From: Schizophyllum amplum
Lineage: Eukaryota > Basidiomycota > Agaricomycetes > Agaricales > Schizophyllaceae
Direction of reading: 5' to 3'
NCBI GenBank assembly: GCA_007026445.1
Contig: VDMD01000019.1
Location: forward strand, 186,001-250,000
Length of the DNA: 64,000 nucleotides
The translations under genes and the position numbers were made by a program. Positions 1-64,000 of the stretch are shown here, piece by piece (position 1 is the first letter of the stretch; each line of letters opens with the position of its first letter). Under the pieces are notes generated by a model. It searched no databases. It had not been told where the DNA came from and was given only the letters and a program-made list of their open reading frames with translations.

Positions 1-123
1 TAGGAAGGACATACGATGGGGGCAAAATAAAGTTGTTGGATAAAAATTGCGACACGTTGGGTGCTAGGCAGAGCGATGCGCGCACGAGCGACAAGTGCAC
101 GCATTGGAGAGCGGCTATTATGC

Positions 124-2173
124 TCATACCCTCTGGCGCTTTCGAGGCGGCTCGTCGTCGCTAGAAGAACTGGTGTAGGCGTTAATACGAGAGCTAAATG
201 CGGATTAAATCACTTACCCGAACTGCTCGAGCAGGTTTTCGAAGGCATACTCCACGTCGTCCATAAGCGTGCACCATTTCTTGCTGCCCTTGCGCACGTT
301 CTCCATCTCAAAAAGCCATTTGAGGCCCTTGAGCACGCTCAGAAGGCCGTTGGGCCTGGTGTGGTGTAGAGGCGCCCAGTCGCCGGACACCTTTGGCTTC
401 AGAAGGCGATTGCCGGTGTTGCCTTTCCTCCAGGACGGGTTGACCTCGTACCACCACGCCCACATACCGTCCTGAAAGTCGGATATCCACTCCGAGACCT
501 CGGCGCTTCCGGAGGGTCGCGGCGGGAGGTACTTGACAGAGCGCGCGCGCGCTATCCATGCACCTATGTATGTCGGACGTTTCTTTGAGCCTAAGGTGGT
601 ATGCTGATACACGTGTCAGCCAAAGGCCTTAGAAAGTGCAAGGAAGACATACCCGTCTGAACTCGGACGCATGTTCGAGCCTGAACCAAAGTTGGACAAG
701 GTGAGTCCACCGCTTTTCTACTGCCGCGTCCATGTTTGCCGACGTAAGTGTCTCGACGTTCGTGACAGCATTCTCCAGCCACGCAGGCCACGACGCACGC
801 GAAGACCATGCCGCGTCCTCACTCGAAGCGCTGTCTTGGTCTACTCGTGAGTTTTCCGCTTCGATGTCGCCAGTGGACGCTGCGCCCTGGGATGATGTCG
901 CCCGCGCTTGAGTAGACTCGGCAGTCAAGCAGTCTTCTCCCGTCGTGACAAGAGGCTTTTCGTGCGAAACGGTGACTGGGGACCTCGCCCCGAGGCTCTT
1001 GACGCGTGATGTGTCGCCACTATCTCCAGGCTCCCGAGTCGGTGCGTGGTCTGCGACACCCTCGCTCTCATGCCCATTGCTCTCACTAGCCCGCCCTTGG
1101 TCCGTACTCCCTGCGCTATTGTTGCCGTCCTGACCATCCCCGTCGCGGCCGTCGCAGCCATCGTCTTCATCGCTGTTGTCGTTCTTGTCGCCGTCAATGC
1201 TGCGCATGCCGGCCTCGACGAGACGGGTGCCTTCGTCGCCATGCGATTCGTCATCGACTCGTCCATGCGAGGCGCTCGCCGTGGGTTGATCAACTTCAAC
1301 ATCGACGTTCATGTGATCATCTTCATCAGCGGGTCTTGCCATCGGATCGATGTCTTTGCCTTCTTCCATGTCGATATCGGCTGGCTCGAGAGTACGTGCT
1401 GGGGTGTCTGCATTGCTGGATAGATTCCTGCTGACTTTCACGAGGCGACGAGAGCGACGCGGAGAGGGACGGCGAGAGCCAGTGCGTGACGTCTGAGCCG
1501 ACTCCGAGTTCTCTGTGAGAGTCTTCTCACGCTTGCGCTTCGAGCCTGCGTCCGCTGCCGCCCGCCGTTCCGCGAACAGCTCAGTTACGTCCTCTTGCAG
1601 GCCGAGATCGATGAACAAAGCCTCGCGCCTTGCGATGGCATCTTCGCGGTCGTACTATGAGCCGCTCGCGCTCAGCTTGCGGCATACGCTTCAATCGCGC
1701 GACTAGATATGGGCTGAAGGTACGCCCCCGCGCATCTTGTGCTGGTATCTGTATCCCGTCCCCCCCCACGTCGGCGTGTTCCCCTCCTTCCTTCCCTTCA
1801 CCCTCCATGTCCTCATCGTATTGGCTGTGCGAAGAGGGTGACGACGGTGGCGGCGTCTCATGGTCCGACAGCTCGGTCGTATCGATATTGGCGGGTCGCC
1901 TACGCCCTCGTTTCTCAGTTGTCCTTCATGAGGGAGGAATGTTTTGCGACGCCGAGGCAGGTGACATTGAGACGGTCTCCGACTGCGCTGCTGACGCAGA
2001 TTTCGCCACAGGGATGGGTTTCGGGTGGGGCGCAGGCGCGGACGATGCGGCGGGTGCTGATGATGACCTCAGTTCGGGCGTAGGGTTCGACGTGCCTTTG
2101 GCCGTAGCCGGCGACTGCGTCGATGGTGCGTGCACGTCCGGTATTCCAGGCGATGCCGTTGACGTTGGCCTAG
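124..2173 (-). pseudogene. 3' half of a conserved Agaricomycete hypothetical gene, separated from its 5' half by a Ty3 insertion
   Basis: Downstream exons of the gene that starts at 9400. Exon pieces seen: about 1724-2168 (Ser/Pro/Ala-rich, then basic-acidic), about 653-1654 (low-complexity Asp/Ser-rich linker ending in a WPAWLENAV helix), 218-603 and 124-169. The 604-652 intron (GTATGT...CAG, 49 nt) is phase 0; the 170-217 intron (GTAAGT...CAG) joins to a basic tail DDEPPRKRQRV with its stop at 124-126. The C-terminal part has motifs I know from a large unnamed basidiomycete family: AWIARARS, WWYEVNPSWR, GDWAPL and NGLLSVL. No catalytic function is known for that family. An in-frame TGA at 1926-1928 is unexplained by any good intron, and the junction near 1655-1725 is not resolved, so the allele may carry older damage as well. 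Confidence 0.7.
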
Positions 2174-2418
2174 TGTAAGGGCAACTCTCAGGAGTGACGT
2201 GCACCAGCAACGGTCACAGATCTGCAGAGGGATCCAAAGAATGAATAAGACTATGTACTGGTACAAAGGATAGCCACGCACCTGCAGAGGGATCCAAAGA
2301 AAACAAGTCTAAGGATCCTCTGCAGGCGATCACGAAAATCTCTCGACGCGTCACGTCACACCCCGGTCGGCCGGGCCCGGTCGACCAGAGTCACGGTCAC
2401 ACATAACGTCCCCTCACA
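2174..2418 (-). repeat. 3' LTR of the Ty3 chromovirus
   Basis: 245 bp, TG...CA ends, one mismatch to the copy at 7859-8103. It contains two copies of a short direct repeat (CTGCAGAGGGATCCAAAGA). Left flank CCTAG is the target duplication. Confidence 0.97.
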
Positions 2419-2420
2419 TC

Positions 2421-2431
2421 ACCCCCCCTCT
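2421..2431 (-). other. Polypurine tract of the Ty3 chromovirus
   Basis: On the element strand this reads AGAGGGGGGGT, two bases before the 3' LTR, and it overlaps the pol stop codon (2430-2432). Position and composition are those of a plus-strand primer. Confidence 0.85.
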
Positions 2432-5400
2432 AGGCAGCGGCGCCCCGACGCTGCGAACGCCAGGACTGGGCGGAATCGGCCGATGAGACGGGATGAAACA
2501 GGGTGGCAAAGGAGGAGGAGGAAAGACGACGAACGGAAGGGTGGGGGTTGCCAACGGCGGCGGGATGGCGGCGGTAGAACTCGGTGACCTTGTCAAGAGC
2601 GTTGTCAGCGTATTCCGCTGGCTCCCATGCGGCTTCGTGTCGCGGATACCCCTTATACCAGATCTTGTACTGTAACTTCTTGCCCCGGCCAAAGAAGCGA
2701 CTGTCCACGATCTGTTCCACCTCCCATTCCTGTTCATCGTCAATGAGCTCAGGCTCGGGCGGCGGCGGAGGTATGCGGCCTGGGATGGGGTCCGGAGGCG
2801 CTGGATCGAGCTTGACCACTGGGAAGACATTGTGAAGGCGTCGCATGAATGGAGGAAGTTTGAGACGGTAGGCGTGCGTCCCCACGGCGCGTTCGACCTC
2901 AAACGGCCCCCACCACAGGTGGCTGAGCTTCTTGGACACCTTGGTGCGAATGTCGGAGCTGTCCAACCAGACCTTGTCACCCGGCTGGAAGACTGGGACG
3001 GGTGCGCGGCGCTGGTTGTAGTAGCGGGCATACTCATCCTTGGCCTTGGAGAGTGCAGCGCGGGCCTCCTCATCAGCAGCCTTCATGCGGTCGACCAGGT
3101 CGTTAACGGCCTCGATGTTGGAGCGCGGACGACGGGGCTCAAAGCCCATGCGTGGGTGTCGTCCGGTGTCGAGGAGGAACGGCGTGGTCTGGGTGGAGGA
3201 GTGTACCGCATTGTTGTAGGCGAACTCGGCCATGGGGATGAGCTCGTCCCAGTCGTCCTGCCGCTCGCTGATGAACAGGCGGAGGTAGCCCTCCAGCTCC
3301 TGGTTGACCCGCTCGGTCTGACCATCCGTCTGTGGGTGGTACGACGTGGAGGCGCTGATCTTGATACCGAGGAGGCGGTACAGTTCGCGCGTGAACTCGG
3401 CGACGAACTGTGGTCCGCGGTCTGATATGACGTCCTCGGGAAGACCGTGATGCTTCCACACCTCTCTGAGGAAGAGGCGGGCGGCGCCTGCAGCATCAAT
3501 GGTTGTGTGGCAGGGGATGAAGTGAGCACGCTTCCCCAGCCGACAGACAACAACCATGATGGCGTCGTACCCATGCGCATCGGGGAGCTCCGCAATGAAG
3601 TCGACAGAGATACCTTGCCAGCGCTCGGTAGGGGTCTCTGTCGGCTTCAGCTCTCCGACCGGCTGACGACGGCGGGTCTTGGTGCGGTTGCAGAGGTCAC
3701 AGGTCTTCGTGTACTGCCCAATGTACCGAGACATCTGCGGCCACCAGTAGTTGCGAGCAACAAGTTCCAAGGTCTTGAACCGTCCCTTGTGGCCTGTGAC
3801 TTGGCCATCATGGTGTTGCTCGACAATACGGCGGCGAAGGTCATGTGTTGGGGGAACATAGACCTTCCCTCTGAAGTACAGCAGCCCGTCGCGCTGGTCC
3901 CACTCAGCGCTGCGTACCGAACGGGTGCTTGACTTCCGCAGCTCCTGTGCCGCGCGCATCGCAGGCTCGTCAAGCTCATCCTTGGCGAGGGAGGACTTGA
4001 TGTCCTCGACGATATCGACTTCACCACCGGCGACTGCCAAACCGCTGAGAGCCGCCACCACAAAGGTCTCTGGCTTCAGCAGGATGACATTGTCGTTATC
4101 GCCGGTCCCGTCGTCGTGATCCGCACGACGGGAGAGCGCGTCCGGCTTGCCCATGGACTTGCCCGGACGGTGGTGCAGGGTGTAGTCGAACCTCGACAGG
4201 TAGAGCGACCAACGCGCCTGACGGCGGTTGAGCTTGTGCGCGACACGGAAGTATTCCAAGTTCTTGTGGTCGGACCAGATCTCGACAGGATGCTGGGCGC
4301 CCTCGAGGAAATGGCGCCATTCCTCGAGAGAGCGGATGATTGCCAGCAACTCCTTGTCGTAGACCTCGTAGTTCCGTTCCACAGAGGACAGAGACTTGGA
4401 ATAGAATGCCACCGGATGCCACTTGGAATCCTCGTCAGACAGCTGAGACAACACCGCTCCCGTGGCGTAGTCTGAGCTGTCAGCCTCAACCCGGAAGGGA
4501 CGAAGATCGTCGGGGAGGACGAGGACAGGGGACGACGTGACACGATGCTTCAGGGCGTCGAACGCTTCCTGAGCCTCGGGCGTCCACCTGAAAGGGACAT
4601 CCTTGCGCGTGAGATCGAACAACGGGCGAGCCAGGTGTGAGAACCCCTCGATGAACCGACGATAGAAATTGGTGAATCCTAAAAAGGACGACACCTCCTT
4701 CTTGTCCTTCGGTTCGGGCCACTCGGCAACGCCGGCGACCTTCACCGGGTCCATCTCGACTTGGTTGTGAGAGATAATCACCCCAAGGTACTCGATCCGC
4801 GTCTTCTCAAACTCGCACTTGTCCGCACGAAGGTAGAGGCGGTACTCCCGGAGACGCTCCAAGACAATCCTCGTGACACGTCGGTGCTCCTCGACGGTCT
4901 TGGTGTAGATGAGGATGTCGTCGAGGTAGACGGAGACAACACCCTCCATGATGAGGTCATGAAGAATGTCGTTCATCATCGTCTGGAACGTCGCCGGGCT
5001 GTTCGTCAGGCCGAAGAACATGACCATCGGTTCGAACAGGCCGCGGTTCGTGCGGAAAGCCGCCTTCCATTCATCGCCCTCACGAATGCGCACGTTGTTG
5101 AAACCCCAACGCACGTCTAACTTCGTGAAGTACCGCGCGTCCTTCAGCCGGTTGACCAGGTCGTTGATCAACGGCAGAGGATAACGGTTTTTCACCGTCA
5201 TGTTGTTGAGCGCGCGGTAGTCCTGAACCAACCTCAAGCTGCCGTCCTTCTTCTTGACAAAGAAGACGGGCGACGCCATTGGCGATTTAGACGGGCGGAT
5301 GCGACCGGTGCGCAGGTTCTCCTCGATGAACTCGTCCAGTGGCTTCTGCTCGGTCGGTGAGACTGGATAGACCTTGCAGTTAACTGGCTTGGCGTCTGGG

Positions 5401-6464
5401 ACGAGTTCAATCGCGTGATCCCACGGCTTCCGCTCGGGAAGGACGTCAAAGGACTCCTTCGAGAACACATCCATGAAGTCGTAGAAGTGCTCGGGAAGAG
5501 AGTCCTTGACGCTGCGAGGCGCGTTCTTGGCTGCCGCTTCTGCGAGGCGTTGGGAAGTTGTGGACGTGGCGCGGATGAATTCCTCTTGAGGCCAGATGTG
5601 CGTCATGTAAACACGGTCGCCATCCTCAACCTCGTCGTTGTCAGGAAAATCATCGGGCGAGTCGCAGCCAAAGATCTCCTCCGAAGAGGGGTCTTCGTCC
5701 TCAACTTCCTCCTCAAGCTCTACGACTCGCGGGTTCGGGCCTTCTTGGCAAGACCGTCGTTCGCGAGCCTCTCGCTGGTGCCGAGAACGGAGGGTCTGGA
5801 TTTCACTCCTAGCCTCGTTCTTGCACGTCCCACATTGCGAAGGGCAGCGAGAGAGCTTGAGCCTGCCGGACTGCCAGTCAATCTCGGGGTTGTGGTGCTT
5901 CAACCAGCCATGACCAAGGATGAGCGACTGCTTTCCTAGCTTGGTGACAGCAAGCACAACCCGCTCCGAATGACCGTTGTAACCGAGAACAACATCAACC
6001 ACCGCGTCTATACATCCGGCTTCGTTGGGCGTGCCATCAACGTTGAAGACCGGGATAGGACGTTGGAGACGGGTGGTGGGGATGCCATTCTGGGCGACAA
6101 AGTCCGTGTCGGCATAGCCAATACTGGTGGCGCCGGAGTCGATGAGCGCAGAGGTGGAGACCTTGCGCTGGTCGACAACCGACTGAAGCTCTACGCTGAT
6201 GCGGAGCGAGGTGGAGGAGGGCTCGACGGCGTTGACAACCAGGCGCTTGGGAAGACGACGCTCTAGGCGAGAGAGCTTGACGAAAGGCGTCTTCGGCAAG
6301 GCGGTTGGCGCGGTCGGCGGCGGCGACGATGGGGGTACGGCTTCGGAAACTACTTCGGCGCTCGGACGATGTGCAGGGGAGGGAGCATGCATAACATCAT
6401 CGTCATTTACGTACATGAGAGGCGCGAAGTAGTTACTGAACGGTCGGGAGGGCGTACCGCTCAC
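2430..6464 (-). CDS. pol: Ty3 chromovirus Pol polyprotein (PR-RT-RH-IN-chromodomain)
   Basis: About 1,344 codons. In order: aspartic protease with ALIDSGATS (DSG near residue 109); reverse transcriptase with VYLDDILIY near residue 510; RNase H starting [15 protein letters not shown]; integrase with an HHCC zinc-binding region ([11 protein letters not shown] ... CDLCNRTK) and the DDE core marked by [17 protein letters not shown] and [10 protein letters not shown]; and a C-terminal chromodomain (EVEQIVDSR ... YKIWYKGYP ... AAWEPAEY). Pol is in the -1 frame relative to gag. The open frame at the border begins with GTG overlapping the gag stop (GTGA, 6461-6464) and continues open upstream into gag, so translation by -1 frameshifting is more likely than a separate start; no textbook slippery heptamer is evident. 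The chromodomain suggests heterochromatin-directed integration, as in known chromoviruses. Confidence 0.95.
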
Positions 6465-7663
6465 TCGCGACCGTTGCCGAAATCCTCCATCGTGGCGGCA
6501 CGGATCTCCTGCTCCACCAGGTCAGACAGAGCGGCGCGATACGCAGCCAGCTCGTCAGCGTGCTCGTCCGAGTACAGCTCCTCGACGTCCATGGCGCGAA
6601 CATCGGCGCGGTCCGGGCAGGCGTACGACAAGTGCCCAGTCCGGCCGCAGCGGCGACAGGTGACGGTGGCCAATGCGGTGGCGCGACGGCGACGAGTCGC
6701 GTCGATGTCCATGGGGACGCCGGGAGGGAGAGGGCGCTCGGCGACGGGAGCAGCAGCAGGCCTGGGGGCGGCGGCTGGAGCGCGCGGCGCGACATACTGG
6801 AAGGCGGTTTGGCGCGGGGCAGACGCGCGCGGCGCAGAGGGGGTCGTCGAGCTCGACTTGCCGGAGTGCTGCTTCCGGAAGATGCGGTGAGTGTCGTCGG
6901 CGAGCTCGGTCTTACGCGCGGCCACCTTCCAGGCGCTGAGATCGTCAGCGGCTGGGCCCCGGTACGCTTTGGAGAGGGAGCCTTCGATCTTGGGGTCCAG
7001 TCCGCGGCGGTACATCTTGACGACCGTGCGCTCGAGGTTGGTGAGGGGGACGTCGTTGAGGTCGACGAGGCCGGCGCGATGGGCGAGGTCGAGGAACTCC
7101 GACGTGTACGAGTCGACGTTGCGGCTGCCCTGGTGCCACGCGTCGGTGTCCTCGAGCACGAGGCGACAGCGTTCGGGCTCGTCCTCGTCCGTGAACTCGA
7201 GCTTGAATCCATCAACAAAGGCGGCCCAGTCGGCGTAGCGAGGCTGACCAGTCGCGGCCCCGGCCGCTACCGTGCGCTTCGCCCAGCGCAGGGCGCGGTC
7301 CGACGTGAAGTACGTCAGGATGTTGGTGATCTTCTCCTGGTCGTCCCTCCAGGTGTTCGCCGAGACGTAGAGCTCGACCTGATCCAAGAACGTCTGGCCC
7401 TTCGCGCGGTCGCCGTCGTAGGTGTCAGGAGGTGACGCCTTTGCGCGCGTGGTGTTGGAGGTGCGGGCAGTTGTAGCCTGGGGAGCGGGAGCGGGAGCGG
7501 GCGCGGGCTGCGTGATGAGATGGGAAACGAGGGTGGCCATCGTCTGCTGGAGCGCGTTGGAAGAGGCGATCTGCTCCTGCATGAGGGCCATCTGCTGCGC
7601 GACGTACTGCTCGAAGCCAGCAGGGGGGCCAGTGGGACCTTCCTCCTGCTCTGGGTCGTTCAT
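6461..7663 (-). CDS. gag: Ty3 chromovirus Gag (capsid/nucleocapsid)
   Basis: 400 codons from an ATG at 7661-7663. The N-terminus is Pro/Ala-rich. The central retrotransposon-Gag region contains [12 protein letters not shown] and, further on, [17 protein letters not shown] and [19 protein letters not shown]2CX4HX4C zinc knuckle ([14 protein letters not shown]) sits near residues 336-349. It packages element RNA in virus-like particles. No internal stop or frameshift. Its TGA overlaps the start of the open pol frame by one base step. Confidence 0.95.
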
Positions 7664-7844
7664 GATTTCAGGAGGGGGGGCAGAAGCGAGGGAAGCGGGC
7701 GATGGCAGAGATAATGGAATATCAAGAGGGGGAGCGCTGATCGGGGAGTTTTCCGGTGATGCTGAGTCGGATGCAGAAGACTGGCTGTCCGAGGGTGCAG
7801 CGTAGGACGGAATGGTGGGCGATCAGAGCTCGGCCTTGGGGGGG

Positions 7845-7858
7845 TAGACTTGTTTTGC
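7845..7858 (-). promoter_or_regulatory. Self-primer binding site of the Ty3 chromovirus
   Basis: Directly inside the 5' LTR the element strand reads GCAAAACAAGTCTA. Twelve bases of it (7845-7856) are the exact reverse complement of 7985-7996 within the LTR. A tRNA-type PBS starting TGG is absent. This is the arrangement of Tf1-type self-priming, in which the 5' end of the mRNA folds back onto the PBS. Confidence 0.7.
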
Positions 7859-8103
7859 TGTAAGGGCAACTCTCAGGAGTGACGTGCACCAGCAACGGTC
7901 ACAGATCTGCAGAGGGATCCAAAGAATGAATAAGACTATGTACTGGTACAAAGGATAGCCACGCACCTGCAGAGGGATCCAAAGAAAACAAGTCTAAGGA
8001 TCCTCTGCAGGCGATCACGAAAATCTCTCGACGCGTCACGTCACACCCCGGTCGGCCGGGCCCGGTCGACCGGAGTCACGGTCACACATAACGTCCCCTC
8101 ACA
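7859..8103 (-). repeat. 5' LTR of the Ty3 chromovirus
   Basis: 245 bp, 244/245 identical to 2174-2418. It contains the segment 7985-7996 complementary to the primer site, which predicts the transcript 5' end (start of R) near 7996 if the element is self-primed. Right flank 8104-8108 is the CCTAG target duplication. Confidence 0.97.
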
Positions 8104-9400
8104 CCTAGAGTTTCCGTTTCCGCCCGCGTCCGCGAGCGCTCGATCTCGGTGGTGTGCAAGGCTACCAGGTATGTCCCCGATATCGTCTTCTTGCTGCGAT
8201 GGCTCGGTTTCGCCAGGAAGTCCACCCGTGACGGACGATAGCCCCTCGCCTACATGATCGCCGTCAGAACCGAAGTCGGGCACAAGTTCGTATATCACGC
8301 ACCAGTCGTCAATATGTTCCAGCTCAGGAAGTGACGGACCCAAACGTCGTCGTATTTCTCCTTCTGCCATTCGTCGAACTTGAGGCTCCCCTTCGACCTA
8401 ACGGTCTTGCCTACGTGCACACTGGTGATTGAATCAGCATATGATTGAAACGAGAAGCTGACATATACCCACGCCACAGTGTCGAAATCCCCGTCTTTGT
8501 CTTTAGGAGGCGACACGGCAATGAGCGACGCGCCGGTGAACCCTGCCAGCTTCATGATCTGCTCGAGTAGGGGCTCAACGACAGACACGATATTATCGCG
8601 GTAGCTAGACGCGGTGAGCCACTGCTTCTCTCCATCATAAACTGCTGCACTTACCTTTGCATATCAACCTCCGAATCAGCTGCGACGTCTCCGGCGTTGC
8701 CGGATACTTGGCGCTCATACTCTAACATCCGCTCCTCGTGGTTGCGCTCAACGGTCTCACGCACGCGTTGCTTAACGTCGTCGGACTCCTTGTCGAACCA
8801 TTCCTTCCCCACTTTGGACCGCATGACAATCTCGGGAGTCGCAGTGCGTTCTTGCTCGTTAAGTGTCGACCAACGTTGCTTCGCCTCCGTGTTGATCTCC
8901 TCCCGCCGCTCGCGCATGTAGACTCGGAAGTCGACTTCGCGGCGTGGCTTAGGGATGGTGTTCTTGAGACCTTTGGTGAGGAGTTCCTTCCAAAGATTCG
9001 TAGTGACGCTGGCTGACTTGGTGCGCAAGTTATAGAAGAACGTCTTCAATTGCTGTTCGACGGTGAGTAGATTATCGTAGAGGAGGGCGAAATGGCGCAC
9101 CTTTTTCCCGTTCTTCAGGGCCTCATCTCTCACAGCCTGGTCGGCTGCCTTCAGGGCGTCAGGCGCCAAGACGTACGGGATATCCGGTCGTTCGGCCAGG
9201 TGATACGGGAACTCCTCGAAGTACGTGCTGTAGACGCCTTTCCAGAACGACTCGCTCTTGTGTGGATTATCCTTGAGGACGAGGTACTCCTCCTTGAACT
9301 CCAGTAGAAGCTCGCGTCGCCGACCGTGAAAGTGGCCTGGATTTCCAACTTTACGAGGGGCTGAGCTGTCGGAAGCAGTCGACTGACGTTTTTTAGCCAT
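8104..9400 (-). pseudogene. 5' half of the conserved Agaricomycete hypothetical gene split by Ty3
   Basis: ATG at 9398-9400. Exon 1 (8655-9400) encodes a basic start (MAKKRQSTASD), then GNPGHFHGRRRELLLEFKEE, a motif at the N-terminus of a large unnamed basidiomycete family, followed by helical Lys/Glu-rich sequence. Intron 8605-8654 (GTAAGT...TAG, 50 nt) and intron 8250-8302 (GTGCGT...TAG, 53 nt) keep the frame. Exon 2 (8303-8604) has the family's middle domain (EPLLEQIMKLAGFTGASLIAV ... VHVGKTV). The third exon runs into the Ty3 element at 8104. Its frame continues on the far side of the element: the residues just before and after the CCTAG site read GGNGNSR then PTSTASPG without interruption. 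Function unknown; such genes are common near fungal transposons. Confidence 0.75.
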
Positions 9401-9763
9401 AGATGATATGAGATAGAGATGCAGAATGAAGATTGGAGGCAGATGAGCAAGGAGTTTATTCTCGAGGAATGCTAGTGGTGTAAATCAATGAGACGGTGCC
9501 AAGCCAACAGAGTCCAGACGCTCAAGACGCGTATGCCTAAGCGGTACACGGTCACGAGCTGAGTAATCACGCCTGACACTACGTGCCGATACATGGGCGA
9601 AAGTTCGCGAAGGTTCCCCTTACTCAACCAGTGAGTAGCATACAGGCTGGTGCAACCCAGTCGCGTTGCCTGACAGAAGAAGGAGCACAAACGAACACCT
9701 TTAGGCTTCAGCATACAATTGACACATCTCGAGCTTTACAAAGACCACCACGGTACTTATAGA
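9401..9763. other. Intergenic spacer between two minus-strand genes
   Basis: 363 bp that must hold the 3' end region of the 9764-10806 gene and the promoter of the gene starting at 9400. I see no clear TATA element and no convincing coding frame. Confidence 0.5.
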
Positions 9764-10806
9764 TCACGAAGCGTCAGCCCTTACAAAGGCCTCCATATCC
9801 GCACGCGTCTTGAACATAGTCATCTCACTCGTGATGCCCAGACGGTCGAGACGGCGAACCTCCTTCTCTGCGACCTCTCTGGATTCATGGTACATGAGCC
9901 TCATCCTTATGAGCAGAGAACAGACGCACCCATCAACGAAAGACTTCATCAAACCCCCACCGCGAACAAGATACCACCACAACTGCTTGCCATCACTGAC
10001 GGAATTATAGGAGTCGCTGTCGTCCGCATTCTTGGAAGGGACGCGGCGGCGACCGCGTTTCTGTGGCGAAGACGAGCGCGCGCGAGAGTGGGAGGGTCCT
10101 GCCATAGCGGTGTCGCCAGTTCTGCCTTGAGGGAACGGCTTCGCCTTGGTGGAGGTGGAGTTAGTGCCCGCATGAGAGGAAGGGGCGCGCCCGCTGCGAG
10201 GGTGTTGCGGTGAGGGAGGGCCGGGGGGAAGCGGTATCTCCTGCCAGTCGTCGATGTCTGCTACAGACGAGATGCGGTAGGACCCTCCCCCCTCTCTTGC
10301 CGCAAGAAGGACGTCCTCAACCGCGACGCGGGAACGGGCTGATTTGGAACGTTCAGCCTGAAAGGGGGGAGACGGCGTACCAGGGTTGACCTGGAGAGCA
10401 TCAATCTCCACACTGAGCTGCTCGAGATCGAACTGCTGGGCACTCCGGCGTGTGTCGATCCTACTCCGCCATTCCTTCCAAGCAGCGATTGTGAAGGGGT
10501 CCTCCGGGGTGGAAGGGGGAACGCGATGACGGTGACGGGCACGGCAATGGTTGAACCATGCCTGCAGGCCCTCGTACGCATTCACGTAGGCTTGGTAGTA
10601 CCAGCCTCTGCTGTGAATCGCCGCACTGTCAAGATTAGTTGGTGATCGGAGAGGAGAAGATAAAACGCACAAGTCGCTGTAAATGCCCTCAACTCCCTTG
10701 AATACAACGTAGACCTTGAAGCCAGTGTTCACGCTGGGGTAGTCGGTCTTGAAAAAACGGGGAGTGCTGCTCCGAGTGCAAAGGTATTCAGCTTCGGCGG
10801 TCAGCC
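9764..10806 (-). CDS. RNase H1 N-terminal (viroplasmin-like) repeat protein, 5'-truncated
   Basis: The open frame runs from the border repeat at 10806 to a stop at 9764, with an intron at 10626-10670 (GTGCGT...CAG, 45 nt, CTAAT branch-like site). The first module, KVYVVFKGVEGIYSD followed after the intron by an AAIHSRGWYYQAY segment, fits the RNase H1 N-terminal/viroplasmin fold that binds RNA-DNA hybrids or dsRNA. A second, weaker module at the C-terminus (KQLWWYLVRGGG ... MTMFKTRADMEAFV) may be split by another intron. Between them lies a long Ser/Arg/Pro-rich linker with KRGRRRVPSK. No in-frame ATG precedes the first module, and the frame meets a stop exactly at the inverted repeat, so the true start is probably lost to the adjacent insertion. 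Such proteins are abundant in agaric genomes; role unknown. Confidence 0.65.
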
Positions 10807-10873
10807 AAAATCACCTTAGCTACCACTTTCCAACAGTTTCTGTATGCTAAATAGCCTTTTTCTCAGACACTAT
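10807..10873 (+). repeat. Left terminal inverted repeat of the putative KDZ element
   Basis: 67 bp, inverted match to 31823-31890 with one substitution and one 1-base indel. Outer end AAAATCACC; inner end CAGACACTAT. Homology stops sharply on both sides. Confidence 0.85.
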
Positions 10874-12243
10874 CAAGTTCTGGGCTATTCTACATATGTC
10901 TTGGGCTTGTCTTAGGTCTAACATCAGACATCTCTTGGGCTTGTCTTGGGTCTAATGTCAGACAATTCTGGCACACTTTTATAACTTTTGCCATAGATCA
11001 ACAGCCGCAGGAATTTCTTCAATGGTCCCAAAAGACATTTCTATTGTTTTTTCCTATGTACATTATGCCATTGACGTATGCTTCTATTGAAATAATCCAA
11101 GAAATGTCTAGCCACCAGAACTGTCTTCGTCTCAGATATTTCTCCCCTTCAGACATCTCTGACCAGTTCAGCATGCAGACCTTTCTGCGTGTCAGAAACA
11201 TCTGTTGCCTTCTCATGTTGGATATCCTGTATCATACTATGCCCAGTACATATAACTCGGGTCATTAACCAACATCAGACAGGTCTGGTATCCTAAGCAC
11301 TTCTCTGGTCTTAGTTTTGTTTTACTCCATAGAAATGTCTGATATCAGCAATGTCTGGTCTCTAGCAGTCTCTGGCGATAAGACATTGCTGCAGAACTAG
11401 CTGGGTGCCGGAAAAAGCTGCCCTTCAGAATAATCTGGACCTCAGTATAAGCTGGACGTCAGTATAATCTGAAGGGCAGCATAATCTGAAGGGCAGCATA
11501 ATCTGGTCCTCAGCATAATCTGGACGTCAGCATAATCTGGATGTCAGCATAATCTGGATGTCAGCATAATCTGGTCCTCGGTATAATCTGGACGTCAGCA
11601 TAATCTGGTCCTCAGTATAATCTAGTCGTCAGCATAATCTGGTCCTCGGTATAATCTGGACGTCAGCATAATCTGGTCCTCAGTATAATCTAGTCGTCAG
11701 CATAATCTGGACGTCAGTATAATCTGGACGTCCAGATTAAGCTATGCTAGAAAACACTGCACCCTACGCTACAGAAAGGGTGTGTAGCCCTAGTAATGTA
11801 TACATATAAAGTCCTATATATATCTGACAATACCCTGTAAATTGTCTTTCCTGATATATCAGTTTTAAATAAACAGCTAACAACTAGCCGTTCTACTTCA
11901 CCTTCCGACACTGACAGGAAATGTCTAACAAACAACACAGACTTCTGACTAAGATCTAGGTAAAATGAGATGGCCAGCATCACTATCAAATACTCAACGC
12001 AACTGAAGTATTCCTACTACAAGTAGTATACTAATGAATATTAAGCATCCAAGAAATACGGCAGTCAAAAAGTTCATCTCAGCAAGCATCTGAGTATAAG
12101 TCCGTGCGTTTACGATATAAAGACGCGGCGGCGGCGGTGGGCAACGAGATGGGATGGGGACGGGTCATGTACAAGAAATGAGTCAGAGGGGGCAGCTACA
12201 TACAACAAGACGGCGCGGCACGTCAACAATGTCCAAGGCCTGT
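10874..12243. other. Left subterminal region, AT-rich, non-coding
   Basis: About 1.4 kb with no supportable gene. It holds many degenerate copies of a palindrome-like motif around CAGACATNTCTGG and the 17-bp tandem array at 11427-11732. Likely a transposase-binding zone (inference). Confidence 0.5.
11427..11732 (+). repeat. Tandem array, 18 units of 17 bp
   Basis: Eighteen contiguous 17-bp units of the form AGYATAATCTGGNCNTC (for example AGCATAATCTGGACGTC). Higher-order order is visible: the pair AGCATAATCTGGTCCTC then AGTATAATCTAGTCGTC recurs. The array ends against CCAGATTAAGCTATGC. Confidence 0.95.
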
Positions 12244-15200
12244 TCAGCGAGGGTCGTAGTTAGAGCGACGGGGCGGTGCGATGGCACGACGACCCAGCTC
12301 GTGCTGCAGCATGCGGCAGTAGAATATTGCCACCTGCTGCTCCAGCCACTCGAAGACCTTGTACGACATCCGATCCTGCCGCGCAGTGGCCGCCACGTCC
12401 AGCCACAATCGGGGGCTCCAAAGCTCCATCACACGGGCCAGCGCCTTGACGTAGCGAGCACGCACACGCCAGTCGTCTGCCACCAGTCCGACGTTCACCA
12501 TCCCTAAGCCTCTCACCGTCAGGACGTCCCCTTCAAAGAACGTGGAGCTCTCGAAGACTGGTTGCAGGCGCATCGCCTCCTGCGCGGCCGTCAAGATGCA
12601 GGTGCGTGCCCGTCGGTCCATAGGCAGTGGCAGGGGTGTAACCCCGGGTGTCGCCGTGCTGACCCCCACCCTGACCCCGGAGGGTTTCAACCCCTGGCGT
12701 GGGGTCAGGGTTTCCGTAGGGTTGGCAGGGGTTGGGGTCAACCCCCGGGTTTTTATTCATTTTTCACTGTTTACATCCTCTATTGTATATTTAAAGTACA
12801 GATATAGAGCCCTAAGACAATGTATAGGTTCAAATATATCTAGATTGTCAAGTAACAGCACCTAAGGTACAAACAAACCTTGTGTAATGCACGTCTACGC
12901 ACCCACATCTGAGTCTAGGGTTTTTCCGGGGTGCCGGGGGGTTGGACCACAGCAACCCGCACCCTGACCCCAGCGGGGTGGGGTGTGTAACCCTGCGGGG
13001 TTGCCTCAACCCCTGCCATTCCCTATCGGTCCAAGTCGAGGAGGTCCTTGCGCCAAGCGACTTCCTGCAGACGATAGAGCAGGCTCTTCAAGGTGTTCGG
13101 GGACGGCATGCAACCAGGCTGCACCACTTCGCCAAGCACCCGGTACGGCAGCACAAGGCGGCTCTCTATCGACCGTAGGTTCAGCCGATCTCCGAACACC
13201 TTCTGCAGCTCGTCCATAGCGAACGCTATGGGACCTCCCTGCCTAGCGTGCATGGTCTGTTGGGCCGAAAGGACGTTCCTCCAGTCCTTCGTAAACAGCT
13301 TCCAGGGTGCCTCTCCAACGGCCTGCGTAAAAGCGGGGTCCAAGTCGCGGTCCATGTCAAACATCCGTGCGTGGGACAACACCGCCGACTCCATTTGCAC
13401 CCACATGTGGACGCACGAGGCCCGCTTCTCCAGCGCCTCAGCACCCACGACAAGGTGGGGAGCGGGAAAGCACCTTCCCGGATCTCCTGACCGGTTGTCC
13501 TTGGGCCAGGCCTGGCGGTACTGGCTGATTGCCCTAGTCCACGCCTGAGTCGAAGTCGGCAACATTTTGCGATGGATGTCTAAAAAGAAACCGTAAGATA
13601 AGATGCCGCTTTTTAGTTATTGATTGCACTTACTGACAGTTGTCGCTGCTGACTGCGGGAGCGACGCACTCACCGGGGAGGCCGCAGATGTCAACGGGAC
13701 CCCTGAAGGTGCAGAGGTCGTTGTCGGTGTTGATGTTGTCGAAGTTGACGTTGTTGATGTTGATGGTGCCAATGTCGATGCTGTCGCCGTCGCTGCGGCC
13801 GAAGTCGATGCTGTTGCTGCCGATGCTGTCGCCGTCGCTGAGGCCAACGTTGACGTTGTCGCCGTTGCTGAGGCCGAAGTCGAGGGCTCAATCTGAGTCG
13901 CTTCCTGCATTACGACGTCCTCGGAAGCCAGTGGCACTTCGCCGCCAGGGTCAGAGTCCTGGTAGTCCTCGAGGACAGTTGGGTCGGAGGGCGGGGCGTC
14001 GTACTCGCCAAGAACACCCGATTCGATGCCGGAGGCCTCGTTTTCCTCGACGGCATGCTCTACGCTGCCGGCGTCTTGAGGCTTCGGCTCCCGCTGAACG
14101 CTCATCAGGAAATCCGGCTTCTGAAGCCGGGCGTTGACAAAATGACTGTACAGCTCGCAGTCGGCAAGGGGGTCAACACCCATCGTAACACTGTCGACCT
14201 TCAGATCCAAAGGTGCGTTGATGCTGAACCGGAGCGAGGAGTAGGCGTGCAGCCGCGCCAGCATCTTCTTGCCGTCATCAACCTTCCCCTCGTAGATGCG
14301 GGGAGGGTCGCGAGGATGGCGGTCAATGATCGCTGCCGCGGACACAGGCGTCATGCCTGGGAGGGTCTCGATCCGCGGCAGTCTGTCGTACTCCCCGCGC
14401 TCGAGAAGTTCCTCGAATCCTCCGATACCCGTGTACAGACGGACATACCACACAGGGATGCGGCGGGTCGCAAACCAAAACATGTCGTCCTCGTTGGTTA
14501 CGACAGCGCCCATCCACCAGAGCGTGGGAAGCCCTGGTGCTGGCGTGCTTTCCTCCGGTGCGACCCAGACCTTCATCAAGTTCATGAGGCAGGTTGCTTC
14601 CAGCCAAAGACGCTGAAGCTCCCTCGCCATGATGATGCCATGGAAGAGCTCCACGCCGCGCACCTGCATCAGGCCGAATAGGTGACCCAGCGACACCTCC
14701 AGTCCGCAAGCCAAGTAGTGAGGGCGCGGGTTCTGCCCGTCGGGATCGTCCAGGAGTCTCCCGCCGATATCGTTCAGATAATCCTTCAAACCCTGTCGGA
14801 CTTCTCGAATGGGTTGTTTGAGCCTGTGCGCGATGTCCACCTTCAGGACTACCAGGTCGCCGTCGAGACTCTCCCGAATCCCAGATGCGGGCTGGAACCA
14901 CGTCGACGGGTCCTCCCAGAACACTTGATCCTCGTGGTCGGCGCGCGGTGGGCGTGCCGGTATGCAGGCAAGGTGGACGGTCGAAAACTCATCCCGTCGC
15001 ACATACTGAGGAACTTGTGTAAAGTCCTCCAGTCCCAGGCGGGAATCGGAGCGCGTCTTGATGCGCACTGTCGAGCCGGGGCTTCGGATGGGAGGGATGG
15101 TCCCGGAATTTGGTGTCAGGACAATGTGCGTTCCGTCCTCGGTCAGGGCCCCACTTTGGTCGTTTTGGCAGAAGTCTTCTCCTAATTCATTCTTCAGTAG

Positions 15201-15864
15201 ACGCTCCAGCTCACATCGCTTGAATACTTACTCTTGGGTAAGGTGCGGAAGAAATCCAACTGCTTTCCCGCCGCAAAGACAAACATATCCCCCGGCGGAT
15301 AGCGCGAGGCCTCTTCCCGTGACAAAGGATATTGGCAAGGTACGAGGTGCCGCTCGTACATCGTCAGGAGCTCGGCCATATGGCATGGCCCCCACCAACA
15401 CTTGATCATCGTTTTCTGTGTCGCTTGTTGTCAGAAGCCGAGAAGATAAACGTCAATTCACTCACCTCGCGCGCCACGGGCTCACTTGGATTGTTGCGTT
15501 CGGGGGCAGACGAATTGGCGGGCGCACGCATCGCCGCAAGATCCGTCTCACAGTCCTCGCCCGAAGCACCGATTGAGGGAGATATGCGTGGGCGGGCGGG
15601 AGTCCCAGAAGATGACGAGGGCGCCAGTTCCGCACGAGCCTCTTCCTCATCATCGGAGATGTCGGTAAGCGTCGACATCGAATGATCGTCACCGTCGCTC
15701 GACGCGGTGCCAGTCTCATCCGGTGAGGGGCACCGTGAGCCCTCCGGGGCTTCGGTCCCAGGTTCATTGGGACTCGCGCCGCCCGCGTCCAAAAGGCCGA
15801 CCGGGGATCCTGGCAAAGACGTCGTAGCGCCTCGAGATGCGGGTGTGGTCGTCGGAGAGTCCAT
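12244..15864 (-). pseudogene. Large cargo gene of unknown function in the KDZ element, broken by a hAT MITE
   Basis: ATG at 15862-15864. Exon 1 is Ser/Pro/Asp-rich; an intron (GTGAGT...CAG) joins it to KTMIKCWWGPCHMAELL; then another intron (GTAAGT...) leads into a large exon (to about 13625) with the segments VPQYVRRDEF, WFATRRIPVWYVR, RDPPRIYEGKVDDGKKMLA and a Ser/Thr/Ala low-complexity tail. A further intron (GTAAGT...TTTTTAG) joins the last exon, about 13573-12244, starting IHRKMLPTSTQAW. In that exon a 405-bp hAT-like insertion (12621-13025) adds an immediate stop after LLDLDR; deleting it with one 8-bp duplication restores LLDLDR followed by RARTCIL in frame. I recognise the overall type from agaric transposon-rich regions but know no function. 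Transcribed away from the KDZ transposase. Confidence 0.6.
12621..13025. mobile_element. Non-autonomous hAT element (MITE), 405 bp
   Basis: The ends are TAGGCAGTGGCAGGGG on the left and the inverse of TAGGGAATGGCAGGGG on the right, flanked by perfect 8-bp duplications TCGGTCCA (12613-12620 and 13026-13033). The 8-bp duplication and TAGGN start are hAT hallmarks. No ORF of its own; G/C-rich subterminal ACCCTGACCCC-type repeats on both sides of an AT-rich middle. The left end matches the end of the hAT element at 43971 at 30 of the first 32 bases. Confidence 0.9.
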
Positions 15865-15948
15865 TGAGACAGGGCTGTAAAGCACACCGTTCGTGTTCGA
15901 GAGCGGAGTCTGTGAAGGTTGTCAGTGTGACATGTACGCCGAACGCGC

Positions 15949-16260
15949 CGAACGCGGATAGCCCGAGATCAACGTGCTCGGTTCGGCTGTATGTAGGGTT
16001 GCGGAGGAAGGAGGTGGTGAGCGGCACACGCACGCCGAACGCGGATAACCCAAGATCAGCGTGCGTGGTTGGGGTAAAGAGGGTGCTAGGGAGGAGGGAG
16101 GGCATGAGCACGACACGCACACCGAACGCGGATAACCCAAAATCGGCGTGCGCGGTCGGGGTGAAGAGGGTGCTAGGGAGGATGGAGGACATGGGCACGA
16201 CACGCACACCGAACGCGGATAACCCAAGATCGGCGTGCGCGGTCGGGGTGGGGAGGGGAG
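15949..16260 (+). repeat. 87-bp tandem repeat, about 3.6 units
   Basis: The landmark CGAACGCGGATA recurs at 15949, 16036, 16123 and 16210, exactly 87 bp apart. Because 87 is divisible by three, all units stay in the same frame and give 29-residue periodic translations on the minus strand. It sits just upstream of the 12244-15864 gene. Confidence 0.9.
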
Positions 16261-17099
16261 GGGACTAAGGAGTAAGGACAGAACGTACAAATTCGAGCGC
16301 GTAGTCTGTGAATGTGGTAAGTAGGCAGTCCGTATGGGCGTCAAATACACACCTTGCAGATGCGGCAAGTGCCAATTTCCCCAAGATGGCTGTGTGTCCT
16401 TTGCTGTACAAGGACGGGCAACACAGGCGTCGGCGCTTAACGCTCGAGTATGCTGCGAAGGGCGCGGGGCGGTAGAAGAGGGCGGGCGGAGGCGGAGGAG
16501 ACGGCAGGTGAGAGCGCAGCAGGAGCACGGGAGGGGCGCACGGGGCGGCAGTGGAGGCGTTCGCTGGGCGAGGATTGGAGGTGAGAGACAGGCTGGGGAA
16601 GCGTGGGAGGCGCCGTTCGGACATCTGGGCCGATGGCCGGTGGCGTCGTTGATGCTTGTTTGGTTACAGCCTTACGATGTTGTTGTTTGACACCAAGGCC
16701 GCCCCTTCAGAAATGTCTGCCTCCAGCAGTTTCTGCTTCACCCTTGCCGTCGACATCACTGTCGAGGTCCTCGCTCCCTTTCCCCACCATCCGTTGCCTG
16801 TCGTTGCCATCGCCATCGCTTGCTCTCCCGCTCGCGGGTCCCATCTGTCGCCGCCGCCGCCGTTGATCGCCTCACACCACCCCAAGCTTACAGACCATTG
16901 TGGAGGCGGGCGCGCGGTCATTGTGCGCTATGTATTGCGGTGCGTGCTCACTACGCTGCTCGCACACCAGCCCTGACGTGCTCACGCCCACAGAACCCGC
17001 GGCCATCTCTCCCGAGGTGTGTCGCCTCTCCTCTCCTCTCCACCCCTCCCCTTTCCCTTACCCTCCTCCACCTCCCTCTGGCTTACCCCCCGCTGCGGC

Positions 17100-17660
17100 T
17101 GCCGGCCTCGATTTGTTCGCGACCGTCAGTCGCTGCACTCTGCAGCTCGCCCCCCCCCCCCCCCCCCCCGCCGCTACGACCGGCGACCTCCCTGCTGCTG
17201 CCGGCCTTGATCTGTTCGCGACCGGCAGTCGCGGGGCGGCGGCGCACTCCCGGTCGCGCACCTGCGCGCTGGCCTCGATTTGTTCGCGACCGGCAGTCGC
17301 GGGGCGGCGGCGCACTCCCGGTCGCGCGCCTGCGCGCTGGCCTCGATTTGTTCGCGACCGGCAGTCGCGGGGCGGCGGCGCTCTCCCGGTCGCGCGCCTG
17401 CGCGCTCCCTCGCGCTGCTCGACCTCCCTGCTGCTGCCGGCCTTGATCTGTTCGCGACCGGCAGTCGTGGCGCGCGTCCGTCACTGCGCCCCCTCGCACC
17501 CTCATGCGATCGGCGGCTTGGCTGCTTCTGGCGGCCTCGATTTGTTCGCGACCAGCAGTCGCGGCGCGCGCCGCATCTCGCGCTCCATCGCGCACCACAA
17601 TCACCGACTTCGCTACTGCCGCCGGCCTCGATTTGTTCGCGACCGGCAGCTGTAGCGCTT
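17100..17660 (+). repeat. G/C-rich minisatellite with seven copies of a 30-bp core
   Basis: A core around GATTTGTTCGCGACCGGCAG occurs seven times (near 17110, 17208, 17275, 17343, 17443, 17538 and 17628). Three central units are spaced 67-68 bp apart and almost identical. It includes an 18-20 base C run near 17151-17169. Upstream of the KDZ transposase. Confidence 0.85.
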
Positions 17661-17974
17661 GCGGTGTATTGTACTCGTGCATCTCGGTATGTGCTTCGTT
17701 TAACTTACATCATCACACCGCTTGCTCATTGGCTATCTTTATCTGGATGTCGACATAGTAACACTCGCACACTATACCCCGCTATGAAATAACAGGCTGC
17801 ATTGACGAGATGGTAAGTACATGTGCGCGACAACGGCTTACCTGCTCAGCATCCTCACAGTCAGGCGGTAGCCGGTCTGCCATGCTAGAGCCGCCGGACC
17901 CTGTGCGTACACGAGGATCTACGTACATATACTGGCTGCCTCAGGCTTGGTTGCCCCCCCTCTCTTTTCACTCA

Positions 17975-20900
17975 ATGGGCCGCCGTCGTGTGACGGGTGC
18001 CGAGCGCGCAAGCGCTCTGGCGCAAACACAGTCTGATCCAGGATCGGCGGGCGCTCCAGCACCACCGGCCACTCCACCTCGCCGCATACATGCTTTGCCG
18101 CAAACGCCTGTCAGGCCCGCGAAGAACCGAGTTGCCCCCACCCAGACGCCCCAGTCCATCGACATCCGGGCAGGCAACAAGCGTCGGCGCGCCAGCAGTC
18201 CAATCCACGCCATATACGGGCTCAGTCGGGGGTGGCAGCAGCCGGCGCGCGCTATCAATCTGCTGAGTCAGATGCCGCCAGGTCCGACTTCAGCGTCCGC
18301 GCAGGCGCAGCGGCAGGCGGACAAAAACGACCCCCCTGAAACCGAAACAGACGACGAGGACCGCACTCAACATGCGCGCGAGCGCTATAGGGAGAAGCGT
18401 GCCGATACCGCGCATCGCTGGCAGTTCGAAGTCCTGCCAGACATCCGCGCGACTTACATGAGGTTGATGGAAGAAACCGAGAACTTGCGCTACCCTCCTC
18501 GCCGATCGACGCCTGAGCAAAGGCCGTGTACTTGTGGTAATACGTACGGTCGCAAGCTCTCTGTGATGGTACTGAGAACACTGGGTGCACACGTTGTTCA
18601 AGCTGCGAATGGTGTGTGACTGACTGCACCAACAGCCGTGGAGCGAATGCATCTAACATGCTGCAAGTGCCAGCCAGCTGGTAGGCAGCTCATGGAGATT
18701 GGTCTGTTTCCTTGCGCTCCGTATCGGCCGTCTTTGGCTGTTGACTTGAACGTGCTCGACTTTGCACGTCTGGTTTTTCTGAACGTCGCGCCAAACGTCA
18801 CCGCCTGGTGCAGGGCCATGGAGGCATTTTTGTTGGTCCGTGGCCACAAGCTTAACTACTCCGTGAGTACGCCCTCTTAATCGCTGTTCTCTGACATCTA
18901 ACCCTAAGGGCATAATGTAGGACAATCTTAGACGTCGATTTGGATCTGCGTTGCTCTGGTACACTCAGCTGTACAATCTGGTGCAGGCGCGTGTCGATCG
19001 TGTCCTAGCGGTCGCTCGCGGCATTGCCACCAGGAAACAGGAGCAGGAGGCGATGAGACACACACCGTTGTCTTCGCCGCCTCCGTCCTCTCCACCTGCA
19101 TCCTCCTCGCCACAGTGCTCTCCGCCATCCTCTCCGTCCCCCAACTCAGCTCCGCTGCCGCCCCCAACATCACCTGATGATGCCGCCTCACCGACACAGA
19201 ACGTCGAGCAGGCACTCAACGCGCCTTCTGACTACCTTCGTGGTCGGTGTCCAGCTTGCTTTGGATCGGCGCGGAGAGAGAGCGCGTGCAGTCCTGATGC
19301 CCCAGATTGTCTTGTTCAGCTTGACGCGTGTTTCACCCAGAAGCACAACCTGCAGAAGCGCGATCCTGTGTTCCTGCACCCCAGCAACATTGTGTTGGCA
19401 GAGGAGGTTTGACAGAGACCGCTGAGCGAGTTGATGCTCTACGCGAGGCATCGCGGCGTCCTGCTGTTCGGAAGAGGCGCAGAACGGCTAGAGAGTCTGT
19501 TAAAGCCAACGACGACGAACATGATGGGTTGCTACTGCCGGCGGAGGTGCTGCGCAACTGTGAGGATAGCTTTAAGGCGGCGCAGCAGTCCATCACCAAG
19601 GCGAACACGACGCGGCACGATGTGACCGCAGCTATGGCTCTGCTTTGTCGCCACGACATTCCGCTTTTCTGGGCCGACATGACCAGCGCGGGCGGGAAGC
19701 AGTACTATGTGGTGGCTCTCATGGACAGTTTCATCGCTCATCTACCTTTGAGCTGGACCATCGGGTTCATGTACGACATCGCATGCCAGATTCACGCCAG
19801 TGCGGTCAAACACAACATTTTTGAAGGCTATCTGCATCGCCTGCGTTTCGCGGTGTCCGTCTTCCACGCTTACGGGCACGACTGGCCGTGCCAGTTGGTC
19901 TACCACCCCCGCAAGCGCGTTGGGTTTGGCTTGACGGATGGCGAGGGGTGTGAACGCTTTTGGTATTCCATCAGCCGACTCATTCCGTATCTGCGAGTTG
20001 CAGGAGTGAGTGGATTTATGACGGTTTGAGTCTGCGCTAATGCAGCCCTAGTTTCACCTCCGACAGTACACGCTGAACAGCCAGTTTGACCATGCGACGG
20101 CGGTCAGCCTTGAAAACGCTGCTTCATGGCTTGCGCGCAAGCGTGCGTTGGTGTCTGCGAAGAGGCGGGAGGCTCGTGGTGAACTAGAAGCCTGCGGCGC
20201 TGTCGGGAAACGGCATACGTTTCTGCGAGAGCAGTGGAGTGCTCAAATCGCCCATCAAACACAGGAAGCTCCGCGTGAGTGAGCCTCAAGTTCAGCTGAG
20301 TTTGCTCTTACCTTCACACAGGTCAAAGTCGGACACGCGGCCGTACCGAAGTGGAATTAGCGATTGATCTTCGCCTGTCCGTTGACGACGCGCGCAAGGG
20401 CATGGAGAGGGCCAAAAGCCGACGCTCGCCAGGCAACCTTGAATCTCGAGCAGAAGTTGACGCGGCCACTGCGACTCACAAACTCGCCGTCAAGAAATAC
20501 AACCGCAAGGTTCGACAGCTCGGCGTGGACTCCTCAACTCAGCTGAACACGCTTCTTCACAACAAAACACTGTTGTGTCGTGCCAACGCGCTCGCTCTCC
20601 TTCGCCGCGCGCAAACCGCGATCCTGAGGCGGAAATTGGAGCTCGAAAGGGTGTCACACTTACAGGGCAGTAAAAACGGCGGTCAGTCCTCTGCACGGCT
20701 TGCGACACGCACGTATTGATGATGAGCAGAGAACTCTCTGCGTAAACACACAAAGTCGAACATCCAGCGTCGGGAGGGTACGGTTAAAGGCATTGTCAGC
20801 AAATACAATAACGCCTGCCGCCAGCTGGGAGTTAAGATTCGAGCGCAGGTCAATCGTCGTGGCTCCTGCCGCATACGCCCACTGGCACCGCTTCCCACCA

Positions 20901-21514
20901 CGGGCATATGGAATCTGGACGTCGACAATCCTTGCTGGGACGACCTGCGGTTGGACCTGGATGATGAAGACGAGGCCGCACCTTGGATGGTGGATCCCAA
21001 AGTTCGTCGGGCGATACGAGCGCTGCTTGTGGTGGATCGATGCGAGGAGGAAGACACACGCCTGCATCATGAAGAAGCCAACCTTTTGCAGTGGTTTGGA
21101 GAGGAATGGACAGCCGTTCAACAGGCGTTCAAGGACGCCCTAAAATTACCAGGTAAAGCATATTTGTTTGATATGAAGGCTGGCAACGCTGACGCGTGGG
21201 GTGTAGACGCGCCCGCACTGCAGAACCAGCTCACGCTCCGAAAAGACAGCCTCCTGCGGCTAGCAGTGAAGTGGATTAAGCACATTCCGCGACCGCCTGG
21301 CCCTAGCGACAAGGAGATACAGGTGGCAAGTGCAACTTGGGCCGCAGCGTCGTGCGATGCGCCGGGTGGACGAACAGGACGCCGTGGTAGCTGCTCAACG
21401 GATGGGGAGGAAGAGGAGGAGGAGGGCCCTGGCGTAGGTGGGGAGATAGACCACTACGACGAGGCTGGTGAGGAGATGCTCGACGAGGACTCGTCCGCGG
21501 AAGATGTGGAGTAG
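17975..21514 (+). CDS. KDZ-family DNA transposase, multi-exon, one apparent frameshift
   Basis: ATG at 17975. Exons: 17975-18536; 18636-18862; 18921 to about 20005; 20052-20274; 20322 to about 20670; about 20735-21514. The N-terminus MGRRRVTGAERASA and the CxC zinc cluster (PCTC joined by splicing to AVERMHLTCCKC) followed by GLFPCAPYRPSLAVDLN match the KDZ-associated domain. DNLRRRFGSALLWY, CPACFG and LDACFTQKHN follow. Presumed catalytic acidic residues are Asp at 19323, Asp in MYDIACQ at 19775 and Glu in GEGCERFW at 19952. The C-terminal part is a basic coiled region ending in an acidic tail. At 19407-19411 the frame slips by one base (GAGGAGGTTTGACAG), with a stop TGA if read through; downstream sequence is otherwise intact. 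That makes it either a recent pseudogene or a sequence error. It would excise and integrate the surrounding element. Confidence 0.9.
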
Positions 21515-21619
21515 GCTACTTAAGGACGCAGGGCCACGCGCTCTTTCTGTACCCGTAACAGATCAAGAGTTTCACGCCATGGCCGCAGGTTGTTTTGGTA
21601 CGCCTCATGGCAGGCGTTT

Positions 21620-21630
21620 ACATATATAAG
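21620..21630 (+). promoter_or_regulatory. TATA-like promoter element of the TET/JBP gene
   Basis: ACATATATAAG, 38 bp before the proposed ATG at 21668. The identical 11-mer precedes the next gene (23572-23582). Confidence 0.6.
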
Positions 21631-21667
21631 CTGACTGCGAAGCGTAGGCAGCGTGCGTCTTCCCACC

Positions 21668-23401
21668 ATGTCCCTCGACAGCCTCAAGGCGATGCTCGGC
21701 GGTGAGTCTTTGGCTGCACTCAGCCCGGCCCTCAGCGAGAGTGGCGCCCCGTCAGTCAAAGCCTGGCAGATAGGGAGCCCCGTCACGTCTGACGCAGGGG
21801 GCTGGGCGGGTGCAGGCTGGCTCTTGAGCATCACAGCACTGACCAAACCCAACAGCGCGGGTGACCAGAAGTGGGGCTGCATTCAGCAACTACATAGCCG
21901 TGCCAGACACGGTAGACCTGGACCAGCTGTTCCTCGACGCGCGCGGACACGAGGAGGAGGATCCCTGTGCGGAGTCCGATCCTGAGTCGGACTCAGACGT
22001 CTATCCTTCCCGCGGGTCTTCACCCATGCCGACCCTCACCGACAGCGACGACGGCGCTGCTGTTGGCGTGGTAGACGATCTGCCCGGTAACTCCTCCGCC
22101 AGAAACTCCAAAGCGAGGAAGGCAGCTCGCCAGCGGAAGCGCAAGCGTGATGCGGCGTCACATCCGACTGAGGCAGCGAAGAAGATCCGCGCTGGAAAGA
22201 TACTGAGCGCCGAAGCTGAGCCGTCGACGTGGGACCCTGCCACGGCTGCCGTGACTAGCACGGGGTTCACGGCGCTGAGAGATGCAGGCGAGACTGGAGT
22301 ACCCTCACTGTCGGCCCTCAAAGGCTTTACCTATGTCGACTGGGACGGCGTGTACGCCTGGTTTAAAACCCACACGGATGACTCTAACTGTGACCCAGGC
22401 AGCCAGTTGCGCTGACGGCGGGCGAGGAGCAAGTCGTTGTGTGCGTCCTCGCAGGGCGACCCCCCGGCAGCGACTGGGAGGAGCAGCATCAAGAGCTGTC
22501 GAGGGAGGTTGCAGCCTCTGCTTTGAAGCTGACCTTCCGGCATGAGGAGGGCGACCATCGGCGAGGGGTGTTCCAAGCGAAGTCGCACGGGATCTCTCAC
22601 GGCGGCGGTCAGACGGTGGGCGAACCCTAACAGCTGAAGGAGAGCAGTTGCTGACACTCCATAGGCTCCCAGATCGCTTTTCCATGGCAAGAGGAACGAG
22701 AAGGAGCTGGACCGGCTGATAAGGCTACCGGCCATGCGGCGCAACGCGCATTTTGCTTCAGGTGGGTGATTCACGACGCTTCCGGGACCCGACACCTGAC
22801 AGCATCCGTCTCAGCTGCGTTCGATAGCTGGGAGCCTGACGCCCATGCTTACTACGAGGACGTCATGAAGAGGCTCTTCGCATGGAAGCCATCGCTAAAG
22901 CACGAGCGCAACTTTGCAAGGTCCATATGGGCCTGCATGACGGTGAACTTTGGACCACGAACCCTGGCCGTGCCCCACCGAGATTTCGCCAACATCTGCT
23001 TCGGGATGTGCTCTGTTACGGCCTTGGGGCGCTTTAGTCCAGACCGCGGAGGGCACATTGTCTTACGAGAGCTCAAGATGGTTGTACGCTTTCCAGCTGG
23101 GTCGACAATTCTGATACCCTCCGCCATCGTCACGCATTACAACACCAGCATCGGCGAGCACGAGACTCGGTACTCGATCACTCAGTACACCGCCGGCGCC
23201 ATCTTCCGCTTTGTTGAGCACGGCTGCCAGCTTGACGCGGAGTACTATAAAGGGATGAGCCGCAAGGAGCTTCGTGCGGCTCATCTGGCGAACGCTGCCC
23301 AGGCAGACAAGGGAAGGGGTATGCTTTCGAAGCTGCCCGTCCTTCGTCAGAAGGCCGCCGCCGTCGCCTCTGGCCTGCATGGCACGGATGCTGGGATGTA
23401 G
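21668..23401 (+). CDS. TET/JBP-family 2-oxoglutarate- and Fe(II)-dependent dioxygenase
   Basis: Proposed ATG at 21668, with a short first exon and several introns (GTGAGT donor near 21702; GTGGGC...TAG and GTGGGT...CAG introns near 22614-22663 and 22760-22800). The middle exon has a basic nuclear-type stretch (KARKAARQRKRKR) and FTYVDWDG, then a VVVCVLAGRP core strand. The double-stranded beta-helix is complete: iron ligands VPHRDFAN (His 22976, Asp 22982) and THYNTS (His 23135), and the 2-oxoglutarate arginine in ETRYSITQY (Arg 23168). FGMCSVTALGRF and GGHIVLREL are characteristic of the fungal TET/JBP group. Expected activity is oxidation of 5-methylcytosine (or thymine) in DNA in the nucleus. 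It follows the KDZ transposase by 153 bp in the same orientation, the arrangement known from basidiomycete KDZ elements. No active-site residue is missing. Confidence 0.88.
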
Positions 23402-23571
23402 GCAGCCTATTACGTAGGGTGCCAATATCAAGTCTGAGACATCTGCGCAGATGAGCAAAGGTTGCAGGCGGAAGATGTCCCCCAGTCGCCGCGCACGTTT
23501 CGAAGCGCCTGTGGCTCCGCCGATCAACTCGACCCTGGCAGCAAGACTAAACAAATGCGCCGACGCCGGCT

Positions 23572-23582
23572 ACATATATAAG
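23572..23582 (+). promoter_or_regulatory. TATA-like promoter element of the first tandem paralogue
   Basis: ACATATATAAG, 56 bp before the ATG at 23638; same 11-mer as at 21620-21630. Confidence 0.55.
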
Positions 23583-23637
23583 ACTTTACCGTTTGACGGC
23601 GATGCTGCCCAGCGAATCAACTCCTCCCTCAGGCCCA

Positions 23638-24875
23638 ATGTCGTCCCCAGCGCCCCTTCCCCCGCCGTCGTCAAGCCCGGCGCCATCGTCACCGCCACCC
23701 GCGGACTCGGGCCTCCCTTCCTCGCCCGACCTGCGACCAATCATATACTCTAGGTCTGCGCTATCGGCCGACATGCAAGCCCTGGAGGACGACGTGCTGT
23801 TCCTATCGGCGTGTATGACGAGCCTCATGCTGTCGACTGGGTTCGGCAGGGGCATATCCTGTACGTGGCCCTCCCAGGTCTTCGACCGGCCGCTGACAGT
23901 CGACTAGGGAGCCGAGCCTACACCGTAGAGGTGTTCCGCCTTGCCACCGCTCTACGGGCCAAGAGATACACAGACCTACACTTGCCCCCACGCACGCTGT
24001 GCCCACCATGGTCGTTCAACAGGGAGTGCCGGAGTCAGACAGCGGCGTACCTTAAGCGAGGCACGCATGAGGATCTGGCGAAGTGGCGAGCCGAAGCATA
24101 CGCGCGCCAGCGCATTGACTTCAAGGGTGATCGCATCGTCACCGTTGTTCTGCATGTGGAGGGCGACCTTGGCCAGGTAAGTTGCCGCTTGTGATCGACA
24201 GCCGTACGCTGACGAATGGGTTATCGCAAGGGGAGGCAGGTCTCTATCCAGATGCACGCCTTCAGCCATATCATTGTGCCCGGCAACTACACACGCGCGC
24301 TCACCAGCAAGGGCATCAACGTGGCCGAAACCTCGCCGTTCTACCGCCTACCTAACAAGGCGCTGCTGCGGATGGACTGGATGGATACCATACCTGCGCC
24401 ACTCCCAGAGTCAGGCCGAGCAGTTGAGTTGGTCATACGCCGGAAGCGGTTCATGGCCATACCTCGCCACATCATACAGAGGCAGCGCACGCCCAGGTTT
24501 GTACATGTACGCCTACACTCTCTGGTATGTTGGAGGCATTCACTGCCGCCCGCTATGTCTGACAGCCTGCAGCACAGAAAGAACCTCTTCCGGGCTGAAC
24601 TCCCGGTACTCGTCGGCGAATGGCTCCTTATGAATGGTGATGCGGGCGTTCCGGAATTTAGGGGATTCACGGTACCCGCGGGCTGCATTTTGTTTCGGTC
24701 GACTTTCGAGAATCCCTACGCCCATGTAGAAACGTACCCAGGGGAGCCCTTGGCAGTCCCCGATTTGGGATGTTTAGAGATGAGGTTCGTCGTTGTATGC
24801 AAACGGTGCTACAAGATGGGAGGGTCGATCACCACCATTCACTCGACTCAACATTACTGTGGGATGGCTGCCTAG
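23638..24875 (+). CDS. Unrecognised protein family, tandem copy A
   Basis: ATG at 23638 begins a Pro/Ser-rich leader, then RPIIYSRSALSADM. Later exons (joined by short introns near 23860-23910, 24178-24215 and 24525-24575) encode YTVEVFRLATALRAKRYTDL, GDRIVTVVLHVEGD, RRSMDTIPAPLP-type sequence and the shared C-terminal block ELPVLVGEWLLMN ... FTVPAGCILF ... LEMRFVVVCKRCYKMGG. That block aligns by eye with copies B (YFVLCRACVHLAG) and C (YFVLCRACVHKVG), so the three are a tandem paralogue set. No signal peptide or membrane span is obvious. The strand-rich C-terminus with a conserved CXXC pair could be a small beta-fold; I assign no function. Exon borders are approximate. Confidence 0.6.
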
Positions 24876-25227
24876 TATTACCAACCCCACATTTCCTTTA
24901 TCTACTGCAAGTTCCTTAATCCACACAACGAGGAGTTCCGTTGCCTTGCCGAGTTACATACGTTATGACCGATTTATTCAACGGCCGTCTCATCATAGAC
25001 CACTTTAACATTTGCCTATTTACATGCCTATCTAATGAACGGATGAAGCCAGAGTGGTTGGTTCCTGCTGTTGGAAGACATACAGGTCACTGAACACAAT
25101 TCCAGGAGCCACCCAAGGTGGCTATGCGATGACGCGTGGCCTCAACACGAGGCGGCTCTGTGCCATCGATCGATCGAGATCATGCGCTGCCTCCCTTGTC
25201 TCCTGCCACCACAGGCTGCTGCTACCA

Positions 25228-26376
25228 ATGTCAGTGCGACGGCCGCCTCCATCTTGCCGCCCCCCCCCCTCCTTTCCAGGACGGCACGCACTACACGGAA
25301 AGGAAAAGAGATTTCACCGTCACGCCATTCGCCAGGATGACGGCCGAGGTCGCTTCCGCGAACGAGTCCGATCCCCAACGCATGTGGCGAATCATCTTCT
25401 ACCACTTGTTAAAAGCCGGCCACGGCTTTCCGAGAAACTGTACGTCTCAATTAACGTTTGGGTGCAGATATCGGGCTGACCAAGGTCGACAAGGGACTCT
25501 TGACTACACTCGCCAGGTGATCAAGGCCTTGACCGCGGACAACGACGCCGCAAGCAAGTACGAGGAGGAGCTGGAGAAATGGCGAGCCCCACCGCAGGAT
25601 GGTGGTGAGGACGCCAGCCAGCAGGAGGAGGGAATGGTCAAAGTAATGCTGGTCGACCGAACCCGAGCGGTGAGTTGGCGATTTTCTCTATTGGATGACC
25701 GCTGATGCAGTGTGTGCCTGTAGACCCCCCCAATCACCCTGTGGACGCGCGCCGTAGACGGTGTCGTCGTGTTAGCGGAACACGCGCGCTTCTTCGCTGC
25801 TCAAGGGGTTGACCTGGCGAATAGCAAGCTGTGGGTTGAACAAGGTGGAATGCACGGGTTCACCACCGATTGGTTGGAGCCTCTCGTCCCTGACTGGCAG
25901 AAGCACATTTCGGGCTCTATTTCCCTCCCCTCCTGGCGACCGCAACCACTGATTCACGTCGATTATCGGCTCACTTGGCCGTTCAAGATATACATCAACA
26001 TTCATCACTTTGTGAGCCTCTTTTCAATCGCAGGTGACGGCTGACCCATGCATTGTAGGCATTCAAATGGGTAATACAGGCGGCGGTGCCACACATGGAG
26101 GGCTGGCACTCACTAGCCTCAGTTGAGCAGCTACTTGCAGGGCCCGGCTTCCAGGACTTGGCGTGCGGCGTGATTGTGAGGAATCATCCTTGGGCTGGCT
26201 CGACGTTCAAGGAGGTCCAGATGGATGAGATGATTTACATACCGCCGGGCACCGCCCCCACATGGTGCCTTCAGTACTTTGTGCTTTGTCGAGCCTGCGT
26301 CCATCTGGCCGGCGTCGCGGAACCGTGGCTCAAATACCGAACTCATTGTTGTCTTGAAAAAGCAGAGTCGGCGTAG
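25228..26376 (+). CDS. Unrecognised protein family, tandem copy B (start uncertain)
   Basis: The body reads PPPPFQDGTHYTE, then TPFARMTAEVASANE, shared with copy C (TPFARMVAKFASQGAN). After introns it continues VVLAEHARFFAAQGVDL, GFTTDWLEPLVPDW, and the block VPHMEGWHSLASVEQLLAG ... EVQMDEMIYIPPG ... YFVLCRACVHLAG. The nearest ATG (25228) is one frame away from the body; the two meet at the C-run 25260-25269, so either that homopolymer is mis-sized, the start is elsewhere, or this copy is dead. Introns are inferred near 25445-25465, 25670-25725 and 26010-26060. Function unknown. Confidence 0.55.
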
Positions 26377-26648
26377 GGGCAACGCTGCTGCGTAGGGGTG
26401 CCGACGGCCGGTGAACTTTACATTTGTATCACATATCACAGCCTGCAACTACAACATACATAGCACTATACACCCTCGCGTCTGACCAATTCTCTACGCC
26501 TCTCACACCAGAGAAAGCGTCCAGAGAAGGCTGCAAGGCCACTGCCACACACGCGTACACAGTGCACGTGGCACATGGCACGCTGATCGATCGGAAGCGC
26601 GCCGCCTCCCGCGTTCCACCACCTTCCACCACCGACATTGCAGCTGCC

Positions 26649-27808
26649 ATGGACCTTTCGACTCTTCCGATCTCACTGCCTCCCCCCCCTCCACCGTTCA
26701 CCCAGGCGGCCCTTGCCGAGGTGAAAACCGTCATGGTCTATGGGGAGACACCCTTTGCGCGTATGGTGGCCAAATTCGCTTCCCAAGGAGCGAACGAGCG
26801 GCATGTGATGGAGGCGATGTTCCTCGACTTTCTAATTTCGGGGGAGGGACTTGCGCCTTTTTGTGCGTTGACCTGCATGTTGAACGTGTCAATTGGCTGA
26901 TCAGTATGGCCAGGGAGCATGGACTATGTCCGGCAACTTCTGGAGCTGGTGCAGGGCTATGACAGCCTCGCCCGCGACTACCATATGCAGTGGCTCAGAT
27001 GGCGCGCACCAGGCCCGAGGCTGCGACCACAAGGGAAAATCAGCGTTGAGGTGCAGGATCATTCCACACTGGACGGTAAAGTGCGCACCTGCTCTCTTTC
27101 TTCCATCCCACCACCCCAAACTCACGCCGCCGGTGTTTGCAGGTGCAGCAGTTGTTGTTTGGTGCAACGATTGAGGGCAGCGGGGGCGTCGTACTGGCGA
27201 GCTATGCTAGATTCTTCGTCAGCAACGGCATCGACCCCACGACATCAGTGCCCTGGGTGCACGTCAGCCCTAAGGGTCAGCGCGGCTTTGTTGCCAGCTG
27301 GTTGGAGCCCCTCGTACCTTACGAGGACGTTCTCAGGGTCCGCGTCTACCCCAGTGATGGTGACCGCGGTCAGGAATTCTACCCAAAGATCGAGAGGAGG
27401 CTGACCACGGAGAACGTGTACATCGTCATGGGCTGCTTCGTGAGTAGCCATTGCCCATTCAATCCGCCATAGCTTACCCATTAGCCACAGTACCTGGAGG
27501 ATTATATCCAGATCGTAGTGCCGCTCATGCCGGGTGGCTGGCACAGTATTGACTCTGTGGAGCAGCTGCTCTCCAAGGATGGGTACTACGAGTCAGGACG
27601 TGGCATGCTGGTGAGGGAGTCGCCGTTTTGTAAAGGGGTGTACAAGGAAGTCCAGCAGGACGAGGTGCTGCTTCTGCCGCCGCGCTGGCCCCCCTCCCGC
27701 TCCCTGGTATACTTTGTGCTCTGCCGAGCTTGCGTCCACAAGGTTGGAATCGACGCGGTGGTGCCGTCCTACACCGAGCATGTATGCCGCCCAGACGAGT
27801 CGACTTAG
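26649..27808 (+). CDS. Unrecognised protein family, tandem copy C
   Basis: ATG at 26649: MDLSTLPISLPPPPPPFTQ, then VKTVMVYGETPFARMVAKFAS. Introns near 26863-26915, 27075-27142 and 27439-27488 (GTGAGTAGCC...CAG) join DYVRQLLELVQGYDS, GVVLASYARFFVSNGID, GFVASWLEPLVPYEDV and the block VVPLMPGGWHSIDSVEQLLS ... EVQQDEVLLLPP ... YFVLCRACVHKVG. This is the best preserved of the three copies: start and body are in one frame. It shares more with copy B than with copy A, consistent with a later duplication of B and C. No known domain recognised. Confidence 0.62.
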
Positions 27809-28078
27809 TTCTTATATGAATGTAAAGCTCATCAGTGTACATTGTCTTGACCAGAATTGAAGCGCATAGTCATTGGTCCTTTGGCCTCTTGTTAACTTGC
27901 TGAAACAACGAATTAGGCATTTACCTCATCCAGCGGGGCGACGACTGCTGGGATGTAGGGAATGTACCTTTTCGACAAGACGGCAAGCACGAGGTTTGAT
28001 GGCCGTCAGAGCTTCTGACCGACGATCCAGACAATTACGACCTCCTCCTTCCTCCCACCCTCATCGCCAACGACCTGG

Positions 28079-31000
28079 ATGGCGAACACCCGTCGCATGG
28101 CAGCCCAAGCTGCAGCTGCAGCCGCCGCGCCTCACGCTGCCACACGCTCGAAAACCAGAGACCGGACGGGTCCGGGTGCGGGAGGGCAGCGCACCGCGGA
28201 TGCTCCTACTGGCAAGCAGACTTCGACAAAGCCTGTCGTCAATAAGGTCGGCCCTCCTGGTGGCAAGGGCAAGATTACCGGCACAAAGAAGGCGAATGGC
28301 AACGCGGCCAAGGAACCTGCTCGGGGCGGGAACGACACCGCTGTTATGGACGTTGACGAGCCGCACATTGCAGCGAGCAAGACACCGAGGCCTGCACCGG
28401 CGGGCAAGACGGGTGGCCAGCGCAGCCAAGTTGTGCCGGGGGTGAGTGTGCAAAGCTGGAGCACGTATAGCGACTGACGATATGCATTTCAGGTCACCTA
28501 CGCTCATGCAGCAAGTTCTGCCAGCCGCTCTGTTCCTGCGCAGCCGCCCCTGTCCCCGGCGCCTCCGTCTGTCGTGCGACGCCCGGGACAGGAGGATCAC
28601 ACGGAGGTCGTGACCTACCCTTACGTGGACATACCCAAGAACCCTAGGCCGCCGACCGCCCACCCTGCGCGCCACCTCAGGCCTGCCGATGAAGCGACGC
28701 CTGCGCCCGCCGCACCCTCCACAAAACCCAACGCCCGGCAGGTCGGCACGAGTGACCGGCGTGCCACGCTGGAGAAGCTGGTTGAGACCAAGCGGAAGAG
28801 GAACGGCGCGCGCGAGGTTGACCGCGGCTCTGTGTCATCAACTGAGAGCAGCGGGTGCGAGGAACCTCACCCGCCTGTCAAGAAGCCGAGGCATGCCAAG
28901 CCGAGTTTGCCGTCCACACCCGAGCCTCGGACCCAGATGAAAACCAAGCGCTCCTTCGCGTCCCTTGACGGCCCCGGCTCAGTGCCGTCCTCTGAAGAAC
29001 CGACGTCTCTAACGAGAGTGAAGAAGAAGTCCAAGCGGAGCAACGACAGCGACACACCGTCACCCTTGCCGCTGCCACCAGGCAAGGGCAAGGGGCGCGC
29101 GGCGGAGCCCCAACGGCCGAAGAAGGACACGAAGGCTATCATGCAGCGTATTGCGCGACAGCAGTACGAGGGCGCGGTCGGCGGCTCGGTTGAGGGCCAT
29201 AGTGGCAGCAGTGTGGACAGCGTGGCTGATGAGTACCTCGACGCCTGGGAGGGTGCCAATGCGCCAGTCCCCTCGAACGCTGCAGGGAGTTTGAAACCGA
29301 AGCCGGCCCCCAAGCCAGCACCGAAGAAGAAGTCCGCAGATGCTGCCGCGTCAAACCCTTTGGCAGCCGCAGGGGGCTCCAAACCGAAGCCCGCCCCCAA
29401 GCCAGCGCCGAAGAAGACGTCCGCAGACACCGCCGCGTCAAACCCTTTGGCAGCCGCAGGGAGCTCCAAACCGAAGCCTGCTGCAAAGGCAGCGCCGAAG
29501 AAGACATCTGCGGATGCCAACGGCCAGAAGAGGAAGCCCGGCCCTGTGCCCGACGATGTGCGGCTGGCGGCGCGGACGCTCGGAATGAAGTACCTGGCAG
29601 ATCTGTCCGCGCTTGCATTCGAAAAGCACGTACCAGTCGAAGAGCTGTTTGTGCTTGAAGGGTGGATGCATCCGGACCATTCGCGGCCCCGGGTCGAGCA
29701 GCGCTCCAACATGTTCCGAAGCTGGTATTCGGCAATGCACGCTGGCGAGAATTGTAAGCAAAGTTGGGAGGCGACGCACGACGACTTGCGCTAATCCACT
29801 TCACAGTGTCAAAGCGAGAACTTCAAGAGGCGTCTGACGCAGCGTATGAGCAGAAAATGGCGGAGCTTGGCCCTGACGCAACGCCTGACGCTATCGCCGA
29901 GCACCTCAAGGAGGCGCTGATATATTCGGCCTACATTTGTAGCGAGAAGCAGAAGAACGGCTCGAGGAATAAGAGGACCCGCCATCTCCGGCGAACTGCA
30001 GACCATTACTCCCGCATGGCGCTGGCCACTGTCCTCGAGGAGGGTATGACGCCTGTGGGGTGGATTGTCGACACACACGGGCGCATGGGCGAGTCCGCGG
30101 GGGCGGTCATGTTCAGAGGAGGGCCGGCGTTCAAGGGTATGTTGACGCACTTCAAGGATGACTTTGAGCAGGGGCTGGACTTTGTTGATCGCATACTACG
30201 GTTCGTCCTTGTACCCTTCTTTCTTTGACGCGTTGAACTTACCCTCTTGCCAGTCACAGCCAACTCACGGGGGACGGGACCATGGCGTTTGTCGAGCCTG
30301 AAAACTGCCTGTACGATCCCAAGCGAGACTGGACAGATAAGGAGAGGAAACACCCCAACCCGGGCGACCACGCGCTGGCGCTGATTCGTCAAATGACTCG
30401 AGACGATCTCAGTAAGCTAGTTTGTCTTTGTTACAGCTTAGGGTGCTTGCTGAATCATCACATAGCCTTAAGATCTCTTGAAGCGAAAGAGCCCTTGAGC
30501 AAGAACGGGAAACCTGGTGATATCATCCGACAATTCCCTCGGCGGCACTTTCCCGACCTCGCTTACCGCTTGTCATTAAGGCTTGTCGGGTGGCCGGAGG
30601 CGTGGACTGACGCTATGCCCCTTGGCGACCAGTACAATTACAAGCCGAGCGGCGATGGGGTGTCAGCAAAAGCCCAAGAGCTCTTGAGGAGACGGAAGAC
30701 GGCAGAGGACAGGATCAACTCTGAAGGCTTGCGCGGGGCGGAGGCGGAGGCTGTCCTCCTCGAGTGCCGTGCTCCCGCGATAGTATCCCTATCCAAGGCC
30801 GACTGCGTTGGAAAGAGCGTGGCTGAGCTGAAACGCACTGCAGTTGTGGAAGACGAGGAGGGCAATCCTCTCATGACGTTGCGGAAGTGCTCGAACGCGT
30901 ACAAACTCGACAAGGACAACGGCCAGGATACACGGGTGAAGTGGCAGGAGTTTTGGGGTCCAGAGCGGAGGTCGGGATACGTAACTGACTCCGACGCTGA

Positions 31001-31358
31001 TGACCAGGCTGGCAAGGCTTCAAAGAAGAAGAAATTGAGGTCGAAGGTGCAGGGAAAGCAGAGGGCTTCGACGAAGGACGATGGAGGCAGCGGCTCCGAC
31101 TCCGACTCTTCTGGCAGCTCTGACAAGGCACCCCAGAAGATGGTGGAGCCACGGGTGAAGAAGGGGGAGCCAAAGTGGGTGGATGTGACAGACGACGAGG
31201 ACGAGGACGAGGATGACACCGATCTGGATGAGGAGGACGAGAATGGCGATGCGCCCACGTTGCAGCAGAAGGGGAAGGGGAGGCAGAGAATTGACGAGCT
31301 AGAGGGGGATGAGGAGGATGACGATGAGAATGATGACGATGACGAGGGCGAGTATTAG
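28079..31358 (+). CDS. Lys/Pro/acidic-rich multi-exon cargo gene, conserved transposon-associated type
   Basis: ATG at 28079. Exons about 28079-28440, 28493-29754, 29806-30198 and 30255-31358, the last with an in-frame 54-nt intron at about 30408-30461 (GTAAGC...TAG). The N-terminal third is a basic disordered region with nuclear-type signals and three copies of a 29-residue KPKPAPKPAPKK-containing repeat (29294-29520). Then comes a folded block: LGMKYLADLSALAFEKH, FRSWYSAMHA, GMTPVGWIVDTHG and GGPAFKGMLTHFKDDFEQG, followed by RHFPDLAYRLSLRLVGWP and a highly acidic C-terminus (Asp/Glu runs). The intermediate motifs resemble an unnamed family frequent near basidiomycete transposons. It is the last gene before the right inverted repeat, in the same orientation as the transposase. 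A truncated, damaged duplicate lies at 62341-64000. Function unknown. Confidence 0.68.
29294..29520 (+). repeat. 87-bp coding repeat (29 residues), 2.6 units
   Basis: Units begin at 29294, 29381 and 29468, each opening KPKPAPKPAPKK or a variant. One unit is missing from the duplicate at 62341-64000. Confidence 0.9.
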
Positions 31359-31822
31359 AGCACGGACTCTGGTGGTGGACACTCTTTTAGACATCATATT
31401 TATCACTGGAACACCTTTAACGACCATTCATAATCAAGTCTACACAGGATTAAGACAAAAACTGCCAGATGCCTACGCTATTAAGTCAGTCAAGTGATAT
31501 TTGAGTAGTCAGACATGTTTGGTCAGACCTTGAGGGATCAGGTGTGTGTGGACTCAGTAAAATCTGGGTACATATATCGCTGGAATAATAAACTTATGGA
31601 AAAGCGGAAATGTCTATAACCAGAATTTGCTGAGCTGTCAGAACTGGTACAGATATTGCTGGGGATATAAACTTCTGGAGGGCGGAAATGTCTGGTAAAC
31701 AGATTTTGCTGAGCTGGCAGAACTGTCTGGGGATATAAATGTCTGTGCACAGACAGTTCTGCACGTCCAGAAGAAGTCTCAGACAGATCTGTGTGTAGAC
31801 ATTTCTACTCCTCCAGACACTT
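31359..31822. other. Right subterminal region of the putative KDZ element
   Basis: Non-coding, AT-rich, with repeated GGGGATATAAACTTCTGG-like and TTTGCTGAGCTG segments and many TGTCTG/CAGACA motifs that echo the left subterminal zone. Confidence 0.5.
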
Positions 31823-31890
31823 ATAGTGTCTGAGAAAAAGGCTATTTAGCATACAGAAACTGTTGGAAAGTGGTAGCTAAAGGTGACTTT
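31823..31890 (-). repeat. Right terminal inverted repeat of the putative KDZ element
   Basis: 68 bp; inverted match to 10807-10873 with one substitution and one indel. The copia coding frame to its right ends within 30 bp of it. Confidence 0.85.
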
Positions 31891-34800
31891 GTTAGCTGCC
31901 TAAGGAGTGGTACCAGCCAAATAGCGGCAGATATACAGTGCTTTGTGTAGGTGGTCCTGGGATGGATTAGCAGCGAACTGTGACAGCTTGGTCACTGCGT
32001 ACGCAATGTCAGAGCGAGAGCCCAACATGATGAAGAGAAGCGACCCAATCACCGATTGGAACTTCTGACGGAGAGCGGGATCAACCTCATCCTCGTTTGG
32101 CAATGAAGTGTATCCAGCCGGCAGAGGGGTTGGTGCGAACTTGGCGTTCTGCATCCCAAAGCGTTGCAGCACCTTGTCAAGATATGGAACCTGATCAATC
32201 TTGATCTTAGATCCCTCTCGAGTGATGCGTAAGGAAAGGCACGGGTTTTGAAAACCCGCCGGGTCACGGGTAGGATCAGGTCACGGGTACGGGTACGGGT
32301 CGCACTCGGCCGACCCGCCAACCCGCCACAACCCGTGGGAAATCCGTGAAAACCCCCGCCAATAAAAGCTCAATTTCGAGGCTGTGGGCGTCAGGTTTGC
32401 TGGAGGGCTACGGCATATAAGACACAGCCAGTAACACGCAAAAACGCACTCAAAATCGGCCACAATTTTGCCACCATCAATGCGCGCGGCGGCGACGTAG
32501 CTCGGCAATCCGGTCCGATGCGCCGCACGCCCGCAATCAACGCGTCTTGTTCTTCAACCACGACTACCCCGACCTTGCGGCTGCCTCTTGGCCACCCGCT
32601 TCCGTTATCTCGACCTCGTCCACCTCAGACATCGCATACTATGGTCTCTTAGCAGCCAATTACGGCACAACAAGTCGAAAGAGGCGGATGACACCGCTTG
32701 AGGGGCAGGCCTGCGCAGACGCGCCTCCAGGTGCGTAGCTGCGCCCCGCAGGAGTTTATTTACTGACAAGTATGTGTTACAGCGCTCTAGAGCGAACAGC
32801 GCGAGAAGCCACGGTCGCACTAGCGAAGGCCGCTCGCTCGCGCCTCGCCGGATGTCAACGACGACGCGCACAGCGCCCGGTGCGCATCTCGCACACCCTG
32901 CGCTCATCTTCGAGGCGCTTAGACCCCACCCCTCCTCCCGCCCCGCATGAGCGCGTAGCTCGCCCCTGACCAAGAGCCAAGCCGCTCGAGGACTCACCGC
33001 ACCGGGACTTCGCGGTGCGGCTCTTGGTCAGGGCCCCGAACCCTTCAGCGGCTTCAAGCTTCAACAAGGGCGGGGAGGTGTATGTACTATGTGTACACTG
33101 CACTGGCGCCGGCTGCAAGCAAGCTGCAGCGGCACAATCAGCCAGAGGCGGCCTTTCCTGCTGCATCGTGGTTGCATCGCGGCCTCCCCCGTGTCTCTGT
33201 CTACCCCCATGTATATAAGGTATATAGACAATATACATGCCCTACATAGTTCATAATAAGCAGTGCGAGGAGCCAACGCCACCGTCAGTGCATGCAAACA
33301 TCCCCCGCACACTCTGAGCCACGACCCGTGGTGTACCCGCGGGTAATCCGTGTATCTAACCCGTCTCGCGGGTACGGGTTTTTCACGGGTACGGGTACGG
33401 GTCAGCCCCAGAAACCCGGGGGTAGACCCGTGCCTTTCCTTAGTGATGCGCATGCACAAGAATTCCTCAGTAATCTCCTGATTACGGCAATCCCATCGCT
33501 TGTTGAACTCTGCCTTGAGAAAGGCGAGGAGCGACTTGTCCTTTGAGAAGAACAGGGCATCATCCACGTAGACAATGATGACGGCAAAGCGTCCCTTAGA
33601 GTCTTGGTAGATGAAGACGCCGGCATCCGATGTGAGTCGAACCCAGCCCATGGCTTTTGCGGACTTTGTCAGCGCTTTCCGCCAAGAGAATGCAGCTTGT
33701 TTGAGTCTGTAGATCGCCTTGTACAAGCGCATGACTTTGTGCTCTTGGCCCTTGGCAACGAAGCCTTCGGGTTGTTCCATGTAGACCTCTTCGTTCAGAT
33801 TGCCATATAGGAAGGCTTTCCTTACGTCGAGACCTGACATATGCCAGCCTTCAAGCGCTGCAAGCGCGATGGCCAGACAGAACATCTTGTACCTGACAAC
33901 AGGCGAGAATATCTTGTCATAGTCGATTCCCTCAACCTGACTGAAACCCTTGGCAACGAGGCGGGCTCGTTTGCGGCCATCAGATTTCTGATCAAAGACC
34001 CAGCGGCATTTGATGACCTTTCGTCCTTTCGGACGGTCCACAAGGGTATAGACCTTGCGCTGACGGAGTGCCTCAAGCTCCTCACGGCAAGCATCCAACC
34101 AATCCTTTTGTTGCGCTTTAGGCAACTTGGATATATCACGGAATGTCCAATCTCGGATATTGGACGTGTCAGGAATGTCCTCATCGTTGTCGACGGCTTT
34201 GGAGAGCAGCATTGTGATGAGTCCTACTCCCCCTTCCCGGCATAGCGTCTCTATGTGTGCCTCGTCATCGCCTAGATCATCAGAAGCACCTGCGCCAGAG
34301 TCTGGTTGTGAGCTAGAGCCGGGAACTCTATCATCACTGGAGGTCGTGTCTGACCGGGAGCGACCCGTGTCATTATCGCCGACCATCCTTTTCCAGCCTT
34401 TGCTGTTCTGAATGTCCCGGACAATGTCCGTTGGGTTCCGCTTCTCCCCATAGACGTTTCCTGGACGATTTGGCACTCGCCGCTCGCGAGTAGATCTCCG
34501 TGGTGCCTGTGGTTCCCTCTGCGCGGACAAGGAATACAGCTTGGAGTCTCATCCCTTCGCTGATGCGGCCAGTTCAGACGGTTCTGATTGCCATCATCAC
34601 CATCGTCATTTGAATCGGGACGGTGTGGAGCCGGAGGTGCGGGCGGTGGAAAATCATTGTCATCCGGCAATCCTCCTGGTTCCTGAAAGGATGGATCCTG
34701 TGGGTCCACTGGGTCGTCGTCACGCTGTGGGAAATATTCACCAACAGGGACGTGTGCACGACGCTTATTGCTGTCAGGACAGCGGGGGAACACCTTCTCG

Positions 34801-34990
34801 TCAAAGAGAGCGTGAGCTCCAGTGAACAGGGAGTTGTCTTTGCGCATGAACAAAAAGCCTTTCACACCATCGGGATTGCCAAGATACGTCATCAGCTCTG
34901 ATTTGGGCGATAGTTTGTTCTGGTGTTTCTCCTCTGGGATAAAGACGTATGCAGCACAACCAAAGACTCGCAAAAGCGAGACATCCGGCC
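31891..34990 (-). mobile_element. Decayed Ty1/copia fragment (integrase C-part, RT, part of RNase H)
   Basis: Minus strand. From right to left: a post-integrase segment (RVFGCAAYVFIPEEKHQNKLS) in one frame to about 34560, then a shifted frame from about 34530 with RRVPNRPGNVYGE and a full RT fingers-palm (WVFDQKSDGRKRARLVAKGF, LDVRKAFLYG, YRLKQAAFSWRKAL, VIIVYVDDALFFSK). The RT is interrupted at 33442-32230 by a hAT-like element and resumes with VPYLDKVLQRFGMQNAKF, SVIGSLLFIMLGSRSDIAYA and YICRYLAGTT before ending at the KDZ border. Gag, protease, integrase core and LTRs are missing. An old, non-autonomous remnant. Confidence 0.9.
32230..33442. mobile_element. Non-autonomous hAT-like element, 1,213 bp
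   Basis: Perfect 17-bp TIRs TAAGGAAAGGCACGGGT at both ends (inverted), flanked by perfect 8-bp duplications GTGATGCG (32222-32229 and 33443-33450). Both subterminal zones are dense in ACGGGT/ACCCGT hexamers, likely transposase sites. The interior has no recognisable transposase; it holds a hairpin-forming pair (CCTGACCAAGAGCC near 32967 and its inverse near 33023) and a palindromic ATATAC-rich segment near 33213-33240. Excision with one duplication restores the copia RT frame. Confidence 0.92.
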
Positions 34991-36765
34991 AAGGGAGTGT
35001 CGAACTAAAAATAGCGCACCGGGGGTGGGGAGGGAGGGGGGGTCGGCAGCCTGCTTAAAATTATTTGGACCTCCTTTGAATTACGCTCTAGGGCTGCTCT
35101 GTGCATCTCAATACCCATGATTTACTCATATGTAGGCTATACATACATCCCCCACAGCAGCTTCTCTCATATTCGACGAGACACAGGCAACTTGCAGGCA
35201 ACTGGCTCTTGCACGCGCACAGTCACGTGGCCAACATTCGGATTTCGATGACACCCAAACTTCTGACTTTGAATAAAAATGAGACATAATTAGCTCTAAA
35301 TAAGTTCAGATGTTGATAAATAGTGCGACAAGAGGGTATAAGAACCTGCAAAACCCGCGCCGACACGCCAGCTGCTAAAACAGCAATTGCCGAGTGTACA
35401 TCCTATCATGTGAGGGGGAGGGGGGGAGGGGTAACCGGTCTACAAAGAATTTGGACCTGCAGTCATTTTCTGCAAACCTGGCACCCCCTTGGTTTGAGCT
35501 ATCATTATATGGCCACGGGCCCTACTTACTTGTGTACCCGTGGCCTGCAGGGGCGACCAAGGGGTGGGTGCCGGTGCAGTAAGAGATCTCGACCATGACA
35601 GCGCGATTTGGGATACACAATGGAGATGAGGACAAGACGAGGAGATTAGTCCCATTGTATGCCAGCCCGATCTCAGCCTACACCACGACTGTCCCTCTCT
35701 CCTCAACACATTTCGCTGCCGTTGTTACTACACCAACACCATCCACACCAGCAACTTCCGCATGCCCCGACGCGGACAGCGTACGGCCTCAGACAGCTGA
35801 GCTCGCAAGGTTATTGCAAAACACCCAAGCAACTGCTTGGCGGCTTATTGCAATAATAGCGAATGACTTACTTGCACAGCCACAGGCCCCTCCCGAGCCT
35901 TCCAGTGGGGGTCCCGGCCTCCGGGGGCATACCAGGCGGTGCGCGCGTGCTCGCCTGATTAGGCAGGGGGCGGTGCATGGGCGCGCGCTAGGCGGCATTG
36001 ATGGTGCTTCCCGTTCGGGAAAGGCGGTTGATCGCTGCTCGTGCAGGTGTGCGCGCACGCTGCTGTAATATGTGTAAACAATGCATGTAAAGTGTATATA
36101 TAGGGAAAATATCATGAAAAGTGTTCAAAAGCACAGCAAAAAAATTGCCGGCTCTTGATTGGTGCGCACGGGATGCGTAGGTACTCGTGCGTGGGTGGGG
36201 GTTTATGTAGCAATGGGGGGAGGACCGTTGAGGTGTCAAACGGGCCCGGTGAGGGGCTAGTTGCGCCGTAGCAGGGTGGGCACATGCAGGTGACACTGCT
36301 GGCAGTGGGAGGAAGCGGGCGGGGCCACCGCTGCGTGCGGCTGGTATTCAACTGGCTGTGGGACCAATACAAGAGGAGGGGGGCGCTTGCGCAGGCCGTG
36401 AAGGGCCAGGGAGGGTACGAGAGGGTTCGAGCACGGTGGCGTGGGTGGCTACGTAACGCGCGATCGCGCCGTCGTCGCTTGCCCCGTGCACGCTGATGCC
36501 GCCAGCGCTTAGCGCGCAGTTCCCCACGCCTACTGGATAGGCGCAGAGGCACGCGGCGGCATAGCGGATGGCGCGGGAGGGTGTCCTCTGCCTCTGTGCA
36601 TGTCACCTGTAGCAGTAGCCCTTTTGCAAAAGATGATGGACTTGCCTGGGGCTTGAATTGCAAATCCTATGGACCACCTCCCCACACAGCCACCTGCCCC
36701 TCCCGGGCATGCCGTAGGGGGCACTGGCTCACGGGGGCTCACCGGGCCACCACCCCACCTGGTGC

Positions 36766-37060
36766 GGTAAGACATTTTAAAAGGAACCCGATAACTGTCT
36801 GATGGTCAGTTGAAAAGGTAGCGACAGGCCTACCACACAGCCACAGGCCCCTCCCGGGTATCCCAGAGGGGGGTCTGGCTTGCGGGTGGCTGCCGGGCCA
36901 TCGCCCCTAAACAGGCAGGGGCCCGCGAGCCGTCTGCCGGGCGCGCCCAGCTCGCCCTTGCGCTCGCGTGCGCGCCAAATCGCCTTCCCGTTTGGGCACG
37001 GCTGTGATCGGCGTGCTCGGGGGTGTTGCGTGCGTGCCCCGCCGCCGCTGCTGCCGCTGC
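36766..37060 (+). repeat. Dispersed G/C-rich repeat, forward copy
   Basis: Begins GGTAAGACATTTTAAAAGGA and proceeds through CACACAGCCACAGGCCCCTC. The same order of blocks occurs inverted at about 39570-39912. Shorter relatives of the CAGCCAC-GCCCCTCCCG core lie at 35874-35960 and 36677-36740. Confidence 0.75.
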
Positions 37061-39569
37061 TCGTCACTCATAGGTCAAAGGAAAGATGTAGATCGAATAG
37101 AATACATGAAGTATATGTATAGAAGGCAAGGGGAAGGGGAATATGTAAGAGAAGCGTGTAAAAGCGCGAAATAAAAATTTTACGTGCTCGCGGCACGTCC
37201 GTTGGGCGGGCGGCGCATGGGTGGGCAAGCAAAGAAAAGATGGGAAGGGGTGTGGGTGTGGTGGTAGAGAATCTTGACTAGCCTAGGAAAGGGCTCGTTG
37301 CTGGTAAGGGGAGCAGCGCGGGAGGCGGCGCGGCAACGGCACACACGGCCCCCGTGCGGGCGCTGGGCCTATGGGCGCCGCCCGGACGGCGAACGCGCTA
37401 GCGCAACATACACAGCAGCCAGTCAATTGCTCGAACTGGCTGTGTGTGCTCTGCATACGGCGGGAGCAGGGGATGAGGGCGGACCGGCGGACACCGCTTG
37501 CCCGCAGCGCAGAGGCCGTGAGCGGAGGCCGTGTTTTGCTGCCCGTCCGCGTTATAGACATGGTGGGGGCGAGTCCAGGGTACAGAGGCATGCAGGGCGC
37601 CGCGCTCGGGGCCGCGAGTTTGCCGGTGCAAGGGGTACTCAAGCGTACCCTCGCACGACGCCTGTGCACGCTGCTGCGGCCTGGGATGGGAATGGGGGAG
37701 GTGGTGGTGCCGCTGAGAGGGCGCTTGAAGATGTGCCGGACATGTTAGACATGTTGCATCTTGTGCGGCGTGTACGCGTGTCCTGTCGTTGTGAGGGGAG
37801 AGAGTGATTGCGGGCCGGGCATGAACAGCGGCAAGCGCGTCTACAGCGCAATGGCACCTTCAAGCCCGCCCCGCCTGTAAGATAGAATGTATGAAATTAT
37901 AATAAGCCAAAAGAGCGCTCGCTGAGCATCTCCACGTACCTGCAGCGCGGGATCGCGTGCGCAACGCGCATCCCGTGCTCTGCTTCCAATATCTTGCCTT
38001 GAGCCAAAGATTTCCCGCAAGAATTTGAGGGGGAGGAGCGCAACGGCTTGTTCGACGGGCTGTTGAGGGCGGCGAGGAGGCGGGGGCAACCGGACGGCCG
38101 TGGTTGTCGAGGTTCGAGGTCGACGCGCGCTGATCGTCCGCGCTCGGCGTGTCGGGCCGATCTCCGAAGCTCGTTGCCGACGCGCTAGACGTTGCCGTGT
38201 GATTTCGGAGGCGTCTCAGCGCGGTTTTGAAGGCAGGAGCCTGTAGATTACACCTGATAGTGAAGATTCTGAGAAAGAATCATCTTTTGATCTTCAAAAT
38301 TGAGGCCTTGGGCGGTACTTTTATACAGATAGGTATGCTGCAGATTCACCTATTTCTTAACGAATACTGGAGCCATATGAGGCCTTATACTACCTGGAGG
38401 AGATTCAGTCAAAGCTGGGATGAGTACATACACTCCAATGAGGCTAATTACAGTTATTTTTGGACCCTGTATCTCTCTAGATGAATTAGATATAGGCATA
38501 GATTAACTGGCAAGCTCACAACTGCAGTACTTATTGAACTTCTAGGTTTTTTGTGAGACATTGTCAGCAGGATAAGAACTATAGTAGCTGATTTAGGCTC
38601 TAATACATTGATTCTGAGAAAGTCCAAAGCCATACGAGGCCGTGTAGAGCGAGGAACGCGCTATGTCGCCCCGCAAACGCGCTCAAAATGAGCGCGTTCG
38701 TGACGTGACATAACGCGTTGCGCTCCCTCTCGCCGCCATCCACAACCCGCCGCTCGCTCAAAAGCGAGTCGATCGCCATCGCGAACAGAACAGTGGGGAC
38801 GCGGAGGGACCAAGGACAATCCACCACAGGTGCGTGGTCATCAACTACATAGAACACAGACACTGACCGCGTTTCCACAGTAGCTGCAGGGTGTGCGCGC
38901 GCTCGCGTACGCTCCGCAGCTGCTTCGCCGCCTTTACCACATCCCCGGGCGACACTACAACACCCATGATGGCCTCCCAGAAACCGCTGCTGCCGCCATG
39001 CGTGCATCCACCGCCCCCCATCCCCACCCCGCGCGTGTTTGGGAGGAGAGCACTTGTTCGCCTCCTGACACCTCGCCTACCTTGAAGAGCGTCCTAGCGG
39101 GCTCGATGCAGGTAGGCGAGAGTATGCGCTAGGCGTGCACGCCGCTCGCATCCTCTGCAAGCGAGCAAGGACGACCCGAATGAGGTGCCGAACGGTTACC
39201 CGCGCCACCGACCCCCCAGCCTCTGCCCGTCCCGCATCCAACCCCTGCCCCTACGGCATGCTCAGACCAACACCTAGGGGCATGCAGGCCGCTATCCGCG
39301 CCAGCGGACGGCTGATCGCCGCCCCGCCATTGTCCCTCGCACCCGCGCCGCGCCGCCCTCCCGCGCCACCCAAATCCGCCATGACGAGCCCATAAAATGG
39401 GCTCGTCTTCCACTTCCCTACACCTACTCCATCCCCCCCATGTCCCCTTACCCTCGCATCCACCCGCGCATCTCGCGCGCTGCCGCAAAGCGACCGCGAA
39501 AATTTTCGCGGCGCTTTCACGCGCTTTTTCTGTTCTTTTTACAGCACTTTTACATCTATCTACCTTATG

Positions 39570-39912
39570 TACATGCTATATACCTCTAATATACCTATTC
39601 TATCCACCTAGAGGCAAGCAAGGGGGAGAACGGCGGCAGCGGCAGCGGCGGCGCGCAAAGCCCCCGAGCGCGCCAATCGACCGCCCTGCCATAACGAGAA
39701 GGCGCATGGCGGGCGCGAGCGCGAGCCGGGCGTGAGCGGCGGCTGGCCCACGTGCTCCTGCTGTTTACGGGCGACGGCTCGCCACACTGCCGGTGAGCCG
39801 GACCCCCTCCGGAAGGCCCGGGAGGGGTCGGTGGCTGTGTGGTGAGCTTGTCGCGTCCTTTTCAACTGAGCGTCAGGCACTTATCGGGTTCCTTTTAAAA
39901 TGTCTTACCACA
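39570..39912 (-). repeat. Dispersed G/C-rich repeat, inverted copy
   Basis: Reverse-complement relative of 36766-37060: TAAGACATTTTAAAAGGAAC block, CAGTTGAAAAGG block, CACACAGCCACCGACCCCTC block, then a G/C-rich variable part. Divergence is visible, so these are family members rather than a recent duplication. Confidence 0.75.
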
Positions 39913-40979
39913 TCAGCTGACCACCCCTAGGCAGCCTGATTAGGCAGGTATCCGCGGGTGGCTCGCCTCGCACGCCCGGCTCGCCGCCACGCGTCGCGTG
40001 CGCTGCTGACCGCCTTCCCGTTTAGGCAGGGCGGGCAATCGGCGCGCTCGGGGCGCCGCGTGCGCACTGCGCCGCCGCCGCTGGCGCTCTCGGTCGCTTT
40101 CAGCTTGATTGAAAAGTATATATTGTATATATAATGTTGGTGAGTTAGGAATGAAATGACTAACGAACTCTTTACCACCTGGCTCGCAGAGCGTTTTCAA
40201 GCCACCTATAAAAGTGCAACCAATCACTTTTACGTGATATTTAGTCAACCAGAATTACGTGAGAAGCGGGAATTTCGCCGCGCGGGCTCTGCCACGCAAA
40301 TCCTTGTTTAAGTACACTGTACAGCCTCCCTGTCTTTTTTCTTCCAGCTCGTCTTAGTTGAGCAAGAGCCTTGGCTCCTAAGTATTCCACCACAGAGAGA
40401 AAACTCTCTATTTCTACGACTTCGACAGCCTCTCCGTCGGACGCCTCGGCTTTGGAAATTTGACAACTTGATTGCATCCGTCGGATTCGCGGACCGGTGC
40501 GTTAACGTGCTTGTTTCCTCAAGCCGACGGGGCACTAACGGGCCGTCCGGCCAGTCGCCTGTACCTCGCAGTGGCACCATTACAACTGCATTGCCGAGGA
40601 GTGGCTCTGTAATAGGACAACCGTGTGGCTTGTCGCGCTGCCTAAGGATCAGCATTGCTTGCAACCAGACGCGTGATCAACCACCCTCGGCATCTGCCGA
40701 CTTGCGCCACTTGCACCGGCGCAAGTGGAACCAATCGGCTTGCACTTTTGTGTTTCTCGTCACGACTCTTGTGATCGCCTCCCCTCGCCTCAAATCTCCT
40801 CAATCGACACCCCCCCCCCTTTCAATCCTCCCCAATTCCTATGCTGATCATCGTTGGCCAACGGAGGATCTGGTGGGTGAGGGGCTGTGGGCGCTAGCCG
40901 TCAAATGTGCGTCCCCTCCATGCCTCTCTTGTACTGGAAACTGACAAACAATCTTTCACAGGTGCCATAGTGCTACTAG

Positions 40980-43962
40980 GCAGGATAAGTTGTCTTCACG
41001 TGCTCGAGCTGATGAAGCTCAGGGACCTTTCTCCACATCTGCGCACCGTCAACTTTGCGCCCCCGCACCCTCACCGACACGCTTCCTCAACGCGCACCTC
41101 GCCGTCTTCCCCACGACCTCTTCCTCGCCGTCTCACACTTGCTGAGGAGCGCCCGTATGGAAAGGAGGGGGAGTATGGCAGGGAGGAGTATACGCGCGGC
41201 GAAGCCTCGTATGCACGACCTAGCGAGGACCAGGCGCTGCTGGGTGACTACTCGTACGCGCAACCCAACACAGAGGACTGCGCCCCACGACCGGGTACGG
41301 GGACCGCGGGCCGCTGGGCGAGCTCTCGTATGCACGATCTGGCGACTACTCGTATGCACGACCGAGTACGGAGGACCACGCCCCCCGGCCAAGCACACAG
41401 ATGTACGGGCAGGATGTGTATGTGAGGGAGTCGTGACCGGGGCTGCCGGCGCCGCCTGGGAGGGTGGGTGATGTGATGCTGGGGAGGGTGACGTGCCGCC
41501 GCCTGGGAGAGCGGGTGAGGCGTCAACATCACGTGCGCCACCGAGTTTGTACGTGCCTCCTGCAACGCATCCACCGCCGACTTTGCCACATCCCTACGTG
41601 TTCGGATTGACCACGATACATGAAGATGAGGAGGAGGGGGAAGAGCCGGTGAAGGAGCTAGGCATCTTACGACGGCAGCGCAGTCAGACCACAAGCGAGG
41701 GTGAGTATTTTTGCCGGCGGTCACACTCGCACTCGCACTCCAGCTCGTGGAGCCGCAGTGCTGGGCACGCAGTGAAGGCCAGCGCGCGCGGTGCAGCTGC
41801 TCTCTGCAGGTCTGGCGGTCAGCCTCTGCTCACGCCCATGTCGGAGCGGCGGGAGGAGGACTGGGGCAATGTGCGCTCGACGGACCGTCTTTCGCCTATC
41901 GTCGCACAGCGCTCGCCGACATAGCAAGACTTTGCGGCCCGTCTTGGTCCATCGCCGACGCCGTCGAAGGTCGGTGTCGTGCTCTTGACGCTGCCGCCCG
42001 CGTCCTTGTCAGGTCATGCCAAGGAGGACGAGCAGGAGCTCGGTGATGGATTCCGTTTTCCGGCGCATCCGTACACGCAGGGCGGCCGGTTCACGGTCAC
42101 GCCGCGCGCGCCGCCGATTGGTCCATCCACCAGCGGAGGCGGTCGAGGCGCTGAGTACGCCGGCGCTCACCCCTCACATGTCTCGTGGCCTTCACAGGAT
42201 GGGCTGCTGCATCCGTATGCGGCTGCTCAGGCCGGCGCGCGGGAGTCGTATCAGGGCTTAGTGGCTCAACTCTGCCCCGACTCGGATGCTCTGCCGTCTG
42301 CTGCGTTGTGGACTGTGTATTCGCCATCGGGCGTGTTGTGTGAAGTCCTTCCTGCAGCTCTGCGGTACTCGCTGTATATTTCCGAGTTCCCCGACGATGG
42401 CGCTCAGGAACTGCAAGCTCCGCCACGGGTGACGTACGACCCGAACACGCCGCCCATCGGCCCCGAAGCGCGTAACTCGACCATGATATTGGATACTGTC
42501 GGCGTGGGCGAGGCGCTGGCAAACGCGCTCGGTGGGAGTAGTCGGGGGAGGAAGGCTCAACAAGATGGCGAGCGGGATGTGTAGCGACGCGCGAGCTGCA
42601 TACTGTCGCGGAAACAAGCAGCGAACTCAACGTGAGGACGCCCCCATCACACCTACCTCATCGTCGGCCTGTGCAGTACGACGCGACGCGGCCGTCATAC
42701 TTCCAGACCAAGTCGGACAGCACTGCCCACACGCTCGCGTCCTCGCGCGTGCAGCCGGCGGCGATGCCGGACGACTTCCTGCAGATGGTCACGCCTCCTC
42801 TAGGCTGGCTGATGATGTGATGGCAGCAAGAGGGGAGCCCCCAATGCCGACATCTGTCTATCCTCTCGCACGCGTCGAGGAGGCTTCGACGAGGGCGCTA
42901 TTCGCCGTCAGGAAGCGGACACCTCGATACGCCCGCACAGCAGCGCAAAAATGCGTCCTCAGGGTCTTCTCCGGGTATCACGTCATTGTCATCCTCCCCG
43001 CAGATGTCGCCTCATCGGTTGGGGAGCGTGGATGACCCCAACAGCTTTCACGACCTAGTCTATCGACCGGGTGCATCACCGCCCATGAACGGCAGCTTTG
43101 GTGGACATCGTAGCTCCGGCTCTGGCGCGCATGTCTTTCAGCCAGGGATCGAGCGGCACGAGAGCATTGATGCCGCGTTTGAATTTGTCCCACCTTTTAT
43201 GTAGGAGCAGCGTGGGAGTGGTGTCAGTTGGGGTAGCGGGATCACGGCGCTCGCTCGTCAACTGTCGGCCGAGTTGCAGGAGATCGCGGAGTACCAGCGC
43301 TTGGCACCTGGTGGTGGTAGGCGAGACTCCTCGGAGGCGCAGTTCTTGCACGACGACGACTCGCAATATGCCGGGCCCAGGGACTCGCGGTACACGCTGG
43401 AGGCCGAGTCGAGGTACACGGTGGATGCGGAATCGCGGTACACGCGCGACACGGACTCATGCTTATGCTCGGGACTCGCAGTAAGTGCGTGGCGAGGATG
43501 CCCAGCAGTATGTGCCGCTGGTGCCACAGATCAACTTGCGGCAGTCTGTGGAGGCGGTCGTCCCGCTTCTTCGGACCTTGGTGACGAGCTGGGTGTTGCG
43601 CAGCTCGAGGATGATGGTACGTTACCCGAAGATATACGGCTTCCGGTACTGATCTCGGCTCAGATGCTGTGCAAATGGGCCTGGCCGTGCCACCGGCGAC
43701 ACCACCGGCGGACAGCAGTGATCCGCGCCGCTCGTTTACGGGCGACATGGCCTATTCTCATGATCACGAGGTGTTGTCCTCCGTGTCGCACAAGCGCTCC
43801 GATCTCAACACTCCTTCGCACTCGGACGAGCGTGGCCACTCCCTACAGCCTCCGTCTCTTCAGGCGCCAGCTGCATGACGTCCATGTCGGGTGGCTCCCG
43901 CATTTCTGGGCTTTCGGACTTCCCCGCGCCTCCGCCGAACCTGGATCTGACACCGGTGCACA
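40980..43962 (+). pseudogene. Decayed low-complexity (Ser/Pro/Tyr/Asp-rich) protein gene
   Basis: A trail of same-strand open segments in changing frames: YGREEYTRGEASYARPS, GELSYARSGDYSYARPS, HPYVFGLTTIHEDEEEG, FRFPAHPYTQGGRFTVTP, WTVYSPSGVLCEVLPAAL, SVDDPNSFHDLVYRPGA, ARQLSAELQEIAEYQRLA and DSRYTLEAESRYTVDAES. They share composition and order expected of one long protein, but stops and frameshifts interrupt them too often to be introns alone. The last open segment ends GLSDFPAPPPNLDLTPVH close to the hAT end at 43971, so hAT inserted near its 3' end. Composition recalls fungal disordered tails of membrane or regulatory proteins; identity unknown. Confidence 0.45.
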
Positions 43963-44212
43963 GGTCTCTGTAGGCAGTGGCACGGGTGCAACCCCGGGTG
44001 TCCCAGCACCGACCCGCACCCCGACCCCACAAGGTCGAGACCCCGTGCAAGGGTGTGGGGTCTATGCGGGGTCAGCGGGGTCAGCGGGTCAACCCCGGGT
44101 TTGTGTCAAAGCGGTTGCCTTTTTCGTGCACCCTGGCAAGGGTGCACAAAAAAGGAAGGTGCTCCGAATTCATTGTATGTACACAGACATGACATTCATT
44201 TGATAAAGACTA

Positions 44213-47140
44213 CTATTTACGAATACGATCCCAATCCTCCTCGAGTTCAGACTCGTCACCTTCAACGTCGGGGGCAGATGCAATGATCTCAACGTCCTTC
44301 GTCTTGACCAGGCCATGCGATACCCACGAGTTCAGGCATAGCAGTGCCCGAGTCGTCTGGACCGATAGACGACTGCGCACATGTGATAAAATGAGACGGC
44401 CCTTGCTAAAGAGCCGCTCGACCCCAACAGAAGTTGCTACAAGATAGATCAGACATCATTCAAAACGAGGATAGAATTACTCACCGGGAATGGTCAGATA
44501 ATCAATGGCCATCCGCGACAGCCTAGGGTAGAGCGCACGACGCTCGATCCACCACCGGAGCACGTCCTCCGCATTTTCATTAGGTGCGCGGAGATACCGG
44601 TCCAAATCGTCTTGCATGTCTGTGCGCCGCAAAGGTGCGTTGGCTGCCAGACGGTCGAACATGTTCTTTGATGCCTAAAGGTTGTGATCAGAACGATTAT
44701 CGAGCTTCACAAGAGAGAAGGGGGAAGCAGACATCACAATGGAGGAAGAGGGACACGGCGAAGAGGAGGCAATAACAACAAGGAGAGAGGGGGGCAGGGC
44801 AAGACACGGGGACGCAAGGGGGCTGGGGAAGCGGGTAGAAGCACAAGGTGCAACAGGATGGGGATACAGGAAGAGAGGGAGGAAGGAGGAGCGCGAGGGG
44901 GAGGCAAGCGCGAAGGGGGGAGCGGCAAACACGAGGGGAGGGGGTGCGAACACGAGCACAAACATGAAGGAAGGGCGCGAGAGAAGAAGGGGGGCGAGCG
45001 CGAGGGAAAGGAGTTTGCTAGGGGTGGGGGCGAGCGAGACAGAGGTGGCAGCACGAGCACGAGAGACGAGGATCCGAGGGGAGGGAGAGTGCGCGAGATG
45101 AGGGGGGCGAGCACGACAGGGCACGAAGCGCGGGCGCGGAAGAGGAGGCATGCGGAGGCGCGGAACACCGGGAGGGGTGCGAGCCGCAAGACATGAGGCG
45201 TGAGGGGGAGCGACACAGGATGCGATGCACGAGACGGGGAGGGAAGCGAGAGGCGGAAGATGAGCAAGATGTGGGGAGGAAAACGAGACACGGGGACGGG
45301 TAGGGGCGCACAACGCAGGACGGGGAGTAGAGAGGGAGAGGACACAGAAGGGGATCGCACCTGAGACGCCGGTGCGGCTTCTTCGTCCGATTCGTCCAGG
45401 CCCGCGATATCCCTCAGTGCATAGTTGTCGTTGTATACGGAGCGCGTGACTGCTTCCGCATCTGCAATCCACGCGTCGGACCAGCCAATATTCTTGAAGT
45501 ACTCGAGCTTGTGCCGAGGATGTAAAACTGCACACCCTGTGAGCTTTAGAACAGTGGCGTGAATAGTGACGCACCCATGGATATCCGATAGGCATCAGCC
45601 TGGTCCGTCAGCGAGTAATATCGGTTGAGGGTGCGCTTCGCCAGCGCCGCGGCGGCTCGAATGGCAGGCTCGATGTCGGGCTGGATGCTCATTGTTGCGA
45701 CGCATTGGTCTAACTCGTCCATGGCGATGATGACAAACGGTAAGTTAGGGCTGCTGGCGCGCGAGAAATATTCGGTGGCGTCCTTCATGGGCTAGGATAC
45801 GTGTCAGTGAATGACACGGCATGGTGGTAGACAAGAACAAGAACAATCACGAGAACAATGCGCGCCGAATCTGGAGCGCGGGAAATGATTAGTCAGCGGC
45901 CGAGCTCACCTTCAGCGCCGTGCAAAGCTGCTCTGCGCACTTCCATTCAACCCGCGACATCTCAAGGGCTTCGATCTCGGGCAGGACACTGTCGTCCTTG
46001 TACAGCTTCTCAATGGCGGCTCGGTGCTCCAGGGCGGAGACAAGCATGTCATACGTTGAGTTCCAGCGCGTGCGTACGTCTCGCGGAAGCAGCTTGATCT
46101 TCATTCTGAGCTCTTCCAGTGTGCGCTTCCAAGCCGGGAGGAGGATCGTCGTGGAGTTGATGATTTTGAAGGCAAGCTTGCGCAGCTGAGGGGCCGTGAG
46201 CCAGCAAAAGGTGTGTTGCGCAAACCGTACCTTCACAAGCATGAACTTGACTGGGCGTAGGCTTTCCTTCAAGTCCGTTTGCTGTGCGCTGTCGAAGCCG
46301 TACAGCTCCTCATCCGCTACATCCATGTCATCGTCCTGCTCCCCGCCATCGGCTGCATCAGGCAAGTCCGGCATCTCTGCCTCCTCGAGGTCCAGAGTCT
46401 CCACTAACGTGTCAAACAGCACGTCGTACCTATCGCCATGTTCGACATCATCTCCTTCGCCTCGATCACCCTCCTTCTTCTTAGCCACATCAAAGGGCTT
46501 CAGCAGCTGCCGGGAAACGAGATTGAGGATGTGCGTGAAGCAGCGAATACGGCCGCGCTTCGAGAAGTGGGCGATGAGGGACGCGAGCTCGGCAACCATT
46601 GTGTCGTTGTTCGAGGCGTTGTCGGCAACGATCGACAGTATCTAGATAATTGTGAGCTTGATCCTCTCTATATCATTGTGCGACTGACCTTGTTCTCGAT
46701 GCCGAAGTCCTCAAGCATGTCCAAGAATGCCGCCGCCATTGTAACACCGGAGTGGGACTAACAAGTGAGTTTTCAGTTGATTCCCGTCATCATAAAGCTA
46801 ATCAGTACCTTCGCCACCTGCACAACGTCAAGCACAAGCGTCACGACCTGCCCTTCGCTCTCAAATGTGACGGTGGTCCCCATGTAAGGTACATGATTGG
46901 GCGAAGTCCACATATCCGTCACAAAACTCAGCTCCCCCTCGTACTCCTAGTACCTTATAAGTGACGAGGACATACGCTCAGCTGACGCACATACCTGTAG
47001 AAGCCTTGCGACACGCTTTCGCGTACGGACAAAGACGCGCTTGACGTCACGGGAGACCGTCGAGCGCGAAGGAATGTAATACTCGGGCCGTCCCGTCTTC
47101 ATCAATGTTTTGAAGCCATCGTCTTCTACGAGGGCGAAGG
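44213..47140 (-). pseudogene. hAT-family transposase lacking its N-terminus
   Basis: Exons from right to left: FALVEDDGFKTLMKTGRPEY ... TVSRDVKRVF (to about 47003); ELSFVTDMWTSPNHVPYMGT ... VTLVLDVVQVAK; HSGVTMAAAFLDMLEDFGIE; IVADNASNNDTMVAELA ... RCFTHILNLVSRQLLK ... LPRDVRTRWNSTYDML; FVIIAMDELDQCV; CAVLHPRHKLEYFKNIGWSD; NMFDRLAANAPL ... LSRMAIDYLTIP; and the dimerisation block VGVERLFSKGRLILSHVRSR with stop at 44213. Catalytic-region motifs (VTDMWTS, DNASNND, RTRWNS) are conserved and the introns are short, except one of 686 nt. The expected N-terminal BED zinc finger is missing because a copia fragment abuts at 47145. It could still recognise MITEs only if an intact copy exists elsewhere. 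Confidence 0.88.
44675..45360 (-). other. 686-nt polypyrimidine intron in the hAT transposase
   Basis: Donor GTGCGAT at 45360, acceptor CTTTAG at 44675, phase 0 (exons end ASQ and begin ASKNMFD). Nearly the whole intron is C/T on the transcribed-sense strand (G/A on the plus strand), made of imperfect TCCTCTCC-type runs. Other introns of this gene are about 40-60 nt. Confidence 0.85.
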
Positions 47141-47144
47141 GACG

Positions 47145-47837
47145 CAGCGAAAGCGAAGGCCGAAGCCGCCAAGCAGGCCAAATCGTCGGACGCCGCTCAC
47201 CTCTCCTACGACGAGCCGACTTACGCGTTCGCTGCCGCCGAGGCCGCCGAGCTCGATGACGACCCGAAGTCCATCGACGAAGCTCGCGCTCGGCACGACT
47301 GGCCGCAGTGGGACGCCGCCATGCGCGCGGAGATGGACCAGCTCACGCAGCTCGGCACCTGGGATCTCGCCGATCTCCCGCGCGATCGCAAGGCCATCGC
47401 CTGCCGATGGGTATACCGCCTCAAGCGCGACGCATCCGGCCGCATCGTGAAGTACAAGGCCCGACTCGTCGCGAAGGGATTCTCTCAGATCCCCGGTATT
47501 GATTTCACTAATACATTTGCCCCCACCATCCGTCTCGAGACCCTCCGCTACCTCTTCGCGCTCTCTATCCGCTACGGTCTCACGGGACAGGGCATCGACA
47601 TTGTCGGCGCCTACTTACACGGCAAGCTCGCCGAGCTCGTGTACATGCGACAGCCGCCAGGCTTCGACGACGGCACTGGCCGCGTCTGCCAGCTGAAGCT
47701 CTCGCTCTACGGCCTGCGCCAGTCCGGCCACAACTGGAACCGGACGATGGACGCCGCCTTCACCGAGCTCGGGTTCACGCGTCTGATCGCCGACCAGTGC
47801 GTCTACATTCGACGCGCTTCCCCCTCATCATCACCCA
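47145..47837 (+). mobile_element. Ty1/copia reverse transcriptase fragment
   Basis: Plus strand, one frame: Ala-rich linker, then ARHDWPQWDAAMRAEMDQL, CRWVYRLKRDASGRIVKYKA, RLVAKGFSQIPGIDFTNTFA, GIDIVGAYLHGKLAELVYMR, LYGLRQSGHNWNRTM and LIADQCVYIRR. It is cut off before the YVDD motif by the LTR at 47838. A different family from the copia at 31891-34990. Confidence 0.92.
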
Positions 47838-48079
47838 TGTAAGGACGGTGGTCCTTGTTGGTCCAAAAGCCCTTAAGCGTCTCTCGTAAATGAACCGGAT
47901 CGCGCACGCGCGAAGAACAAATACGATTGAAGCACAGGGCAGGATAGGACTGCCCTGTGATGCGTTACAAGAAGATATATATAATATGTCCGCGGGTCAC
48001 GTGCCGCGTGACCGAGTGTCCAAGAAGTCATGCGCCTGCCGGCGCCCACAATGTCCCAAGATATACCAGCCCCATTACA
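47838..48079 (-). repeat. 3' LTR of the large Ty3 element
   Basis: 242 bp; no difference found to 58567-58808 on reading. Contains a TATATATA-type segment (about 47975-47986). Adjacent 48080-48090 is the inverse of an AGAAGGGGAGGG polypurine tract. Confidence 0.95.
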
Positions 48080-48091
48080 CCCTCCCCTTCT
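48080..48091 (-). other. Polypurine tract of the large Ty3 element
   Basis: On the element strand AGAAGGGGAGGG, next to the 3' LTR. Confidence 0.75.
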
Positions 48092-48218
48092 GAACGACGT
48101 CGACGTTCACCCAGGAGCTAGGACGCGACGCAGCTACGAAAGCCCACTCAGAGGCGATCGCCGCTCGTCGCATCCACTCACCGAACCCGTTGGACGAGAT
48201 CGCAGGCGCATAAGCGAT

Positions 48219-50747
48219 CTAGTCCTTCGAGCTCGACGGCGCGTCCATGTTGTCGGTGGCCTTGTCCTTGTCGTCCTCGATGACCTCCATCGCCGTGTCC
48301 GCGGCACTGGGCGCTCCAACTGCGGAAGTGGTCGTAGTCGACGATGCGACCGGTAAACCGCTCGATGCCGATGCCGGCGCTGGGGCCGTGGCGGATGTCG
48401 ATGCAGGCATCGGGGCGGTCGTCGCAGTGGGAGCCTCCACGGTCGAGCTCGCGTCCACCATCTCGGTGTCCTCGGCCGGAAGAGCGCTGGTGCTCGCGGC
48501 GGGGAGAGTGCTCGTGCTCGCGGTCGACGGACCCACAACACTCGCGATCTCCGGCCACGCGCGCACCGAGAACGGCTCCGTCCATCCCCAGCTCCTCCAC
48601 TCATCCAGAGCGGCGTGGCGCGTCCCGAACGCGTTGGGGTCGGCGATCTCATGTCGGAAGGTCCCCTGGCCGACGTAGGGCAAGAACGGCTGGTTGGCGC
48701 CGGGCAGGCGCGGGTGCGCATACGCCAGAGCCTGCGTCTCCGCGCGTTCACTGTAGAACATTGTGGGCCCAGGCAGACCCGGCGGCCAACGCCCTTGGGA
48801 CGCGATGACCATGTCACGCATCCTTTGGAACATGACCGCCGACTGCGCCTCCTCGATGCCGTACACGGCGTTGTCCCACAGGAACTGGGTGACGAACGGC
48901 AGCAGGTCGTTGAACTCGTCCTGCGAGACGCCGCTTTCTATGAGGAAGCGGGCGACGTTCGAGGGGTTCACGGTCCCGTCGCGGCTGCGATCCCATCGAC
49001 GGATAGCCCGGGGAGGTATGTCGACGGCTGCCAGACCGAGGGTCAGGCGGTACATCTGGTACCCCCCTTCCGACTGGCCTGACAGCGGTGGCGGGTCCAA
49101 CACGATGCGGGCGATGGCAAGCACCAGATCGGTCATGAAGCCGAAATGGTCTTGGTGCGCCATCGTCGAATGCATGTCGTTGTGCAACGGCAGCATCCGG
49201 CGTAGCGTCATCCTGGAACGAACCTGGGAGATGGCCACGCCTCGCAAGGTCCGGGTTTGCTCGGGGACGTCGACGACCAGGATGCCGCGGGGCTGGACGA
49301 AGGGTTCCCTCACGGCGTACGAGAGGTGGAGCTCGAGGCCATCGGAGTCCGGTGGGGGACGACGATGACCCTTCAAGTTCACCCCCGGGGGTCGTGGGAT
49401 GGTGGTGAAAGGTGCGATGGCGGATTGGAAGGGCGTACGCGCGTCCGCCTTGACTTGGCCGGCCTCGCGGACCTGCCCAGTGAGACGGTTCCAAGCCGCC
49501 TGGTTCGGGCTGGTCCCGTCGTTCGACCGGGCGTGGTCCCGGAGGTGGGGGAACTCGATGAAGTTGATGCGCTCCAGCAAGTAGCCCCGGGCCGCAGGGT
49601 CGGACGTCAATGGTGGGTTGCGCGCGGCCGGTGTCCCGACGCCGCGGTTCGCACGGGCCTGGTTCACCGCCTTGCGCCGTTTCACCGACATGGGCGGCGC
49701 GTCGCTCCCATCGCTCATGTCTGAGCCGTGGTCGCTGACGTCGTCCATGTACGGGTCGACGGGACGACCAGTGTTGTCCGGTCGGTCCCTCCATCCGGAC
49801 GCGGGGAGTGGAAGGCGAGTGGGCGCTGCTGATGGTGGTGTCGCCGCCGCGGGTTCCGGCACGTTCGCGACTTCGCGCTGCTTGCCTTTACGGCGTGCGG
49901 CGCGCTCATCGTCCACGCTGCGGTTGCCGAAGCTGCGGGAGGTCTCGACGTCCGAGGGCGGTTGCGCGTGGTCCCTCGGCTCGACGCGGCGAGGTCCACC
50001 CCGTTGGTCGCGCCGTCTGCCGTCGAATCGATCGGCTCGCGGGCGATGCGCGGGTGGTTCAAACGCGTCCGCCGTGAACTCGCGGAACTCGTCGTCGACG
50101 GTGCGGCGGCGGGGAGAGCGTTCCCGTCTTGGGGGCGACCGTTCGCGGCCCGCGTAGCTCCAGAAGGGCTCGTTGGAGAACCGGCCACCTCGGCTGGCTC
50201 CAGAGAATTGGCTGGAGGGGGTAGGTGTGTCGCGAGCCCTCTCGAGCTCGCGCTGCGCACTACGCTCGCCTCGCCGACTCTCCTCGAGTTGCCTGGTGAC
50301 ACGGCGGAGCTCGTCCTCGCTCTCGCGTAGTCGCTGGTGCGCGTCGGCGAGCTCGGTGCGTAGGCGCACTTCGTCCACCGAAGGTCCCGACGACTCGCCG
50401 TACGACAGTTGCTCGCCCAGTTGCCGTCGTGCTCGCACCACGGACAGGTTGTTGCTCCTCCCTTCCTGCAGCACGTGGTCCTCCATGCGGTCGCATATAC
50501 TGCATCGGCCGTTGCACCTGATGATCCCGGTGTAGGCGCGGGCCTCGAAGACGGGCGCTGCCGGAGCGTCGACACGGTGCGACGACGTTCCGGCAGCGTT
50601 TGTCGGCGTCGGCTCCGTCCTCCCTCCCCTTCGCGACGAACGATCGTCGCCCATGGGGTAGTCGCGTGGCGCCCTTCGACCAGCGTCGTCGTAGACGTTG
50701 CTGTCGTCGGGGGACATGCGGCGCCGGTGGTGGTCGGACGGGGTCAT
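48219..50747 (-). CDS. Third ORF of the Ty3 element, unknown function (about 842 residues)
   Basis: Uninterrupted, same strand as pol and wholly inside the LTRs; ATG at 50745-50747, about 200 bp after the pol stop. N-terminus: basic disordered region, then a cysteine-containing segment GIIRCNGRCSICDRMEDHVL, then a predicted coiled coil (ELADAHQRLRESEDELRRV and following heptads). The middle is Arg/Ser/Pro-rich with two RSPPRRERSPRRR-like stretches and RKGKQREV. The C-terminal third looks folded: SDGLELHLSYAVREPFV, PRGILVVDVPEQTRTLRGV, MAHQDHFGFMTDLVLAIARI, SGVSQDEFNDLLPFVTQFLW and DEWRSWGWTEPFSVRAWPEI, ending in a Ser/Thr/Ala tail. No transmembrane segment or signal peptide is apparent, so it is not an env-like glycoprotein. 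It is the only intact long ORF of the element. Could be a nucleic-acid-binding accessory or second gag-like protein (inference). Confidence 0.75.
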   Translation of the reverse strand: MTPSDHHRRRMSPDDSNVYDDAGRRAPRDYPMGDDRSSRRGGRTEPTPTNAAGTSSHRVDAPAAPVFEARAYTGIIRCNGRCSICDRMEDHVLQEGRSNNLSVVRARRQLGEQLSYGESSGPSVDEVRLRTELADAHQRLRESEDELRRVTRQLEESRRGERSAQRELERARDTPTPSSQFSGASRGGRFSNEPFWSYAGRERSPPRRERSPRRRTVDDEFREFTADAFEPPAHRPRADRFDGRRRDQRGGPRRVEPRDHAQPPSDVETSRSFGNRSVDDERAARRKGKQREVANVPEPAAATPPSAAPTRLPLPASGWRDRPDNTGRPVDPYMDDVSDHGSDMSDGSDAPPMSVKRRKAVNQARANRGVGTPAARNPPLTSDPAARGYLLERINFIEFPHLRDHARSNDGTSPNQAAWNRLTGQVREAGQVKADARTPFQSAIAPFTTIPRPPGVNLKGHRRPPPDSDGLELHLSYAVREPFVQPRGILVVDVPEQTRTLRGVAISQVRSRMTLRRMLPLHNDMHSTMAHQDHFGFMTDLVLAIARIVLDPPPLSGQSEGGYQMYRLTLGLAAVDIPPRAIRRWDRSRDGTVNPSNVARFLIESGVSQDEFNDLLPFVTQFLWDNAVYGIEEAQSAVMFQRMRDMVIASQGRWPPGLPGPTMFYSERAETQALAYAHPRLPGANQPFLPYVGQGTFRHEIADPNAFGTRHAALDEWRSWGWTEPFSVRAWPEIASVVGPSTASTSTLPAASTSALPAEDTEMVDASSTVEAPTATTAPMPASTSATAPAPASASSGLPVASSTTTTSAVGAPSAADTAMEVIEDDKDKATDNMDAPSSSKD

Positions 50748-50944
50748 TGCGGTGGGTAGGTTGACGTGGCGTGACGGCCTTTTGACAGCGGAATGCGGAA
50801 GCAAGTAAAAAGAAGAAAGAAGGAATGTGTGTACACGCGTCGCCGGCCATATCCGAAGACTTTACAGTCGACGTCATGTGTCGGGAGCGGCGTGATCATG
50901 CGCACATCACGTGTCCGGCGCGTGATGTTGAAGTTCGTAACCAC

Positions 50945-53900
50945 CTATTCGTTGGCGAGCCGCGGGGCTCCCACGCGACGGTTTGCCTTACGCGTCCGGG
51001 GAGGCCTTTGGCCCGGCAATTCCTCCCAGCGCGGGACGCCCTGGACTGCCAGGTAGTCGTCTAGCGCTGTGAGGTCCTGCACGTTGGTGATGGGCTCCTC
51101 GGTCTCGTCGCCCATCTCCCATTCAACCGTGAATTTGATGGTGGTGCCGTCCCAACGATGGTGCTTTATCCGGTTGACTAGGAATTCGGCGTTATTGGGA
51201 GCGCCGAAGTCGTAGTGCCGGATGAAGTCCCTCGATGGGAATAGCTTGTCGTTATTGGCGTGGTGAGGTCGTAGAAGAGACACATGGAACACGGGATGAA
51301 TCCGACGAGCGCGCAACGCGTCCGGAAGATCCACCTCGTAGTTTGAGGTCTCAGGAAAGGCGCGGATGACCTTGTAAGGGCCGACAAACCGTGGTAGCAG
51401 TTTGGTAGCCCTCCCCTTCGGCAAGTTCAGGTTCTTCGTCGATAGATACACTAACGAGCCTTCCTCGATGCCCGGTTCTTCTCGACGCCTCGCGTTCGCG
51501 TAGTGCGTCTGGAAGACCCGGGCCTCGATGATGGCGTCGTGTGCGTCGGCGAGGTTCTGCAGCGCGGTGAGGGAGAAGTCGCGTAGTCCTTTCGGCGGCG
51601 ATTCCTGAGACCGCATTTCGGCGATCATAGATGGCATGTAGCCGTAGTTGAGCTCGAATGGAGCGAATCCCGTTGCGCTACTGACGCTGGCGTTGATGGC
51701 GAACTCGACCAATGGCAGACGTTGCACCCAGTCACGCTGATCCGGCCGAACAAATGTCCGTAAGATTTGCGCGATTGAGCGATTCGCCCTCTCGGTTTGT
51801 CCGTCGGTCTGCGGGTGGAAAGCCGTCGACATCAATAGCTTGGCTCCAAGTAGTCGATGCAGCTCCTGCCACCAGGCGGATGTGAACTTTGAGTCGCGGT
51901 CGCTGATAATGGACGTCGGGAGCCCGTGCAGGCGCACGATTTCCTTAAAGTAGATCCACGAGAGGTCGGTCGCGCGAGTATCGGTGCGTATAGGAATGAG
52001 ATGAACCATGGAGGTCATCCGGCATATCACTACCCAGAGATAGTTGTACCCCATGCTCTCAGGGAATGGACCGATGAAGTCCGTCCCAATCGAGTCCCAG
52101 GGCTTGATGGGTATCGGTAGCGAATGAATCTTGCCGCTGGGCGCCGTGTAATTCCCTTTTGAGGTATTGCACGGAACGCAGCTGTCGCAGAACTCATGCA
52201 CGTCCCGGTATATGCCTTTCCACCAGTACCATCGCCGAATGTACTCCCCGGTACGCTGGGCGCCGTAGTGGCCGACAACCAGATGCGCCTGTTCTATAAC
52301 GATCTGGCGCATCGTCTTGTCGGCGTACGCCCCGGTGGGAACGTACGCGACCCACTCGCGGGCAGCGTTCTTCGTCCAGATGATCCCCGAGCGAACCTGG
52401 AATAGCTTGTGGTCTTCTGGGTGCTCGAGGATCTTCTTGGCGAGGGGATCCGTTGGATAAGCCAGTTGGACGGTCTTGAAGAACTCGCTGAACGCGTCTC
52501 CCACTTGCGTACGCAAGTCGGGTCCGCGGCTCAGTGATTCGGCGATTGTAGGGTTGTCGGCGGCGCTGGGATTGTGATACTCCCCTTCGGGAACAGGTTC
52601 CGCCTCGCGACGAAGCTCATCAGCCTCCTCGTCGCGCGGCTCAACCCTCTCCCGAGTGGCGAACAGGTGCATGCTGGCTAGCAGCTCATCCACGCGTCCA
52701 GGCGGCAAGTCATCGCCTTCCGGATCGAGCCTAACGTCGGCGTTGGCGTAGTCGTAAGGTGGCGTAACGTCCTCCCATGTGTCGTTGAGGTGGTAACGAG
52801 ACAGGGCATCCGCGACTTTGTTCTCGAGCCCGGGGATGTAGGATATGTCGAAGTTAAAGCGCGATAGGTATTCCATCCATCTTGTCTGCCGTCCAGAGAG
52901 TCTACTCTGAGTTTGGAAGAACTCGAGCGCTCGATGGTCGGTGACAATATGGATGCGATGTCCTATGAGCTTGTCCTCCCATTTGAGGAGAGCCTCCAGT
53001 ATCGCCAACGTTTCTTGCTCGAACGTGCGGTAGTTGCGTTGTGAGGACGTGAACTTCCTAGACATGAACCCCGCTGGTCTGCAGGTCTGCCAGGTCGCTC
53101 CTTGCCCATACATCGCTCCTACGCCCGCTGGAGACGCGTCGCAGATTACCCATATGGGCTCTTCGCTCCGCGCGTCAATGGGTCGGAGGATAGGTGTCTT
53201 AGTACACAAATGCTTGATGCGTTCGAATGACCGTTCGTGTACGTCGCGCCAGAAGAAGGACTGCCCGTTGCGAACCATTGTGCTGAGTGGCGACGTATAT
53301 AAGGCAACTTCAGGTAGGAACTGCGCTAAGTACTGAACGAGACCGAGGAAACGTTGTATGTCTCCAAGTCTCGAGGGGTACGCCAATTCCGTACCGCAGC
53401 CATCTTGTCGCCGTCCGCATGGAGGCCATCGTCGTCAATCATGTGTCCGAGGCAGTCGGTCTGCTCAGCGTATATGTCGACCTTTGGGGCCTTCATATAC
53501 AGCTTCGCTTCCCGTAGCTTTTGGAACGTAATGCGAAGATGCTCCTCGTGCTCCTCGATGGTGTCGCTGAATATGAAGATATCGTCGAGGTACACGTGAA
53601 GGAATCGACCAATGCAGTCGCGGAATACGTGCGTCATGAGTCGCTGGAACGTCGCGGGGGCGTTACAGTCTCCCTGTTGCATCGTAAGGCTGATGTACGT
53701 TCCGTAGACCGTGGCGAACGCTGAGTGATCGACGTCCTCTAGTACGACTCGGACCTGCTCGTAAGCATCAGACAGGTCGATCTTCGAGCGAAATTTCGCT
53801 CGAGCGACGTCCTGTCTGATCTGGTCCTGGTCGGGTAGAGGAGTGACGTCCTTGACGGTATTGTCGTTCCGTTTGCGGCAGTCGATGACGGTTCGTAGAG

Positions 53901-54837
53901 ATCCATCCTTCTTGGGAATGCATAACATGGGGGCGGCCTGGCGGGTGCTTTTAGGCTCCCACCATCCTGCCCGCGTGTAGCGTTCGATTTTATCGAGTAG
54001 GGGTCGTTTGAGCGAGTCTGCGCATCTCGGCAGGTGGTATCGATATTCGAGGGACGGGTTAATGAGCGGTATGGAGTGGTTGACCTCGCGCCAAGGGGGC
54101 ATGGTCTCCGGCACCCCGCTCATCAAGTCCCTCTCGCTCTCCATCCACCGCGCTCGTAGCGTAGGTATGTCGTCGGTTGTGTACTTCGGCGTAGCACCAT
54201 GACCATGTCCATCCTGGTGTGAATTCAGGTCGCGTTGGGCATGTAGGCGTTCGCTAGACACGGACGCCATCCCTTCGCATGGATCGGGTATTGTCTCGAC
54301 GCCGTCGCCTTGACGAGTGTAGTAAGTAGTGAAGTCGTCGCAGATGGCCGCGACTTCTGGGGAAAGCTCCTCTCGTCGCGCTTGTAAGCTTTCAGAGAAC
54401 GCATCTTTGAGTATATTGTACTCTCGGATGTGCTCTCTTCGTGCGAACTTGCGCGCTTTCTTCTGCATGTCGTCCCATTTGCTAGGCGGGGTCGCGGCGT
54501 CAGGCGCTGTTGGGCGTTCCCTCCATAGCCAATCGTCGCTCCCAGCCGTAGCTTTTGAGGATGATCCTTCCTCTTGACCGCGTTCCTCCTTTTTCTCTTT
54601 GCTTTTCTGGTCGTTTTCCATTTCCTGTCGTCGCTCGCTCCTGTATCTCGGTTGTTTGGGCAGGTTACGTTCGGTGAGGTACTCCTCGAACGCTTCCTGA
54701 CTCATGCAGGCCGAGTCTGATTCCGCCAATTCTGGTGCCGCGTTGATTTGCTGAGGGGTATCGTCCTCGAACTCCTCGATGATAGGCTTGCGAGCACGTA
54801 GTCCTTCGACTCGTATCCCGCATAGCCTTTCCTCGAG
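50945..54837 (-). pseudogene. pol: Pol of the large Ty3 element (RT-RNase H-IN), frameshifted
   Basis: The first frame (from 54837, after an in-frame TGA at 54838-54840, to 53326) has RT: MLCIPKKDGSLRTVIDCRKR, KIDLSDAYEQVRV, FLHVYLDDIFIFSDT. Near 53355 the frame slips by -1 (TPRDLE to GDIQRFLGLVQYLAQF). The second frame (to 50945) has RNase H (VICDASPAGVGAMYGQG), integrase HHCC (HLVVGHYGAQR ... CDSCVPCN), the core GTDFIGPFPES, SIISDRDSKF and [12 protein letters not shown], and a C-terminal chromo-like block (EFLVNRIKHHRW ... FTVEWEMGDETEE). Each domain is well conserved, so damage is recent. Confidence 0.88.
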
Positions 54838-56904
54838 TCATTCTCCCCTTCGGCGCATCATTGCTCGCCGAAGAACGATCTCCTTTTCCTCCCCTTCGGA
54901 AAGAACAGGTAGTTCTTTCCCGTGACAGAAAACCTTGCGGTTGGCGATGTCCAGAACGATGCCGTTGGCGTGCATGAAAGGCACGCCTAGAATGGCGTCG
55001 TAGCGGTCGATGTTGGCGACGTCGATGTAGGAGGAGACGGTGTTCCCGAGCAGGTCGATTGTGGCCGTGGTTCCGAAGGAGACCCTCGAGCGGGAACCAA
55101 CAGTTCCGAGCTGCAAGTCGACCGGGTTTTCCAGATGATAACCTTCGTCTTGGTCGCTCTGGCGTACTCGGGCGTGAAGGAGTCGAGCGTCCCGCCAGCG
55201 TCCCAAAGTGTATACGCGCGCGCGCCGTTGATCTCGACCAAGTGGCGAGTCCGGCACGCTGGTTGTATGCACGAGTGGGCCGCTGGATTGTCTTACTGCC
55301 GATCTTCACAGCTGTCGCGGCGCGGGGACCTGCAACGGGGTCGACGACGGCCCCGAGGCGTTCGCCCGATACCCGACCCTTCATAGGGCACTCGCGGTGC
55401 GCGTGCAGCCGCTCGTCATCCGATGAAGGTTCGTCGATGTAGGCCGCCTCGATGTCGTAGGAGTCGCCATCGGATGTATAGACGTCCGAAGGTGGCTCCT
55501 CTGGCACCCCGGTGCTGTCCTGCTCGCCGGTGTCGTTCTCGTGCTCTTCTTCGCGATGTGCGAAGAGTCGAGGCGTACTGGCCGGTTTGTCCTTGCGGTG
55601 CGGGCAATCAGGTCGTATATGACCCTTTTCCCCGCACTCGAAGCACGTAGGTTCGGTCTTCGCCTTGGGCGTGTCGCCAGCCTCGCGGTGTCGCCTATCG
55701 TCCCGTCGGTCATCACGCTCCCGTCGCGTCTATCAGGACGCCGGTCGCGCCGCTCCTCGAAACGAGGCCGACGCTCCCGGGACCCTCGTCGCTCCGATCG
55801 GCGATTGTTATCGCGACGACCCTGTTCCCGTCGGTCGCGCGGCGAAGGCGGGCGCGTGTCCCTCGGCGTGGTTGTAGACTTCCCTTTGTCGTGGTCGTGG
55901 GACGATCTTCCAGAGAATACAGAGCGTAATTTGGTGTCGTAGGTGCGCGCGTTGCGAATGGCATTTTCTTGAGTCAAGGCCTCGTCGTAGAGCTCGCTCA
56001 GTCGGCTGTTCTCGGCTGTTAATCCGTTACGCAGGACCTCGTCCCGGATCTCGGACGGCAATCCCGCGAGGAATCGTAGACCAAGCTGGTAGTCTCCAGG
56101 GCGTTCCACCATGCGACGAGATAAGTCGCGCAGAGAGTTGAACCACCCGTTGACGCCATGGCTCCGCCGGTATTCCACAGTCCAGAACTTGGTTGTAGCC
56201 TCTTGAAGGGAGGAGTCGTGGACGAATCGGTCAAAGAGGCGGTGGACGAAGCGCTCGAACGTCCAGGATTCTCCAAAATCCTCCTCGACGTTCTCGCGGT
56301 ACCATTCCTCCGCCATGCCCGTAAGGTGTCCGCCGGCGAAGAGTATCCTCATTTGGTCGTGCTCGTCCTCCGTGAGTTGATGCACAGCAAGTCGGCGTAG
56401 TAGCCCGTAGAACCAGTTCTCGAATGACTCCAGGCTATCATCCCCTCCATATGACGTTAGGGATGGTAGCGCGAAGTCCTTCGGTTTCATGCCTCGCGGA
56501 AGTTCCACCTTGCGGCGCAGTCCTCGGCGGATAGCTCGTGAGTACCGTAGTCGAATTCCGTTGCCAGCGTCGGCGTCGCGGGTCCTGTGGGCAGGGTTGC
56601 GATCCCTTCGCTGGCGTAGGCGATCCTCCCGTCCTCGCTCCAGTCCGGCGCCTGTAAGGACGCGCTGCGATGGCGAGGGTGAAGTCGAAGGATCGCGGGG
56701 TGGTCGTCGCTCATGGCTACGTTTGTTCTTGCGTTTGTGGCCGTGAGCATGTTTGCGATGCCCATGGTCACGTCCGCTCGATGACGAGCTGGAGCTCTCG
56801 GACGACGATGAACTGCGGGACCGCCAGGGTCGGCGAGGTGGTCTTCCCCTCCGCCTCCTCGCGTCCCGGTCCTTCATCGTCCTCCGATGATGAAGAAGAT
56901 CCAT
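54838..56904 (-). pseudogene. gag: Gag C-part, zinc knuckle and protease of the large Ty3 element, frameshifted
   Basis: Gag capsid-type region GDDSLESFENWFYGLLRRL ... WYRENVEEDFGESWTFERFV in one frame; slip of -1 near 55725 into the zinc knuckle CFECGEKGHIRPDC and acidic linker; slip near 55250 into LVEINGARAYTLWDAGGTLD (protease, DAG in place of the usual DSG); slip near 55140 into LENPVDLQLGTVGSRSRVSF and DRYDAILGVPFMHANGIVLD; stop TGA at 54838-54840. All slips are in the same (-1) direction. DTG/DSG is the normal catalytic triad of this protease class, so DAG is unusual. Confidence 0.8.
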
Positions 56905-58394
56905 CCGATGGTGAAGGCTGTGAGCGACGGCCTATTGGCTCGCCACGACGTGCGAAGCGACCCCGCCCCTGCCTCGTCCTCCCTTGGTCGGGTGTGGATG
57001 GTTGTGGTGCCGCCCATTGTCTCTTGATTCGTCCGTGTCGGACGACGAAGACGATGATGGCGACCTCCCATCCCGCCCGACCTGGCTAGGTGAGGTGGCT
57101 GGTCTCGACGCAGGGCGTCATGGTGCTCCGTCCTGTGCTGGCGGCCGTCTCGGTCCCGATCCACACGAGGTTCGTAGGACCACGATGAGTTATTGCCGTG
57201 GGGGCGCTCCACTGTCTTCTCCCTTGCGCCAGATGATGCCTCCTTGCCTCGCCGCAGTCGCTCTTCAGCATCTGCGGTCCGGCGAGTGGCCTCATCCTGC
57301 ACTCGGAAGTTCTCGAACATGGCGTCTTCGGCTACGTCCACCGGACTGCCAGAGCGCCCATTCGGGAATTCAAGAAACTGTTCTTGAAGGTTGGATTGCC
57401 CGAACTCGTCCAGGTCGTCAAGGCGCATCTTCTGTAGAATCTTCCGAGTGTTGAGCGACGCACGGTGCGCCTTTTGCACCTCGGTCCATTCCATAGCTAT
57501 GCGAGCATTGGTCGACTGTCCGGGTCCACGGTAATCTTCCATTCTTGCTCGTTGTAGGTCCAGACGAGCGAGGTAGTCCTCGTCGCTTTCCGATGGCATC
57601 CGCGGGCGAAATAGAACGGCGAGTTGCTCGCGCATGCGCTCGAGTCTCAGCAGTTCGTCTTCGGCCCGTTGAGCGTCCGTCGGTGTTTGGTTGCGTTCGT
57701 TCAGAACCTCTTGTAGGCCTTCCTCGAGGATAGCCTCCATGTCGTCTGCCGTTAGCGGGCGTCCGAGGCGAGCGTTCTCTTCACGAATCCTCAACCTTAG
57801 GCGGCGTGCTGCCTCCTTTGGGAAGTTCGTGTCGATAAACGCGCGCGTCTCAGAGTCGACTGACACTTCACTCGATACTGGTGCGTCGATTTCGGGGACT
57901 TGCTTTCGCTTGTCCCGCCTTCGCTGTGCACGCGTCTCGGGGCTCATGACTTCCTCCGCATCATAGGGTTCAAGCTTGATTACTCGCACTACCTCAACGT
58001 CGTCTTCGTCGCTGGGTGGGGGCGTTTGATTGCCATCCGTCCCATGCGACTTAGAGTCTGGAGGGCGTGTCGATTTGACGGCTGTCTCACTGTTCGGAAC
58101 TGACCCTCGGATGGACTCAGGAATATCCGGTAACTCGTTTGCGAGTTCCGGGTCTTCCTCTGACCACCTGGGAGCAGAGTCCGAAGAAGCAATCGGAGTT
58201 AGCCGAGATGATTCCTCGGCGATTGATGCGTCCCCCGATCCGGCCGCCGTACCCCGACCCCCGATCTCGGAGATCGTCGGGATGGCAGCCGTCGCGGGAT
58301 GCACTTCCCGATCGCTGTCCGCATTTTTTCGTGCCCGCGTATTGCGCGCTGGTGCGTCTGCTGGGGCCTTCTTCTTGCTGTTCTTGCGGACCAT
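56874..58394 (-). CDS. Gag N-terminal ORF of the large Ty3 element
   Basis: ATG at 58392-58394, 506 codons. Basic start (MVRKNSKKKAPAD), Ser/Glu/Asp-rich disordered region, then a long alpha-helical Arg/Glu-rich stretch (EAARRLRLRIREENARLGRP ... MEAILEEGLQEVLNERNQ ... RAEDELLRLERMREQLAVL) likely to form coiled coils. The last ~100 residues are low complexity and overlap the next frame by 31 nt, which is in -1 phase, so a Gag fusion by frameshift or a 1-nt deletion are both possible. Confidence 0.7.
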   Translation of the reverse strand: MVRKNSKKKAPADAPARNTRARKNADSDREVHPATAAIPTISEIGGRGTAAGSGDASIAEESSRLTPIASSDSAPRWSEEDPELANELPDIPESIRGSVPNSETAVKSTRPPDSKSHGTDGNQTPPPSDEDDVEVVRVIKLEPYDAEEVMSPETRAQRRRDKRKQVPEIDAPVSSEVSVDSETRAFIDTNFPKEAARRLRLRIREENARLGRPLTADDMEAILEEGLQEVLNERNQTPTDAQRAEDELLRLERMREQLAVLFRPRMPSESDEDYLARLDLQRARMEDYRGPGQSTNARIAMEWTEVQKAHRASLNTRKILQKMRLDDLDEFGQSNLQEQFLEFPNGRSGSPVDVAEDAMFENFRVQDEATRRTADAEERLRRGKEASSGAREKTVERPHGNNSSWSYEPRVDRDRDGRQHRTEHHDALRRDQPPHLARSGGMGGRHHRLRRPTRTNQETMGGTTTIHTRPREDEAGAGSLRTSWRANRPSLTAFTIGWIFFIIGGR

Positions 58395-58566
58395 GATAGT
58401 TGTATTGAGCTATGTACGGTTGTCTGTAGGTACTTCACAGACTACTAGGTCGCTTGCGATCGATCGATCGTTCGCGGCGCAAGTTTACGTGAAGTCGTCG
58501 AGATCCCCGTTGGGTTGAATAGCGTGAGACGTAGAAGTCTTGCGTGTGGCGGTAGGTTCAAAAATG

Positions 58567-58808
58567 TGTAAGGACGGTGGTCCTTGTTGGTCCAAAAGCC
58601 CTTAAGCGTCTCTCGTAAATGAACCGGATCGCGCACGCGCGAAGAACAAATACGATTGAAGCACAGGGCAGGATAGGACTGCCCTGTGATGCGTTACAAG
58701 AAGATATATATAATATGTCCGCGGGTCACGTGCCGCGTGACCGAGTGTCCAAGAAGTCATGCGCCTGCCGGCGCCCACAATGTCCCAAGATATACCAGCC
58801 CCATTACA
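58567..58808 (-). repeat. 5' LTR of the large Ty3 element
   Basis: 242 bp, no difference found to 47838-48079. Adjacent internal sequence on the element strand (CATTTTTGAACCTACC) offers no clear tRNA-type primer site and no self-complement in the LTR. Confidence 0.95.
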
Positions 58809-61800
58809 GCCGCTCCGCCGCCGCCGCCCTCTCGCACCGCCGCTCGTACCGCCCCGCCCCCTTCCTTACCCCCTTTTCCGCCCCCTCGTCATGTTGTCGC
58901 CCCGCGAAAGCGCGCTGGCAGTGCTGTGCTGTCCCTCCCTTGGGCACGCGCACTGCTTCCGACGTACCGCCGATCACCACTCTTGTCCCGCGCCGCCATC
59001 GACATCGCCTACGACGACCTGCCCCTTGCCCTCCCCTCGCTCATCGCCATCACGCTGGACTCCCGCAACTCACCCTGACCCTCAACGTCACGACAACAGC
59101 ACTATTAGTATCAATACCTACACCTTCAACGAAAATTTCACCGCCGTTCGGACTGGCCGGCGATCGCACTCACCGCACTGGGCAGGCCACCATCTCCTTC
59201 CCCTCACATACATCCACCTCCATGCCGCCTCTACGGATGTCCCCATCAACCCAACCCGAGAAGACGCGTCCGTATCGTATGCGACGCGGCGACATCGCAG
59301 ACGGGTGCTCACGCGTCACGTCAACACGATCACGTGATCAGGCGTGATCAGTGTTCGACTTCGTCCGTAGCGCGCGCCGTGCCGCGGTCGCATGCGACCG
59401 CCAACGGCGGCGCTACTATAATATATCTCTACTATACCCTATAGTGTACCTCTGTATATTGTATTGAGTGAAGTAAATAAGAATCAACGGTGCAAATAGC
59501 CTAACCACTATAAGGCCTGACAACATGAGATCTGCTCAGCTATAAGCAGCAAGCGAGAAAGACCGAGAGATTGATGCTTGGTAGAGGTATAGGCTTGCTT
59601 GCTGAGCTCTATGGTGCACGCGCGCTGGGTACGCGGCCTCAGCGTGCTCCTGCTGGGGGCTGAATCTTGTACTATATTCTGCTCTTTCTGCTGGCCCTGT
59701 CTGTTCAGCACTCTACTATACTGTACTATAGCTGTATATGAGCTGTAACACGAGTATTTGTGAAGCTAGAGGTTGTGGTCACTGCTCAATCGGCGTTGTC
59801 GCCGACGCGCAGAATTTCGGGCCGGTCTCCGAAGTGCGCTCGTCGTCGTTCTCGGCGACGTCCGTGGGTCGAAGTAAGTAAGTGGAGCCCCGCGGACTAT
59901 TCGGACTTGGCAGTATACATATACTTGATAGGTTACATGGCTTCAAACCAGACTCGATCATTGATTGAGATTCGGAATTGACAACAAGTATCTCGACGGA
60001 TAATACACAGATTGACATGAACTTGAAGAGTTGCCGGACATACAGAGGTCTTTGTGTACTTCGAGGCAGAACAGTCAAATGCCGATCATACAGATACAAG
60101 GTACTAGTGTAGTCTGAAGGCAGTTTCAATGCCTGAAAGTACATAACCAATACAGAATGAACGAAAAGGAGTGAAAGGCGGTATAATGGGCGCAGCCCGG
60201 TACCTCGGCAAGTAGGTCGTAGGGTGAGGGACATTACAGTCGATGCATACATCGCTACATACATACATGAAGACAGTATAGTCGCTTTGCCGAGCGTTTA
60301 GGACGAACAGAAACGACGCTAGACGCCGTCGACCTTGCAGTGAGCGCGCGCCACAAGACGCGGCGGTAACGTGACGTCACTGTCGTCTCTTGCCTCCTCC
60401 CTCTTCATCGTCTTCGCCGGCTGCCGCGATGGTTGCCCTTTTCACCTTAATTATACCCTGAAGGGCCTACGCCTGTACTGTGAACTCAGAGGTGCGTGCC
60501 TTCGCTTGGTGAACCTGTACTATAGCTGACAAAAATTGAACATGTCCGTGTTCAACCTCCTGGACCATCTCGGGCGGGGTCTTGCACTCATTCACATCCC
60601 CCTTCGAGATATCAAATGAGCTCATGACCAGCTCGCTACTTTCACACACGCCTCCCTCCGCAAAGCATGTACATTTTCAACGCACGAGCAGCCCGGCGAT
60701 CGGCGTGCATCTTCCCGCCCTCCCCTTCTCAAAGCGCAGGCCTCGGTCCTTCAGGCAGACGGTGCGCGCATACAACACCACTTAAGCATTGTGCTGACTA
60801 TCTGAGAACTTTACAGCGAGCTCAGATGGTCGTCGACGAGCACAGAGTGTTCCCCAACGGGAGCGCGCTCTTGCATCCCCCCGCGCGCCCTATTGCTATA
60901 CACCCCTTTCCCCTCGCCTGCCCGCCCTTCACCCCTCCATCCACATCCCCCTCTCCACCCACATCTGCCCCCTCGCCCCCGCTTTGCGGCGTGATCGGAA
61001 CCAACGAGCACGAGACGCAATGTGCGCACATGGCCTTCGCCTTGTCGCCGTACTCGCGGGCCCCCATGCGCGGCGTGTGCGCTTTGGACGTTCCGAAGGC
61101 ATTGCGTGGGTCCTGGGATGGAGCTCCCCAGCCGACGCGCGAGCTCGGAGCGGCCTGTTCGTAGATGCGCGTCCGCGGCGTACAGCGCATACTCGTGGTC
61201 AAAGTGTGCTAGTCGCGTGGCACGCCCGCGCGAGTCGTTGCGCGCTGCATCGATGGGACGCACAGGAAGCGCGGGTGGCACTGCGCGCGGGATCGACGCG
61301 CTGGCGACGGCGGCAAGCGAGGGCGAGGGCGGCGGGAAACGACGGTGGCAAGCGCGGGTGCACGCGGTGGCGAGGGGCGGCGGGAGGCGGCGGGAGGCGG
61401 CGGGAAGCGCAGGTGGTGCCGGCGGCAGCGGAGGCGACGCGGCCATATCTGGGAGCTGAAACGGCGGCGGGGACAGCGCGGGCGGTGAGCAGGCGGCGGG
61501 CCCGTGCGCCGTTACCGGCGGGCCGTATGTAGGGGTAGCATTTTACGCCTCATTTGTATGTATAATACCCATCAAATACCACTTTATTGACCATTAATTC
61601 TGAACAGCAACGTATATAATTCAACGAGCCTGAGGTCATAAATATCTGCGAGACGTATCTCAATATTGCCCAGCAATACAGGCCCTGTACAGCTGGGTGA
61701 TATCGGAATACGACCCCTGCAACTACAGGGGATATCTCAATACGGCCCCGGCCAATGGTGCAGGCCGATACAGTGAAGCACGTTGATCACAATCTCGAGG

Positions 61801-62340
61801 GCGTGTTTGAGGAGATCGGTGGTACGGCGGCCTGGCTCAGGCTGTAGTGCGATGGATGTCGGGTCGGAAAGGATGCACATGTAATCAGTCCAGCGACATA
61901 TATGCGTCCACAGGACGAGGTCTCGGCCCCAGATATGAGAACGACCGTCCCGTGTAGTGCTGAGAGAGACGAGGCGGGCGAACATCAGCAAGACACCAAA
62001 TTGATGGCTGCCTTTTTGGGCTTTTTTGACCTTTTTCGGCTTGTCCCGCCAATCCGGCCGGACCGGCCCCTCTGCGCGTCCCTCTTCACAACCGACGATG
62101 GATGTATATGTCTATAGTATATAACCATACCAATGTATGTCTGTGGCAGTCTTGGAATATGCACGAAAATCCACGAAAAATATACCCACCACGTCAGGGT
62201 GATCGGCGGCGGGCTCGAACTTGCGGTCTTCGGGACATAGGCTTGTGACCTTGGAGCTTTTCTGCTTTTTTGAGCTTGTCAAGCCTAACCAGGCACGAGC
62301 AGAACCGGTTCTGATAGCAGAACCACGGATAAGGGGGATA
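58809..62340. other. 3.5 kb without a supportable gene
   Basis: 58809-59345 is C-rich with overlapping frames but no domain. 59346-60460 is AT-rich and non-coding (TATA-like runs near 59414, 59690 and 59730; CATA repeats near 60250). 60660-61530 is G/C-rich with several overlapping frames on both strands, typical of composition bias. 61560-62340 is AT-rich; near 62200 lies a short tRNA B-box-like GTTCGAGCC (minus strand) without a convincing A box. Confidence 0.5.
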
Positions 62341-64000
62341 GGGCAAGGGGCGCGCGGCGGAGCCCCAACGGCCGAAGAAGGACACGAAGGCTATCATGCA
62401 GCGTATTGCGCGACAGCAGTACGAGGGCGCGGTCGGCGGCTCGGTTGAGGGCCATAGTGGCAGCGGTGTGGACAGCGTGGCTGATGAGTACCTCAACGCC
62501 TGAGAGGGTGCCAATGCGCCAGTCCCCTCGAACACTGCAGGGAGTTCGAAACCGAAGCCCGCCCCCAAGCCAGCGCCGAAGAAGACGTCCGCAGACACCG
62601 CCGCGTCAAACCCTTTGGCAGCCGCAGGGAGCTCCAAACCGAAGCCTGCTGCAAAGGCAGCGCCGAAGAAGACATCTGCGGATGCCAACGGCCAGAAGAG
62701 GAAGCCCGGCCCTGTGCCCGACGATGTGCGGCTGGCGGCGCGGACGCTCGGAATGAAGTACCTGGCAGATCTGTCCGCGCTTGCATTCGAAAAGCACGTA
62801 CCAGTCGAAGAGCTGTTTGTGCTTGAAGGGTGGATGCATCCGGACCATTTGCGGCCCCGGGTCGAGCAGCGCTCCAACATGTTCCGAAGCTGGTATTCGG
62901 CAATGCACGCTGGCGAGAATTGTAAGCAAAGTTGGGAGGCGACGCACGACGACTTGCGCTAATCCACTTCACAGTGTCAAAGCGAGAACTTCAAGAGGCG
63001 TCTGACGCAGCGTATGAGCAGAAAATGGCGGAGCTTGGCCCTGACGCAACGCCTGACGCTATCGCCGAGCACCTCAAGGAGGCGCTGATATATTCGGCCT
63101 ACATTCGTAGCGAGAAGCAGAAGAACGGCTCGAGGAATAAGAGGACCCGCCATCTCCGGCGAACTGCAGACCATTACTCCCGCATGGCGCTGGCCACTGT
63201 CCTCGAGGAGGGTATGACGCCTGTGGGGTGGATTGTCGACACACACGGGCGCATGGGCGAGTCCGCGGGGGCGGTCATGTTCGGAGGAGGGCCGGCGTTC
63301 AAGGGTATGTTGACGCACTTCAAGGATGACTTTGAGCAGGGGCTGGACTTTGTTGATCGCATACTACGGTTCGTCCTTGTACCCTTCTTTCTTTGACGCA
63401 TTGAACTTACCCTCTTGCCAGTCACAGCCAACTCACGGGGGACGGGACCATGGCGTTTGTCGAGCCTGAAAACTGCCTGTACGATCCCAAGCGAGACTGG
63501 ACAGATAAGGAGAGGAAACACCCCAACCCGGGCGACCACGCGCTGGCGCTGATTCGTCAAATGACTCGAGACGATCTCAGTAAGCTAGTTTGTCTTTGTT
63601 ACAGCTTAGGGTGCTTGCTGAATCATCACATAGCCTTAAGATCTCTTGAAGCGAAAGAGCCCTTGAGCAAGAACGGGAAACCTGGTGATATCATCCGACA
63701 ATTCCCTCGGCGGCACTTTCCCGACCTCGCTTACCGCTTGTCATTAAGGCTTGTCGGGTGGCCGGAGGCGTGGACTGACGCTATGCCCCTTGGCGACCAG
63801 TACAATTACAAGCCGAGCGGCGATGGGGTGTCAGCAAAAGCCCAAGAGCTCTTGAGGAGACGGAAGACGGCAGAGGACAGGATCAACTCTGAAGGCTTGC
63901 GCGGGGCGGAGGCGGAGGCTGTCCTCCTCGAGTGCCGTGCTCCCGCGATAGTATCCCTATCCAAGGCCGACTGCGTTGGAAAGAGCGTGGCTGAGCTGAA
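62341..64000 (+). pseudogene. Truncated duplicate of the 28079-31358 cargo gene
   Basis: Starts abruptly within the coding region equivalent to 29086 and follows it to about 30832 at the window edge, introns included, with few substitutions. It lacks one 87-bp repeat unit and the whole 5' part; a G-to-A change makes TGA at about 62502 (Trp in the original). Downstream exons are otherwise open. It probably belongs to a second, partly preserved copy of the KDZ cargo continuing beyond the window. Confidence 0.93.

What the first reader, a model, noticed from the sequence alone, without database searches (positions are those of the whole stretch)
10807..31890. A ~21 kb KDZ 'giant' transposon with defined inverted ends, TET/JBP and undescribed cargo
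Near-identical 67/68-bp inverted repeats bracket a KDZ transposase, a complete TET/JBP dioxygenase, three tandem copies of an unknown family and two large unknown genes. KDZ-TET linkage in basidiomycetes is established; a unit with recognisable ends and this full cargo would define the element's limits and tie the unknown families to it. A DNA-modifying enzyme carried by a transposon could alter methylation-based silencing of its own copies.
Basis: partly seen in the sequence, partly recalled or inferred. Interest (0 to 1): 0.88.

Follow-up and report, generated by a model that had tools for sequence, protein, structure and literature searches.

The report
Fungal KDZ transposon carrying TET enzyme
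In a wood-decay mushroom there is a jumping gene of about 20,000 letters that carries a probable DNA-methylation-editing enzyme plus three unstudied gene families; divergent relatives with the same gene order, matching ends and clean insertion scars indicate that it moves as one unit.

Summary
The 67/68-bp inverted repeats lie just inside the true ends of a 21,119-bp element (window 10789-31907). The genome (probably Schizophyllum amplum) holds a collinear copy (C46) and three divergent relatives (C79, C279, C101b) with the same order of five gene families: unknown 'Minus', KDZ transposase, TET/JBP-like dioxygenase, a CxxC..H family (three tandem copies here, one found in each relative) and a large charged protein. 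Both ends were identified for five elements; four have exact 7-bp target duplications. Uninterrupted target sites were read for C279 (98%) and for the window's right end (11 places reported, three read). So the unknown genes are a conserved core, not cargo. Corrections: the window copy is a chimera; its right flank pairs with the left end on contig C261 and its left flank with no right end found (ectopic recombination or, more likely, misassembly). Its Minus gene is cut by a 405-bp insertion. Complete TET+ Kyakuja transposons with 7-bp duplications were published in 2025 (PMC12730594), so this is a variant of a known kind with inverted repeats, another 3' terminus and extra families. TET identity rests on motifs and weak Pfam hits to paralogues; escape from silencing is inferred.

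The parts
10789..31907 (+). The element, 21,119 bp, 5'-CAGCTTCGG...CCTAAGGAG-3'
   Evidence: Alignment of 8 genomic ends, collinearity with C46:155042-181746 (aligned blocks 95.1-99.8% identical), exact boundaries
10789..10883 (+). Left terminus and left terminal inverted repeat
   Evidence: left-type end at 4 loci (C101, C46, C68, C261)
31813..31907 (-). Right terminus and right terminal inverted repeat
   Evidence: right-type end at 4 places (C101 twice, C46, C1)
10782..10788 (+). Left flank heptamer AGGTATT, without a partner at the right end of this copy
31908..31914 (+). Right flank heptamer TGGTACC, identical to the left flank of the C261 copy; one copy at the junction in the three uninterrupted repeat copies read
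11358..11765 (.). 17-bp tandem repeat array in the left subterminal region; CAGACA motifs are enriched in both 800-bp ends
   Evidence: (CAGACA 7 and 8 in the end 800 bp against 0.42 per 800 bp inside)
12621..13025 (.). 405-bp insertion, inverted ends by eye, 8-bp duplication TCGGTCCA (12613-12620 / 13026-13033), MITE-like; absent from the C46, C68 and C261 copies
12244..15864 (-). Unknown gene 1 ('Minus'), 895 aa in this copy, truncated by the insertion; in C46 the frame continues through the stretch homologous to 12244-12620
   Evidence: homologue P0003 of S. fasciatum, 27% identity
17046..17649 (.). Direct repeats of 71-84 bp between the divergent Minus and KDZ genes
   Evidence: families D4, D5
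17882..21514 (+). KDZ transposase gene model, 7 exons, 1054 aa
   Evidence: PF18758 E 5.9e-45; CxC1 E 2.4e-4 and CxC2 E 1.8e-3, both under the curated cut-off
21668..23401 (+). TET/JBP-like dioxygenase gene model, 5 exons, 488 aa; HRD...H...R motif
   Evidence: Pfam support only through paralogues
23773..24875 (+). Tandem family copy A, of the three copies the one most like the members in C79, C279 and C101b; ends in CxxC...HxC; 5' end uncertain
25337..26376 (+). Tandem family copy B; 5' end uncertain
26649..27808 (+). Tandem family copy C
28079..31358 (+). Unknown gene 2 ('Cterm') model, 1003 aa; basic low-complexity N-terminal part, conserved central domain, acidic tail
62340..64000 (+). Start of a truncated right-end fragment of the same element (continues to about C101:251076), flank TTATCGA

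Best explanation
The finding is a TET-carrying DNA transposon of the KDZ group, probably Kyakuja-like, about 20 kb long. Its own KDZ transposase moves it by recognising the terminal inverted repeats and subterminal repeats, and insertion duplicates 7 bp of target. Shown: unit structure, ends, target duplications, empty target sites, and the same order of five gene families (Minus, KDZ, TET/JBP-like, CxxC family, Cterm) in the focal element and three divergent relatives in one genome. Inferred: cut-and-paste chemistry and end recognition, from the transposase family; oxidation of methylated bases on the element by the TET/JBP-like enzyme, so that new copies escape methylation-based silencing; the other three families acting as accessory DNA- or chromatin-binding proteins of the same cycle. 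The copy in the window joins a left part and a right part from two different insertions and its minus-strand gene is broken, so it is probably not an autonomous copy.
For: Collinear copy C46:155042-181746, with a nested LTR element there and the 405-bp insertion here as the large differences. Exact 7-bp duplications in 4 of 5 pairs of ends: C46 ATACGTA, C79 CACCTTG, C279 CGTGGAG, C101b TACGGCG. Matching termini CAGCyyCGG / CCTAAGkAG in 5 of 5. C279 empty site at C1:3495938-3496179, 98% over the joined flanks, one CGTGGAG at the junction. C261-left plus window-right flanks contiguous at 11 places at 93-97%; the 3 of 11 read have one TGGTACC at the junction. Same gene order in C79, C279, C101b and the focal element; Minus matches the three at E 6.3e-32 or better, and Cterm has its best match in each at 2.3e-21 to 5.2e-13. 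CxxC family: 7 of 7 members recovered by leave-one-out profiles at E 6.5e-17 to 5.8e-37, best control 3.3e-4. No premature stop in any of the 14 gene comparisons between copies, and 0 differences in 489 TET codons between window and C46. Excess CpG transitions between copies, 52%, 51% and 66% against 28%, 29% and 20% expected, and 12 C5-methylase family matches in the genome, so a substrate is plausible.
Against: The window copy itself lacks a target duplication. TET assignment is weak by sequence: PF12851 does not match the window, no PDB match for the exon at E<=1 or for the gene and two profiles at E<=10, and both structure predictions failed (pLDDT 42.7 and 41.7). CpG bias also occurs in an LTR element (50% against 33%, P 0.022) and in another repeat (54% against 23%, P 0.001), so it is not specific to this element. 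Kyakuja placement was not tested by a tree, and two features published for the Laccaria Kyakuja families, a 3'-TG end and no inverted repeats, are not met. In C46, C79, C279 and C101b the base after the right duplicate is C, so an 8-bp duplication would also fit these four; the TGGTACC empty sites, with A there, favour 7. pN/pS near 1 for Cterm against the decayed C1 copy gives no support for selection there. Methylation, expression and activity were not measured.
Confidence: 0.87

Rival explanations
1. The mismatch of flanks in the window copy is an assembly artefact: near-identical copies of about 21 kb were joined wrongly, so the sequence left of 10789 and right of 31907 is not adjacent in the living genome.
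For: Window right flank and C261 left flank are the two sides of one target (TGGTACC). Contigs C261 and C68 both end inside the element. C210 carries the same right flank as C79 at 100%, a sign of duplicated or unresolved sequence. None of the four right ends found has AGGTATT next to it.
Against: No direct sign of a misjoin was seen and no reads were available. From 19289 rightwards the window agrees with C46 at 10 of 10 positions where C46 and C261 differ; if the right half is the C261 insertion, the switch must lie right of about 23.7 kb, which fits a misjoin and a real exchange equally.
Confidence: 0.62
2. The flank mismatch is real: ectopic recombination between two element copies exchanged halves and produced a chromosomal rearrangement.
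For: Same flank data. The window copy is 92-96% like C46 in its leftmost 1.5 kb and 99.2-100% from about 19.8 kb to the right end, by 500-bp blocks, a mosaic that exchange or conversion could leave.
Against: The left part is non-coding and rich in tandem repeats, so it may simply diverge faster; contig ends inside two sister copies make an artefact simpler.
Confidence: 0.35
3. The region is a chance cluster or nested pile of separate elements and host genes that happens to lie between two copies of a terminal repeat.
For: The region is rich in repeats.
Against: Collinear second copy, four elements with the same gene order, exact 7-bp duplications and empty sites.
Confidence: 0.02
4. The TET/JBP-like enzyme acts on another substrate (6-methyladenine, thymine, RNA) or serves target recognition rather than removal of 5-methylcytosine.
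For: By gapless count from the HxD motif, the positions of CcTET Gly331 and Asp337 (numbers and roles from PMC12730594) are Asn and Cys in 10 of 10 aligned rows; Asp337 is reported there as needed for 5mC but not for 6mA activity.
Against: The count is gapless, and no alignment to CcTET could be made. CpG decay suggests cytosine methylation in these copies.
Confidence: 0.3

Closest known systems
TET+ Kyakuja transposons of Agaricomycotina (Kojima 2025, PMC12730594; outline, whole-text parts 1-4 of 7, figure legends and search passages seen; supplement not seen)
   Same: KDZ transposase with a TET/JBP gene between defined ends, 7-bp target duplications, 5'-CA terminus, mushroom host
   Different: The two Laccaria families described have 5'-CA..TG-3' termini and no inverted repeats; here 5'-CA..AG-3' with inverted repeats of 67-138 bp. 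The three extra conserved families are not mentioned in the text seen. 'Schizophyllum' does not occur in its main text.
KDZ1, KDZ2, KDZ3 of Cryptococcus neoformans (PMC12810828; passages seen)
   Same: KDZ transposase with a CxC1 region, long terminal inverted repeats (139-241 bp)
   Different: About 9.2-11 kb; 8-bp duplications for KDZ1, 4-8 bp for KDZ2 and KDZ3; the passages describe putative transposases and mention no TET gene or extra families
KDZ-TET/JBP associations of Iyer et al. 2014 (recalled; the paper is not held)
   Same: Linkage of TET/JBP genes to KDZ transposases; recalled mention of additional proteins including a divergent HMG domain
   Different: Could not be compared. The Cterm protein could correspond to that HMG protein, but none of 4 members matches an HMG family in Pfam at E<=1
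Starship elements of Ascomycota (recalled; for PMC12134995 only the search listing with the start of its abstract was seen)
   Same: Large multi-gene fungal transposon
   Different: Starships use a tyrosine recombinase and carry variable cargo; here a KDZ transposase and a fixed gene set

Membership tests
KDZ transposons | Transposase with the Kyakuja-Dileera-Zisupton domain | tested here: met
   PF18758 E 5.9e-45, 154 bits against a cut-off of 26.6
KDZ transposons | N-terminal CxC cysteine cluster | tested here: inconclusive
   CxC1 E 2.4e-4, CxC2 E 1.8e-3, both below the curated cut-off
KDZ transposons | Discrete ends and a short target duplication (7-8 bp in the papers seen) | tested here: met
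   Exact 7 bp in 4 of 5 pairs of ends, the window copy failing; empty sites read for C279 and for window-right/C261-left
TET+ Kyakuja (PMC12730594) | 7-bp target duplication | tested here: met
   8 bp would also fit those four, the TGGTACC empty sites favour 7
TET+ Kyakuja (PMC12730594) | 5'-CA..TG-3' termini | tested here: not met
   5'-CA present, 3' end ..AG in 5 of 5 elements with both ends
TET+ Kyakuja (PMC12730594) | No terminal inverted repeats | tested here: not met
   Inverted repeats of 68 nt in the focal element and of 67, 89 and 138 in C79, C279 and C101b
TET+ Kyakuja (PMC12730594) | Transposase groups with Kyakuja in a tree | not testable with these tools
TET/JBP dioxygenases | HxD...H...R motif of 2-oxoglutarate and iron oxygenases | tested here: met
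   H54, D56, H107 and R118 invariant in 10 of 10 rows; which residues matter is recalled and from PMC12730594
TET/JBP dioxygenases | Match to Tet_JBP (PF12851) | tested here: inconclusive
   3 of 9 paralogous exons, best E 3.7e-4, window exon none; in a second scan 3 of 5 paralogous fragments at 0.0014-0.16, under the cut-off; none for the window
TET/JBP dioxygenases | Fold like solved TET enzymes | tested here: inconclusive
   Models of mean pLDDT 42.7 and 41.7, not usable, so no fold search was run
AG-type TET (PMC12730594) | Gly/Ser and Asp at the CcTET 331 and 337 positions | tested here: inconclusive
   Gapless count gives Asn and Cys in 10 of 10 rows, but no alignment to CcTET was possible

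The most novel reading that the evidence does not exclude
The conserved five-gene set is a self-contained transposition and epigenetic-escape machine: a KDZ transposase with a TET/JBP enzyme of a new, non-AG type whose substrate differs from the known fungal TET, steered to the element's own ends by the CxxC family and the charged Cterm protein, both unknown families that exist only as transposon genes.
Probability: 0.2. Interest if true: 0.78.

Novelty: new variant of a known kind. Interest (0 to 1): 0.55.

Why it matters
It gives TET-carrying KDZ elements of one fungus exact ends, target duplications and empty sites, and shows that three unknown gene families are fixed parts of them. That turns 'genes near KDZ' into testable components and supplies a natural system for asking whether a transposon edits its own methylation. 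It also warns that this assembly may be misjoined at such repeats.

Tried and rejected
Independent clustering rather than a unit: rejected by the collinear copy, matching ends and empty sites. Cargo in the Starship sense: rejected, because the same five families were found in the focal element and in the three divergent relatives fetched; other TET or KDZ loci of the genome were not examined for this. HMG identity of the Cterm protein: no Pfam support in 4 members at E<=1. Pfam identity for the Minus gene (5 members) and the CxxC family (7 members): none at E<=1. Homologues in 5.8 billion proteins: CxxC copy C found one protein, of its own genome; Minus found one of its own genome and one of S. 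fasciatum; Cterm none, not even one of its own genome. That search uses shared words, and for Minus and Cterm only the 7,992 candidates sharing most words were scored, so absence is weak. Fold of the TET domain: two predictions failed. Purifying selection from recent copies: too few differences. Empty sites for C46 and C101b: none found beyond their own flanks; for C79 only a 73% relative at C244 whose junction is not clean. Cross-species copies could not be sought: the collections at hand hold no other fungal genomes. Literature searches; by the titles and abstract starts listed, none describes this gene set in Schizophyllum, but the library is partial and the Iyer 2014 paper is not in it.
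Full report
What was checked. The reported inverted repeat is real: arms 10816-10883 and 31813-31880, 68 nt, 94% complementary. Used as a query against the window's own genome (49.65 Mb, 309 contigs; the window is C101:186001-250000) it gives 8 matches. Aligning these 8 ends with their flanks shows two end types, left (C101, C46, C68, C261) and right (C101 twice, C46, C1), each conserved outwards to a sharp border. The true ends are therefore window 10789 (CAGCTTCGG...) and 31907 (...CCTAAGGAG), a length of 21,119 bp. All 8 ends are joined to element sequence, on C261 after about 350 bp without a match. Two of the 8 (C1, and the one near C101:251000) belong to right-end pieces of about 2.5-2.7 kb.

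The unit. The whole element is collinear with C46:155042-181746. The large differences are a 5.9-kb LTR element nested in the C46 copy, of the same family as window 2174-8103, and a 405-bp insertion at 12621-13025 in the window copy with an 8-bp duplication TCGGTCCA. C261 and C68 hold further left parts that run into contig ends. Two predicted proteins of C46 are listed as Schizophyllum amplum on a contig whose length, 668,636, equals that of C46, so the host is taken to be S. amplum.

Genes. A small gene finder of my own, with manual splicing, gave seven models: Minus (-), KDZ transposase, TET/JBP-like, three tandem copies A, B and C of one family, and Cterm. Exon borders are predictions, and the 5' ends of A and B are uncertain. 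KDZ is secure (PF18758, E 5.9e-45). The Minus frame ends inside the 405-bp insertion here, whereas in C46 it continues; by eye the S. fasciatum homologue P0003 carries the matching C-terminal part.

Relatives. Searching the genome with each model gave, counted exon by exon, 58 TET matches, 13 for tandem copy C, 45 for Cterm and 14 for Minus, and 77 KDZ-domain matches. Three regions with the same order were fetched: C79, C279 and C101b, the last in reverse orientation about 4 kb left of the window. Each has its own inverted repeats: C79 1206-1272/21266-21331, C279 65745-65832/85707-85793, C101b 165579-165715/181838-181975, 74-80% identical. Each ends in CAGCyyCGG / CCTAAGkAG and is flanked by an exact 7-bp duplication: CACCTTG, CGTGGAG, TACGGCG; the C46 copy has ATACGTA. 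Of five pairs of ends, four have an exact duplication; the window copy (AGGTATT / TGGTACC) does not. In those four the base after the right duplicate is C, the same as the first base of the element, so 8 bp would also fit; at the TGGTACC site the next base is A in the window flank and in the three empty copies read, and there the C belongs to the element. I therefore take 7.

Gene prediction inside the three relatives found all five families in the same order, some genes being split or fused by the predictor. One member of the tandem family was found in each; among the three focal copies they are closest to A (pairwise E 2.4e-21 to 6.3e-14), while B and C form a second branch with C167. Leaving each of seven members out in turn, the profile of the other six recovers it at 6.5e-17 to 5.8e-37; the best of 200 shuffles plus other predicted proteins was 3.3e-4. 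The C279 member was made from two predicted pieces. Two C and one H column near the end (CxxC...H) are invariant in 7 of 7 rows, a possible zinc site. The 7 contigs with a match to copy C all have a Cterm match within about 6 kb.

Empty sites. Joined flanks of four insertions were searched. The C279 pair is found uninterrupted at C1:3495938-3496179 (98%), with one CGTGGAG at the junction. C79 has only a 73% relative without a clean junction; C46 and C101b have none. The joined left flank of C261 and right flank of the window is found contiguous at 11 places at 93-97%; three of the 11 were read and each holds one TGGTACC at the junction. This fixes the window's right end by an empty site and shows that the right end of the window copy and the left end on C261 are the two sides of one insertion. 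The window's left end belongs to another insertion whose right end is not among the four found. Misassembly is the simpler reading because two sister copies end at contig borders; real ectopic recombination is not excluded. By 500-bp blocks the window is 92-96% like C46 in the leftmost 1.5 kb and 99.2-100% from about 19.8 kb rightwards; from 19289 on it agrees with C46 at 10 of 10 positions where C46 and C261 differ, so the switch between the two insertions would lie right of about 23.7 kb.

TET. Pfam Tet_JBP does not match the window. Of 10 aligned exons, the window's and nine paralogues', 3 match Tet_JBP (best 3.7e-4) and 4 match 2OG-FeII_Oxy_3 (best 0.013); the window's matches neither. In a second scan 3 of 5 paralogous fragments matched Tet_JBP at 0.0014 to 0.16. 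The H, D and H of the iron site and the R are invariant in 10 of 10 rows. No solved structure matches the exon (E<=1), the gene or two profiles (E<=10), and both AlphaFold runs were unusable. I accept TET/JBP on motif and context, not on fold. By gapless count the two residues that PMC12730594 reports as important in CcTET (Gly331, Asp337) are Asn and Cys in all 10 rows; if correct, the enzyme is not a typical AG-type TET.

Footprints. Between the window and C46, C261 and the decayed C1 copy, 35 of 67, 34 of 67 and 40 of 61 transitions lie at CpG, against 28%, 29% and 20% expected (P 2.3e-5, 1.6e-4, 2.5e-14). In C1, 34 CpG were lost against 6 in the window. An LTR element shows a weaker excess (18 of 36, P 0.022) and a 1.6-kb repeat another (13 of 24, P 0.001), so repeats in general, not just this one, seem to have been methylated. 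The genome has 12 C5-methylase family matches. These facts make a target for a demethylating enzyme plausible; they do not show its action. The two 800-bp ends of the focal element carry 7 and 8 CAGACA motifs against 0.42 per 800 bp inside, and those of C101b 12 and 23 CTAGA against 0.15, compatible with transposase-binding arrays; CAGACA is not enriched in C101b, and in C79 and C279 enrichment is weaker.

Known and new. PMC12730594 (parts 1-4 of 7, figure legends and passages seen) already defines complete TET+ transposons, with TET+ Kyakuja in five orders of Agaricomycotina; the two Laccaria families have 7-bp duplications, CA..TG termini and no inverted repeats, and escape from silencing is proposed there. 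KDZ1-3 of Cryptococcus are about 9.2-11 kb with long inverted repeats and 8-bp (4-8 bp) duplications (PMC12810828, passages). The present element shares the 7-bp duplication and the TET gene with the former, the inverted repeats with the latter, and adds three conserved families. I therefore call it a new variant of a known kind.

Noticed in passing
window 2174-8103: LTR retrotransposon with 245-bp LTRs; a copy 99.1% identical is inserted in the C46 copy of the element.
   Followed up: partly
window 47838-48087 and 58567-58816: Second LTR-like direct repeat pair, 250 bp, 99% identical, spacing 10,729 bp, with long minus-strand ORFs between.
   Followed up: no
window 12621-13025: MITE-like 405-bp insertion with 8-bp duplication that truncates the minus-strand gene here; absent from the C46, C68 and C261 copies.
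   Followed up: partly
C101:165569-181986 (left of the window, reverse orientation): A divergent relative of the element with all five gene families lies about 4 kb from the window's left edge.
   Followed up: yes
C1:2165288-2167857 and 2190693-2191567: Two pieces of a decayed copy of the element with repeats between them, showing strong CpG-to-TpG/CpA decay relative to the window.
   Followed up: partly
C210:14038-14165 and C79:21344-21470; C77 and C278: Identical flanks, or KDZ and TET matches with identical scores, on different contigs suggest duplicated or unresolved haplotype contigs in this assembly.
   Followed up: no
C261:9954-11516: 1.56-kb insertion in the C261 copy, also present on C1 at 2176176-2177740.
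   Followed up: partly
C261:13727-14078: About 350 bp with no match to the window element between the left terminal repeat and the rest of the C261 copy.
   Followed up: no
C223:2239606-2239842: The only match over the curated cut-off to Pfam Tet_JBP in the genome; the fetched stretch has no significant match to the element's TET.
   Followed up: no
C77:24501-25350 (L038): A TET-like gene with an open frame of 283 aa and no intron in that stretch, opposite in orientation to a KDZ match 3 kb away, so another architecture exists.
   Followed up: partly
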